Source: Henckelia pumila (lineage: Eukaryota > Streptophyta > Magnoliopsida > Lamiales > Gesneriaceae). Taken from it: 64,000 bases of DNA. A program made the translations under genes and the position numbers. The DNA lies in the NCBI RefSeq assembly GCF_033568475.1, contig NW_027331831.1, positions 2,666,001 to 2,730,000 on the forward strand. The letters run 5' to 3'. Each line of letters begins with the position of its first letter. The stretch's first letter is position 1. The notes below the pieces were generated by a model. It did no database searches and had not been told where the DNA came from. It was given only the letters and a program-made list of their open reading frames with translations. Positions 1 to 64,000 of the stretch are shown here, in pieces.

Positions 1-799
1 TCTTGTGTCACATGAACTACGTTGTTAATGATTTTCTTGTGTAAGTTAATAGTATGATTTGATGTAAATTATGAACTGAGTATATTTTGGATGTTCATAT
101 ATAATTCTACTTTGTCATTTAAATTAAATTAAAAAAATTCAACGTTATCATATGATTTTAAAATAGCATGTTTCTTCCCCTCTTACACCTTGCTTATGGT
201 CCTACCATCATCGAAATTTGTAAAAAAAAAATAAAAATTAATCATTATTTTCAATTAATTATCATATTTTGGCCAAAAAAAATTAATTATCATATTTTAA
301 ACTATATTTAGCATGATTATTCGAACACTGTAAAAAGATATTGTTTGATGTGCAAAATGATAATAAATCGTAAAAGACCATGAGATATGCATGAATTGGC
401 CCAATTCCTAATTCGATCCAAGCTACGAGCCCAACTGTATGAAATTAGCCCAGTCTAATTGAAACAGGCCCGGGATCCAGCTATCCAGTAGGCTAAACGT
501 AGAGTGGAGACCATCAAAAAGTAGCTGGCAAACGGCAAGTAATAATTATGCATAAAGCAGAGAAATAAAGAGGGTAATAAATAAAGAAATTATGAATGGA
601 AAATAAGTGGTTACTAAATACATATAATTAAATAATTTATTTATGTTGCTACTATTAATGATTCTAACTCCACACGAGAGCCATCAATCAAATTCAATCC
701 TCTTCTTTCATATGTGGACTATAATATTAAGCATTTCAATGTCTAAAAAAATGTGGATACAAATTTTATGCTATTTCAAGTTACAATATTTAGGATTTA

Positions 800-999
800 G
801 GAAGTGTTTGTAAATATTCATAAAAAATATTCTTCACCTGTCATCTAAAAAGAAGCGTTTTTTTTTTAAATAACTCGAATTTTTTATTTTTTTTTTGCTC
901 GGTTTAGTTCAATTATTGAAATTGGTTTTATGTTGATTTTGATTCTTTAAAAGTGATTTGGGTTTTTTGGTAAATAAATGAACATTTTTCTAAACACTC
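800..999. mobile_element. Tourist-like (PIF/Harbinger) MITE, decayed copy
   Basis: Left end GGAAGTGTTTGTAAAT and right end TCTAAACACTC are inverted relatives of each other and are flanked by TTA at 797-799 and 1000-1002, the usual 3-bp PIF/Harbinger target duplication. The interior shares a 'gattttgattctccaaaagtg'-like stretch with the copies at 33484, 46940 and 60324. It is non-coding. Confidence 0.55.
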
Positions 1000-1783
1000 T
1001 TAGCTTTTTATATGTTCGATTTCCAAAATTATCTTTTTATATTCATTTAAAGTTCACAATGCACAATCAAACTCTAATTTCAATAAGAGTGGTTTCGAAA
1101 TTTTATTTAAAAACAAAAACTCATGTGAAACGGTGTTACAAATCAATATTGTGAGACATATATTTTATTTGAGTCGTCCACAAAAAAATATTATTTATCT
1201 CATATATAAAAAAAAACATAAAACCATTTCACAAGATGCATTTTCTTCCTTAAAAATTTTTGTTAAAATAACTTATTTAACAAACACTCTAGTTTAAAAG
1301 ATTTTGAGTGTTTCAATACTGCACACTTCTAGTTTTTTTCCCATCATTTCTTTACAATATGTAAAATTTAATTATTTTTCTAAACGCATAATCTTGTATT
1401 TTTCTCTTTTTTAGGAGATAATAATCATTTATTTTTCAAGTCAATTAGTTTGCGATTTAAACATTGATCTTCATATAAAGGAGTAATTTAAGCATGCACA
1501 GGAAATATAAAAATAAATAAAGTGGAAACGATGCTTTATTAAATACCCTAAATCAAAAGCATATGTAGTCCTTTCGCAATCCTTTTCCAGTTCCTATGTT
1601 TGGTATTCTTTTCAGGGTCATATCAAATTTCCAGACTTCGTGATTTTTTCCATTTTCTTTTCAAATGACTATATTGCGTGCACGCCTTATTGAAATTCTT
1701 TTCTGAAGCACTGTTAATTAATTTATTTATAAAATAAACATTTCCTTTTTAAGTTCACTGCCAATTTTTTTTTACTACAGCAT

Positions 1784-1963
1784 CAATGGCGGAGCTAAAA
1801 ATATCAATTTACCCGGGCTAGAATTTTAAGCTTCTCTAGTACTTTAATTTTTTGAATCAAGCTATTCGGGCTAATATCAAATTAATTCAAAATTATTGAA
1901 AATTAATATATTAAAATTTTCAAAAAAAATTTGTGCCACCCGGGCTATGTGGCTCCGCCACTG
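1784..1963. mobile_element. Non-autonomous hAT MITE (180 bp)
   Basis: Ends are CAATGGCGGAGC and its inverted partner GCTCCGCCACTG (one mismatch). They are flanked by 8-bp direct repeats TACAGCAT (1776-1783) and TACAACAT (1964-1971), one mismatch apart. An 8-bp target duplication with CA...TG ends is the hAT signature. A second inverted tract (cccgggct) lies just inside each end. The interior is AT-rich with no coding capacity. Confidence 0.7.
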
Positions 1964-2726
1964 TACAACATTATTAATTAATTAATTAATTAATCATAAT
2001 GTCACTTATTTCATTAACACATAAATAACGGATTGATTCTCATGACATATGAGTAATACCAAATTATATATCCAATGGTTCCTATTTTTACACATAGACG
2101 TAATTAATGATATATTGTTGACGTGATAAATCATGGAACATTAGATCTATCATTGAAGTAATACACATATGCTAGGTTGAACTCTACCAAAAAAGTGTTA
2201 CAAGTCATGAGAATTAGGTCAAAATCTCGTAAAACAAGTGAATATAAGCAATTTTTTTTGAGTAAAATATCGATGTATCAATCACGAAAATTGACTAATA
2301 CAACTTCTTGAAGCCAAGAAATAAATTCATCTATCTTTTCAAAATACATTAGCATAAAAACATCTACCAAAAACAAATGGGCTGATCGTAAATCCCTTTT
2401 AAGCAACTGGAAGCCATTGATGAGCTTATTGCCAAAAATTCCTAAGTATCAGTTTGTTTACAGGAATGGGACAGCATCCATTTGGTGTTTCTTTTTCGTA
2501 CAGAAATCTTTTTCCCTCCGAACAAGTTTTCTCCTTTCAAATTGGCGAAACTAACCCTCAATTTAATGTGTGATGGAATCGACAGGCTCTAAGAAATTAA
2601 ACTAATATTGAATCTTATTATTATTATTTTTTTGTGTCGAAATCTTTATCTTTTAACTATTAATGTTTGGTAGAGTGATTATAACCCGCGATCTCCAACT
2701 CGAAATCTCGTCCGAACCCGAACCAG

Positions 2727-2895
2727 GATTTTGTCAATGCTACCACATTAGGGCAGTGTCCAAATGGAGATCCAATGACCCATGTTTTTGGGATTTGATA
2801 TGATCTCATTTGAAATGAAATCATATCAAATCACAAAAAATGGGTCATTGGATGCAGCACATGGGCACTGCCCATGTGCTAACATAGACAAAGCT
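2727..2895. mobile_element. Hairpin MITE with 9-bp target duplication (Mutator-like)
   Basis: The whole element is a palindrome: the arms meet around 2800-2830 in a near-perfect inverted tract containing TTGATATGATCTCATTTGAA, and the outer ends pair TTTTGTCAATGCTAC with GTTAGCACAT-type sequence. The 9-bp repeat CCGAACCAG flanks it at 2718-2726 and 2896-2904. A 9-bp duplication suggests a MULE-derived element. A second, rearranged copy lies at 38735-38902. Confidence 0.65.
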
Positions 2896-3977
2896 CCGAA
2901 CCAGATATAACTGATATCGATATCTTTTTAAGTTACTGTAATCACCGCTTTTTCGGAAGAGTTTTGAAATATACAATTAAAAGATGCACATCTTACAATT
3001 TAATTAAAATCGTATATATTTAAAAAGCCGATTCTTATAATTTGGTAAAAACACATAATGAAATTTTAGTAATACCCATTATTTTCTTTCTACACAGAAA
3101 TAAATGATAGCTAGGAGTAATTTGTTGTTATTATCCTAAAATAATCTTTCTTATCAAATCTTATATTTATCTAATTTTAAAATCCAATACTATCTTCTAT
3201 ATTTTGAAATTTTTAGATAGTTCATTACACGAAGAAAAAATATGAAAAATTATTAATCTGATGTTTAAATAAATATTTATACTGTATATATGTATCTATG
3301 TTTTCAAAATTTTAGATTAATTTTAATAAAAAAATATAGAAATATCATAAATTTAAAAATAACAAAAATATTATGTTTAGATATAAATATTCTAAGTATG
3401 GACCTTGTGTACAAGGAGACTAGTTTTAAATAATTAAAAAAAAAATGTGGTGATCATGGAATAAAAAATTGTCCTTGGAGAACTTTTTTCACACTAATTA
3501 TTGAACTTGTAAACTTGGCCAAATTTTAATCATGAGCCCGGTTGCTTTGATGATGGAGGTTTCTAGTATGGGTAAAAGTATTAAACAAAGCAGTAGTCAA
3601 ACACTTTCCTAATTAAGCTCTACATGGATTGGACTCTATATCCATAATCCATCCATATGGCCAATGGATTGAATAAATTATAAATGATATATATATATAT
3701 AAGTGATTTTTCTTTATTAATCTCGTATCTATTAAATAAAAATTGTTGAACGGCACCAGAAATATTTCACCCCAACCAAAATATCCATCTGCAATAAATA
3801 AATTAATAGTTGGAAATGAACATCATATATATGCTGGTTCATACATCATGTATATAAATTTTCTTATCTTAAAAGATATAAAAATTTATATATATGTATA
3901 TATATTAATTAGGTAGATCAATACAAGCAAAATGTAGTGTAAACGAATCTCAAAGCACATGTTTTTAATAAGTTTTC

Positions 3978-4279
3978 TTAGGTTGCGTTTGGATTGAATT
4001 ATTTCAAATCCATGTATTTAGATTATAATTTTAGTGTTAAGAATGAAACATAGAGAAATCTCAAGTTCATAACTTAATTATTTACACATTACTTAGATGG
4101 ATTAAAAAGATTCTAAATCATCACTTTATTAAATAAACTTAAAATTCATCCTAACTACCATGAATTACGATATAAACATAAAAGAAGTGAATTTGATGTT
4201 TGTGTTGTTACTCCTCTAAACAACAAAAATGCATTTAAAATCCATGTATTTGAAATAATTAGATCCAAGCGGAACCTAA
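3978..4279. mobile_element. MITE with TTAGGTTGCGTTTGGAT terminal inverted repeats
   Basis: The left end TTAGGTTGCGTTTGGAT is mirrored by ATCCAAGCGGAACCTAA at the right end. The next tract, ATTATTTCAAAT, pairs with ATTTGAAATAAT. The same ends occur at 34766-34908, and the interior motif AACAACAAAAATGCAT recurs in the old sequence near 14570. The boundary TTA/TAA is ambiguous because it is part of the palindrome, so the superfamily is unassigned. Confidence 0.6.
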
Positions 4280-4634
4280 GTGAATCCGGTTCATATTAAA
4301 GTGAGGAGTAATTTTTTCAAAATCATTTCGTGTCAAAAATCTGTCTTTTTTATATGACATTGAGAACGCACTGTTGTTATTTTCGAAATGTATTGAGTAA
4401 ACCTACATAACGCAATAGCTTGTAAACTAAGTTAGTCAAATAAACTCTCATAAACAAGTTTTGCACAATATAACTTAACCGAGAACATGTTGGTAAAGGT
4501 AACCAAACTCCTAACTACTTGTCAAAAACTTAAACATCTATTGGAACATGTCAAAAATATATCTTGAAATCGATTTGGAAAACCGTCTCACAAAAAACTC
4601 GAGTGAGGGTAGGCATCTATGGATCTAATAACAA

Positions 4635-4760
4635 GGTAGTGTTTGAGAGAGCTTTTAGGAAGTACTTTTCAGTTTTTCCTGCACAAAATTTTGAAATTTT
4701 ATGAAATTTTGTGAATGAAAAGCTGAAAAATACTTCTTATAAGCTCTCCTAAACGAAAAA
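4635..4760. mobile_element. Small hairpin MITE, GGTAGTGTTT family, decayed copy
   Basis: This is an inverted repeat around the centre TTTTGAAATTTTATGAAATTTTG. It matches the better preserved copy at 34406-34532 through GGTAGTGTTTGAGAG and the centre. The right end is decayed, so the end coordinate is approximate. Confidence 0.55.
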
Positions 4761-5590
4761 ATTTATTATGTACACATGTAATGATTTACATGTTTAAAAA
4801 ACTATCACACCAATAAAAACTTAACAAATATAATTAACTATCAATGTAACAAAAAATATTACAGCAATTATCACAGATGAATTTTTCCCCAAACACTAAT
4901 TGATAGTTGCGTGATTTTATGGTTGCAATATGGAAGGGCCTTTTGGTCAAAGCGAGAATGGAATCGAATGGATATGATGAAAAGGCAGAGTTTTTAGGTT
5001 AGAGAGTAGAGTCTGACAAACTGCAAACCCTCTTTTTCGTATCGTTTTGGACTTATATATCATCATGTGTCAGACAGACTAAATACGACGCCGTCTCGTT
5101 CCCTCCATGTTCCACTTTCACTCGACATCCATACAAACCCAATTATTCTAACAATTTTAATTCCATTTTATTATATAAAAACATTTGGATTTGGATTTGT
5201 CCGATGGGTTTTAAATTTCATCAGAGTAATAACTAATAATTCATCATTCGTTTTCATTTCCATTTTCATTAAATAAATAAATTAAGAAAACGTTTCGAGT
5301 TTTGTAACATAGCCAGTGAGTGAGCCATACTCCTTCCCCCTCTTCATGTTCCCAACAAACTGTACTGTACCTCACTTCTTCCCCTTTTTCTCTTCCCACG
5401 CTCTAAATACTGCCTCCAATTTTCAAGAAATTATGCTCAGTTTTCCTCAATCCTTTTACTCCATTCATAGTGTGACTGATTGCATTCACGATGCGTGTTT
5501 ATTTCAACGACGTTAGTCAAGTTTTTGCGTTGAAGCCTTTTCCTAGTGTTCATATCTGTTGATCGCTTCACGAAGCTCATTATTGGCGAA

Positions 5591-8500
5591 ATGGCGTCTA
5601 CCCTTCTGTTGCAGTGTCTTTTTCTCTTGTTTCAACTGTGTTTCTTGGGTTCTGATTGTGTTTCTGGGCAGAAACTTGGAATTCCTGATATGAGCAATCT
5701 TGTTTCTTTCAAGAATTCTCTTGAAAACAAAGAGATTCTCGATTCTTGGTCTCCGTATGTTTCTCATTGTAACTGGACTGGTGTGTTCTGCGATGGGGAT
5801 CGCGTTGTTTCTCTTGTTCTGTCGCCTCATTCCCTCAGGGAGCCGCTCAGGGGTCCATTGTCGCCTGCAATTTTCTTTCTTCAGCGCTTGGTTGTTCTTG
5901 ACCTGTCTGGAAATGAGTTGCATGGCGAAGTCTCTCCCAAAATTGGTTTTCTGCGGATGCTAGGAGTCTTGGACTTGGGAAATAATCAATTCAGTGGGCA
6001 TTTGCCGGTTCAACTAGGGGATTTGAACCGTCTGCGGAAACTCAGACTTGGCCCTAACAGTTTCACCGGGAAAATTCCACCAGAGATTGGGAATATGTTG
6101 AAGCTTACTTTTCTTGACCTCTCCGGCAATGCCCTCGTGGGGGACATCCCACCTGAGCTCGGAAATCTGACTCAGCTTCAGATTTTGGCTCTTGGAAACA
6201 ATTTCCTCACAGGTTCACTGCCTGCTAATCTCTTCCCGAAGCTTGGATCTTTATCTTCGTTCGATGTTTCTAACAACACGCTATCTGGTGTGATTCCGCC
6301 TGATGTTGGAGAACTCACCTCTCTCACTGAGCTATACATCGGAGACAACCACTTCTCCGGAGAATTTCCTTTGGAGATCGGCTGGTTAACACGTCTTGAA
6401 GTTTTCTCGGCCCCTTCTTGTCTCTTCAACGGCCCGTTGCCTGAAACATTCTCAAAGCTGAAATCTTTGAGCAAGTTTGATCTTTCTAACAACCCCTTGA
6501 AGTGTACACTCCCGACATTTATAGGAGAGCTACAAAACTTGACCGTGTTGAATCTTGTTTACGCTGAGCTAAATGGCAGTGTTCCATCTGAACTCGGGAG
6601 TTGCAAAAACTTGAAAACTTTGCTGCTTTCATTTAATTCCCTTCACGGGACGTTGCCGGAGGAGCTTTCCGAGTTACCGCTTATGAGTTTTTCTGCTGAA
6701 AAGAACCAGCTTTCAGGTACATTGCCTTCCTGGCTTGGAAAATGGCGAAATGCCGATTCAATACTGCTGTCTGATAATAAATTTTCCGGGAGAATTCCAG
6801 CTGAGATTGGGAATTGTTCCATGCTGACCCACATTAGCTTGGGTAGTAATATGTTGACAGGTGAGATTCCTAAAGAAATCTGCAATCCCGTTTTGCTTTC
6901 TGAGATCGAGCTTGACCACAATTTTCTCACCGGTAGTATTGAAGAAACTTTTGTGAACTGTAATAATTTGACGGAGCTGGTGTTGCTGGATAATCAGATT
7001 CATGGTAGCATACCTGATTATCTTTCTAAGCTCCCTGAGTTGATGGTTCTTGAATTGGATTCTAATAACTTAACAGGTACGATCCCTGCAAATCTTTGGA
7101 GTTCTGTGAATTTAATTGAGTTTACTGCAGCAAATAATCAGTTGGAGGGCGCACTTCCTGCGGAGATTGGCAATGCTGCATTCTTGGAAAATCTGGTTCT
7201 CTCGAACAATAGGCTAACGGGCACCATTCCTAAGGAGATTGGAAATCTGAGTGCCCTGTCTGTGTTATATTTGGATTCTAATAATTTTGTGGGGAGTGTA
7301 CCCTTTGAGCTTGGAAAGTGCGGTACACTGGCAACACTGGTTCTGGGAAACAATAGGCTTAATGGTTCCATTCCTGATGAAATTACTGATTTGCCTCTGC
7401 TACAATACCTTGTTCTTTCTCATAATGATATCTCTGGAAGCATTCCTTCGAAAGTTTCGAAATATTTTCGCCCAGCTTCTGTTATTCCAGACACAACGTA
7501 TGTACAGCATAGAGGAGTCTATGATCTTTCATACAACAGATTGAGTGGTTCAATCCCGGATGAATTGGGGAGCTGTGTGCTTTTGGTTGATCTCCTGCTC
7601 AGCAACAACAGGCTTTCTGGTGAGATTCCAAGGTCCTTAGCACGATTATCGAATCTCACGAGCTTAGATTTGTCTGGTAACTTGCTTACGGGTGGAATTC
7701 CTCGCGAGTTTGGTGATTTGGTTAAGCTGCAAGGTTTGTATCTTGGAAATAATCAGCTTACAGGTCGGATCCCTGAAAACCTTGGAATGTTAAAAGACTT
7801 GGTGAAACTTAATTTTACCACTAATATGTTACAAGGTCCGATTCCAACAAGTTTCGGTGGCATGAATGAGCTTACGCATTTGGACTTGAGCTCTAACATG
7901 CTTAGTGGTGAAATCCCAGCCTCTTTGTCGAAAATGGTGAATCTCGTGGGGCTTTATGCTCAGCAGAATAGGCTTTCAGGTAATTTGGATGATCTTTTCA
8001 AGAACTCAGTACTGTGGAGAGTTGAGATTCTGAATTTAAGTAGCAATGCATTGAGTGGGGATTTGCCACGATCAGTAGGCAACATGACATATTTGTCTAC
8101 CTTGGATCTTCATGGAAATGGTTTTACGGGGAAGCTTCCAAACGTGTTTGGGAATCTAGCTGAACTTCAGTATCTGGATGTCTCGAAGAATAATTTAAGT
8201 GGCCAAATACCAGAAGATGTTTGTGGAATAGCAAGTTTGTTCTTCTTCAATTTGGCAGAAAACCAGTTTGAGGGTCCGATCCCGATAAATGGGATATGCA
8301 GCAAACTCACCAAAACTGCCCTGGCTGGAAACAAGGGTCTGTGTGGAGGAATTGTCGGTTTAAAATGCCCTTCAAAGAGCTTTGGCAGAAAGTTTCCTCT
8401 GTTGAATGAATGGGGATTAGCTTCGGTTGTGGTTGGAACGACTTTGATATCTCTTTCAGTATTCATTGTGCTGAAAATTGTCCTTAACCGAACCAGCAAG

Positions 8501-9511
8501 AATGATCTTGAGGACATGAGTGACAGCAAGATGAACAGTTCAGATGATCCAAATCTCTATTTCTTGAGCAGCGGCAGCAAATCTAAAGAACCACTAAGCA
8601 TCAACATTGCCATGTTCGAGCAACCTCTTTTGAAACTGACCCTAGTTGACATTCTGGAAGCCACCAACAACTTTTGCAAGACAAACATAATCGGAGATGG
8701 AGGATTTGGCACCGTGTATAAAGCCACTTTACCAGATGGTAAAACTGTTGCTGTTAAGAAACTGAGTCAAGCCAAAGCACAAGGCCAAAGGGAGTTTTTA
8801 GCTGAGATGGAAACGCTAGGCAAGGTGAAACACCGAAATCTTGTTCCCTTGCTGGGGTACTGCTCGTACGGGGAGGAGAAAGTGCTAGTTTACGAGTACA
8901 TGGTCAATGGAAGCTTGGATAACTGGCTAAGAAATCGAATAGGAACGCTCAAAGTTTTGGATTGGACCAAACGATTCAAGATAGCTGTGGGTTCTGCCCG
9001 AGGCCTTGCCTTTCTTCACCATGGTTTTATTCCCCACATCATACACCGCGACATCAAGGCTAGCAATATCCTTCTGAACGAAGATTTTGAACCAAAAGTT
9101 GCTGATTTCGGCCTGGCGCGACTGATCAGTGCCTGTGAAACACATGTTAGCACAGATATTGCAGGCACGTTCGGATACATTCCGCCTGAATATGGTCAGA
9201 GCTGGAAGGCCACGACAAGGGGTGATGTTTATAGCTATGGTGTGATCCTACTCGAGCTTTTAACCGGGAAAGAGCCTACGGGACCTGATTTCAAAGATGT
9301 TGAAGGGGGGAACCTGGTTGGATGGGTGATCCAGAAGACGAAGAATCGTGAGGCGGTGGATGTGCTTGACCCGATGATTCTTGATGCAGATTCTAAGCAG
9401 ATGATGCTACAGACCCTGCAGATCGCTGTAATTTGTTTGTCTGACAACCCTGCCAATAGGCCTACTATGCTTCAAGTGTTGAAGTTCTTGAAAGGTATCA
9501 AAGATGAGTAG
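5591..9511 (+). CDS. EMS1: EMS1/EXS-like leucine-rich repeat receptor kinase
   Basis: Single-exon gene, 1306 residues. EMS1-type kinases are plasma-membrane receptors that, with the peptide TPD1 and SERK co-receptors, specify tapetal cells in anthers. Residues 1 to about 26 are a signal peptide. An LRR cap with CNWTG follows, then roughly 30 plant-type LRRs interrupted by an island-like segment (about 630-655). A membrane helix lies near 940-965, and the juxtamembrane run SINIAMFEQPLLKL is typical of EMS1. The kinase domain has the glycine loop GDGGFGTV (about 1035), VAVKK Lys1056, HRD Asp1154 and DFG Asp1172, so it looks active. I chose ATG 5591 because the signal peptide begins there; the frame is open upstream without an ATG. 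It is about 110 residues longer than I recall for Arabidopsis EMS1, owing to extra LRRs. A close EMS1 paralogue with another role is possible. Confidence 0.93.
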   Translation: MASTLLLQCLFLLFQLCFLGSDCVSGQKLGIPDMSNLVSFKNSLENKEILDSWSPYVSHCNWTGVFCDGDRVVSLVLSPHSLREPLRGPLSPAIFFLQRLVVLDLSGNELHGEVSPKIGFLRMLGVLDLGNNQFSGHLPVQLGDLNRLRKLRLGPNSFTGKIPPEIGNMLKLTFLDLSGNALVGDIPPELGNLTQLQILALGNNFLTGSLPANLFPKLGSLSSFDVSNNTLSGVIPPDVGELTSLTELYIGDNHFSGEFPLEIGWLTRLEVFSAPSCLFNGPLPETFSKLKSLSKFDLSNNPLKCTLPTFIGELQNLTVLNLVYAELNGSVPSELGSCKNLKTLLLSFNSLHGTLPEELSELPLMSFSAEKNQLSGTLPSWLGKWRNADSILLSDNKFSGRIPAEIGNCSMLTHISLGSNMLTGEIPKEICNPVLLSEIELDHNFLTGSIEETFVNCNNLTELVLLDNQIHGSIPDYLSKLPELMVLELDSNNLTGTIPANLWSSVNLIEFTAANNQLEGALPAEIGNAAFLENLVLSNNRLTGTIPKEIGNLSALSVLYLDSNNFVGSVPFELGKCGTLATLVLGNNRLNGSIPDEITDLPLLQYLVLSHNDISGSIPSKVSKYFRPASVIPDTTYVQHRGVYDLSYNRLSGSIPDELGSCVLLVDLLLSNNRLSGEIPRSLARLSNLTSLDLSGNLLTGGIPREFGDLVKLQGLYLGNNQLTGRIPENLGMLKDLVKLNFTTNMLQGPIPTSFGGMNELTHLDLSSNMLSGEIPASLSKMVNLVGLYAQQNRLSGNLDDLFKNSVLWRVEILNLSSNALSGDLPRSVGNMTYLSTLDLHGNGFTGKLPNVFGNLAELQYLDVSKNNLSGQIPEDVCGIASLFFFNLAENQFEGPIPINGICSKLTKTALAGNKGLCGGIVGLKCPSKSFGRKFPLLNEWGLASVVVGTTLISLSVFIVLKIVLNRTSKNDLEDMSDSKMNSSDDPNLYFLSSGSKSKEPLSINIAMFEQPLLKLTLVDILEATNNFCKTNIIGDGGFGTVYKATLPDGKTVAVKKLSQAKAQGQREFLAEMETLGKVKHRNLVPLLGYCSYGEEKVLVYEYMVNGSLDNWLRNRIGTLKVLDWTKRFKIAVGSARGLAFLHHGFIPHIIHRDIKASNILLNEDFEPKVADFGLARLISACETHVSTDIAGTFGYIPPEYGQSWKATTRGDVYSYGVILLELLTGKEPTGPDFKDVEGGNLVGWVIQKTKNREAVDVLDPMILDADSKQMMLQTLQIAVICLSDNPANRPTMLQVLKFLKGIKDE

Positions 9512-9890
9512 AGAATGTCGAGCATCACTTGGGTATTTAATTATAAATGATAAAATTATAAGTTTTACTAGATGGAGGAGGAGGAATTGTAGTTTCAATT
9601 TGCTTTCTGAATTTGTGCAAATTTGTTTATGAATTTAGAGTATTCTATAACATATTGTGATTATATAGTTGGGCTACATGATCAAAATCATCTTTTGTTG
9701 CTTGAATGTGTGCTTTAGTATTATTTTAATCATATTTCAACATTTTAATAAAGAATAGGATTCTCTTTAGTTAAACAGTAGTACATCAAAATTCATACAC
9801 TGCTTATGAATAGAAATCAAAATCTAGAAATTTAACTAACATATTAAAAGGAGATGAAGAAAGAAAAGCAAAATAAAGATTTTGAAGATT
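9512..9890. other. Convergent 3' intergenic gap
   Basis: AT-rich spacer between the stop codons of two convergent genes. It should contain both 3' untranslated regions; AATAAA-like signals are present (for example AATAAAG near 9747). I see no repeat and no further gene. Confidence 0.5.
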
Positions 9891-10490
9891 TCACTCCAAA
9901 TTGGTATGGCGAGATCTTATTTCTTCAGGGCTCCTATTCAGAAGCTCCCCCAGCTTGAACACAAGCATTTCGAACAACACATACATCGCCCCTTCATACA
10001 CGCTCCCCATCGGAAGCAAGCTCCGTTGCGCATTCCCTCCGTCTCCGTCGTCTGCCATGGTCTGCGCCGGCATGTAAGCCACCGCGCTGGCATACTTCAC
10101 CGACGAGCCCAGCTCCGGCTGAGCCGTCAGAAGCACCACTCTTGCGCCGCCACTTCTTGCCACGCCGCAGATGGCGTCGACCGTGGAGAAACCCCCTGGG
10201 CCGGCGGAGGCTATGAGGACGTCCGGCTGGGAGATTGGAGGAGTGGTCATGTCGAAAACGAAGTGGGCGGAGAGACCCAAGTGGAAGAGACGCATACACA
10301 GGGCTCTTAGCATCAGGCCTTCACGGCCCACGCCGTAGAGGAAGATCCGGCCGCCGCGAGCTGCGGTGGCGGAGATTTCGTCGACGAGAACGGTGAGAGG
10401 CGGTGGATGGGGGGTGGTGGAGGCGGTGAAGACGGAGGCTAGGTGGTTGCAGATTTTGGAGGCTAGAGAAGACATTGAAGCATCAGCCAT
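9891..10490 (-). CDS. SIS-domain sugar-phosphate isomerase-like protein
   Basis: Intronless, 199 residues from ATG 10490 (MADASMSS); an in-frame ATG 26 codons upstream (10568) is a less likely alternative. The protein is one SIS domain related to 3-hexulose-6-phosphate isomerase and to Arabidopsis At5g52190. The nucleotide/sugar-phosphate loop GRIFLYGVGREG is near residue 47, SAGPGG near 95, the hinge LLPMGSVYE near 158, and the C-terminal RHTNLE keeps the His and Glu typical of hexulose-phosphate isomerases. Plants lack the ribulose monophosphate pathway, so the true substrate is unknown. It lies convergent to the receptor kinase. The base composition is GC-rich compared with its surroundings, which is common in intronless plant genes. 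Confidence 0.85.
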   Translation of the reverse strand: MADASMSSLASKICNHLASVFTASTTPHPPPLTVLVDEISATAARGGRIFLYGVGREGLMLRALCMRLFHLGLSAHFVFDMTTPPISQPDVLIASAGPGGFSTVDAICGVARSGGARVVLLTAQPELGSSVKYASAVAYMPAQTMADDGDGGNAQRSLLPMGSVYEGAMYVLFEMLVFKLGELLNRSPEEIRSRHTNLE

Positions 10491-11044
10491 TGGATAAGTC
10501 GAAGTCTCACTCCCTTTCTCGGCCTCGTAGAAAAGAGAAAAAACTGCTACTACACCATTTACTTTCATAGTATATTTGTGATAATTTTAGATGATTTCGT
10601 AATTTCAAAAATAACATATAATTATATATGTCATTGTATATGCATTATATCTCGATAAACAAACAAATTCTCTCCTACTTTATAACACATGACAGAGGAA
10701 TGTGAGTGAGAATCGATCCATGGAAAATCGAAAAACAAAGAGAAATGGGTCATTTGGGTTTTGCATCAAAGCAAAGAAAATCAAGTATTGATGAATGAAT
10801 GATCCAGTCATAGTTTAAATTCATCGCAAATTGATAAAACAGATTCATTTGAATGACAAGCACATAAAACTTGAATATCTACTAAAAATTCGAGCTCTAC
10901 TTTTTCGATAACCATGTTTATTCAACACCAACATCCCATCCCGTTCGAGATAATAGTTCCGAACATAATACTTTTTAAATCCTGCACTAAACATGATTTG
11001 TAGTTCATCGAATATTAAATACTAATAACAATAATAATAATGAA
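10491..11044. other. Spacer: promoter of the SIS gene and 3' end of the MSBP gene
   Basis: AT-rich spacer of about 550 bases. The right part should be the 3' untranslated region of the MSBP gene, and the left part the SIS promoter. I see no repeat or additional coding region. Confidence 0.45.
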
Positions 11045-13950
11045 TTACTCCTTGTCCTTCTCGGTATCAACTGCAGAAGAGGCTTCAGGAGTCTCCTTCG
11101 CAACACTTTCTGATGGGCCATCAGCAACACTCTCTCGGGTAGCCTCGGTTGCAGCTTGGCCTTCAGTCGTGCCATCAGTAACTGGCACAGTGGTCGTCTT
11201 GACAGTTCCAACCTTCACATATTTGCTCATGAACTTGTACTCCCAATCCTGCAGGGCTTCGAGCTCAAACACACCTAGACCGGTGAGATCACCGTTCAAA
11301 TCTTTGTCATCAAAAGACATCTTCGCAAGAGCACGACTTGCGTCCTTTCCAGCAAACAAGGCATAAGGCCCACCTGGCCCATAAAACATCCTGCAAACAA
11401 TGTATGAAATTGAGTACTGCTAATTCATTTGCACTTGCAAGACTCTTGTAAAAGAAAATTTTGCCACAAATTAACATAGTCGGTTCAGCAAACTTCAGCT
11501 CACATGGAAGGTGAGACATGCATAAGATTTCCAAATCAAACAGCGCATATTCCAGATTCTGAAAATGAATTGTGATGTTTCACCATTTATTTCATCGACG
11601 CAATATCTCTTCAAACTAAAGGATGAGAGATGCAAAGTGGCTGGGATGGTGGGTTTAGCAAGATACCCTTGTATCAAAGTGGATACGGTTTCCTCTTTCT
11701 CAACCACGACATGTTAGACCAAAAACTAGAGTCTGGTTGTCTGAAAGCAATTCAGTTCTTCCAATAAATTTCATATATTATAGACATGGGGACTATATAT
11801 TAGCTACCTATCCCATATGCTGACATGTTCCATATACAGACTAAGTGGTTGCCATATATCCCCTTAATCGACACATAGTGCACATCCAGCAATTGCAATA
11901 AAATAAGCACGAACAAAGTTTTGATCTGCTCAAGATTGGCTTTCAGTCAATTGCATAGATATATACGCGCGCGCGCACATATATATACCAGGAAACAGCA
12001 TCACGTATAAAAATATATGTTTATTAATATCTAACAGATAATAGAAAAGATATATTTGATTGACAATATTAATTAAGACACAATATGATTAATTAATGGT
12101 GCATCGGGTAATAAAGTAGAAAATGAAAGGTACAAAAGGAAATTCACAATTCAAAGTGATATATTTATATGTAAGTTAGATTAGATATGATGCATACTTC
12201 GTCGTCCAAAGATCCTTATCAAAGTTCACAATGGCATCGAAACTAGGAATACCGATCAAGAAAACTGTAAAAGAATACCTGAGAGTAAACCATTCTCAGG
12301 AGCAAGTTCTAACATGAAATTATTGAACCATGCACTTCTGCCCAACCAGGAATATTAACCAGGAGCAAAAAGGAGGGGAAAAGAAAAGGATGGCATCAAA
12401 CAAAACGATGCCATGAAAAATTAAAGCTCCCCGGTCACCAGCCTATATCAAGTGAAGCTAATCCCATCACTGACAATTTTCTGTGACTCTACACACAAGG
12501 GAAAGTAACTGTTCGAAAAGAATAATGTGTAATGGTAAACATTTTGCATTCATTTTCTGCTACTGTAGCAAGTGAGAATCACATTATGAGAAATCCAAAA
12601 TATTAAAATATAGCGATTTCAATGAATAAAATGGTGGATGAGGAAAAGAAGATAACAATGCTACAATTGGGTAAGTAAGAAAAACTTAACAAAGGAAGAA
12701 GCTTGGTTTCACTACAAAAGTTTCAAGTCTGCTAAATATTGCATGGTTTCCAATTTAGAAACTTAGAATATCCCTGGATAAAAATTCAGGTTTTATTTAT
12801 AAAATGCGTGAATATGGAAATCAACAGTTACTCGTCCGTTATACTAACCGACAATTTTTTTCATGTACGACAGACACAAGAAACAGCTAAGTACGGTATG
12901 TGACCGTTGTGAAACGGTTTTAATAAATAATTTTTTAAAAAAACACATATACAATCAATTCCATCAAAACTGGATGCCCTTAATCATCAGCTCCACGCAA
13001 GGCTGACATATAATGGAAAAAAATTAAGTTAGTTCGATCAAGGATACACAAACTTGAAACTTAGAATCCCAAGAAGCTGTTGCAAATAACAAACGAAGAA
13101 TTCCTGCAGAAGGTTATGTTCATATTCCATTAACATGAAAAAATGCAGAAACTGTACACAAAAGTTCCAAATAAACAAAAAATCTGAAATCCACTTTACA
13201 CAAAAAGAAAGCATAAAAAAAGTGGAATGATAACATGATATAAAAAAATATGGGGATATTTTAAAAGGTCAGCAAGAAAGATTAGCAACATCCAAAAGCC
13301 ATCTGTATACACGCAAGAGAAATATACTAACATTATATATGTGCCAAAATCCACTAAAACCAACAATGAACACCGAAAACCCATAAAAGGTTCGATTCCT
13401 CTATAAACTATTGCACACACATGACTATATCACTAAAAATCAACAAAAAAATGAAAACTTTTCCCTTTCCAGAGTCTCACAAGTCATAGCATGTAAATCA
13501 CAGTCAATCACAGCTAAGGTCAGAGACAAAAAAAATACCCCAAAATTCATCCGATCAGAATACCAACAAAACTCTAGGAAACACCAACCCAGGAAGCAAA
13601 GACAAACAAAATCACACAAATATCAAGAACATAAACCTGCTCAGAGAAACATCATAGATCTGGCTCTTGATAGCCATGAGCAAAGGCTTCTGTGAATCAG
13701 AGCCATCGTACTGCTTCAACTCCTCCTCAGTTATCTCACCTAACTGAACCGGAGGAGGCAGAGGCTGCATCTGCTCCTCAAAGCCTCTCGACCTTTGCCG
13801 GATGTGGGTATCATCCGAAGAACCAAAGAAATTAGAAACCACATAGTAAAGGGCCAAGCCCAGAGCAAGAACTGTAAAGAAAGTAGCTGGAGAAAGCCCC
13901 GTATATGTGGTGATTGATTCTTTGAAGGTCTCCCACAATTCAAGGGCCAT
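11045..13950 (-). CDS. MSBP1: Membrane steroid-binding protein (MAPR, cytochrome-b5-like)
   Basis: Two exons, 13637-13950 and 11045-11390, join in phase (AG|G, Arg) to give 219 residues with canonical GT-AG sites and a 2.2-kb intron. The start MALELWETFKES matches the MSBP family. One membrane helix lies near residues 20-40, then a Pro-rich linker, then the cytochrome-b5-like domain from GEITEEELKQYDG through MFYGPGGPYALFAGKDASR, the haem/steroid pocket. The acidic Thr/Ser-rich tail is variable. Family members bind progesterone and brassinosteroids, dampen BAK1 signalling, and MSBPs also scaffold lignin P450s at the ER. I cannot separate MSBP1 from MSBP2 orthology. The F-box neighbour upstream matches the Arabidopsis MSBP2/At3g48880 adjacency. 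Confidence 0.93.
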
Positions 13951-15211
13951 TGTTTTAGTCGCTGAAGAAATGGGATAAAGATTGAGAGGAAAAAACAATG
14001 AAAGAGGGTATTCTGTTTCTTGGACCGTGTTAGGGAAGAGGGGGTTTTGTAGGCTTTGCCACGCAGCGGCGTAAAGTGGGGTTTGGTAAAGCTCGCCGTT
14101 TTAGAATTAGGGACTACGGTTAGAAAAAAAAAAATTATTATGAAAAAAAAAGAAAAAAAACATTTTAAATACCTAGATTAGATTTCACACACATAATAAT
14201 CATTCATCAATCATAAATTTGTTAGATATGAGTCGAAAGCATAGGCCAAACAAATTGTATGAGTTTTGTAAGCACTCCATGTATCCCTATACTTGAAAGG
14301 ATGTTTAACTATAACTAATAATAATTATGTGTCCAATACTATAGCAAGTTTGTTCATGGATCTCAAATCTATGGACTTCGATTATAGTTTTGTGATTGAT
14401 AATAAAACAATAAATCAAATATTAAATCTATATTTTACTCATTTACACGTTAGTAATACAAAAATATAACAAATTTCAAATAGTATAGGTGAACTTGAAA
14501 TTCACTTAATTAATATACAATACTGTATAAATATGTGAATAGTGGATTTGAAATTTACGATATTCGTTCTCTAAACAACAAAAATACATCATTTGAGATC
14601 TATAGATTTGAAGTTCATCCATCAAATACGTATTAGTAGATATTCATATCAATCAAACAAATACTATCTTTGTAAAATTAGAAATTTGAAAAACGGTGAG
14701 AAAATAACGTCTTACAGGATATTTTGCCACATAATTTAAATTTAGAATATGCTGCCATATTTGAATGAAATCAACATAATTGAAGAAGTAACGTTAATTA
14801 TAGCCATTGATCTGAATTATTTGGGTTTCATCAGTCAAAAGTCACACCTTATGCCTGAATAAAGCAATGAATGAAACAGCAAGAAAAAGGCAATAATCCA
14901 AGTCTCCTTATTAAACAACCAAGTATTAGCGCACACAATATATATACAGCCGCCCTAGAATCTACAACAACCAGATGTCACAGCTCATTCGTCGTTCGAA
15001 TCTAAAATACATCTATGACCTCAATCATCAACAGATTCAACTGAACACTCCAGATAAACAAGAAAATAAACCGCCTCCGATCATCTGCTATCGACTATGG
15101 TGTCAAAATGACTTGTATTTAGTATTTACCATCTACATAGATCTTAGTTCATTGTCCTGAATCTTGCACCTCTTATTAGGTTCAAAAGGCCGCTACAAGG
15201 GAGGGATAGGA
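13951..15211. other. MSBP promoter and intergenic spacer with an old MITE relic
   Basis: The first 150 bases upstream of the MSBP start are the probable 5' leader and core promoter. From about 14225 to 14655 the sequence has the AACAACAAAAATACAT motif and mirrored 'atctatagatttgaa' tracts of the MITE family at 3978, so I read it as an eroded relative. The remainder to 15211 probably includes the F-box 3' untranslated region. Confidence 0.4.
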
Positions 15212-17157
15212 TCAGATCGCGAGTGATCTCACTTCATCTACCTTCCAGAGATCCTCCTCGTACTTGTACCACCTCATCAACCCTTCGTCATTTCTAGCAC
15301 GTTGGCACATCACACACGAATCATTGATACACGATATAAATCTTTTCAACTTGCTTGTCCTTTCGAGAATCGTGCTGTCAAGCTTCCGGAGGACATTTCT
15401 TGTCGCAGGAGGTGGAGGGGTATCAACAAGTAGGCAATGAGATATGTTGAGAACTTCCAGCGCTTTCAACCCATCCAAGATGATAAATAAAGCATCCTTG
15501 AGAACCATCGAGCATCGAAGGCTTAAGACTTTCAAGTTAGGTAGAAATGCAACCAGCGTTGAAGCGAAGCAAACATCAAAGGGGCCCATTATCTTCAATT
15601 CGGAAAAATTCTTACAATTTTCCGAAATTTCCTCAATTATAACAGGAGGGTTTGATATGCTAGGCATTGTTAGTGATTCGAGGTCTTTCCATATATGAAT
15701 TGCATGACATATTCCAGCCTCCTTTATTCTGTTCCACGCAGGCATGACCAGCCGTTTGAGACGAGGGCACCTACAATACAGATGGTTAGTTGCATCATTC
15801 TTCTGTTTCAATAAATCAGGACAAACTACAAGTTCTCAGGATACCTTTCAGCTGCGTAAGTCAACTGATCATTGCTGATGTAGAGATTGTAGTGAAAAAT
15901 TATCGTCGATACGCTTCCACGGCTTAGATTTAAGGAAATCTTCAAAACCCGAGTCAATGTCTTATCAGACCGACCATCCACGTATACATACGGCTCTAAC
16001 GGTATTTTAATGAAGTTTGACTTTAGCATCGACAAATCAAGAGTCCTCCAGAGTAAAGGGTCGCAAGCCGCCAATCTCCAAGTACTACAAACTTGACCAA
16101 TCCCCAAGATCAGATCAAAGATGTCCAGGGTTTGGAAAATCTTAACCAAGATATCATGATTCATATCCTCCCATTTTCTCAAACTGGAGAAGGTATCGTC
16201 CATTGCACAAGCTTGCGTAAATTTCCTTAGATATCTTTGTCTTGATCCTAAAAAAGGTACCAGAAAAATTATCCACGTGACGACCAGACAGACGGATTGC
16301 CAATCCAGTTGGCACACCGATCAAATCATTGCGTCCTGACTCAGCAACTTCTTGTTTCCAAAGATCTTTACCACTCCTTTAAAAAATGCTGGGAAACCAG
16401 ATTGTAATAGACTCATAGAGTTACACCAACACGATGATAAATTCAAGTTACCAGTTGACTGGACATCATAACCTTCGATTATCCAAACGATACACAGAAT
16501 ACGAACATACTATATCAACAAATAAACCTGAATCCCGTTAGAAATCCACTGTTTCAAAGTCCCAATTTCACCAGTTCTGATTAAAAAAACAATTCTCATG
16601 AAAAGGAATGGTGAAAAATATAATCTTGCTTCGGTCGCGTAAAAATAATTGAATTTCATGTATACTTTTGTAAATGTTAGGGCACACTCGTAAGTCCTCC
16701 GGCAAGAAATTATCTCTTCCAACATTTATTAAATCCAGATGGAATTAAGAATGGAGCAACAAAAACTCCATATGAGATCTAACTAAAGAAACTGTAAAAT
16801 GCCAAAAATTGGAAACGGGTGGGAGCGGTACAGAAAAGATCAGCAACAAATCACACATCTTGAGCCACAGAGATCACCAAACCCTCGTACCGGAAAATCC
16901 ACAACCGACCAAGAATACCAAAATCATCACATCGTAAAATCCAAGAAAAAAAAAATCAGAAAACAAAGCATCCATTACAGTTTTCCTCAATAACTCTAAG
17001 AGCCACAAGATTTTCCCAAATCATAAACGTCCCAGAATCAAGATCCAAACCCAAACAAGAAACATTGAAAATAAACAAAAAAAAAAAAAAGTACACCAAG
17101 ATTAGCCTGGTACCTTTCGATTAAAGCAGGAAAACTTCATGGTCGGATTTTTCCCAT
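15212..17157 (-). CDS. F-box/LRR protein, At3g48880 type
   Basis: The coding exons are 15845-16203 and 15212-15770, joined AG|G (Arg), giving 305 residues. The F-box occupies about residues 8-50 (KWEDMNHDILVKIF onward) and the rest forms LRR-like strands, with the highly conserved IPLEPYVYV, AWNRIKEAG and IWKDLESLTMPS. The Cys-rich CVMCQRARNDEG and the end RWYKYEEDLWKVDEV are family hallmarks. F-box proteins of this class are predicted SCF ubiquitin-ligase substrate receptors; the target is unknown. The start ATG 16203 (MDDTFSSL) follows a likely non-coding first exon: a GT donor at 17113 and an AG acceptor next to 16247 would remove an 866-bp leader intron. Two short upstream reading frames begin at 17157 and 17140 in that leader. 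Confidence 0.88.
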
Positions 17158-18519
17158 CAGTGGGCTGTCTTAAAAATGATTCTTAACACTGAATTTCAGG
17201 AAAGAAATGTAGCAAGTGAGACGAAGAAAAAGAGACGGGAGCTTTGAAATGACATGAAAGGGCTTGTTTTTCATGGGATTAACGAACTATATAGTAGTAC
17301 AGAATATAGAAGAGAGATTATCTGAATTGCTGACACCAAAAAAGCTGGTTGCCAAATGCCGATTATTTCCCTATTATGCAACGCTCGAATGGAACTTACT
17401 GATCTACCTAGCTGTTCAAATTTATTAATCTCTATCTTAAAATCCTTTGTTTTTTGTTTTTGTTTTTGTTTTTGTTTAAGAAAATTATGGGTTCAAGAAT
17501 ATTAATACTTTTCAGATTTTCAATGTAGTAACTATTTATATTGTCAAGCTATTTTTAAAACGGGAAAAAAAATTAAATTTAGATGATAATTTCTATTTTA
17601 TAGAGAGAATCTACGATTCATTGAATTCAATCAACTAAAGTCAACTACATTTATTTAGTCATCAATCAAATATGAAACTAATTAATAAGTTAGAAAATTA
17701 TTATAGACTAACCCGAACAACATAAAATAAAACGAGAAATTTTTTTTAATAGTTTATGTAGGGGAATACTAATAATCGTAGGTGAATAGTAAATATATAT
17801 TATTTCGTTTTACCTAAATTACAATGGAGTTGTTTATAATTAAAAAAAAATGAATTTGTTCAGATTTAACGCGTTACGTTTGGACAAACTCTCAAATGAA
17901 AACTATTATTATTTATTATTTATAAAAAATAGGAATATGTTAATCTCATGCAAAATCTGTAACCTTATTTTTGTGTGTGTTTATGAAAATATTCGCAAGA
18001 ATAAAATTCCATTATTATATATCACTTCATTTTAATTTTTAACGCCAAACATTTAAGCATCAGACGGGCTGAAACGGATAGGCCCGGTACTGTCGTGGGC
18101 TTGGGTTGGCCCATTGTAACCTGATTGATCTTCCCCACACTAACGTTTCTTCATCAGTACTCAATAGTAAGTAGTAACTTCCTAGAGGTGTTATTTAATG
18201 TTAACAAAAATGTTCAAAAAAGAAAAAATATAATTTTGAATCCGTATAATTATAATAATTTAATCCTAATTGGAATAATTTACTTCAAAAAGTTTTTAAA
18301 ATATATATGTGGAGGGGTATTTGAATAAATAGCATGATGTTCATGAAAAGGCTGTTAGTGATACACACAAAAACTCGTATAAAAATTTTAATGGGACAAT
18401 TTTGTGAGATATATATTCAATCTGACTCTGATCATTAAAATATATGATACCCCGGTGAAATATCTAGGATTATCACCAAACCCGAGTGGTTGTCAAAAGC
18501 CCAAGTACGGAGTGGTTTC

Positions 18520-19121
18520 TAGGACCCGCCCCCGCATCAAAATCGCCCCGACGGGGCGGATCTAGACCCGTCAAAGCGGGTCCGGGCGGGTCTTAGGTTT
18601 TGCCAAACCCGCCCCGGACCCGCCCCGCCAAAGTATTATATATATATAAATTTAAAATATTCATGTGTATATATAAATATAAAATATATATGTAATATTA
18701 ATAATATATAATTATATTATTATACTAAATAATTAATATTTTATCCATAATTTGAATGTTTAATATTATTGGATTGAAATAAAATTATTTTATTATGATA
18801 TGTTTAGTATAAAAATAAATCATTATAATGTTTTTTAGCTAATAAATATTAATTAATTACAAATTAATAAATTTCAACTTGTAAGAATAATTTATTATTT
18901 GTCTTAAATATTATAAATCTATATTTGAAATTAAATTTAATGATATTTGTTAATTTTTAAACTTTTAATTTTTTTATTTTAATAAATTTAAAATTATTTA
19001 AGTTATGGCGGGTCCAACGAGTCTAACCCGGATTGGATCCGCCGTGTTCGCGGGGCGGGGCGGGTCCAAAGGAAGCGGGTGGGTCCCGGGTTTAGCCAGA
19101 CCTGCCCCGTTGCCATCCCTA
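18520..19121. mobile_element. Element with GC-rich CGGGGCGGGTCC ends and AT core
   Basis: The ends are TAGGACCCGCC at the left and TGCCATCCCTA at the right, flanked by the direct repeat AGTGGTTTCTAG (18511-18522 and 19121-19132). Read as TAGG...CCTA ends, this gives an 8-bp GTGGTTTC duplication as in hAT elements. Both 100-130 bp ends consist of degenerate repeats of CCCGCCCCG or its complement, and the 350-bp middle is almost pure A/T. An incidental frame at 19005-19223 is not a gene. I do not know a named family for it. Confidence 0.55.
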
Positions 19122-19494
19122 GTGGTTTCTAGATTGGTGGATGAGAGAAGATCAGACAAAAGGAAGTTATTCCCTTGCCAAGGAGCTCCTCCCTTCCCGA
19201 GTAGAGAATCCTTCCTGGGCTAGAAAGGTCCTCCCTTTTCCGAGAGTCCGGGCCCTGGCTTGACTGGGTCACGGGTCCCACAGTATGGGCATCATCTTGG
19301 AGCGACAAAAAATAATAATGAATATAGCATTATTCAAAAAATTACGGGAAACATTTTGTCACATTAAATACTGTCAAAAATCACATGTAATGCAACCATT
19401 ACTTTTCTCCAGACTTCCTGGCATGGCAAGGGTACGTTCTTTTACGTTTTCATATTTACGCTTCTCACGTCTTGTTATTTACACATACTCAATT

Positions 19495-19543
<49 letters not shown>

Positions 19544-19802
19544 TTTTTTGTTAAAAATATTATGATGTTTCAATACATATATGAAACAAATCGACTTATC
19601 ATATATATATACATTTGTGATACTGTCTCGCGTAACATCGATTCCATGATAAAATGGCATGGAGCATCACAAGGAAAACGTGAATATGCTAAAAGCTCTC
19701 GATCTTGATTTTATAATGTTCAAGAAGTTGACTTCTCGATGTTAAATACACGATTGAGACTTATTTTTTATTATATATGCATGTAACATATATATGATTA
19801 GA

Positions 19803-19972
19803 TCTCTTGTGAGACAGTCTCACGATTATTTATATGTGTGACGGGTCAATCCTACTTATATATACAATAAAAAATAATACTTTTAGCATAAAATATAATA
19901 TTTTTTTATGAATGACTCAAATAAGAGATATGTCTCACGAAATTGAACAGTGAAACCATCTCACAAGAGTTT
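19803..19972. repeat. GTGAGACNGTCTCAC palindrome repeat
   Basis: It starts TCTTGTGAGACAGTCTCACG and ends with the inverse CCATCTCACAAGA. Internal landmarks are GACGGGTCAATCCTAC and ATGACTCAAATAAGAGAT. The same repeat lies reversed at 39213-39384, with worn traces near 1120, 30220, 38060 and 50560. It is non-coding and I cannot assign a superfamily. Confidence 0.6.
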
Positions 19973-20153
19973 TTGTGGTAACGTAATGATCATATATATC
20001 GTGTCTATTTTGTTTTTAAAGCTATTGATTTAACAATATATTGTGTATATTTTGTTCTTACAATTTTTTGAATTAATTATAATGTTATGAGATTTATTAA
20101 TAATTTTTTTAATCATAAAATATGAAAATTCAAGCCACTGCCCGCTGTATGAC

Positions 20154-20372
20154 ATTAAGGGCTGGGATACCGAACCAAAATATCGAATTTTCGGAATATC
20201 GTACCGAAATTTTTTCGATATATATACATTTTTTTGATATATCGAATTTTTTTTGGTATCTATACGGTATTAGTATGAATTTTTTTCATACCAAAATTTC
20301 GATATCGGTATCGGTATAAATTTTTTTCATACCAATATTTTTGATACGGTATATCGAAAAACCACCCCTTAA
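20154..20372. mobile_element. Palindromic TACCG/TATCG element
   Basis: The terminal tracts TTAAGGGCTGGGATACCG and ACCACCCCTTAA are inverted. The body is a run of degenerate TATCGAA, TACCGAA and GGTAT motifs that pair with themselves. TTAA stands at both ends, but because the end is palindromic the target duplication is ambiguous. A decayed relative is at 43436-43840. Confidence 0.5.
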
Positions 20373-22351
20373 TAAATTAATAATAACGGAGTATTTTTAT
20401 CCGACCAAGTTCATTTTTCAAATTTTCTCATCAATGATATCATGATAAGATTTTAGGAGAAATGAAATTTCTCTGTTTAAAGATCAAATATAAGAACAAC
20501 TGTATGTATTATTATATTAATTAAAGTTAAAATTTTGGGACAAAAAATAAAAGTTTTTTTGCGGAAAATTAATATGTAAATATCGATTTTTTAAATAGAA
20601 ATGTGCCGTGTAACGTGCCCCTTTTTCAACCTATTATTATCATATAAGCAAAAAAGACGTGACATTTTGCGAGGTGAAAAGTCTGTAAGTCAACATATTT
20701 CCAATGAGAATTCACGAACTGGGTAAAACTTAAAAGGATTGTTATTTACTTCGGTTGTCGAGCCAAAAAATATATATTTCTGTATATAGTTTTCATCATA
20801 AAAACAAATTATATGCTTTTTTCCCGAAAATTATATCCATTTTTAAGTGCCATCGAAAGTTTTGTTGTTTGTTTTTTTTCAAAAACTTTATTGAAACTTA
20901 TATGCAACGTGGATATCGTGTTTAATTTTAGCGGAGACAAATACACCGTCCCAATAAAAATATGTAGATATAGAGTCTTGATCTCACACGGTCACACCCT
21001 CATTTTATAAATAAAATTACATATATTTTTAGCATGCAATATTTCTTTAATTTTTTTTGTAAATACTTAAATCGAGGGTCCAAGTGTTTTTATCAAGAAA
21101 ATTATGTTATGAAATTTGGGTCATGATATGCGTTTGTTAAATTTTTGTTATCTTTTATTGTTGGCAACAATACAACTCTTGTTCGTAAAGTTTTAATATC
21201 TCCTATATTTATGAAGTTATCAAATATGTTAGGCTCGTCACGCCACATATAATAGATGATCAAATATTAGAAATTATCAACCAAGGTATGTCTGCTAGCC
21301 AATCGAGTTGATAATTTCTCGACCTATCAAAATGAGGGTCGGTTCACCCCGCTGACATATTCTAAAAATAGTATATTAATAAAACATCTTTTTATTCGAT
21401 TAGTGTCATGATTTATTCTAGTAAACTTAATTACGTTGGTTGATACTATATAGATCCATATAGATAAAGATATATATTATATTTGATTCAACCCAAATAC
21501 AAATACCCAATGAAATGTGATTATATACAAAACACGAATCATTAAATACATTATATATTAACCACAATGTCTTATTTATATTTTCGAGTGTTCTGAAACG
21601 TAAGATTAAGTGTGCTTTAAGCGTGAGGCATACTTAAAAAGGTAAATGAAATCCTACTTGTTTAGGTAGTGCCCAAAGAGCATTTAAAGTTGAAGATTTA
21701 TCTATATATGTGGGGTTTATGATTTTTTCAATGAATCTTACGTATGTTGATTAATTTTCATTCTTAGATGTACAATGAAGGTAATGTCTATACAAGTAAG
21801 TTGAAATGATCCCCTAAAAAGCTCCGCCTTCGACCAACAACAGGTCAACTACAGTTTGTCGGTACTAAGCGTAGACTTAAATCTATCGTATTTATGCATT
21901 ATTTTATCGTTTTCTTTGTTCGGAATAATTACAACTTCAGTAAAAAGTTATAAAAATGTGATTTTTTTACGCTTAAACTCAGAGTAATCTCGTTTAATCA
22001 TTCTGCCTCTGAACATGAAATGGAGAAATGACATACAACATCCACGTTGCACACAAAGCATAAAAGTAATTAGTCTTGCATGTCGACCCCTAATATATAT
22101 TTCTTGATCTTGTGGTTGGAGAAAAATGAGGTAATAATCTGAGTCGATTCTTCTTATTTATCTGAATTTAATAAAAAAGGGTGAAAAGGGTCACAATCTT
22201 TTTGTCATCTTTGGAAAAGCACAAAACAACAACCTCCATGATATCAGCTAAATTGGAAAATCGCAAGCCACACACCATAAGAAACACACTTCACACTCAA
22301 ATCACACACACTTTCTTCTTCTCTTCTCCGCCAATTCCTCCTTACATCTTT

Positions 22352-22860
22352 ATGATTTCTAGCAGGTAATTACCACAATCCCTCTCTCTCTGTATGTATG
22401 TATATGTTGCTAGTTTATGTGTATATATATATATATATATATCTGATTTGCATGCAAGGACTATATGTATATATGAATGTTACATATATGTAAGAATGTG
22501 TGAGCTAGTCTCATCTCGCCATCTCTCGCCGTGCTGAAGAACGCGCCACGGGAAGAATTTGATCGAGTGAAGTTGTTTAGTGTTCAGCCGACGAGGTAGT
22601 TCTCTTGTTGGTATTACTATAATTTTTGCATGGTTAATAATTGGAACTGATGTTGTCTATTTTCTATCTAAGAAAATGGCATAAAATCTAAACTTTTTGC
22701 CAATTTTGAAAGCCTATATGAGATGTATATTAATTAGTCAAAAGATGTGTTTTTTTTTTATAGAATTTGCATCAATGTGAGGGATTTTCGCCGTCACTTG
22801 TGTTCGAATAAGCGGGGTGACTCAAAGATGGAATTTTTAAAATTAAGAACAAAATTATAG
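22352..22860 (+). CDS. Candidate three-exon small protein gene (65 residues)
   Basis: This is a proposed model, not a recognised family. Exons 22352-22365, 22509-22595 and 22764-22860 stay in one frame across two GT-AG introns (GCAG|GTAATT, GCTAG|TC, CGAG|GTAGTT, TTATAG|AA) and end at a TAG. The product would begin MISSSLISPSLAV and contain APREEFDRVKLFSVQPTR and ICINVRDFRRHL; it is basic, with no membrane helix. The exons are visibly richer in G/C than the surrounding AT sequence. A pyrimidine-rich leader with CTTCTTCTCTTCTCC sits just upstream, as in plant 5' untranslated regions. The frame is also open upstream of the ATG, with an in-frame ATG at 22239. It could instead be a non-coding RNA or chance. 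Confidence 0.3.
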
Positions 22861-24164
22861 GAATCGATGGTCGATTCACATTTTTTATTATTCAGTTCTG
22901 ATCATCTTTCACCGGAATCATGTTGACGTAGCATCAGACATGCCAGTGATGTCCGGAGCCACGTCAACATTTCTCGGTGGCATGTAGATGTCCAGACGAA
23001 AAATGAAATAATATATATGCGATAAATTAGTCGAGTCAAACTTAAAGATGAGCGATAAAAAAAAACAAAAAATTTTTTTTTTTAAAAAAACGAGATGCAA
23101 AGTACATGTCAAAAATGTCGTTATCCCAACAAAAAAAATGTGTCGGTTTGAATATTAAGTAATTTGATTAAAACTAAATAATATTGAATTCGTATATCTT
23201 GAATAAACAGGCTAAATATACGTTGCAAGGGGTTTTCTCCCTGCAGGTTTAATTAACTCAAAATTATATAATCAATATATTATACTATGATTCCAGAAAT
23301 TATTAATATGTATATATTATTATATTTATATTGGATTAAATAAATGCATAATTGATGTTTGGGGGGATAGTACAAAATAAATGCAGAGATATGGAAGCAT
23401 AGGAAAATAGTGGAGGGGATGGGTTCTTGGAAGTCTGTGAGAATGGCCTTTTCAATAATTCTGTAATCGTAATCTGTTGGCATTTATGATATATTCTTCC
23501 CAAGCTTCTTCCTTAAAAAAGAATTGTTTAAAATATTTCTGGAAGTCAAATTCATTATGCTATGTCTGTTTTTAAGTTCTTCTTTAAATATAAAAACAAC
23601 ACTATTTTCTCAAAACTAGATAGTCCACTTAAAAAAGTTAAGGTTTTTAAAGTATCTCGGTGTACATTTATACGAACATCCACTCTTGCATGTCATCTCG
23701 GGTTAAATTAACATTTTAGTTGTTAAAAAAATAGTGACTTTTTACTACTCCCGAATAAATATATATAGTGACGAAAATTTCAAATTTTTAAATAAATCAA
23801 GTTAGAAGTAGTTATTATTTATTTATTTTTGAGTGAAAACAATTTTTAAAAGTATATTTTTGTTGAAAAGAAAAGGACAAAAGGTATTAACCGGGCGGAG
23901 TCGAAATAGTAGAAATCTCACGTAGTCCTTGGTCACACGGCCCTCCCAAGAAACCCGAACCTTTTCTGTTCACCTTTCCAACTTATTGTGTCGTCTTCTC
24001 TCATTTTCCTCCAAAAAGTACACTCTTTTCTTGAATATCATTTAGCTTGTGTAAACTGCATTTTGATTTTGGGGCAGATAATTTGTGGGTTTCGATTAAA
24101 AATGGTGAAAAAGAGAGACACAAGTAAGGAAGAGGAGAAAAGGAAGAAGAAGAATAAAGGGAGA

Positions 24165-26119
24165 ATGGCATGCTGTGAAAAAGAAGGGATAAGAAAAGGG
24201 GCTTGGACTCCTGAAGAAGACAAGATTCTTGTTGATTTCATCACTCAGAATGGGCATGGCGCCTGGAGAAATCTCCCCAAAATTGCAGGTTTCACCATTT
24301 TTATTTTCTTTTGCAAATATGGGGCCATTCATTTGCTGTTTTGTGTTGTTCATTTCAGCTAAATTATTTCCTTCTTGGCATTTTGAGCCTATTGGATTCT
24401 ATCGTTGTTCTGGTTAAGAGTGCGAAAAGAAGCTTAAATTTGGTTCTGTTTCTTTCCATTGCTGTGAGAAAATATATTCTGAGATTTTATCATCAGAAGC
24501 AAATATACAAACATATAATGTATAGTTGTCTAAATTTTCGACAATTTTGTAATCTAATCTTATTTATTTGGAACAAAAAATGTGTAATGTATTGGTGTGG
24601 TCGTAATATGATCGATCACATGATTAGTTTTTGGGATTGAGAAGAAAGTTGGATTAAAAGATGGAATGTAGAGGTGAAAAAGAGTTGCTTAGAAGATGGT
24701 TTGGAAATAAGATTAGCATGTCACTTGTGTTTCTGGAACACATTTTCTTTTGTTATGGTAAGAAGAATATTGATTTTAAGTTCATTAAATACAATTAATG
24801 TTTGTTTGTCAAAATTGGGCATACGATAGAAAAAGTTGGAGTCGAGTTGAAAAGTGGTAGATAACATTACCCATACAAGGATCTCATTTGTCCTAGTTTC
24901 GGAAGATTTTTTCAACTGCATTTTCTTGTGTGGCATGGAGAGTATACGATTGCACGTGAGTCTTGGCTTCTCAAGAACTTCAAAGCAGTCACCCCGAGCT
25001 CGAGACTCCGGAGGCCCCTTGAGTGTAACCATAGACTACTCGATCAAGCTCGAGCAGTCGAATTTATGCTATAACCTCCTTTTCACCGAACAAGAAAAAT
25101 ACAAGCTTTTTTATTCAAGAATATTCTAATAGCAGATTTTTTTTGCGTGTTACAGGTCTCCTTCGGTGCGGGAAAAGCTGTCGGCTTCGCTGGATAAACT
25201 ATCTTCGACCCAACATTAAACGTGGTCCCTTTAGTGCAGAGGAAGAGAAAAGCATAATTGATCTACATGGAACACTCGGGAACAAGTAAGAAATTGCCTT
25301 TTTACACCCCATCAATTGCATCCCGGGGGGACCTAATATGAGGATTTTGTTGTTATTTCCTCATATTTCTTTGAGGAACAAGAAGCAATTCCGGGGGCAT
25401 CTATCACTGTTTAATTAGCTATGTTCCGCATCAAGGTTGTAGGTGAAACGATATCCTTATTTCGAATCACTGCTACTTTCAGATGGGCAGCGATAGCCTC
25501 GCGTTTACCAGGAAGAACAGACAACGATATCAAGAACTTCTGGAACTCGCATTTGAGGAAGCGCTTTGCCAGCATAGACTTCAACCAGCCGGCCAGCTCC
25601 TCTAAGTCAGTCGACACAAATCTTGAATCTCCGCTGTCTTGCCAACTGGTACAATCGGAGAGCATTCAACTCGAGGTCAAATCTTATCCATCAAATGAAG
25701 CACAACTTACACTGTCAGAAAATAAATCCGAAGGGGACTTCTTCCTCCGTCTGTGGAACTCTGGAGTTGGTGACTCATTCCGGAAAATCAAGGAGTGTAC
25801 AAGTGAATGGATTGGCGACACCTCATCTCACAGCCCAGCTTCTCAAACATCGTCCTTGACTAAAGCTGAATGGAGCTCCATAGCCACAAACCAAATCTCT
25901 AAATCCAACGCCAGCCAAAATGTGGAACCTCTGAGCTGCAGAAAGGAAGCAGACGTTTTTGCAGTCTGTTCTGATTTACCCAAACCATACGAGTTCGATG
26001 ATTCAGCAGATGTAATGTTACAGTTATTACTAGATTTTCCAGCGGGTGGCGATGATATGGGATTCCTTCAAGAATCCTTCAACAACGTCTCAGCCTCTAT
26101 CCGAGATCAGATGCAGTAA
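24165..26119 (+). CDS. R2R3-MYB transcription factor
   Basis: The exons 24165-24288, 25156-25285 and 25483-26119 splice in phase to 296 residues. The intron positions (A-G|G in R2 and N-K|W in R3) are the classic ones of plant R2R3-MYBs. R2 carries the three tryptophans ([19 protein letters not shown]). R3 has Phe then Trp, Trp ([16 protein letters not shown]), ending SHLRKRF. It binds DNA in the nucleus; the target genes are unknown. I prefer ATG 24165 ([12 protein letters not shown]) because MYBs usually start just before the CCEK motif. An upstream in-frame ATG at 24102 would add 21 Lys/Glu-rich residues. The bHLH-interaction signature is absent from R3. Its position between MSBP/F-box and remorin/b561 genes recalls the Arabidopsis MYB19/MYB45/LAF1 loci, but the sequence does not let me assign a subgroup. 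Confidence 0.88.
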
Positions 26120-27127
26120 CTTTCCCTTGGTGACATCAATGTGATCATATAACTAGAATGTCTAGTTGGTATAGCCGTATAGCACTGTTTGCCGTTTGGC
26201 CAACCTTTCGAGCTGAATCTAAACTAGAAGTACTAATTTGAAAAGAAACATTTTCCATAATGATCTGAAATTTTAATATTCTGGTAGTAACTAAGATTAA
26301 ATTGTTGAGATCCTATCCTGGGTAGCATGTTAATTATAGGTTAGTTCATGTCTGTTTACTGCTTCTTTAAGGTAAAGCCTGTAGACTGTAGTTGATGATA
26401 TCGAGGGATGAGCCTTCCGGCTTGTTTCTAAACTCGAACAAGAAACAACATAATCAAAATACTTGAACCAACACTAGACGAAACAAGATAAAATAAATCA
26501 TCTCCCCCATTTTGATCATCGGTCCGATAGGTTTTGAACAAAACAATCAAAATCGAACTGAAATTATGGAAACTTTTTCAGGGAAAGGAAAACTGATTTA
26601 TCCGGATAAACAACCATCGTTACCACATAAGTCAAGAAGAGAAGTTACTGCCCAGACATTCCACTTGAGATTTTATTTATCTATGTTCGCATAAATATCA
26701 AACGTAGGATAGAGCACTTGTTACTGCAACTGATGGTCAGGTAAAATCTTTGAGCTTCATACCATATCATATTCAAATGTTACCATATTGGCCACTAAGA
26801 ACAGACGTCGAAACAAAGGCATTATGCAAAACCTCCCAAAGCACATAAGATTTTCCTATCAGCATCCAAAATAGATAAAATTCAATAAATAAAATACTAT
26901 ACATCATACAAACTTGCCGTTTTTAACGAAAAAAGTAATCACTTATTAATTAAACTGTATCAAATAATACATCACTATGCACACATAAGAATGAAGTTAT
27001 TGGCCACAATCAACGAATTCTACATCAAATTACCGCACAATAAATACATCTGAACAAGAAACAGTAATCAAATAGAACATATGCATATAAAGCTGCAGTT
27101 TGACATTTGGACAAGATAATTTCACCT
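26120..27127. other. Convergent intergenic gap between MYB and remorin
   Basis: About 1 kb between two convergent genes, holding both 3' untranslated regions. I find no repeat with clear ends and no credible reading frame. Confidence 0.45.
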
Positions 27128-29982
27128 TTAGAAACATCCAAGTAACTTCTTTGGTCCAGTCCCAGTAGCGCGGTATTTTGCAGCTACCTCTTCTGCCTTC
27201 AGAAGATCTTCCCCACGTTTGGCTTCAGCAATCGCTCGTTTTTCTTCTGCTGCCTTGTGGACTAGTGCAACCTTGTTCTTCATTTTCTCTATATACTCTG
27301 CTTTCTTTTTCTCCAGTTGTTCCTACAAATTATTCGTATATTGGGTCACAACCCAAATCTGCATTATACTTGCATGCCGATGACTTTATCATTTATCCAA
27401 AACATTGTAATTAATTATAGGGGCAACAAAGCATGTTAAAGAAATTCCTGTAAAGCACTGAAACAAAGATGGCAAAGTATGGGGTGAGTGATGTGATATT
27501 TTTTTTTGTTGGCTTGTTTTTCGAAATTTTCGTTTTCATTGATGATGACAGTATAGCCCGCCAGGTGAATAGGTTTATCTCTAAACTACCACTACTACAA
27601 AAAAAAACTCACGTTATATTATTATATGCACACGTGAAAACATAAGTTGACCACCAATCCAAATTGAAAAGCAAAAACAAATTTGATAGGAATAATCTAC
27701 AAGTTTCCAACATTAGTCGCGTGTCTCTAATCTCTATGTATGAAAGAGGAGACTTTATACTCTTTAACAAGGGGGCAATCAAAAGCAGCTCAGCCAAATC
27801 TCGACTCAAACTCGAGTAGTATGAGTACCTATCTCAAGCAATGCTCGAGCTTAGATTCCAGCATTCTATGAGTAATCAAGCTCAACAATTTTATTCTTAT
27901 TATGTTTTAAACATATTGATTAAATGAATATTTTTATCTTAATTTCGTCATAATTCACATACTGCATTATTCAATTTTAAAAAAAAAATCAAGAGTTTTC
28001 TTCTCAAAATAGACTGGATATTTGAGTTAGCCTATAGCTCAAATAACGCAAAAATCATGCAAATTGAGCTCGAACTGGAAAAGCACCACTAAAGTATACT
28101 CAGGTTCAAGTACTATTTTTTGGTAGAGATGAACTCCATGGTAGGGTGCTACTAGAGCATTGGGACTCCACATGTATAATTTCAAAACTAAACTAACAAA
28201 AGAAAATTTGAATGTACTTTTGAAAATCATCTCCTGAACTTTCCTTTGAACCTCTAAACACATACTCCTGGAATTAACCCAACGTCAACGTGGCAAAAAA
28301 GGACGTGAAGCATAACTTTGGATATCAAACGTGCCAGGCACATTCATTTCAATTTATTAAGGCGAAAAATCCATAAACTAAAATTGTGACTCCTATGTAG
28401 ATTTTCAATAATCTAAGCTAAATTAAAACCAAAAGAAGACAAACGAATGATTTTGAAAACAATCAATAAGCAAAATTTAATATTAAAAACTGTTAATATG
28501 TAATTGCATGAAGTTTTTTTTTCTGACAAATTTATGTTTAAAGTTTCTCTTTTTAAAAATACTTAAAATACAAATTATTAAAATAATTATTTTAGCTATA
28601 TTTTCATTATATTATTCACAGTTCACACCCACGTCAAATGCTTTTTTGTTATTTACTACTAGCACTCAAAAGGGGCAAAAGCTTAAGTGCTTGAGTGCCC
28701 CGGAGGCTGGAGCCTAAGTGCAAAACAAAGCCAAGAACTTTATTGAACTCAAACACAAAGAGAAACTTCTGTCACAAAAATTCAATCTGTGCGTTGCCAA
28801 TTATTTAGCAGCAAGCCTATAGGAAAAACCAGGGCGTGCACAAGTATATCAAGCATATGACGAATACATATTAAATGGAACAAAGTATAATTTGTTTTTT
28901 GGAAATTTTGAATTAACTAACATGCAGTTTTTAAATCCATGGTTGTTTAGGGGGTTAGGGGATGGGGCAGCATCAAAAAGAAGTCATTACACTAAGATTT
29001 ATAGCTTGTTACCTCGATCTTCTTAAGCTCAGCCTCCAGACTAGCTTTCTTGCAGTTCTCCCACGCCCCGATAGCAGATACCTTCTTCTGAGCTCTGTTA
29101 ATAATTCAGCAGCAAAGGGCCACCAGTTGATAAATGCTCATTTTACCCTACTTTCCTACGGACACTCAACAATTATTGAGAAATCTCTAATGAAAAAAGA
29201 ACACAACTTACTTGTTTTCAGCTTTTGACTTCTCACTTTCTTCCCATGCTCTGATCAAGGAATTCCTCTTCTCATTTGCTACCCGTATAAGTGCAGCATC
29301 TGAGGTAGTATAACTCTCGACTCATTCACTATAAACAGAAGTAGTAGTATTCTAAAATAGTCTTGATTACCTCTGATGAGGGATCCCTCGGCTTCTTTCT
29401 TCTCAGTAGAGTCTGGTTCTTTAGCATAGAACAAAAAAAAGTCGAATGTCAGGGAAAAGGCTTGAGTTAAAGCAAGGGCTAATCACCATGTTCCTGAGCA
29501 AGGTACGTCAAAATTTGAGATTTACCATATAATTTTACAGAACATAAAACAAATTTCAAGAGGGATGCTATTATTATTATTCTTTTTTTTTTTTTGGAAC
29601 AAAAAAGGGATGTTTTTTTTTTCGACAGTGTGAAAAAAAAGGGGATGCTTTCGAACATAAAGAACATGCACCTAAAATTCCAAATTCGAATTCGAGAAAC
29701 AATCTTATTATCACAGCAACAAAGAACCCTTTTTTCCTTTACAATCAAAGACACTAAAACATCTCAAATACCAACACAAACAACAGAGAAGAAAGGAAGT
29801 CTTTACTTACTTTCGACAACAACAAGAGCCTTGGACTCATCAGGTTTCTTCTCTTCAGCAGGTGGAATCTCAGATTTCTCTTCCACCACATCTTTCGGAG
29901 CCTCCACAGGCTCGACCACCGGCGGCGGCGGAGGTTCGGAACAGGTCTCGGGTTCCACATTCTTGGTTTCCTCCTCACCCAT
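27128..29982 (-). CDS. Remorin
   Basis: Five exons (29811-29982, 29371-29418, 29212-29299, 29013-29094, 27128-27322) join in phase to 194 residues. Remorins are plant-specific plasma-membrane nanodomain proteins that act in virus movement, symbiosis and receptor signalling. The N-terminus (1-60) is Pro/Glu-rich and disordered (EPPPPPVVEPVEAPKD). The remorin C domain runs from about 75 to the end: ALIRVANEKR, AWEESEKSKAENKAQKK, then a long Lys/Glu coiled coil (EQLEKKKAEYIEKMKNKVA). The last residues GPKKLLGCF form the C-terminal anchor with the cysteine that is S-acylated in related proteins. The 1.7-kb fourth intron is AT-rich. Arabidopsis homologues include At3g48940 and At5g23750. Confidence 0.93.
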
Positions 29983-31932
29983 CTCTTGAGAAAATTGGTT
30001 GTACTAGCTCAAATTTAGCAGGAAAACACAGAGAATTGAACAAAAGAGAGACAACGATACGAACGGTGGAATAGGTCGTAACGGTTAGTTGGAGGAAGGT
30101 AAGTGCCGCTTGGAATTGAACACAGAAGGAAGCTGTGTGATTGATACAGATAATTTTTGGCCTATCATGAGTTGGCTGCTGCCCACATGTTTTTGTGTAG
30201 TAGTAGGCTAATAGTTCCCACGAAAACTTTTACGAGATCGGTCTATCTTTTGTCGTTTAATTTTATAAGATGAATATTCGACTCAATTCGTACGAATGTT
30301 ATTTTTTATTTTAAAATATTGTTTTTAATTATAGATATTGTTCTCATAAGAGACTTATTTCTAAGATTTTATAAATAATATTTTTTAAATGAAATTTATA
30401 TATGAGCTTTTTAAAAAAAAACATTAGATGTGTTTTTTTATTAAAAAAAAAAAAGTTTTTGATCATTAATTCGAAAGCTTTGGTTTGAAAATAATTTCGT
30501 GAGTTGGAGATTATATGATTATCTTTTATTCTACATTTATTTTTTATTGTAATAGATAGCTACATAATCTAACAGAAAATTAATAATGTCACCCAAAAAT
30601 AACAAAGAATAGTTTTCATTGTCATAAAAAATAATTATTATTATTACGTCGATACATTTCTTTTAAAATGTAGAAACACTTAAAGAAAGCACTTTTTAAA
30701 ATGTAAATTCAAATTTCTTTACAAAATATAATCACCAACAAAATTGAAGTATCTTTACACTTCAAACACCAAATACGAGAAACTGAATGTATGACTAAAG
30801 ATTCATTTAAAATTTAATAACATCAATGATTCTCTTGATTCCAATGGACATAATAATATTCAATGTTTTGGACACATATACATGCACAAATAAATTAAGA
30901 AATGGAAAAAAAGATCTGATAGGGACGTAAAGAGGAAAATTGTAGATCATGCTAATAAAGGGAGCGAGGAGCAATAATATGATCACTTCTCAAAATATTA
31001 ATTTTCAGAACTTATGTGTAAATAAATAACTTCTTTTATTTTTTTATTTTAGATATTCGAACATATTGTATATTCTCATATTGTTATAATTATGTAAATA
31101 ATCCAAACTCAAAAAAATCTTTTTTTTTAGTTGGAGGACAAGATTTTTGTTACAATTGAGTCTCGAACTCGAGATCTTAGTGCTTGATGAGCTACACATC
31201 GTCGGCAACTTAAAAAAATCTTGGGTTGAGGTTGGAGGGAAACAGATCATGTTGGTGGGATATTTCTCTTTTCCTTTTCTTTTCTTTAATTTAATAAATA
31301 TCACCAATCGCAATCATCATTGCTAAAAGACCCAAAATTGCAGTGAATCAGTAGTTAACTAGAGATTATTTTACGAACAAAGAGCCCTTTTAATCAAATA
31401 TCAAAAGATAGAAAAAGATTCAATTCATACTTGATTAAGCCTACCACTCCATAATTCACTACGAATTTCATTCTAATAATTGGCGAATAATAGCAATTGC
31501 ATCACGTGGTAGTGGGAATTATTTATTTATTTATTTATTTTATAAAAAGAAGATTTAATGTTGCAATTGCTTATGGGACCATTTCAGCCAAACTTCTTCT
31601 TCTTCATCTTTGTGCCGACATAAATTTTTTATATCTGTTCTTTGATAATTACGTGAATGCTTTGGTTAATTAACCATAAATTGTTTCTGATAACACTGTA
31701 AATAATCAAATTACAACATAAATGGGTTTTGATTTCTTTGATCAGCAGACCTTTGTGCCTTGTAAATTGTAAGAAACAAGAAGAATAACATATTATTGTG
31801 ATTATTATAATGATCATTATTATATATATCATGGAATGTTTGTAATTCACGTTCATGCACGCACCACTCACCTACTATACTGGAAACCCTGCATTATTAA
31901 AATCCAAATTACAAGAGCAACAACAAAAAAAA
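29983..31932. other. Remorin promoter and spacer with a SINE
   Basis: The first 150 bases include the remorin 5' leader (purine-rich on the minus strand). A worn GTGAGAC-type repeat is near 30220-30360, and a tRNA-type SINE is at 31122-31211. The right side should carry the b561 3' untranslated region. The rest is AT-rich and featureless. Confidence 0.45.
31122..31211 (-). mobile_element. Short tRNA-derived SINE
   Basis: Read on the minus strand, the body has TGTAGCTCATCAAGCAC, like a pol III A box, and GAGTTCGAGACTC, like a B box, 25-30 bases apart, and ends in an A-run. The 11-bp direct repeat AAAAAAATCTT flanks it at 31111-31121 and 31212-31222. At 90 bp it is short for a plant SINE, so it may be 5'-truncated or a small family. 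Confidence 0.6.
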
Positions 31933-34900
31933 TCATTCATGTTCTATGGCACTGTAACCATGATCGTGTTCATCTTCTGGAGGAGCCTTAGACAGGATCG
32001 TGAAGATGACAAACGACCCGTATAAGATGGTGACGATAGCGGTGAAGTTGACAAGGAAGGCCTCCGAACCATATTTCGCGACACCCGAGCTCTCCAGGAA
32101 GGTAAGCTTTTCAAGGTATCCCAAGGCAGCAGTGCCTACAGCCAATATATAAACAGAAATGCCGAAAAGTACATGCCATGGAAGTGACTCCCTTCTAAGT
32201 TGTGGTGCTCCTCCAGGGTAAAAGAAGACCACGAACCCAAATAACCACTGTAAATGATCAGAAAAACATGAGATATAAATAAGATTTTGGCAAATTGTAG
32301 TCCTTACTTGATGAGTATTAATGAGAAGCTATGGAGGGATGGAAGCCTTTTTATAGCAATAATTTTTCCTATATAGCACCTATTTATGCAGCATGATTAT
32401 AGAAATATTATATTTATCAGAGCCAGCGTCATTCGAAATTATTTGGAGGGGAAATGTTTGCTATAAACAGTTGGCCCTGTATCTTAATGTATCTGGCGTT
32501 TCAATCGATAATCAAAATATCTGAGTTGTATTGTTAACTCCAACTAAAACTTTGTTACAATCATATTTGCTCCTACAAGCCTTATTGATGTAACTAATCA
32601 CTTAATTAACAAGAAAATCGGTTCAAGCTTAATCCTTTTTGTCATGACAATCTCAACTTGTTATCGCCCTTCAGATCACAAGGTGAAAAAAGCTACGTCG
32701 ACATGCCAGTGGTGAAACACATGCAACAAGAACCTTGCTCACATATTTATGCTACTCAAGCCATGATTTTTAACTGGAACATAAAGGGCACCCAAGAAAA
32801 GAATATAAGATAGAAAAGGAGAATTAATTTGAGTATTTGAATGTTACCTGGATTCCATAGAGAGAGATGACACCAATTCCGAGCCAAGAGTGTAAACTAT
32901 ATAAATTTGCAATGTTGCTTTCATTGTGGAACTTGAATGCGGTGTATATTCCAATGATACCGAGTGCAAGAGCAATAGCATGAAGAACTAGATGTATTAG
33001 CTTCTTTTCTGCCTTCTTCAGAGGCAGAGATTTGTAACTCATAATGGCTGTAATTATAAAATAATGGAGAAAATTAAGAAAAATTTTCTACTAATTTTAG
33101 GTTCCAGATGAATTTTTATTACCTTGGCCTCCGATTACGATAAACCCAATGAACATCAATACAGGATGATTCTGGAGCCAAAAGAAGAAAAATAGATGTG
33201 AGACTTACCACAACAATCTTAGTAGCCAAGTTTTTAAAAAAATCTTAAATGAATGTTCCTGTTTTAGATCTTATTTTCCTGTCAGAAGAATCAACCTGAA
33301 TTGAAGCATTGCAGTCCCTTAATCGACTATAGTAAGTTCTTCACTGATCTTCAATTGCAAGAGTTTATCTTTTGAAATTCATGACCCATCTTTATTCCTC
33401 AACTAAACCCCGTACTTACAATGTTTCTGAACTATAAAATGTTTACTGTGATTCAACCAATTATATATAATCTGCAACACTAAGGGAGTGTTTGCAATCA
33501 CTAAAAAAAAGTGATTGTTAGCTTTTTGCTTAAAAAAATCATTTTTGTGTGTTTCTTAAACCTAGATTGTGTGTTAAATTATGCTTAACTTATTGAAATC
33601 CAAAATCTAGTCGTGTGGTGATTTTGATTCTCCAAAAGTGATTCTAATAAGAGATCATTGTTAAAATCATTCTAATCACTTATTTATCAAACATTACCCA
33701 ACTTCGATTTTTAGATTTTCAAATATGTTTTCAAACACTACCAACTTTTGATTTTTTTTAATTTTTTTATAATTTATGAATTAATCACTTCTACAAAAAA
33801 CACAATCTATTGCAAACACTCCCTAAGCTTTGTGGATATATTCTATCATCTTATGAAGAAGGTTTGAAACCATAATCATCTCCCCATATAAGTTAAGAAA
33901 GAACACCATTTACTTTTTGATATACTCTAGTGCTTTTGATTGCTGGTGGACCATGTAAGTAACGCTTTTGAGACTTACATAATCCAAGAATACCCAAATA
34001 AAATCGGTATGTAAAACCGTGAACCTCATATACACAACGACCGGATCAAATATGCCAAAAGCGAAGAACTGACAGCCAAGTTTGGTCCCAAACTTGCAAA
34101 AGGCTTCCAATAACTACAAACACCCAATCTCTTTTTTCACCACCCGATGTAAATAGTACAAGGGCAACGAGGACCACGTGTTCATCATCTCTAGAAGTAA
34201 CACAAATCTCAATCAATGCTGCCTAACTTCTCTAAATGTAACCTATAATATCGCACAAAAATCGCTGCAAGTGTTCAATCTGGAATTGCTCCAATTTGGC
34301 ATATCGTTTTAAAGATTGGAAGAGATCCACGCATAAAAGAGTGACTCCTGTCGCAAAACCTTCACTTGAACTTGTACAAACCAAGTGGTAGAAGCATGTG
34401 GCTAAGGTAGTGTTTTAGAGAACTTCCAGGAAACACTTTTCCGCTTTTTATTAACAAAATTTTGAAATTTTGTGAAATTTTGTTAAAAAAAAGTTGAGAA
34501 GTGCTTCCAAGGAGCTCCTAGGAAACACTACCTAACATATCATTCTAGTTGGCGGATGAAAAACAGGGCAGCCAGGGCCAGCCCCCCTGCTTTTATTTAT
34601 TTAAATATCCGTAACACCGTAATTATATCAGATAATTACAGTTACACCCCGTCTAAACTTTTGTCTAATTAGTTTCACGTTTCAACCCTCCTAGAAAAGA
34701 ACCTGCATTCTATATTTCTATGTGTGTCAAGTGTTCTGTTCATGATTCCCAAATCACAACTGAACCTTAGGTTGTGCTTGGATTGAATAAATCGACTAGA
34801 TAAAATTCAAATTACTTGACTTGCGTGGACAATCCAATCCACGCCTCAAATCCTTCCCCAAATATCTCTCCCTCCAAATCAAATGAATCGATCCAAGTGC

Positions 34901-35574
34901 AACCTCAGGGACAACAAACTTTTCTAGTAATATTTCACAAAGATGGATACAGAGGTCATACAAGTTTACTAAGAACAACACTGCACACCACGGACTTGAA
35001 CAGGTTCGATGTGGTTAGGCATCTAATAATGGATATCATTTGAATAGAAATTAAGAGTCTAAGCTTAAAGTCCTCCACTCAAACCTTATTTTATATACCA
35101 AATTCAGTTACATCGGTGCAAAAGCATCTCACAAATAACTGGACTCCCTAGAAATCCGTTAATTTATCATCTTTCAAGCCAAAAGATTAGCTTGCGAATT
35201 GTACGGAGTCAGCTCATTTCCCTGGAAGACAACATCGAATCAAGAAAAACTCTTCCACAACATCAAACAACCGTCAAAATCTAGTTTTTCTTGCAGCCCA
35301 TATCCCAATAATCATAGCACACAAACTAAACAAGATGCTCATAAAATAACAATGCACAACAGACCCTCAAAGCTTCCAAACAAAAAGGAAGAAAAATCAC
35401 GATGAACTGGAAAAAAAGAGGGAATCTTACATTGAAAATGAGACTCTTGTTCGTAGCTTCCCAAGCCAAACCACCCCTGAAGCTTACGCACCAGACTAAC
35501 ACCAGTATGGCACCAACTACAGCCAGAACATGCGCCACATAAGAAACGTACACAGCCTTCACCCCTATCGCCAT
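31933..35574 (-). CDS. CYB561: Transmembrane ascorbate ferrireductase, cytochrome b561
   Basis: The exons 35431-35574, 33123-33171, 32848-33047 and 31933-32247 splice to 235 residues, the usual size. CYB561 proteins pass electrons from cytosolic ascorbate across the vacuolar or other endomembrane to monodehydroascorbate or Fe(III). Six membrane helices are visible. The four haem-ligand histidines are His50 (NHPVLM), His83 (LIHLVLH), His117 (LYSLHSW) and His156 (LPWHVLFG), the same numbers I recall for the Arabidopsis enzyme. FRGGLAWE, KNHNES-like FHNESNIANLYS and FFYPGG are conserved. The 2.26-kb first intron has collected three MITEs. The start is ATG 35574; the frame is open for 14 codons upstream. 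Arabidopsis relatives are ACYB-1 and ACYB-2, the latter next to the MYB gene LAF1 there. Confidence 0.94.
33484..33823. mobile_element. Tourist-like (PIF/Harbinger) MITE, best copy
   Basis: It lies in the first b561 intron. The ends GGGAGTGTTTGCAAT and ATTGCAAACACTCCC are perfect inverted repeats, flanked by TAA at 33481-33483 and 33824-33826. The 340-bp interior has paired TTTTGATTCTCCAAAAGTGA and ATCACTTATTTATCAAACA motifs found in the other copies (800, 46940, 60324). Ends and duplication match Tourist-like elements. Confidence 0.8.
34406..34532. mobile_element. Hairpin MITE with TAA target duplication (127 bp)
   Basis: It lies in the first b561 intron. GGTAGTGTTT and AAACACTACC close a nearly complete palindrome centred on TTTTGAAATTTTGTGAAATTTTG, flanked by TAA at 34403-34405 and 34533-34535. 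A worn copy is at 4635. The 3-bp TAA duplication suggests PIF/Harbinger. Confidence 0.75.
34766..34908. mobile_element. MITE, TTAGGTTGYGYTTGGAT family, short copy
   Basis: It lies in the first b561 intron. The left end CTTAGGTTGTGCTTGGATTG pairs with CGATCCAAGTGCAACCTCAG at the right end. These are the ends of the element at 3978-4279, with a different, shorter interior. Confidence 0.6.
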
Positions 35575-38144
35575 TTCTTTCTTTGTTTTCCCCACTCCTC
35601 TCCAAGTTTTCCTCAATGGGTTTGCTCAGTTAAGATGTAATCCGCCAAATACTACAAAAACAGAGCGATCTTCCTCGTAATTTTCCAACTGTGGGTCTCC
35701 CCATTTTGTTCTTATATATGAGTTATTGGTCTTGTGGTGTCCACGACTCTGGATCATATTGAAGATGCTATTGCTAGCTACCTCCACGTGCTCAACTACC
35801 ACGGGGTACTGGGTTGTCCACGATTTTCTTTTTCTTTTATAAAGAGACTTTCAAAATTATTATTATTTTAATATTCAAATTTTTATTATGTATTAATCCT
35901 CGTGACAAATGCGTTGATGAGGTTTTAGCCCAACTCCATTCCATGTTCAAATCTTTTATAATTTCGATCAAATACTATAAAAAAATATATAGTTATAAAT
36001 GCAATGCTTGTGCATATAATCCAAACAAAATATTTGCACACAATGATATATATATATAGAGATTGAAAAAAAAAAACGTGAAAAAGGGAAGTAAAAGAGT
36101 TTTGTGAGAGGAGAAACCGCAATTTATTATTATTTGCGCCTTTAAATATGTGAATCTCATAACCATATGTCCATATTTGGTGTTTATGTAAAGTCATATT
36201 GAGAAAAAAACCGTAATTTATTATCTCCGTCTCGATTAAACTTGTTGCATTTTTTGTTTGTCACAAGTCACAACTATATAAGCTTACATTATATTTAATA
36301 ATATTTTTTATATTCTTTTACTAATATATCCATATTAAATACATTTTTAAAATTGTACAATTATTTTTTTAATACATTAAATAAAGATGAAAATGTATTT
36401 AATAATTTTTTTAACTTGTGTAAAAAAACAAGATTATATAATCGATATGGATATGGTAGTACTAAAATAGGCTTTTTTTTAAAAAAATAATAATATAAAA
36501 ATTTAAACAAATTATAAAAACAAAACAAATTTGAGAACTTTATAAAAAATATCACAATCCGGGACATGATGTTCCTGACATGGCAGAGTCTTAATGAATC
36601 TGATAAAGTTTGTCCCGGATTCATTTTTTTTAAAGAAAAAATCCAATTTGATTGAAAAATTGGTCGGATCGAGATCCAGATCAAAAATAAAAAAAAAATA
36701 ATACGGTCAATAACTAATAATTGTATTTTATTTTATTTTTTTTATTAAATGGACATATCTACAATTTATAAATATTTTGATTTTTGAAGTAAAATATATA
36801 AGATGGAATATCTTAAAACAATTTTTTTTTTAAAATAGACACAACTTTTTAAATTTATTTACTTTTCATAATGTTTGTAAATTTAAAAAATAATTGATGA
36901 TGAATTTTTTTTTCATAAAATTGTTAGAAAAATTGATGATCAGTTATTTTTAAAGGGTTACAAACAAACTATTTTAGCTATAAAAAATTACAAATTTGAG
37001 ATATGATAGAGTATTATATTTATTTTTCATCTTTAAGCTAACAATAAAAAAATCGATTAAATATTTTTTAATTAAAAATAAATTAATATTCTATGATCTC
37101 TTAATTTTATAATTTTTTATAACTAAAATAATTTAAATATATATTTAATATGCGTCCAAATCATAAACTTTATCATTCATGATATTAGTTCAAAAATTTT
37201 AATAACATAAAACAAATCTATTATAATATATCAAAATTTAAAAAATTGTGATACTTTTATGAAGTTTTCAAATTTGTTTTGTTTTTATAAAACTTTTTAA
37301 ATTTTATATTATTTAAAAAAATCACTAAAAATACATGAATCTCGATAGCTTTGTTTTTTTAATAATATAAATGCAAAGGTTGGTAGATTTAGCGGCTGAT
37401 AAATTTATGTTCTTATATAATTTTATTTTTCTAAAAATTTATATTCAAGTTGCTTACTCATGCTTCTGTTCATCCAAAATATCACACGTGAATACTGAAT
37501 ACAAATTTTTTTTAAAGCAAATAGATAGTTTTAGAAAGTTGTTTTTTAAAAAAAAAATAAATTTACTAGTACTTAATTTCTTTATTTGTATTTTTTAAAA
37601 TAAATAAATAATCACCATGAAATAATATTAGAAAATGAACATAAAATAAGACAACGCAGCACATTTCACATGCGTGTACCCATTAAAGCTTATTGTTCAA
37701 TTTCCGATCTAGAAAGAGGAGTGGCAGTGGGTAGGTGTCTGCTTGCTTGTTTTGTTTATTCTTTTCTTGATTTTATTAAAATGACTTCTTTTTCATATTT
37801 ATAGCATAGCACTTATACGTGTCGAATGAACAGACCAAGCAAAAGATTATCGTCATTTATGATAATCGTGTTTGAAATATGAATCATCTCTTTACAAAAG
37901 TTACGACTGAAAGTAATTACACTGCCTCTTCTATATAATTATTATATTATATTTTATCAAAATTTTAAAAATGGTAACGTGAGAAGCATCTTATTAATTA
38001 ATATTTGTAGTGAAACAATATCCTTGACATAAAAAAAAATATTTTAATGTATCAGATCAGATAAAAATTCATCTTACAAAATTGATTCATGTGACGATCC
38101 ATGGTCTTTTTGTTAAGGTCCACATTATATAAGCGATATTTGTT
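35575..38144. other. b561 promoter and AT-rich spacer
   Basis: About 150 bases upstream of the b561 start form the probable leader and promoter. Beyond that, to the MITE at 38145, the sequence is very A/T-rich with homopolymer runs. I see no gene and no repeat with clear ends. Confidence 0.4.
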
Positions 38145-38537
38145 GGGACGAAATCCTCTGCTATATTTGGTGCTACAAACTGTGCTACACTTTGCTAAAA
38201 ACAACCCCGTTTCCACAAATTATTAAAAATTAAATTCATTAAACAACATGGATGAACAAAATATAATTAATCATTGATAAAATGTTCGATTCACCTATTT
38301 TTTCAATTAAAATAGGCAATAAATTATGTCCCAAGCACGATAAATGAGTAAAACAATTTATTGATGATCTTTTAATTGAAAAAATAGGTGAATCGAACAT
38401 TTTATCAATGATTAATTATATTTTGTTCATCCATGTTGTTTAATGAATTTAATTTTTAATAATTTTTGCAAACGAAGTTGTTTTTAACAAAGTGTAGCAC
38501 GATTTATAACACCAAATGTAGCAAAAAATTTCGTCTC
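38145..38537. mobile_element. Mutator-like hairpin MITE with perfect inner arms (393 bp)
   Basis: GGGACGAAAT at the left and ATTTCGTCTC at the right are inverted ends, flanked by the exact 9-bp repeat ATATTTGTT (38136-38144 and 38538-38546), the MULE-type duplication. The outer 70 bases of the arms have several mismatches, but 38217-38312 and 38370-38465 (96 bases each) look identical as inverted repeats. A 57-base loop separates them. It is non-coding. Confidence 0.8.
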
Positions 38538-38734
38538 ATATTTGTTATACAAAGTTTAAGAGGGCATAATGTATATGGTAGAGAAACAAAGGCAAATTAA
38601 CTTTAGGGAACCGATCGTGGGCCCGTAGAGGGGCCACAGAAATCGACTCTTGGCATTAATGTGACCAAAATTGAACTCATCGAACATGACACAAAGATAT
38701 AAAACGCTGGGAGGATCAAGATTATGTTTGAAAT

Positions 38735-38902
38735 TCATTGAATTTTGGAACGTACACTGCCCATGTGCTGCATCTAAGGGCCCATATTTTTTGAAATTTG
38801 ATATGATTTCATTTCAAATGAGATCATATCAAATCCCAAAAAACATGAGCCGTTGGATCCCCATTCGGGCACTACCCGAATGGGGTAGCATAGACAAAAC
38901 AG
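38735..38902. mobile_element. Second copy of the 2727-2895 hairpin MITE, rearranged
   Basis: It shares CACTGCCCATGTGCTGCAT, the central palindrome TTGATATGATTTCATTTCAA and the end TAGCATAGACAAAA with the element at 2727-2895, in inverted orientation. The left end is shortened and no target duplication is visible. Confidence 0.6.
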
Positions 38903-39212
38903 TTTAGTACATGCCGCCCGCAGGACACTATCCTGCGGGTGACGTGTAACCCCATGATTAGTCAAAATTAGTGGGTTCCACGTAGGACCCATTGATTTTA
39001 ACCAATCATGAGCCGCCATGCAGGGGCGTATCCAGAAAAAATTTATCTGGTGGACAAAATTTTATTCGCAATCAATCTAACAGTTAAAGCTAGCTAAATA
39101 ATATAGTAATGATTAAATACAAAATTGTATATGTCAAACCTATAATATCTAATATTATCATGTAAATCTATTGTTTTCCAAAAATAAACTCATTGTCTTA
39201 TAAATTAAAAGT

Positions 39213-39384
39213 CACAAAAACTCCTGTAAGATGGTTGGTTAATTTTGTGAGACGAATATTCTATTTGACCTGACACATGAAAAATAATAATTTTTATGTC
39301 AAAAACATTATTTTTCATTGTAAAAAAGGGCAGGTCGATCCGTCACACGGATTTATATCCGTGAAACCGTCTCACAAGATACCT
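39213..39384. repeat. GTGAGAC palindrome repeat, inverted copy
   Basis: This is the reverse of the 19803-19972 copy. It ends CCGTGAAACCGTCTCACAAG and contains the complement of GGTCAATC as GGTCGATCCGTCAC. The left end (CTGTAAGATGGTTGG) is worn. It lies inside the hAT-like element. Confidence 0.6.
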
Positions 39385-39870
39385 ATTACTGTAATAATCA
39401 TATCCAAAAAAATGCATTACTAATTTTATAACTTAATTTATAAATAATTAAATGAATACATATTTAAATAATGATATTTCGAAAGTCAAAATTTTACCGA
39501 TTTATTCAGGAAAATAGACTTGAAAATTGAACTAATCAATTTATTGAAAACAATACACATTCGATTTTGGCTATTCTTTTGAGAATTCCACCTAAATTTT
39601 ATATTAGATAAACATTGGCATACATCTCCAAATTTTTTACAATAAAAAATCCACGATAATATGTAATAGAATAATAACAAAAATGACTGGAACATTAACA
39701 TATTTAGCAATTGGTGAGGATGTGTAATAAATACTATGAGAATGATTCTCATTGCCACAAAATTTGAAATATAAGCTATATATCTATATCCTTTTAAATA
39801 TATGAGTTTATTTGTGATATTACACTAATGTCCCTTGATTTATTTGCTTGTGTATCTATCATTAAATACT

Positions 39871-40281
39871 CATTTAAGATCACTATACGTCTTCTCAATC
39901 TTTGTTTTGCATTTTTCACTAATTTTTCTTCATTTATTTGCATATCTTGGTTTTCCTCAATGATTAATATCTATCATTAAATACTCATTTAAGATGACTA
40001 TACGTATTTTCAATCTTTGTTTTACATTTAAAATATCTTTGAATATTGACTATGGTCTATGGGCATTTGAAAACATCATTTAAGATCACTATACGTCTTT
40101 TCAATCTTTGTTTTGCATTTTACACTAATTTTTCTTGATTTATTTGCATATTTTGGTTTTCCTCAATGATTAATATATATCATTATATTAAATACTTGTT
40201 TAAGATGACTATACGTCTTCTCAATCTTTGTTTTACCTTTAAAATATCTTTGAATATTGACTATGGACATTTGGAAACATC
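39871..40281. repeat. 206-bp tandem duplication with internal sub-repeats
   Basis: Unit 1 is 39871-40076 and unit 2 is 40077-40281. Each unit contains two related halves, ATTTAAGATCACTATACGTC and TTTAAGATGACTATACGT, each followed by TCAATCTTTGTTTT. Differences between the units are few. It is non-coding. Confidence 0.75.
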
Positions 40282-41166
40282 GGGGAAGAGGATAAACCAT
40301 GGGCATGAAACATTCTTCAGGAGTCCACTGCCATTTATTTTCCACATGAATCTGTCTACCTACCTATCATCATAGATACCCGATTAATTTAGTCGACCAT
40401 ATTTTAGAGGGGGCTTCCTTTGCTCTTTGTTTAATGATAATTCGTTTTCAATTTCTGTTTGTTGCTTCACTTTAATTTAGTTTAAATTTTTCTTGTTTTA
40501 TTTGGAGCTTTGTTTTATAATTTTTGATGAGAAAAATACTCGTTTCTTTAATTCAGTAAAGATTGGAGATGGAACAACAGCCAGTGAAGCGCACACTGCA
40601 AGTAGAGGATGAGTGGTCGTGTGGATCTATTAATTATTGCATGCGATTGTGCTCGCATAGATATTTCTAAGAATTCGTTTACATGGTTTTCATTTGATTA
40701 AAAAAAACATTTAGTGAATCGATTCACAATATTTGTGTGAGCACACCAATCAACATGAAAATATTTGATGGGTTGGCGTATCATAATTTGTAATGGTAAA
40801 TAATTTACCATCCTTAATTCATCGATATCTGTCGGTATTCTCTTACCCATGCCGATTGAGTTGCATTTAAAGTCACTCATATGAAGTAATCCCTGGTTAA
40901 TTGAGAGTGCTTGAGCAAAAGAAGTACCGATATATGTGACATTCTCGGAAGCTCTCGTATGTCGAGCTTCTAAGTTGCTATATGATTTGGTTGGTTGGGT
41001 GAACCATGAAAGAGGAACGTTAAGTAAGATCGATCTTAGGTGGAAACACCACCAATAGTAAGATACAAGCTGACACCTCTCATGTCTTTTTGTCGTTTAA
41101 TATGCAGTTCTACTTTGTCATAAATATAAGAACATAAAGTCATGTCTCTTCTAATAATTATAGTTT

Positions 41167-41348
41167 GGGAAATGCTATATGTACATAGAAGGTTATATGT
41201 TGGCTTACACACTTCACATGAAATTACAAAATTATCCCTTTATTTTATTTGAAAAAATTCTTTCCAAAATACATCAAGGATATTTATGTAATGTCAAGTA
41301 TAACATGTAACCAAATGTGTAACCTTCCGTGTACATATAGCATCACTC
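41167..41348. mobile_element. Mutator-like MITE (182 bp)
   Basis: GGGAAATGCTATATGTACA and TGTACATATAGCATCACTC are inverted ends. The exact 9-bp repeat TTATAGTTT flanks them at 41158-41166 and 41349-41357. The inner tracts GAAGGTTA and TAACCTTC continue the palindrome. It is inserted within the hAT-like element, so it is younger than that element. Confidence 0.8.
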
Positions 41349-41487
41349 TTATAGTTTTTGGTGTAATGATAAACATTTGATCCTAATTAATACTAACTAT
41401 GATTTGAAGATATTTGGCTTTTCTGGTGAAAAAGTTAATTAATGTACTTTGATTTTTCTTAATTTGTTATTTTTAATATGTTGAATT

Positions 41488-41491
<4 letters not shown>

Positions 41492-41527
<36 letters not shown>
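41492..41527. repeat. ATT microsatellite
   Basis: An uninterrupted trinucleotide array of about 12 units inside the hAT-like element. Confidence 0.9.
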
Positions 41528-41528
<1 letters not shown>

Positions 41529-42051
41529 CGTGAATATGCAGTAGCACATCAAAATTGGATAGGTCACAAATAATATTTTTTGAACATATTATATTGAAAT
41601 GGAGACATTGCTTTATAAATTTCAAGAAAAAATTAATAACGTTTATGACTTTTTTAAATAAATAAATATTTTAATTATTAATGTTAAGAATAGCCATTAT
41701 CAAAGATAGAAACTTTTCTTCTGGAAATGTTAATTAAATACTATTTTTGGAGCGATCTACATTCATTTTTTAATTTTAGAACTAGAATTTCACTCTCTCT
41801 TAAAAAAAGAAAAGAAAAAGGGGGACTAGAATTTCATTATGGAATAATTTTTAATTTTGATTTTTTGCTTCGCTTGATACTTGATAGCTTGTTTATAAAT
41901 TGCTTTTCTATGCAGTTCTGGAAGAGCTCTGATGAATTATTAACTTGATGAGGTTTTATGCACAAACTACTTGACAAATATATATAGTATAAGAGTTATA
42001 CCAAAAAGTAAGACACAAAAGACCCAAAAAAATAATATTTGATATTTGAAA

Positions 42052-42144
42052 TAAATAATACAGCCTAAAAATCTTATCATAAAAGTCCCAAATTCGAATA
42101 AATAATACATCCTAAAAATCTTATCATAAGAGTCCCAAATCGAA
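42052..42144. repeat. 47-bp tandem duplication
   Basis: Two adjacent units begin AAATAATACAGCCTAAAAAT and AAATAATACATCCTAAAAAT and end TCCCAAATTCGAAT and TCCCAAATCGAAT. Only a few bases differ. Confidence 0.75.
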
Positions 42145-43164
42145 TGATAAAATCTTGAGCACGTGAATTGAACTTGATGAGTCTAATGTACCATCATATT
42201 ATGGAGAACATGATAATTAAAAAGGTCCCTTAGAATGTAGGAGTCGAAATAAACATTCTAATAAGAGCAACACAAATATATTAACCCATTTTACAGGTTT
42301 TTAATTTTTTTATTTTTATTTCTTACTTCTTGAAGTCTATCCATAGACAAAGTAGGAGAAAACTTTGTAACTCTTTATTAAGGGACCAAAACTAATAAAT
42401 TTTCCTTCTTCATAACCCTCGAAGGTTTAGGGAAACTCTAACTCAATTAAGAAACATGCATCTTAATAATTGCAGCGCCCAACCAACTTCATCACTAAAT
42501 TATTTAATTAATTATTAATTATGAGACAAAAGGCTCCAATAATTTCATATTTAAATGATTTGGCTAAAATAAATTTATTTTCTAATATGATTCTTAATTA
42601 TTTCTAGGATAGAGTTTATTCGAATCAAAAGGATTGATATCACGTACAATATATATGATTTGGTTGGTTGGGTGAGCCGTGAAAGAGGAACACCTGATCT
42701 TAATATTTGTGTGTGTGTGTGATTTAGCTTTTAGGTGAGTGAGTGAGTTAGTGCATATCTTATATTTACCATCATTATTCCTTTATCAACCATGAAGACA
42801 AAGATTATAAAATAATACACATGATATAATGAACAACATAAAAATTTATTGTCGTGTTTACTAAAATTATTTTCTTTAAAAAAAATTTTTAATCAAGGAA
42901 ATAAAAAGATTAATTGTATAAGAAGATAGACTCTAGGCATTTTGATAATTAATTTCACTTCTTAATGATGATAATTTTATAAACATGTTTATAATCAATA
43001 TGTTCTTACGTGCGTTTCTTACGTGCAACACACATGCACACCATCAAGTATAAACAAAATATGGGCAAGAGTTTGCCGGGCAAGAGCCCACTCTTGCCCA
43101 TATAAAAGGTCCGCCCCTGCCGCCACGTCACCTGCAGAGCATTACTTTACAAGTAGCATCTACT

Positions 43165-44390
43165 CAACCACTTTGCTCATGTTTGAAATGGTGTAAAAAA
43201 AGTGTTTTCAACTTTTTCTTTAAAAGAACTTGGATCATTGAAGTTATTATAATTTATAAGTTGTTTCGTAAGATGTGGTGATTGATTTGACCTCGAAAAT
43301 TTACTCTTAAATGTTTATAGACTAGAACCACGGAATTTATCTAGAGTCGGGGAGGTTTGGACACAAAAGTTGGCCAAAAAAATAAATCCACAAGCATGTT
43401 AGAGTTTGAATATCTAGACTTTCTTCGCCAAGAGTGACATACCGTATCATATCGAAAAATAAATATCGTATCGAAAATTACATTGTAAGAAAATTTTATA
43501 CCGATATCGTATCGAAATTTTTGGTACATATAACTAGCATACCGATTATACCAAAATTTTACGGTATATCGAGATTTCAATACAATATCGATATATACCG
43601 TTTTATACCGCAAAAAACCTTATATTTTTAAAATTTTATTGCTTAAAAGTATTATATATTTTTTTAAAAAATTATATAATATTTCGATATATGAGCATAT
43701 AACGAAATTTTTAAATTTCATATCGTTAACATATCGTAACATGCTTTACTGAAATATTCGACATATAAAAAATTCAATAAATTCAATATTTTTCAGTTCG
43801 ATAAGCTTAGTAAAAATTCGATATTTTTTTCCGCAAATATCCATTGCTTTTCATATATGACATACTCCTATAAATAGCCTCGTATTATATTAAATTTTTT
43901 ATAAAAAAAATGGTTTTAAATAACTTTAATCATGTTTGAATAAACTTATTCAACGCCTTTGAAAGTAAAATGATGATGATGATGATAATAATAAAAAATA
44001 AATAAACAAATAAAATTTAGATATTGGAGTTTTTAATGCTTTTCATTATTTTGAAAAATATAATAAATGTTTAATTTTTCCTTGTCCGTTTTTACAACTC
44101 TCTCATTCAAATAGGAACCGATTTCAGCATATTCATAAACAACGAATTAAATAAAATCATAACCAAGATAAATCCTACAACGAAGTTCTTGCTATAAAAC
44201 AGACAACTAAAAATGGAACCTCATGAAACTGTGTGCTATATATCTTTTCTTTTCTTTGTTGTTAAACAGCAACTGTGGTATGTATACGTATATCGACTCA
44301 TACTGATACAATAAGAACAGACAAAACTTCAAAGAAAAGAAAGGCAAAGTTTATAATGGTCAATCTTCTCTGTTTTCCCTGAGTCTCGCA
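43165..44390. other. Spacer with a decayed TACCG/TATCG palindrome
   Basis: From 43436 to about 43840 the sequence is built of degenerate ACCGTATC, TATCGAAA and TACCGATAT motifs like the element at 20154, but without intact ends. The right part (44100-44390) probably holds the glycosyltransferase 3' untranslated region. No other gene is apparent. Confidence 0.4.
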
Positions 44391-47300
44391 TCATTGAAAA
44401 TGTTGTTCCCATGATTCTACTAGTTGTATATTCTTCTGTTTTCCCTCAAGAAGAGCATGAAGTGTCGCAGGATCGTGTGGCGGAGGCATGACGCATGGAT
44501 CCCAATAGCTAGGCCCTTTAACCAGAGAATCCGTCATGAATTTCTTCTCCAATCCTTGTGCATGGCAAGCCATTGATTCCGAACACAGCTCGACTGCTTT
44601 CTCGGGGACGGTGGGCTTGTAGGTTAAAAGCTTAGCGTACTCGTTCAAGAGATGAAGCATGTAATCGTACACGTAGTCCATCTTTAGTTCCTCTAGAACG
44701 AATTTGCTTGCAGTCTGGCCGATGGCTTGAGCCTGTTTTCCAGAGTATGAAACATGTGTATGGTCGATAATACGAGGGACGATGCAAGAACTCAATTCTT
44801 TTAGCTCGTAAAGTAACTAAAACACTGCATTTAGATCGTTTGCAATGCTCACACAAAGTTCTCAATCCATGGGTCATTGTAATTACAGAGAGAGAGAGAG
44901 ATGATCATACCTCTTGTTCATGGCTATTTCCATGGTCAACTGCATATTTAATCGATCTGCACTTATCGTCCTCCCTTATCGGCCAGTAATGTTGCAGTGG
45001 CATCAAATATCTAGTGAAAAAATCATAGTAACGAGGCTTTACAAGCAACGTCACAGAATTGCAAGCTAGAATGTATTTCTCGCTCACGGACCATGCTGAC
45101 CCTTCAATGTAAATTTTGTATCTGTGTATATTGCATGATGGGAAAAAAAAACGAATGAAGCTGTTGATATTCTTAAGCAAACAATAAGGAAACAAGTCCA
45201 TGAAATCATATCCCCATATCCATATAAAAATAACCTGCAGTTTTGATACTTGAAAAAAAAACGAACCCTATATAAATAGTTCATCCGTCACACCTGTGAA
45301 TGCATTGGCTCGCCAAGTCGGATTGCTTGTAACCTTGATCTTGTTCTTGTTTCCAATCCTGCAAATTTATTTCGAGTAATTATTGGTTCAGTGTTCTAAC
45401 ATTTCCCTGTCAAATGCCAATCTCTGTGTAGGTTCTATCAAAATTCTTGATTCCTCCCAAGAAAATCACATCAAATTAAGTGAATTGTTAAATCCTATCA
45501 TAGCTCAAAATGAAGCTTCTAATGATTCAAAACAAATATAATTTGACGAACTTGTGCAAATTTCCATACATCAATTCTTATTGAAAGTAAAAGTCCAAGA
45601 GGAAATTAAACTTTACCTGTGCGTATACACGAGCATTCCAATCATGTTCATCAGAAACATTACACTTGAGCAAATCCATCCTGGTGGCAGCAACGACTGG
45701 ATTTCCCTTCCAGTAAGCATGCGGTTCCCTATCCTCCCATCTGGTCCTCATGTTTCCTTCTTTGATATCTTTGGACAAATCATTCCATGGTTTTATATTT
45801 ATCTCCGGCCTAAGCAATCAAATCTAGTCTATAATTCCACCAATGCTTCGGTCACACATTATACTATATAATCAAGATTATATATTATATGTACTCCGAC
45901 GAAACAAAAACTTACCATCCCCAGAACGACCAATCTGGAAACACTAAATCATATGTTGCATCGTCGCCACAGTATCTGAACAATGGTGGTGGAGCTTTAT
46001 ACTGGGGCTCGTGGAAAGTTTCTTTCTTGATGACCGGCCAGTCTACACAATCAAACATCAACTCCAAATCCGGGACTTTTCCAGGGAACTTCCTTAGCAA
46101 TTGCAAGATCCCCCAAAGAGTAAACGTATCTCTACTTTGAAATGATTTTCTATATGTTTCCACATATGCTTTCCCGTTTAATATCACCAATCGGAAATTT
46201 GCTGTTCGACTGGCACTCATCACCATTTCTTTAGTGATTCCTGTCTCCCTCCATGGCAACAAATCATCATGAATCCAACGGAAGTAACCGGGACACGAAG
46301 GTGGTGGGCTTAAGTAAAGGTTGTCGTTTTCTGATGGATTTTTGGAAGGGTAATAATTGGCGGGGCATGTTCCAGGCAAGGCACCAGGTGAACAATTCAG
46401 TGGTATTTCTATGATCTTGGGATGGATTTGAAGTGTTTCGGGAGGATGATGATACATTGTTTTGGTAGTTAATACTGGTTTCTGAGGGTTTTCAGGCATG
46501 ACCTGCAAGAGGAGACATTAAACAAAATTTGAATAGGATTGTTAGTCTTTGTTTGAATGGTAGATTTGTGAAGGAATACAACACAAAGGCATCCACAAGC
46601 ATATGAAGAAATAGTGTTCAAGTTGTCTCTAGACAACTATTTCTTTTGCATTCTCAACAAATGACAGTAGTTTCTAACAAAGGCTATATTTTGATTTTGT
46701 AAATATAAACTTTACCACTTCTTCTACAATGATAACATCATAAAAACACAAAATATTAGTTATTGAATGATATATACAGTCGACCGAGACTGTAATTTGA
46801 CTATATAAAGAATCAAAAATTTATTGAAAAGTAAAAATTTCTCTTATAAAAATAAAGATTTCCAGAACAAATCAAAATAAGAAACATAAATGCTAATGCT
46901 CCCACCAATTTAGAATCCAAAATGGCCACATTACTATAAAGGTTTGTTTACAAACACTAAAAAAATAAGATTCTCGGCTTTTGGCCTAGAAATTGGTTTT
47001 GTGTGCTTCGCTAACTTTTATTTAATTTAACGAAATCCAAAAATTGGTGAAATGTTGATTCTACTTCTAAGAAAAATGATTCTGGCAAAAGTAGTATCAG
47101 AATCACTTATATCAAACACCATGATCATATTCTGATTTTCAACTTTTCATTTTTGTTCCAAATCACTATGACTTCTTATTTTTCCTCACTTCTTCATAAT
47201 TTATAAACTTAATCATTTCTTCAGATACAAAACCTGTTGTAAACACCACTTAATTAATCCCAACTATACCATTACACTAATCAAGATATATTTTAAGCCC

Positions 47301-47894
47301 AAAACATTTGCAAGTAATACCAAAATTAAAGAACTCATATAACAAGTGTGACACAAATTAAATTAAACTCATAGTTGGCTCACATTTATTTATTAATTAA
47401 TTACTTACCGACAGATTGACAGAATATAGTCTTCACTGCGTGCATGCTTGTTAGTGAGCACTTGGCGCACGATAACGCGTATCCAGAATTTTCTCCTCAT
47501 TCTCAAATTTATTAATTAGTCCATTTATTATTATCATTATTTCTTTCAGGAAATCTAATATTCTTATTATTTCTTTAATCAATCATTAAATTTTTTTCCT
47601 TAAACAAGAAAGTACCAGAACTACCAAACGACGCCGTTTACACCAGAAACATCGTCCAGAATCAAGAAACAAATTATAGCCCACTGAACAACAAGGCATA
47701 ATATAGAGAAGATCACCCTCAGAAGATTAATGCTACATAGTAACATAAGATGAAAACGAAAATGGGAGACTCACAGCAAGCGACGGTTCCAGGCGGCGCG
47801 TGCAGAGGAACGCGCCGAAAGACATGAGGCAGACGAAAATGAGGAGGCCTATCAGCGAAGATCTTCCAAGCAACCGGCGGATCATTGCTTCCAT
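44391..47894 (-). CDS. GT90 (CAP10/rumi-like) glycosyltransferase
   Basis: Six exons (47775-47894, 45916-46502, 45617-45809, 45294-45358, 44911-45121, 44391-44732) splice in phase to 505 residues. The product is a predicted type II Golgi membrane enzyme. A short cytosolic start (MEAMIRRLLGRS) precedes a helix at about 13-32, then a stem and the GT90 domain, historically DUF821 and annotated as O-glucosyltransferase rumi homologue. Conserved blocks include CPGYFRWIHDDLLPW, YCGDDATYDLVFPDWSFWGW, AYWKGNP, KYILACNSVTLL and DDKCRSIKYAVDHGN. The C-terminus has LKMDYVYDYMLHLLNEYAK and CVMPPPHDP. Some plant members act on cell-wall xylan or arabinan; the acceptor here is unknown. Intron 1 (1.27 kb) carries a Tourist-like MITE. 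Arabidopsis relatives are At3g48980 and At5g23850. Confidence 0.93.
46940..47250. mobile_element. Tourist-like MITE in glycosyltransferase intron 1
   Basis: It is flanked by TAA at 46937-46939 and 47251-47253. The ends AGGTTTGTTTACAAACAC and TGTTGTAAACACCACT are related to GGGAGTGTTTGCAAT. Interior motifs (TTGATTCTACTTCTAAG, ATCACTTATATCAAACACC) match the 33484 copy with many substitutions, so it is an older insertion. Confidence 0.6.
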
Positions 47895-50057
47895 GTGTTC
47901 ACTTCAGAGTCGAAATCCCACTAAGATTTCGAGGTATTTTTCAACTCTGGTGGCCAGCTGCAGGCAGGCACAGATTAGTTTTGTCGGAATCTGTGTTGCA
48001 GTTTTTTAAGCAAAGGGCAGCAACTTTTGACTTTTTTTATGCTCATTTCACGCACATCCCATCACCGATTTAATGTTTGTGTATTTTACACACAATGTAT
48101 GATATATATATATTAATCTTTGCGAAGTTTAATTTCGATTTGTTTATGTATTAGTAATCTTTTGCATACATTGTATAACAAGTAAATATCGAATAAATAG
48201 AATTTTTTAATCATTTATCCTGATTATTTAACTACATTTAGAAAGTTAGTTATTATACATTAACCAAAAAGTTAATTGAAAGACAAATTTTGGCTGGTAT
48301 TTTTATAAAATAAAAGTACCCGTTTATTTAGTTTTGACTTGTGTTTACATTTGAGGTGAAACTAACCAACGGTCAACAGAGTTAGATTTTCAAAATTATT
48401 CTCTATATCAAATTTCTTTTAAAAAAATATTATTAATGTTATTTTTGGAACATATATATATGTGAGATTCTTAATTAGGTTAAGACTGAAATGAAGTGGT
48501 AATTAATTAAACTAAAGTAAGCTAAAAGATGTGCTTAGAGAGGTGCAGAATCTTGATATACATGCAGTGTTGTAATTGGAGGCGCGAGGGCCGTTAGACT
48601 TAGACCTCATCGTTTCGTGTGTCTAAGCGGTTGAATTTTTCCATGTCTAATTATTGAATTTTTCCATGCCTAATTATATATAATCATGCCTGAATGAATA
48701 ATTAAATATATATTATTTAAGTTTATTATATTTTGAATATAAAGTGTATAATATATTGATAATTAGAGTTTTTTTTAAAAAACAAATTTGATGATTTTTT
48801 ACCATCCTGAATTCCTGACTCAGACCGCCTTCTGAAGCATCTTAAAGCAAAGGCGATGCAGTCGATAGCTACCTACAGCCGGACATTGTTTAAGCGACTT
48901 GACCGTCATTTAGAACGTTGTATATAGTGGTGCAAACGAATCGAGTAAGTTAGTGAGCTTTACGAGCTCGCTCGATAAATATTTGATTCGTATTCGAGCT
49001 TATCGAACTCGAGCCGAATTCGAACATTTTTTCGAGCCGAGCTCGAGCCAAAATTATTATGTTCGATAGTTCGCAAATAGTTCGCGATCTTTAATATTTA
49101 ATTAATATAATATAATTATATAATAAATATATACATTTCGAACTTTATCGAACATTTCGAGTTTTTCGAACCATAATATCCGAGCAATAGTTCACGAATA
49201 GGTTCGAATATTTCGAGCCGAACTCGAAATCAAACTTCATTTCGAGCCGAGCTCGATCCAAAATATTTGAAATTATCGAGTTTCGAATCGAGCTCGAACA
49301 TACTCTTATCGAGCCGAATTCGAGTATTAAAATTTTATCATTATTCGGCTCGATTCGATTCATTTGCACCCCTACCCCTAGGTGAATACAACAATTTTTT
49401 AAAACAAAATTCAAAACAGAGTGCCGACTAAAATGGAACCAAGCTTATATACATAATTATGATTCTTAAAGTAACACTACTCCTCTTCCCGAAGTGAACA
49501 TCAAATTTATTTTCGTTTTTAATACAACACTAGTGTATTGATGCACACGATATGTGCTTGTATATTGCTTTTTTATTAATGTGAATTAAAAATTATCAAG
49601 GAACTAAATTGCAATTATAAAAATTACCGAGAAACTAAAATGCGATTTAAAATATTGAAATTTTGAAAAAAAAAATTAAGAAAGATCAATTTTTGTAAAA
49701 TAGAAGATGGATGATGTCTAAGGGAGAGATTCTTTATGTATAAAAAAAAATAAACATAAAATAGTAAACAATACTTTGGTATAAAGTTCTGTATATTATA
49801 AACATATAAAAATAATTAATATCGTATAAAATATTGGAATATATTCTAAAAGATGAATTCCCATATACATATATATAATTATGTATTGCCAGAAAACTAA
49901 TAAATGAATACTGGAAGCACAATATGTAAAAGAGCAAAACGGAGAATGCTTTCAAAAAAAAAGAAAAAAGAAAAAAAGAGCAAAACGCAGAAACGATTCA
50001 ATTTCTATTAATTCTAATTGAAATCGACGTTTCACACAGTCCATTTCTCTTACATAT
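47895..50057. other. Spacer: glycosyltransferase promoter and repeats
   Basis: The first 200 bases are the likely leader and promoter of the minus-strand glycosyltransferase. A repeat-like stretch without clear ends spans about 48575-48920. The CGAGCTCGA palindrome follows at 48926-49374. The remainder to 50057 is AT-rich and should include the 3' untranslated region of the zinc-knuckle gene. Confidence 0.4.
48926..49374. mobile_element. Palindromic element with CGAGCTCGAGCC core
   Basis: The ends TAGTGGTGCAAACGAATCGA and TCGATTCATTTGCACCCCTA are inverted repeats with a few mismatches. Both halves are strings of degenerate TTCGAGC, CGAACTCGAG and AATTCGA motifs on either side of a pure-AT centre (about 49095-49135). 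No target duplication is visible. An incidental frame crosses it on the minus strand and is not a gene. Confidence 0.6.
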
Positions 50058-52441
50058 TCAACCAACAAAACTGACCACTTTAGTTCTCTGCTTATTATCG
50101 GATTTTACACTCTTATCTTTCTCATCAGAAACCTGAACAGCCGCCATGAAGTCATCTTCAAGGTCGTCTCCACTAACAAACCTGGTGATCCGATTAGGCC
50201 TTTCTTGAATCTCAGCTGCTAAAACACGGCGATTAGCGAAAGGCAAGAGAGCATATGCATGCAAATGTCACATATATAAATATAATTGATGTATAAGTTT
50301 TAGTTATTTCAACTTCCATATCATAACAGCTGAACCAATGAGTAAGAAAATATAGCTTTCTTTGATTATGCTTCAACTTCTTTCTGAAAATTCAAGAAAA
50401 CAGAAAAAAGTTGTTTTTTCCACGATAGAATATAAGATAGAAAGCTGTATCTGTTTCCATTTCAAAAACACTTTAAAATCCAGCTTACTGAAACTATTAA
50501 ACTAAATAATTCTGCATCCAAAAACACGGTCCAAAATGTATAATTCTTTGAGATATTCTCACCGATCTAAGACCGGTTGATCCGATCAACACCTTTAGTG
50601 AAAATTAAATTTTTCCATCAGTCTCGCAAAACTGACCTATGAGACGGCCTCAGGAGTTTGTGTGCATCAAGAATATAATCAACACAGGCAAATTGGCCAA
50701 TTTAGCTCCTTTTCATCAAGACAAGATATTTGAAACTCAACCAATGTGTGATACACATCTTTATCGGTGGTAAAAATATTGAACACCCATGGCAAGCATA
50801 GTAATGGCATATCAATGTAACATAGTTTCAGCATGCACTCATACACACTGTACTTACATGAATTACTGGATATCCGAAAACCTTTAGAAGTTTGGCTGTG
50901 TTTATTAGGACAATCTTTGGCCAGATGCGTGACACCGCCACAAATTTTACAGCACCCACCCTGCACAAACATTTTGCAAAACACCGAAAACTTATTAGCC
51001 CCATAACTTGCAGAGTGGTGTCAATAGATGCAAAACTGAGTGTAATATAGTTAGGTCATCAAACAAATCCCATTAGATTTTTTTATTATTTTTTTTGGGG
51101 GGTGGGGCGAAATTGGCAAGAAGAATGGGGAGGCTGAGATGAAGATTATTTTGACTTCTATGATTTCACCAAAATCATTTTTTTTTCCTTTTTAATTCGA
51201 AGACTTCTCATGTTGGGATGGTGGTGGTGGGGCGAAATTGGCGAGAAGAATGGGAAGGCTGAGATGAAGATTATTTTGACTTCTATGATTTCACCAAAAT
51301 CATTTTTTTTTCCTTTTTAATTCGAAGAGTTCTCATGAAGAAGTTTGTTGAAGGTATTAGCAAATAGTAAGGAAGCGCCAAGGGTCAATCAAAATGGTGG
51401 TTTTACTTATCATAAGCAAGAAAACCAGTTCCTTATTCAGAAAGATGATGGAAAAAATGGCAAATTATGTCACAGCATCATGAGTCAATCATGCATCTTC
51501 GTTTGTGTCATTATAAAGAGAATGTACCTTTGGATAGATTCCATGAGTATTCTTAGGACAATTTTTACTCAAGTGCCCAGACTCATTGCATATAAAGCAA
51601 TTCGCGTATCTAGTTCCTCCTGTGACATCAAAACTGAAGTTCAGAAGACCTTTCCCAAAACCTAGGCCGCACAGACGAGCCAACTTTTAATAAAGTTGGA
51701 ATTTACATCCAATCACATGATTTAAAATGAATCAGTACAATCGAGTTAAAATTCTGTATGTATATCTCCACAAATTTGAAACAAAGCGGGACACCACCAA
51801 ATTATTCTCTTAGACCTGGTCATGATTGTATCCCTACCTCAATTACAACATGAAATCTACGGCATGGCTGCAAAAATCATCTAATACTGATCAATAGAAA
51901 TCTAGGCGCCGAGATTATAAGTCAATTCAGGTAATTATATCTGGAAATAATGGGGGATGCACATAATTAAGTCTGAAGGGAGAATATTTACCATCTTGAA
52001 GAGGATACGGACATTTATCCAGCGAATGTCCCATTTCTCCACAATTGTAACACAATTTCCTGTCAACGGACTCTTCGTCCTTGTTAGGGCAATTCTTTAG
52101 ACTGTGGCCACGATGCCGACAGAACAAACATATCTACATCAGTAAAAAAATTAACTAGTGTCAAGGATAGTACATTTCCTTCACGTAGTAAATGCCCAAC
52201 AAAATATTCATACACTAACTAAGAAGAGGGAGCAGAATATAGCAATTTAGAGTTAAAAAAAAGAGCTAAAAATCTCCAAAAATATATACATACAACATTA
52301 ATGGAAGTTTCAGTAAAAACAATAGAAAAAGAAAAGAAGTAAACACAAACTTATTTTTGGTCAATAGAACGCAAAAGCTCCTCAAAAACAATTACAGAAA
52401 CAATAAACCCAAGGGAATGAACTGGCAAGCATTATAACACA

Positions 52442-52472
<31 letters not shown>

Positions 52473-52848
52473 GAAATACAGATACCCAAATCCTTGGCCA
52501 TCGAGTACCCAGATACCAAAATCCAAAACATAATCAAACAAAAAAATTAACCTTATTCCTTTCCCACTCCATTTTTTTGGGGCAACTTTTAGCAATGTGG
52601 TCAGGCGCTTTGCATATGTAGCAGCTCTCGCCGGGCTTCATGCCAGCAACTCTAAGTGGGTGCCTTTTGTACGAAGACTTCTTCGGCTTATTCGGATCAA
52701 TGGGTTTCAACTTCTTGCGTTTGAATTTGCCATACTTCTTCTTTACCTTGTTTGGGTCTTTCGGCGGCGTTGGCTCCGGCTTAGGGAAGAGTTCTGGGTT
52801 CGAATCCTTGAAGCGTTTCCGCGCCGATCTTTGCCTTTGGCTCACCAT
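50058..52848 (-). CDS. Protein with five CCHC zinc knuckles
   Basis: The exons 52552-52848, 51992-52133, 51528-51619, 50858-50960 and 50058-50218 splice to 264 residues. A very basic N-terminus (1-70, KKKYGKFKRKKLK) likely gives nuclear or nucleolar targeting. Five C-X2-C-X4-H-X4-C knuckles follow: CYICKAPDHIAKSC, CLFCRHRGHSLKNC, CYNCGEMGHSLDKC, CFICNESGHLSKNC and CKICGGVTHLAKDC. The tail is acidic then basic. The architecture resembles ZCCHC9-type RNA-binding proteins tied to rRNA processing and the exosome; I infer the role from that resemblance only. It is divergently paired with RPC3, 524 bases away, which suits two growth-linked nuclear genes sharing a promoter. Intron 3 contains a 125-bp tandem duplication. 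Confidence 0.9.
51101..51336. repeat. 125-bp tandem duplication in zinc-knuckle intron 3
   Basis: The units 51101-51225 and 51226-51336 both start GGTGGGGCGAAATTGGC and end in a TTTTTAATTCGAAGA...TTCTCATG tract. Only a few bases differ, so it is recent. Confidence 0.8.
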
Positions 52849-53372
52849 TCCCTTCTTCTTTCAAGGATTCCGCTACTTCTACTGTGGAGTTCGAAATCAA
52901 GAATTGAATTGAAGGCTGTGAAGTGGGAAGGGTTTGCGAAGGAGAAATCAGAAATCTTCGTTAAGATGAAGATGGGCTGGATTGACTCGGAAGCCCATGT
53001 CCCAGGACAGAAAGAGCCCAATACTTAGTCAACCCATTTATCCAAGTGGTCCAGGGCAGAAAAAGCCCTACCAAGACAACCCATCTAATAATCCCAATGG
53101 CCCATGAGAGGGAAGCTCAATACCAAGTCAACCCATCTAAATATCCCAATGGACCATGACAGGAAAAGCCCAATACGAAGTCAACCCATATAAATATCCC
53201 AATGGCCCATGACAGGAAAAGCCCGTACCGAGTCAACCCAACATCTAATTATCCCAATGGCCCAGGACATGAAAAGCCCAATATCTATCCAACTCATCAA
53301 ATTCTCGACCCAGCCTATGATTAACAAAAAAACACAGACGCATCTTCTTCCTTGTCGTGGCCTGCAGCTGCA
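52849..53372. promoter_or_regulatory. Shared divergent promoter of the zinc-knuckle and RPC3 genes
   Basis: These 524 bases separate two start codons facing away from each other. The first about 100 bases are the zinc-knuckle leader. From about 52985 to 53300 lies a minisatellite with units starting near 53028, 53075, 53127, 53180, 53232 and 53287, a period near 52. Each unit carries GTCAACCCA, ATCCCAATGGCCCA and AAAGCCCAAT. GGCCCA/AAGCCCA are site II (TCP-binding, TGGGCY) elements known from promoters of ribosomal and other growth genes, so the array multiplies them on both sides. Function is inferred. Confidence 0.7.
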
Positions 53373-56300
53373 ATGGTGTCGCCGCATGGAATTCTACTAG
53401 CGAATCACATAATATCTTCTTTTTACGGAGATCAGTGCTCGGTGACCACTTATCTGATTTCCCACTATCAGTTTCATTCTCCCCCGCTCTGTTTTCGATT
53501 CTAATTTTTACGTTTTCTGCAATTTTTTGGCTTTGCAGAAAGTTTGCGACTGTTTATTGCGCCGAGGAGCCATATCCCTAGCTCAGATAATGCGATACAC
53601 GGAGCTCAGCAAAGAGAGTGTCGTGAACTGCTTGCGTGTTTTATTCAACCAAAATTGTGTCCAACCCTTCGCAATTCAGCAGGAAGGTATAAGTGGCGAC
53701 CATTTAAATTCATAGCAGTAGTTTTTTTGGTGAATTCTTTGTATTACGCTTGAATGCGAAATGTTTAGGGCCATGCGGATGTAGGGGCTAACTTGTTTTT
53801 AAAAAAGTTTAACTTTTTCTTGTTTGAGGGAGATTATTGGTCCTCTCCCGGAATTTGGTGGCATTGTTTTGAATATTAGTACACTGTATGTTAGGGATCA
53901 AATAGTTATGGTATTCACGAGAAGACTAAAAGTTAGATAATTTTAGTTGCTGGACTCGTTATTATAAGCTTTCCACTAGCAGGAGTTATTTTTTTATTGC
54001 TTGTTGGTTATGATTGATCGTTAAATGTTCTTTTGGGTCAAGTAATGTTTTGATTCTTTTAAATTTTAGGTGGTCATCGTGAGGTGCCAACTATTGTCAC
54101 ACAGTATATTGCCTTGTTTGACAACATTATTCACAAGTCGAGGGCTCATAAATTTATGCAAATCGTATCGGAGGAGCTAGGAAGTGATGTGAGTATTGTT
54201 TGTAGTGATTTTTTTCTGGTTAATTTGTTGTTGCACTTGTGCCTTCTGGTGTTGAAGTTGGTTTCTGGAGCTATTGATTAATTGCTTTTTGATACAGTGT
54301 GAGAAAATTTTTGATGGGCTGATTCAGCATGGAAGGCTTTCTCTTAATAGAATAATTGAGAGGAATGAGCAGACCACGGGTAAATCATGTATTATAAAAA
54401 TATATTTTGATGTTTATTTTTATGACGGATCTATTGTTAACTCTTGCGGTATTTATCAATTTATTGTTGCAATTACTTGGTGGCAACTTCAGGCTGTTCA
54501 ATCTGAAAATGGATTGATAATAATTTCTGAAATCGTTGACCACCTACCATCTGCACTTTTTTATAGAGTTGTTGGTGACAATGTGATCATGGGTGCTTTT
54601 TTGGCATCTTTGCAATTCTAAAGTTAGATAGATGGTGAGGGATTTAGGCCTTGGTTTTTGGAATTAGAATAAAATATCTAATTTCATTAGACTATAAGCG
54701 TGCTTCAGTTTGATATTTCTTTTACTCATGTACTCCCTGGCAAAGTTTTTAAACAAAACTTATATATCAAATTATCGATCTTATGTAATAGAAATGTGGG
54801 GGTTAACATAAGTTGAATGCATCACCCTTGATTTTGAAACTTTTTAAATAATCTGCCTTGGTTCACTTGTCAGGAAACATCTTGTTAAGCATTTAAGAAC
54901 CACTTCACTTTTTCTCTAAACTATTGCAGGAATGTCTGATGTTCTGGCTGTAAAAGAAAGCTTCAACAGGCTTCTGAATTTCAGATTTATTGAACGATGT
55001 CCTAAACCTGAGCCATTTCTTGCGCCACCTTCTGACGAAGAACCTCCTGCGAAGAAACGTGGTGCCAGGAAAGGCAAGGTAATCGTTTGCTGACTGGCCA
55101 GTTCACTAAAAACACAGTATCACTTGTACAAATATAGAGGAAGCAATCACTTCCTCCAATTGTTCGCATTTTTATGGATGATTTCCTATGTCATAACATA
55201 GGCTCAACTTAACTAGAAATATAAGGCAATGCCGATGGATAGCAGGATAGGAAATTCATGATTTCTGCTTCAAATATTTTTACAGGTAGGACTGCTCAAT
55301 GATTCTAAACAATTCAATAAACGTTGATCATTCTGTTTTATGTTCCCCTCAAAATTAGTTATTCCCTGAAGTTCTTCCTCATGCAATAAAATAGAGCTTT
55401 AAGCTGTAGTTGGTCCATTATCCATATAATGTATATGAATTTTAATTCTTGTCTCAGATTTGTTTATTATTTTATTTTGTTAGGGAGATTGGTTAGACGT
55501 AGGTTATATCCTTGATATGTACATTTTATTAATGAAATTTGTTTCTCAGGATCACATCAGAAAAGCTTAGTTGACTGGTGTTGTGCATGTTTTAGAGTAT
55601 AATCAAGTAATGGTTCAGATGATGATGCACTGTTTCAGTTGTTCAGTTGTAATTTCATTTGTTTGAGAGCACTAATATGCAGAGTTGGTTGTTCCTGTAT
55701 AGCTTCTCCTTGGAAACTTTTGATGTTGTTGTGTGGTTAATTCCGAACTAGTTTGTAGAGACTGAAGAACTAGTTGACAAGTTAGTGCTTGTTGTGTAAT
55801 AACAGACTGAAGAAGAGCAGACAGTAGAGCAGGTTGTTTTGGAAGCAGCTACTCCAATGGAGTCATTAAGATTCTTAGCGGACATAGACTCTGCTTCTGA
55901 AGAAAAAAATGAAGAAAGTCATGCAAGAGTGACACTTGGGAAGAAGGTTCGTGTGCTACCCTGTTTTTGAAATTTTTTTAAAAAATTTTGATCGAGTTTT
56001 GATAAATATATATATATATTTGATTAAGTAGCGTAAAAAAGAGGCTATGATGCCTGATGAAGATTTGATGGGTGCTGCTGAAAAGAAAGAAGTTATTTGG
56101 CGTGTGAACTACGAAGAATTTGTACGACGTTTGAGGGCCAAGGTTTGTTGTAATGGTTACTTCTATGCTTGGTGCCTATGGTTCAGTCTCATTTGATCAG
56201 GGATGCAACATTTGATAAAAGTTGTTAAGCTTTATGAATTGTATTTCTCTAATAAGAATCCATCGTGATTTATAATTGCATATTCTCTTAAGTATTTGAT

Positions 56301-59300
56301 TCTTTGCATTTGTGGTTTAGACTTGCATTTCGTACGTAAAAACAAGACTGAATGTTGAGGCTTCGATTGTGCTGAGTGCAATTTTGGAGCTAAGTAAAAA
56401 CTCTGCTGTCAGGAAGAAAGCTCAAGAATCAGGTAATTGACCCCTGGTTTTCATTCTCAAGTCTACTTAATCCAATGTTGTTGCTCATCTTATCCGTGCT
56501 TGGTAGTTACTCTAAGGAATTATATCCACTGTGGGACCATGTTGAGTTTCTTTCCTTTTGCCTCTAGTGTACCTTTAGAAATCCATCACTAAAGTTTGGT
56601 CTTAAAAATGATCTGAAGATAATTCAGGTTATGCATTGCTGGTAGTTGATTTCCAAAGCACAAAGACATAGGTGGTTGTGAACTTGGCTTCTATCTGTTC
56701 AGATTTATACGACCAGAACATATGTTCGATAACTTGCATCCCTCTTCCACTTTCAATTGTTCCTCGCTATATACTCTTTAGCTTTCGGCTTTCGCAACAT
56801 TAAATTGCAGTCGATTGCAGAATTTGCTTTGATAAATGTCATTCAGGGGAGAACCCTTAAGAAAGACTCGGAGAGTGATTTCTCTCGCCTCTTAGAAAAC
56901 ACCTAGAGAAATAGTATAATGAATAACAAACTCCCTGAACATATGCTTTCTTCTATTTCCACTATAGAGAATAGATAAGCCTTTAAAATTGGGTTCAATT
57001 TGTTTAGCCCCATAGCTAGGCCTAGCCAAATGACAACTGTTCAACTCCTCTTGAGTTGCTTGGATAAAGTGTTTAGTTTAATCTATTCTGTCATGGCTCG
57101 TGTGTCCCATTAACTTTTATTTTCCCTACTGGTGCATCTAGAACTATGTAGTTGGTGTGGGTGAATTATGAACACTTTAAATGTTGATTGGTGATCTTTT
57201 GGCTTTTGCATGATGATGCTTAGTTTATTGAGATCTCTTCTACTGTGTAATTGAACTTGATGTTCCACTTGGTGAATTCTCACCAGTCTGAATATAATTT
57301 CCAGTTGATCTATCAGTAAATGCTATTTATGATGAGGTGATTAAAAAGGATGGTGGTCTTGGTATGGATTTCGATCGTATTAGAGCTTCACTTTCCCAGC
57401 TTGGCAGTACACGCTCATCAGCAGATGGTGAAACTTATAGTATTGGTATGGACATACTCTTTGTGCTACTTTCTGGTGCAGTCATCAAATGTTCACATAT
57501 CAGCAGTTGTTTATCCCTTGCGTTTTAATGCACTCACTGGCTTCACCCTTTTCCTCTCTCAACAGATTTGAAGGGCATCACTGAAAAGGCTCAAAATGAA
57601 GAGGTCTGTTATTTTCCTCCATATTCTTGGCTTCTTTTGTGTATGCAGCATCTAATATTAATTGCAATATTTTATAGGTGGAGTCGGTGGTATTGAAGAG
57701 ATACGGGAGGGAGGCCTACAGGATATTCAGATTACTTTCGAAGGCTGGTTATCTTCTTGAGACTGATAAGGTAACCCTAATAGAGTATTATTTCGACGCT
57801 TTTCATTTGGCATGCTAATTTCTACACTGGAGTTGTCACTCAATGTCAAAATATTTATCACTGCACTGATTCATTGACTTGGAACATTCAACTGTTTCCG
57901 AAAGGTGGATTGCTCTTATCAGACCATTTTGGCATGTAATTTTCCATAAGCTGTTCTCATTTTGTAGCGACCGATACCTATATTATGTACTTGAGACACT
58001 TTCTCTTGGATAGAGTTATAGCAGTTGGCTAGGATGAGAGATTTGGATTATTAAGACATTTAATGTCAACTCATGTATTTTATGATTGGAATTGAATCTG
58101 CTCAACAGTTTTCACTGATTCAGCATTAACTTCATAGTCTTTTTTATGTGGTTTTTGCTGGAAAATGTTAATTTGTTATTATGATCTCTGATTCCCTTTT
58201 CTACTTGGGACAGTAAACTTCTTTCCATGTTATAAATTGTGAGATAGAGTAGAATATTGTTTTATGGTCTTGTTGGAAGGAAAAATGATGGTAGATTTGA
58301 ATTGTTTAACTATTCCGGTCAAAACAAAAAAATGACTAGATTTAAGCTGATTTAGGGGAAATGTTTCTTGTGGAGCATCTGATATTTTAACTTCTGTAGA
58401 TTTCAGATGACACATTTGTTGAGAAGAAAGATACACTCAAGATTTTATACAAGCTTTGGAAGGATGATTTTTTGGACATGGAGGTAACATTAATAGCATT
58501 ATCATTATTCCAGAATATGCCTCATGTTTAGGCTAGGCATTGATGCAATTCGATTCCATGAAGGCAGCCTTGGATTATTATTTTGTGAAGTTTCACAGAT
58601 AATAGCATTATCATTATTCCAGAATATGCCTCATGTTTAGGCTAGACATTGATGCAATTCGATTCCATGAAGGCAGTCTTGGATTATTATTTTGTGAAGT
58701 TTCACAGATAATATTCAAAGATTCGACCAAAACGAATGTACATATAATGAAACATTACTTGGTAATTGCTCTTGGCTGCTGGCAATCTGTGGCACCAGTC
58801 TCTACCAGATGTGCTCAAGAATGCGGTTAGATGTGACAATGTTAACTGGTGAAATTGCAGATATGTAAGCTTCAATCAGAAAGAAAAACAAGGGACTATA
58901 GATGTACTGGATTAGTTTTTATGGGTGACATTTTTACCGTTGAGATGCTTTGGAGAAAATAATGTTTGTGTTGGAAATGGAAGAACTTTGAATTCATTTT
59001 TAATATTTTGCAGAAAGTTTCGTTAAATGGATCTAAACTCTCTGTATTGCTGCTGTGGAGAGTAAGTAAGCAACCCCTTTTTGAAAAATTTCGCGATGAA
59101 ATGTACCATGCCGCTTTAAATGTTCGGCTAAGAATCATACATGAAGAAGAGCAGGCAAAAGAGGTAAAATTTTATCAGCTTTTCATCCTTATGTTTTTAG
59201 GAAGAAACTGATCGTTTGTCCCCATGATACATGCCGTGGCAGGTTCTTCATTTACCAAGAGAAAAGCTGGTTGGAGAACTGGAGAAAAAATATAGACGAT

Positions 59301-59377
59301 ACTTTAGAATTGTGGTTATTTTGGAATCTTCGTTGATAAATCTTGATGATGCTATCATTCTTTTTCATAGTTTTTGA
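53373..59377 (+). CDS. RPC3: DNA-directed RNA polymerase III subunit RPC3 (RPC82)
   Basis: Fourteen exons (53373-53441, 53539-53686, 54070-54188, 54298-54379, 54930-55078, 55806-55946, 56032-56142, 56321-56432, 57305-57445, 57566-57603, 57678-57770, 58400-58483, 59014-59163, 59243-59377) join without a break to 523 residues. RPC3/C82 is part of the C82-C34-C31 subcomplex that opens promoters and recruits TFIIIB for tRNA and 5S transcription. The sequence shows the N-terminal winged helix (MVSPHGILLANHII to LFNQNCVQPFAIQQ), a second one from CEKIFDGLIQHGRLSLNRI, an acidic linker (SDEEPPAKKRGARKGK, then SASEEKNEES), the conserved IWRVNYEEFVRRLR, and the C-terminal DEMYHAALNVRLR and LDDAIILFHSF. 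The initiator is the ATG after the repeat-rich divergent promoter. The Arabidopsis homologue is At5g23710 from memory. Confidence 0.92.
58491..58708. repeat. 109-bp tandem duplication in RPC3 intron 12
   Basis: The units 58491-58599 and 58600-58708 differ at two positions (GGCTAGGCATT/GGCTAGACATT and GGCAGCCT/GGCAGTCT). It lies right after exon 12 and spares its splice donor. Confidence 0.9.
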
Positions 59378-59698
59378 ATAACGCTATTTATCCATCATTG
59401 TGCATTTCTCCGACATATGAACAAATCTTTTATTTTCTATTTTTTGCTCTACAATTTCACATATTGGATGGTATGTCATTATATATTTTATGTAACTCTT
59501 AACTTTGGCATCTTGAATTCTTAATGTGTATTTTGATAAACTAAAAATACCCTCTTTCAAATTACAAAAACATTTTATTTTTATTTATTAAAGAAAGTAT
59601 AAAAACTTATCTTAGTAAATATGTAGTTTATATAAAACTATCATATCTTAATATATATATTTTTTTTTCTTTATTTATATTTTTCAATGTTAAAATAA

Positions 59699-59901
59699 GG
59701 GCAATTTGCTCAAAAATCTCCAAATGCAAATATGTTTTGCTTTGAGATTCCTAGTCATAAAATGTGGTACAAAACAATACAAGATATGGTACAAAATCAT
59801 ACAACATGTGATACAAATTAACAATAAATGTGGTACAAAAAAGTGGCTAGGGAGTACAGAGCAAAACATGTTTGCATTGGAGATTTTTGAGCAATTTGCA
59901 C
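59699..59901. mobile_element. Mutator-like MITE (203 bp)
   Basis: GGGCAATTTGCTCAAAAATC and GATTTTTGAGCAATTTGCAC are inverted ends; the arms continue for about 55 bases. The exact 9-bp repeat TTAAAATAA flanks it at 59690-59698 and 59902-59910. The centre is four degenerate copies of TGTGGTACAAAA. Confidence 0.8.
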
Positions 59902-60323
59902 TTAAAATAATCATCTCATCATAAAATAAAAAAAAAATCATTATAAAAACATTATAAAGTTCTAAATTTTAATATATGTAGAAAATTTTAGAATCTTGAA
60001 AATGCTCCTTGCATTTTTTTAGCCTTATATATTATTTATTTAATGAAAATTAGATTTACATTAAAAAAAGTAAAAAAATTATTTAAAATGCAAAATTTTT
60101 AATTTAATTTTTATTTTTCAATTTTAATTATAAATTTCTTAACAAGCATATTTATATTTTGAAAAATCGATTAGACACGCACACGTTTGCATGTCGGGTT
60201 GGTGCATAAATTGATGGTGGAACAATGTTAATTATAAATGTGCTTGAATAGAACGAATCAATAAAAGAATTTCTGCACATTAAAAAAATGATGCTGAGAT
60301 AGAACGAATCAATAGACAACTTA

Positions 60324-60540
60324 GGGAGTATTGGTGATTATGATTCTCCAAAAGTAATTCTAATAAAAATTTTAGTTATAAAATCACTATAATCACTTAT
60401 TTATCAAACACTACTCAACTTTGATTTTTAGATTTTCACTTTTGTTTTCAAACACTACCAACTTTTTGTTTATCTTCACTTTTTTACGATCTATAAATCT
60501 AATCGCTTCTACAAAAGCATAATATATTGCAAATACTCCC
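60324..60540. mobile_element. Tourist-like MITE, shortened copy
   Basis: GGGAGTATTGGTGATT and ATATTGCAAATACTCCC are the ends. The interior TGATTCTCCAAAAGTAATTC, ATCACTTATTTATCAAACAC and TTTTCAAACACTACCAAC match the 33484 copy, with about 120 bases of its left part missing. The flanking triplets are TTA and TAG, so one has mutated. Confidence 0.65.
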
Positions 60541-60905
60541 TAGTAATACATGTATAAGCTCTTTATTGGATCGTTCTATTGGCTCACTGCATAATCTGAT
60601 AATCACAAGGAAAATCAGCAAAAACTAGAAATCTTGATTAAAAAATGTACAAATTCTACAAAATATTAAACACAAGTCATGAATTGTAAATTGTACTTAC
60701 CAATCTCACAGCATAATCTGATCATCACAAAGAAAATCAGCTAAAATTAGAAATCTTGAATAAAAAATGTACAAATTCTACAAAATATTACAAGACAAGT
60801 CATGATTTGTAAATTGCACTAATTGAGAAAGGAAAAACAAAGAAAAATCGGAACTAAAGTGTGTAAGATTAGACCAGGTATAGAAATGATACACCAAACT
60901 GAAGC

Positions 60906-63396
60906 CTAAAGAGAATAAAATTGTGAATACAGATGATCCCGGATTTTGTAGTACTCTTCCGATAAGGGGCCTTCGAGAATTATATGTTGTATATTGCCAC
61001 CACCCTACAACAGATGTTCCAAGATTTGCCACGATTAAATTATGAATAAACTACACCTCAAAGTTACAATTGCTTCGTCCTGTAAGAAAATTTACCACCA
61101 TAAAGTAGCGTTTGTATCATGAAAATTATATTCCATCAATGTCGAAAGAACTGTGTTTCATGGTTGATTTGCATCTTGAAGTTATGTACAATGTATTCAT
61201 GGAATTTACACTAGAAAAACGTGTCACGACATGAAGTTTATACTAAACAACTAGGTGAACGTGGCCCATTCAAGCATACATATGACCTGATAAAAATCAA
61301 CGAGATGAATTCCCGTATTACAAAGTTAAATATAAATAGTACTAGTTTTTCCAAAATTAGTTTCTATCCACTTCTTGATACGCAGGCACACCTTGGAATT
61401 TACATGCTCTGTAGATGAATTCCATTGATGTTAGAGCATATATTACCTCTATATAATTAAATCGAAATAATATCCTTGGTACCTAGGTCTTCTATGAAAA
61501 AGTTGCAATCTGCTTTCGTTTAAAAATTAACCTGTTCTGAAAAAGCATAGCCACAAAAAGGTTTTCTGTACTTGACTGACTGCTAAAAGAATGCGAAATG
61601 AGGAAATATCTTACAAATCAAAGCAAAAATCACCAACCTTTTGGTTTGAATCTCCAACTTTGCGCAGAGTCACATAGTCCCCACAACGCAATGCACCACC
61701 AGCAAATTCAACCTAAGAATATAACATATGTTAAAACCACATTAAACTCTTAAAAAATTGAAAATAAAACAGAGCAGACTAGTAGAGTGCCTAAGGCCAA
61801 TCGCCAGTTTGCCACCCACTTAAATGAAACAATAATCAAATTTACATGTAATTTTGCTGAAAATTTTGTAGTCGGTCCTGAATCAAACAGCACAACATAT
61901 GGCTCATTTACATAGTCAAACAGGGGCTGTCAGGAACCCGAAGGAGTTCATTTTGTGTTTAAACAACTGAATCTTTGATAACTAAAATACCTGGATCCCT
62001 TTGCTAGCAAGAAACTGCTTGAAGTCAGCCATTTTTATGTCCCCAACCAAGACTGTCTTATGCGGTGGAGCAGGAGTTGAAAGAGGAAGCAAAGACAACG
62101 TTCCACTTTCTGTCTTCCCTACTTCAGCATCAATCCATGCTATTTCATAATCTCCAAGCTATAATAAAAATGTGTGCACTTTTCAGATATAGAAAGAGTG
62201 TATTTTGAGTAAACCACATCCATTTACAAGGTGGTGACAAAACCCTGGAACTTCACAATTTGGTGTATTTGGCTAAAAATTTTAGGAAGAAGCCACTAGC
62301 CAAAGTTTTATCAACTTTAGACTCGCATGCATTTGCAACGGTTAATACACAGTAGCAAGACTTCATGCCATCTATTCACAGTGACTCTTCTTAAAATACA
62401 TCAACAGTAACAGTTGGCACAGCTTCTTAAAGGAAATACTGAGGTGCTTACCTTCTTGAATAGAATGTTACTCATTAATTTCTCAGAAAGTTGAACCTAT
62501 ATTTCAAAAGGAAAAACATAATAAGCCCCAGATTACATGGTCAACTGCTAATGAATTCAAAAAGGAGATGTAAAACATGGACAACTTACTTTATAAGCAC
62601 ACAAATCTGAAGTGACATCAATTGATTCCTCAATCTGAGGAGCATATACATGGGGACAAACATTTTTGAGACAATGTTGCTTTAAATGCTCGGTGGCTTC
62701 TGCTGATCCATGTACTAAGACCTAGGTCAGAGACGAAAAGAAAAAGGTAATTGTCAAAGAAACTTAATTCAATCACCAAACTCTTTGTAAACGGTTGAAG
62801 GCAACAAAAAAACGCCTATAGATATCACATGATAAGATACCAGTCACGAATAACCTACCCCTAAAAAATGTAAAAAATTCCCAATGTTCTAAGGCAGTAA
62901 GAAGTTGTATATTATCACAAGGGATATTACTAAGTTAAAAAAGAATATTATTCGGTATCATATGATGCTACTTGCTTCTAAATTTTCAGAAGATATATCT
63001 CGTGTGTCACTGTGACGGGAATAGCCCGTATTGTGTGGGGGAAACCATACAGTCATTTGATCATATTTTGTGTTAAAAACTTCAAATAATATTCAACAAT
63101 ACCCTGGAATTAAGAAATATTGGAAACTTCTATGTTTATAACAATATCTTGGAGTAACGACAACATAGAGAAGAAAGGAGAAAATCTGAAAAGTTCTCAT
63201 TATTTTTCTTCACAATCTTTGTGTAATTACAAGCCCGCCTATATACAAGTCTAGTTACCTTATTTCTATATATTATACAAGAAATAAGCCTTAACTGATG
63301 GGTACGAATAAGCAACAAATATTAAAAAGGACATTTTACTATAAATAACTTATTCTATTCCAGTTTTACCACTTCTCTAGGAACAAATACAAATAC

Positions 63397-63439
<43 letters not shown>

Positions 63440-63582
63440 TGTGTGACGTAATACATAACAAAAGGCACAGAAAAGGTACTTACAAGCTTCAAGGGGGAAA
63501 CATGGGCCAGAATCTTTTTGATTGAGCTGCCATCAGATCGGCCCTCAAAATCCATAAAGACCAAGGAACACTTGACATAGAC
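60906..63582 (-). CDS. CPSF100: CPSF100 (CPSF2) cleavage and polyadenylation factor, C-terminal part
   Basis: Six 3' exons (63484-63582, 62590-62721, 62452-62496, 61991-62158, 61638-61712, 60906-61004) encode the last 205 residues; the upstream exons lie beyond the window edge. CPSF100 is the catalytically inactive metallo-beta-lactamase partner of the CPSF73 endonuclease in pre-mRNA 3' processing. Visible family blocks are VKCSLVFMDFEGRSDG, IKKILAHVSPLKL, HCLKNVCPHVYAPQIEE, VTSDLCAYK, VQLSEKLMSN, the C-terminal VLVGDIKMADFKQFLASKGI, VEFAGGALRCGDYVTLRKVG and the end YYKIRDHLYSQFYSL. All introns are GT-AG and phase 0. The model ends at TAG 60906-60908. The Arabidopsis homologue is At5g23880 (ESP5) from memory. 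Confidence 0.93.
63399..63444. repeat. TG microsatellite
   Basis: An array of about 20 TG units, interrupted once by TTTG, in the CPSF100 intron just downstream of the exon at 63484-63582 in transcript order. Confidence 0.9.
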
Positions 63583-63650
63583 CTGCGATGTTGCGTTTAA
63601 CAAAGACATCAAATTAATAAAATAAATCAGACGGGTGGACTATTAACACA

Positions 63651-64000
63651 TAGGGCTGTTCATTCGGTTACAACCGCTTGAAGAACCAAAAATTCGGTTA
63701 ACCAAAAATCCTAACTGAACCGAATTAAATGGTTGAGTTTGGTTTAAACAGAAATTATTTCGGTTTTTCGGTTAGGCCGAATTTTAATTTTTTAAAATGT
63801 TTTATTTATATTCATTAACAGTAAAAATAAATAATAAAAAATGATTTAAAAACTAAAAAAAATGATTTTAAAAAATAAAATAACATCGGTTTTTGGTTCG
63901 GTTCAGATAGCCGAGCGAAAAAACAAAAAATGCAAAAAACTAAAAATCAAAACGAATTAATGGTCCGGTTTTCAGTTCAAACTGAATTTACGGTTTCAGT
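63651..64000. mobile_element. TTCGGTT/AACCGAA palindromic element, cut by window edge
   Basis: The left end TAGGGCTGTTCATTCGGTT is followed by strings of degenerate TTCGGTT, AACCGAAT and TTTTTCGG around an AT-rich centre (about 63785-63890). The mirrored half then runs to the end of the window, with the right end outside. It lies in a CPSF100 intron. Confidence 0.5.

Follow-up and report, generated by a model that had tools for sequence, protein, structure and literature searches.

The window analyzed here is a 64,000-nucleotide stretch of Henckelia pumila DNA, in which we delimited four elements, E1 to E4, that share a short terminal end and carry family-specific repeated motifs inside it, together with a motif array, E5. 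Their features, in window coordinates, are as follows.

18520-19121, no strand assigned: E1, probable hAT-type MITE with a CCCGCC/GGCGGG array and the 8-bp duplication GTGGTTTC on both sides
18512-18519, plus strand: left target-site duplication of E1, GTGGTTTC, 8/8 identical to 19122-19129
19122-19129, plus strand: right target-site duplication of E1, GTGGTTTC, 8/8 identical to the left copy
20157-20370, no strand assigned: E2, probable hAT-type MITE with a TACCG/TATCG array and AAGGG(C/G)TG at both ends
20265-20340, plus strand: local direct duplication within E2, two 35-nt copies with 89% identity and 41-bp spacing
43436-43840, no strand assigned: E5, TACCG/TATCG array as in E2, without AGGGNTG ends
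48925-49380, no strand assigned: E3, probable hAT-type MITE with a CGAGC/GAGCTCG/TTCGA array and ends TAGTGGTGCAAACGAATCGA and TAGGGGTGCAAATGAATCGA
63651-64000, plus strand: E4, left part of a probable hAT-type MITE with a TTCGGTT/AACCGAA array, beginning with TAGGGCTGTTCATTCGG on the left and running past the window on the right

Read inward, E1 to E4 have the common 8-bp end (T/A)AGGG(N)TG. E1 and E3 each have an inward AGGGNTG at the right edge, E2 has one on either side, and in E4 the site lies at 63652. A preliminary description of this DNA had listed such ends, and those it named were found, but it had overlooked the right end of E2, AGGGGTG (20363-20369, minus strand). The right end of E1 is TAGGGATGGCAACGGGGC, and its left end, TAGGACCCGCC, is degenerate, having only TAGG followed by ACCCGCC, without GGATG. 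The left end of E3, AGTGGTG, is one mismatch away from AGGGNTG, and at its right end the final 6 bp are doubled in tandem. The ends scored (TAGGGATG, AAGGG(C/G)TG, TAG(G/T)GGTG, and TAGGGCTG) are short terminal inverted repeats of the T/CAGGG type, the exceptions being the degenerate left end of E1 and the first base, A, in E2.

When the edge of an array was taken as its first or last motif copy, 5/9 edges carried AGGGNTG within 15 bp, compared to a mean of 0.020 edges and a maximum of 2 in 20,000 trials of random placement; the sequence had already been viewed when we picked the motif words and the 15-bp cutoff, and a far-off E2 match (20580) was trimmed. The proposed common end was in this respect borne out. 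Enrichment of the bare word AGGGNTG was rejected, with 18 sites in the whole window against 15.3 expected. Between families (13 pairs, the E1 left end being dropped), identity was 6.3/8 at positions 1-8, partly circular at positions 2-8 because the ends were located by the word itself, and about 2/8 (2.1/8) directly after position 8. Positions 9-11 of the scored ends read GCA, GGA/GTT, CAA, and TTC.

The flanks were then compared across these boundaries. At 8 bp, E1 matched at 8/8 positions, E2 (ATGACATT / AATAAATT) at 5/8, and E3 (GTTGTATA / GGTGAATA) at 6/8 with the end placed behind the doubled part, giving 19/24 and a joint P of ~2e-5, an optimistic value, since the registers had already been inspected visually when the rule was set. 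At the same boundaries of E1-E3, lengths of 2-7 and 9-11 bp gave a 0-39% match (2 bp, 0/6; 3 bp, 3/9; 9 bp, 9/27; 10 bp, 8/30; 11 bp, 10/33). Stowaway and Tourist duplications were rejected for the whole set on the 2- and 3-bp counts, as was a Mutator-like MITE (9-11 bp duplication) on the longer ones. The best length was 8 bp for E1 and E3; E2 alone decides nothing, because it matched at 5/8 for 8 bp and 2/3 for 3 bp, and moving its right boundary one base inward gave 6/9 at 9 bp and 2/8 at 8 bp. Taken singly, only E1 has a clear duplication, those of E2 (P 0.07) and E3 (P 0.023, two registers tried) being weak. The shared duplication length that had been suggested as a check therefore points to 8 bp over E1-E3, the length typical of hAT elements, with E1 the one strong case. 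E1 itself is enclosed by a 12-bp direct repeat, AGTGGTTTCTAG, and its boundary can therefore be shifted. Scanned blindly for 12-bp ends joined to 8-bp duplications with one mismatch allowed, the window gave 22 matches, against 20, 11, and 13 in shuffled sequence, and E1-E3 were not among them. Elements with true 9-bp duplications are also present in the window, at 38145-38537 and 41167-41348.

The interiors of all five elements are self-repeating, as had been claimed. Matches of 6-mers within each element exceeded the maximum of 300 dinucleotide shuffles in E1 (193; shuffle mean 69, maximum 117), E2 (93; 13, 30), E3 (453; 91, 154), E4 (95; 21, 57), and E5 (177; 30, 67), in runs whose boundaries differed by a few bases from the final ones. 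Among other, partly overlapping windows, 8/466 scored as high as E1, 2/476 as E2, 0/472 as E3, 7/464 as E4, and 6/477 as E5. The repeated motifs are subterminal, as in hAT elements: copies begin near the end, face either direction, and are variously spaced. Counts of the two orientations in the left versus the right half were 12:6 vs 0:8 in E1, 5:1 vs 3:5 in E2, and 6:3 vs 6:3 in E3. Direct self-matches rose above all shuffles in E1, E2, and E3 (3/5) and not in E4 or E5, which gives some support to growth of the interior by local copying, as first proposed.

The motifs had been called wholly different, which is too strong, as a CpG core is common to all five arrays, E5 included. The observed/expected ratio of CpG in the arrays was 1.8-4.2, against 0.76 for the window, an average of ~0.7 in random windows, and 0 to 1.17 in four further MITE-like sequences elsewhere in the window. 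The first CpG was found 13-18 bp inside the end at 6/6 scored ends, and at 8 bp in the dropped left end of E1. Neutral methylated repeats lose CpG. Plant genomes commonly contain families of the TTCGGTT, CGAGC, and GGCGGG types. E5 had been singled out as a fifth, end-less relative, and its array is indeed that of E2, without AGGGNTG; it is probably a decayed relative of E2.

The elements had further been described as palindromic. The best ungapped inverted self-match exceeded the shuffle maximum in 0/5 elements, and a foldback or palindromic element with long contiguous inverted arms was rejected, the inverted self-match staying within that maximum in 5/5. With the halves aligned, direct scores were 36 in E2 and 57 in E3, versus inverted scores of 26 and 30; only E1 (50) surpassed its own shuffle maximum (47) when inverted, in AT-rich DNA. 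What stands of the description is the orientation tilt of the motifs in E1 and E2 and the single-strand folding of E1 (z -6.7), E2 (z -5.6), and E3 (z -9.3), each better than all shuffles; E5 folded with z -2.0 and a true palindrome taken for comparison, 38145-38537, with z -28.8. Symmetry about a pure-AT center likewise held in part. GC-poor middles were found in E1 (381 bp without CpG, 10% GC) and E5 (74 bp at 8% GC), but the corresponding stretch of E3 (52 bp at 4% GC) lies ~40 bp away from the center and none was seen in the middle of E2. E4, of which only the left part is in the window, has 107 bp at 7% GC.

No hAT transposase domain, and thus neither a BED finger nor a hAT dimerization domain, was detected in the 20 ORFs examined out of 140 (at least 70 aa); the six-frame translation of 39021-43119 likewise had no hAT transposase domain. 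Pattern scans returned 0, 5, 9, 18, and 3 stretches in viral contigs and 2 in bacterial/archaeal genomes. A partner word was present within 2 kb at 7/37 of these loci, where the flanks agreed at 1-4 of 8 bases, and none of the 7 partnered loci had a 6-mer self-similarity above z 2 relative to base shuffles; the highest value among the 37 (z 7.1) belonged to a locus without a partner word. We took all 37 as chance matches. Among the matches listed in the literature on hAT elements and MITEs, a scope outside which many subscription papers fall, no description of these four motif families was found, and the end words searched as text gave no transposon paper by title among the matches listed.

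The pattern is real in its main points, yet it most likely represents something already known, the hAT superfamily, rather than a new system. Ac/Ds-like ends and 8-bp duplications are named as marks of hAT elements in the portions of PMC3260210 consulted, where Ac/Ds is described as making 8-bp duplications and as having a bound hexamer repeated many times in the 200 bp next to each end. The statement that ordinary MITE families do not look like this accordingly fails for hAT, in which Ac/Ds combines a shared short end with such repeated hexamers. Maize Ac/Ds resembles the present elements in its C/TAGGGATG end, 8-bp duplication, inner short-motif repeats, and non-coding size variants, and differs in its 11-bp end, C/TAGGGATGAAA, which is not matched here past 8 bp (PMC3260210). 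The AAACGG hexamer of Ac/Ds was absent from E1-E3 and from the stretch of E4 inside the window, and E5 has 1 copy. With neither the 11-bp end nor these hexamers in E1-E4 (E4 in part), the Ac/Ds family proper was rejected.

The layout of E1-E4 is close to that of Ds and of the 'hATpin' MITEs (Moreno-Vazquez et al. 2005; Menzel et al. 2012), which are, by title, MITE-like hAT elements of diverse plants with highly stable secondary structures; the latter feature, known from the title, was seen in 3/4 elements folded (E1-E3, above all shuffles). The hAT-like MITEs of carrot and Brassica nigra are also non-coding, an 8-bp duplication being stated for B. nigra; those of carrot average 454 bp and make up one third of 428 MITE families (PMC8227079, PMC7385995). 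They differ in that the word 'subterminal' is absent from both main texts, and motif arrays go unmentioned in the passages concerned.

Subterminal motifs bound by hAT transposases are reported to be clade- or element-specific (PMC8097297, PMC10368747, PMC3143072), with sites that differ among Herves, Tag1, Ac, and Hermes (PMC3260210, PMC10368747, PMC3143072). According to the parts consulted of PMC8097297, CGG or CGC is the usual preference of hAT-derived DNA-binding domains, the motif differing from protein to protein; four measured hAT proteins had their own motifs in their own subterminal regions, and two measured hAT transposons bind AT-rich, not CG, motifs. The likeness of our elements to Herves, Hermes, Tag1, and the hAT-derived CGG-binding proteins would lie in element-specific subterminal binding motifs; the differences are that this set is mostly animal and fungal, Tag1 being from Arabidopsis, and has other motifs, save one 8-mer match (PMC3143072, PMC10368747, PMC8097297). 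Given hAT ends, 8-bp duplications, and clade-specific subterminal motifs, the same end with a different self-repeating interior is therefore the usual hAT plan.

We consider it quite probable that E1-E4 are non-coding hAT-type MITEs in which each family-specific array is a docking site for its own transposase. The outer 8 bp, (T/A)AGGG(N)TG, would be Ac-type cleavage ends, and the repeated motif inside each end a subterminal array bound by the BED zinc finger of the family's own transposase. As the finger would read the family motif, another transposase clade would go with another motif behind an unchanged end. The transposase, which in Hermes is an octamer, would gather many weak sites, pair both ends, and cut and paste the element, with insertion leaving the 8-bp duplication; the arrays probably lengthen through local duplication, perhaps during excision-gap repair. 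A common mobilizing enzyme, as originally suggested, thus finds support as a common kind of enzyme (8 bp, 19/24), but family-specific motifs would argue for several hAT transposases rather than one, because such transposases bind element-specific subterminal motifs.

It is unlikely that the arrays lack a binding role and are degenerate duplications, tandem or segmental, whose growth within a MITE is neutral; the direct duplications in E1-E3 would suit this account, but it must contend with motif copies that start near the end, face either direction, and are variously spaced, and with a CpG excess absent from random windows and other MITE-like stretches. We regard as more doubtful still a single hAT transposase that moves all four families through the AGGGNTG end, the interiors mattering little. 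The end and the duplication length are common to the families, and in maize certain Ds1 elements remain mobile although they lack the bound hexamer (PMC3260210). This last finding also speaks against the docking account, as does the failure of hexamer-bearing Ds-like elements to move in tests, the array in maize being neither strictly needed nor sufficient (PMC3260210). Against a single transposase, Ac and Tag1 transposases are described as binding subterminal motifs, not end sequences, with motifs that vary among hAT elements (PMC3143072), and here it is the motif that varies by family and the end that stays constant.

Assignment of some or all elements to another superfamily, such as Mutator-like (9 bp) or Stowaway/Tourist-like (TA/TTA), is improbable. 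The shiftable boundary of E1, the 3-bp and moved-boundary 9-bp matches of E2, and the presence of 9-bp elements in the window speak for it, but boundaries fixed by the ends give the 9-, 2-, and 3-bp counts above against 19/24. It is scarcely credible that the elements arose as chance clusters of CpG-rich simple sequence and were never mobile: the end word is not enriched across the window and a few other windows are equally self-similar, but word position, flank duplications, and self-similarity all exceed controls.

In hAT MITEs, then, the conserved end would mark the superfamily and the repeated motif the transposase that moves the element. More speculatively, and with considerable doubt, plant hAT elements may bear a two-part address, in which an invariant 8-bp cleavage end is joined to a clade-specific CpG-cored array whose sites diversify alongside the BED finger. 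In such a design each array would sense methylation through its CpG core, and local duplication would tune array length. If so, side-by-side families would let the BED-finger recognition code be read from MITE interiors. Should CpG-cored arrays prove general, those interiors could be used to infer which motifs are bound by plant hAT transposases that have yet to be studied and by transposase-derived host proteins, and would offer a route to studying methylation gating of transposition, which is reported for Ac/Ds (PMC3878927).

The evidence on the elements is drawn entirely from the 64-kb window, whose gene content has the look of nuclear plant DNA, and a plant origin was inferred from it.

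Elements and genes of the window, by window position
1784-1963: MITE-like stretch of 180 bp, ends CAATGGCGGAGC and CAGTGGCGGAGC, 8-bp flanks TACAGCAT and TACAACAT (7/8)
5534-9508: LRR receptor kinase
15829-16320: F-box
18520-19121: E1, CCCGCC array
20157-20370: E2, TACCG/TATCG array
23913-24359 and 25415-26116: MYB pieces
31936-32328: cytochrome b561
38145-38537: near-perfect palindrome, 169-nt arms (92%), 9-bp duplication ATATTTGTT
39021-43119: two inward ends of CAGGGGCG type, 4,099 bp apart, flanks CCGCCATG and CCGCCACG (7/8)
41167-41348: palindromic MITE-like stretch nested within 39021-43119, 9-bp duplication TTATAGTTT
43436-43840: E5, end-less TACCG/TATCG array, probably a decayed E2 relative
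within 44394-46517: glycosyltransferase family 90 pieces
48925-49380: E3, CGAGC/TTCGA array
63651 to beyond the window end: E4, TTCGGTT array

The bare word AGGGNTG was not enriched across the window (18 found, 15.3 expected), and it is the position of the word, not its count, that is informative. Array edges were set by the first and last motif copy, an outlying E2 copy at 20580 being trimmed off, and nine edges were scored, since the right edge of E4 falls outside the window. An inward AGGGNTG lay within 15 bp of five of these nine (20,000 random placements: mean 0.020, maximum 2), although the sequence was already in view when the 15-bp limit and the motif words were picked. The fifth such end, the right end of E2, had been overlooked in the preliminary description, which listed four. 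The left end of E1 is degenerate, that of E3 has one mismatch, and E5 has no AGGGNTG at either array edge. Identity between families, over six ends and 13 pairs with the E1 left end left out, was 6.3/8 at positions 1-8, partly circular because the ends were located by the word, and fell to 2.1/8 and 1.6/8 in the next two blocks, a sharp drop that is not circular. The outermost 6 bp of the E3 right end, CCCCTA, are tandemly doubled at 49369-49380.

The search for a common target-site duplication length, proposed as the decisive test, pointed to 8 bp. With the boundary set one base outside AGGG, after Ac/Ds, and the E3 right end placed behind its doubled 6 bp (both registers were included in the null), the flanks matched at 8/8 in E1, 5/8 in E2 and 6/8 in E3, or 19/24 (P 0.00002, 50,000 random flank pairs), registers having been compared by eye ahead of fixing the boundary rule. 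E4, whose right end lies outside the window, and the end-less E5 were omitted. Without E1, E2 and E3 gave 11/16 (P 0.004), and pooled flank identity at 2-7 and 9-11 bp was only 0-39%. Some readings speak against 8 bp: taken singly, E2 also matched at 2/3 at 3 bp, and with its right boundary moved one base inward it scored 2/8 for a length of 8 bp and 6/9 for 9 bp; the E1 boundary has freedom because its flanking repeat totals 12 bp.

The self-repeating interiors were borne out in all five stretches, with shared-6-mer self-similarity far above dinucleotide shuffles (z about 9 to 20). The preliminary description had not remarked that the four motif families, CCCGCC, TACCG/TATCG, CGAGC/TTCGA and TTCGGTT, have a CpG core in common. 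CpG observed/expected was 1.77, 2.90, 2.80, 2.10 and 4.22 in E1-E5, values reached by 1, 3, 0, 1 and 0 of 1000 windows elsewhere, where it averaged about 0.7; four other MITE-like stretches gave 1.17, 0.27, 1.10 and 0. The suggestion that interiors grow by local copying has some support from internal copies in E2 (two of 35 nt, 89% identity, 41-bp spacing) and E3 (two of 62 nt, 74%), but the 19-nt tandem pair of E5 (84%) was not above shuffles. Excision-gap repair would be a plausible source of such copies. By eye, CGAG/GCTC motifs flank an AT-rich centre on both sides at 27768-28090, where the ends are unrecognisable; this is possibly a decayed E3 relative.

The claim that the elements are palindromes mostly did not hold. 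Single-stranded folding was better than all shuffles in E1 (z -6.7, 20 shuffles), E2 (z -5.6, 200) and E3 (z -9.3, 100) and weak in E5 (z -2.0, 4/100 equally good), whereas the palindrome at 38145-38537, which looks like a Mutator-like MITE, reached z -28.8. In none of the five did the best ungapped inverted self-match, with G and C given double weight, rise above the shuffle maximum. Direct self-matches scored 34, 30 and 38 in E1, E2 and E3, more than any of 100 shuffles (maxima 20, 15 and 21); those of E4 and E5 scored 15 and 18, which shuffles also reached (both maxima 18). The five direct scores were reached by 6, 2, 5, 29 and 9 of 100 other windows. Motif orientation tilted from half to half in E1 and E2, whereas E3 showed no such tilt. 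From these fold, self-match and orientation results, the elements have some inverted symmetry, and their self-complementarity comes mostly from many partly self-complementary motif copies and a short inverted end; two mirror-image arms are not its main source.

These are very probably non-autonomous hAT elements (hAT MITEs), new members of a kind already known, and once they are so recognised the preliminary pattern, largely right apart from the palindromes, ceases to surprise. Ac/Ds has C/TAGGGATGAAA ends, 8-bp duplications and multiple copies of a transposase-bound hexamer within 200 bp of each end, and many non-autonomous derivatives have little beyond the end in common (PMC3260210). Subterminal sites are CG/AATTCAT in Herves and AAACCC/TGACCC in Tag1 (PMC3143072). 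The Hermes site is AAGT with AT-rich DNA after it, and there a number of repeats are gripped by BED domains belonging to several subunits (PMC10368747). hAT-derived DNA-binding domains have a motif individual to each, usually preferring CGG or CGC and in some AT-rich sites, and the four hAT proteins measured had their own motifs in their subterminal regions (PMC8097297). Seen against these elements, the layout of E1-E4 matches the standard hAT plan, the conserved end serving cleavage and the family-specific array, of putative transposase binding sites, serving recognition. Maize adds a caution, in that the hexamer is lacking in some Ds1 elements that move, and Ds-like elements that carry it were immobile when tested (PMC3260210). 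Ac transposase binding is reportedly inhibited by methylation at its sites, with hemimethylated sites favoured after replication, and the CpG cores here agree with that account (PMC3878927). The elements differ from Ac/Ds proper on two tests for membership, and their likeness to hATpin is one of described features.

The right end of E3 includes, at 49356-49363, an 8-mer, CGATTCAT, identical to the one that the transposase of mosquito Herves binds at a comparable distance from that element's right end (PMC3143072); it has three copies in the window, and the match may be chance.

The stretch at 39021-43119, whose CAGGGGCG-type ends were compared with the Tip100 end CAGGGGCGGAG, is possibly a larger second-clade hAT element; its two ends diverge soon past 8 bp, and six-frame translation with stops read as X gave no Pfam domain. 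That at 1784-1963 is perhaps another hAT-like family.
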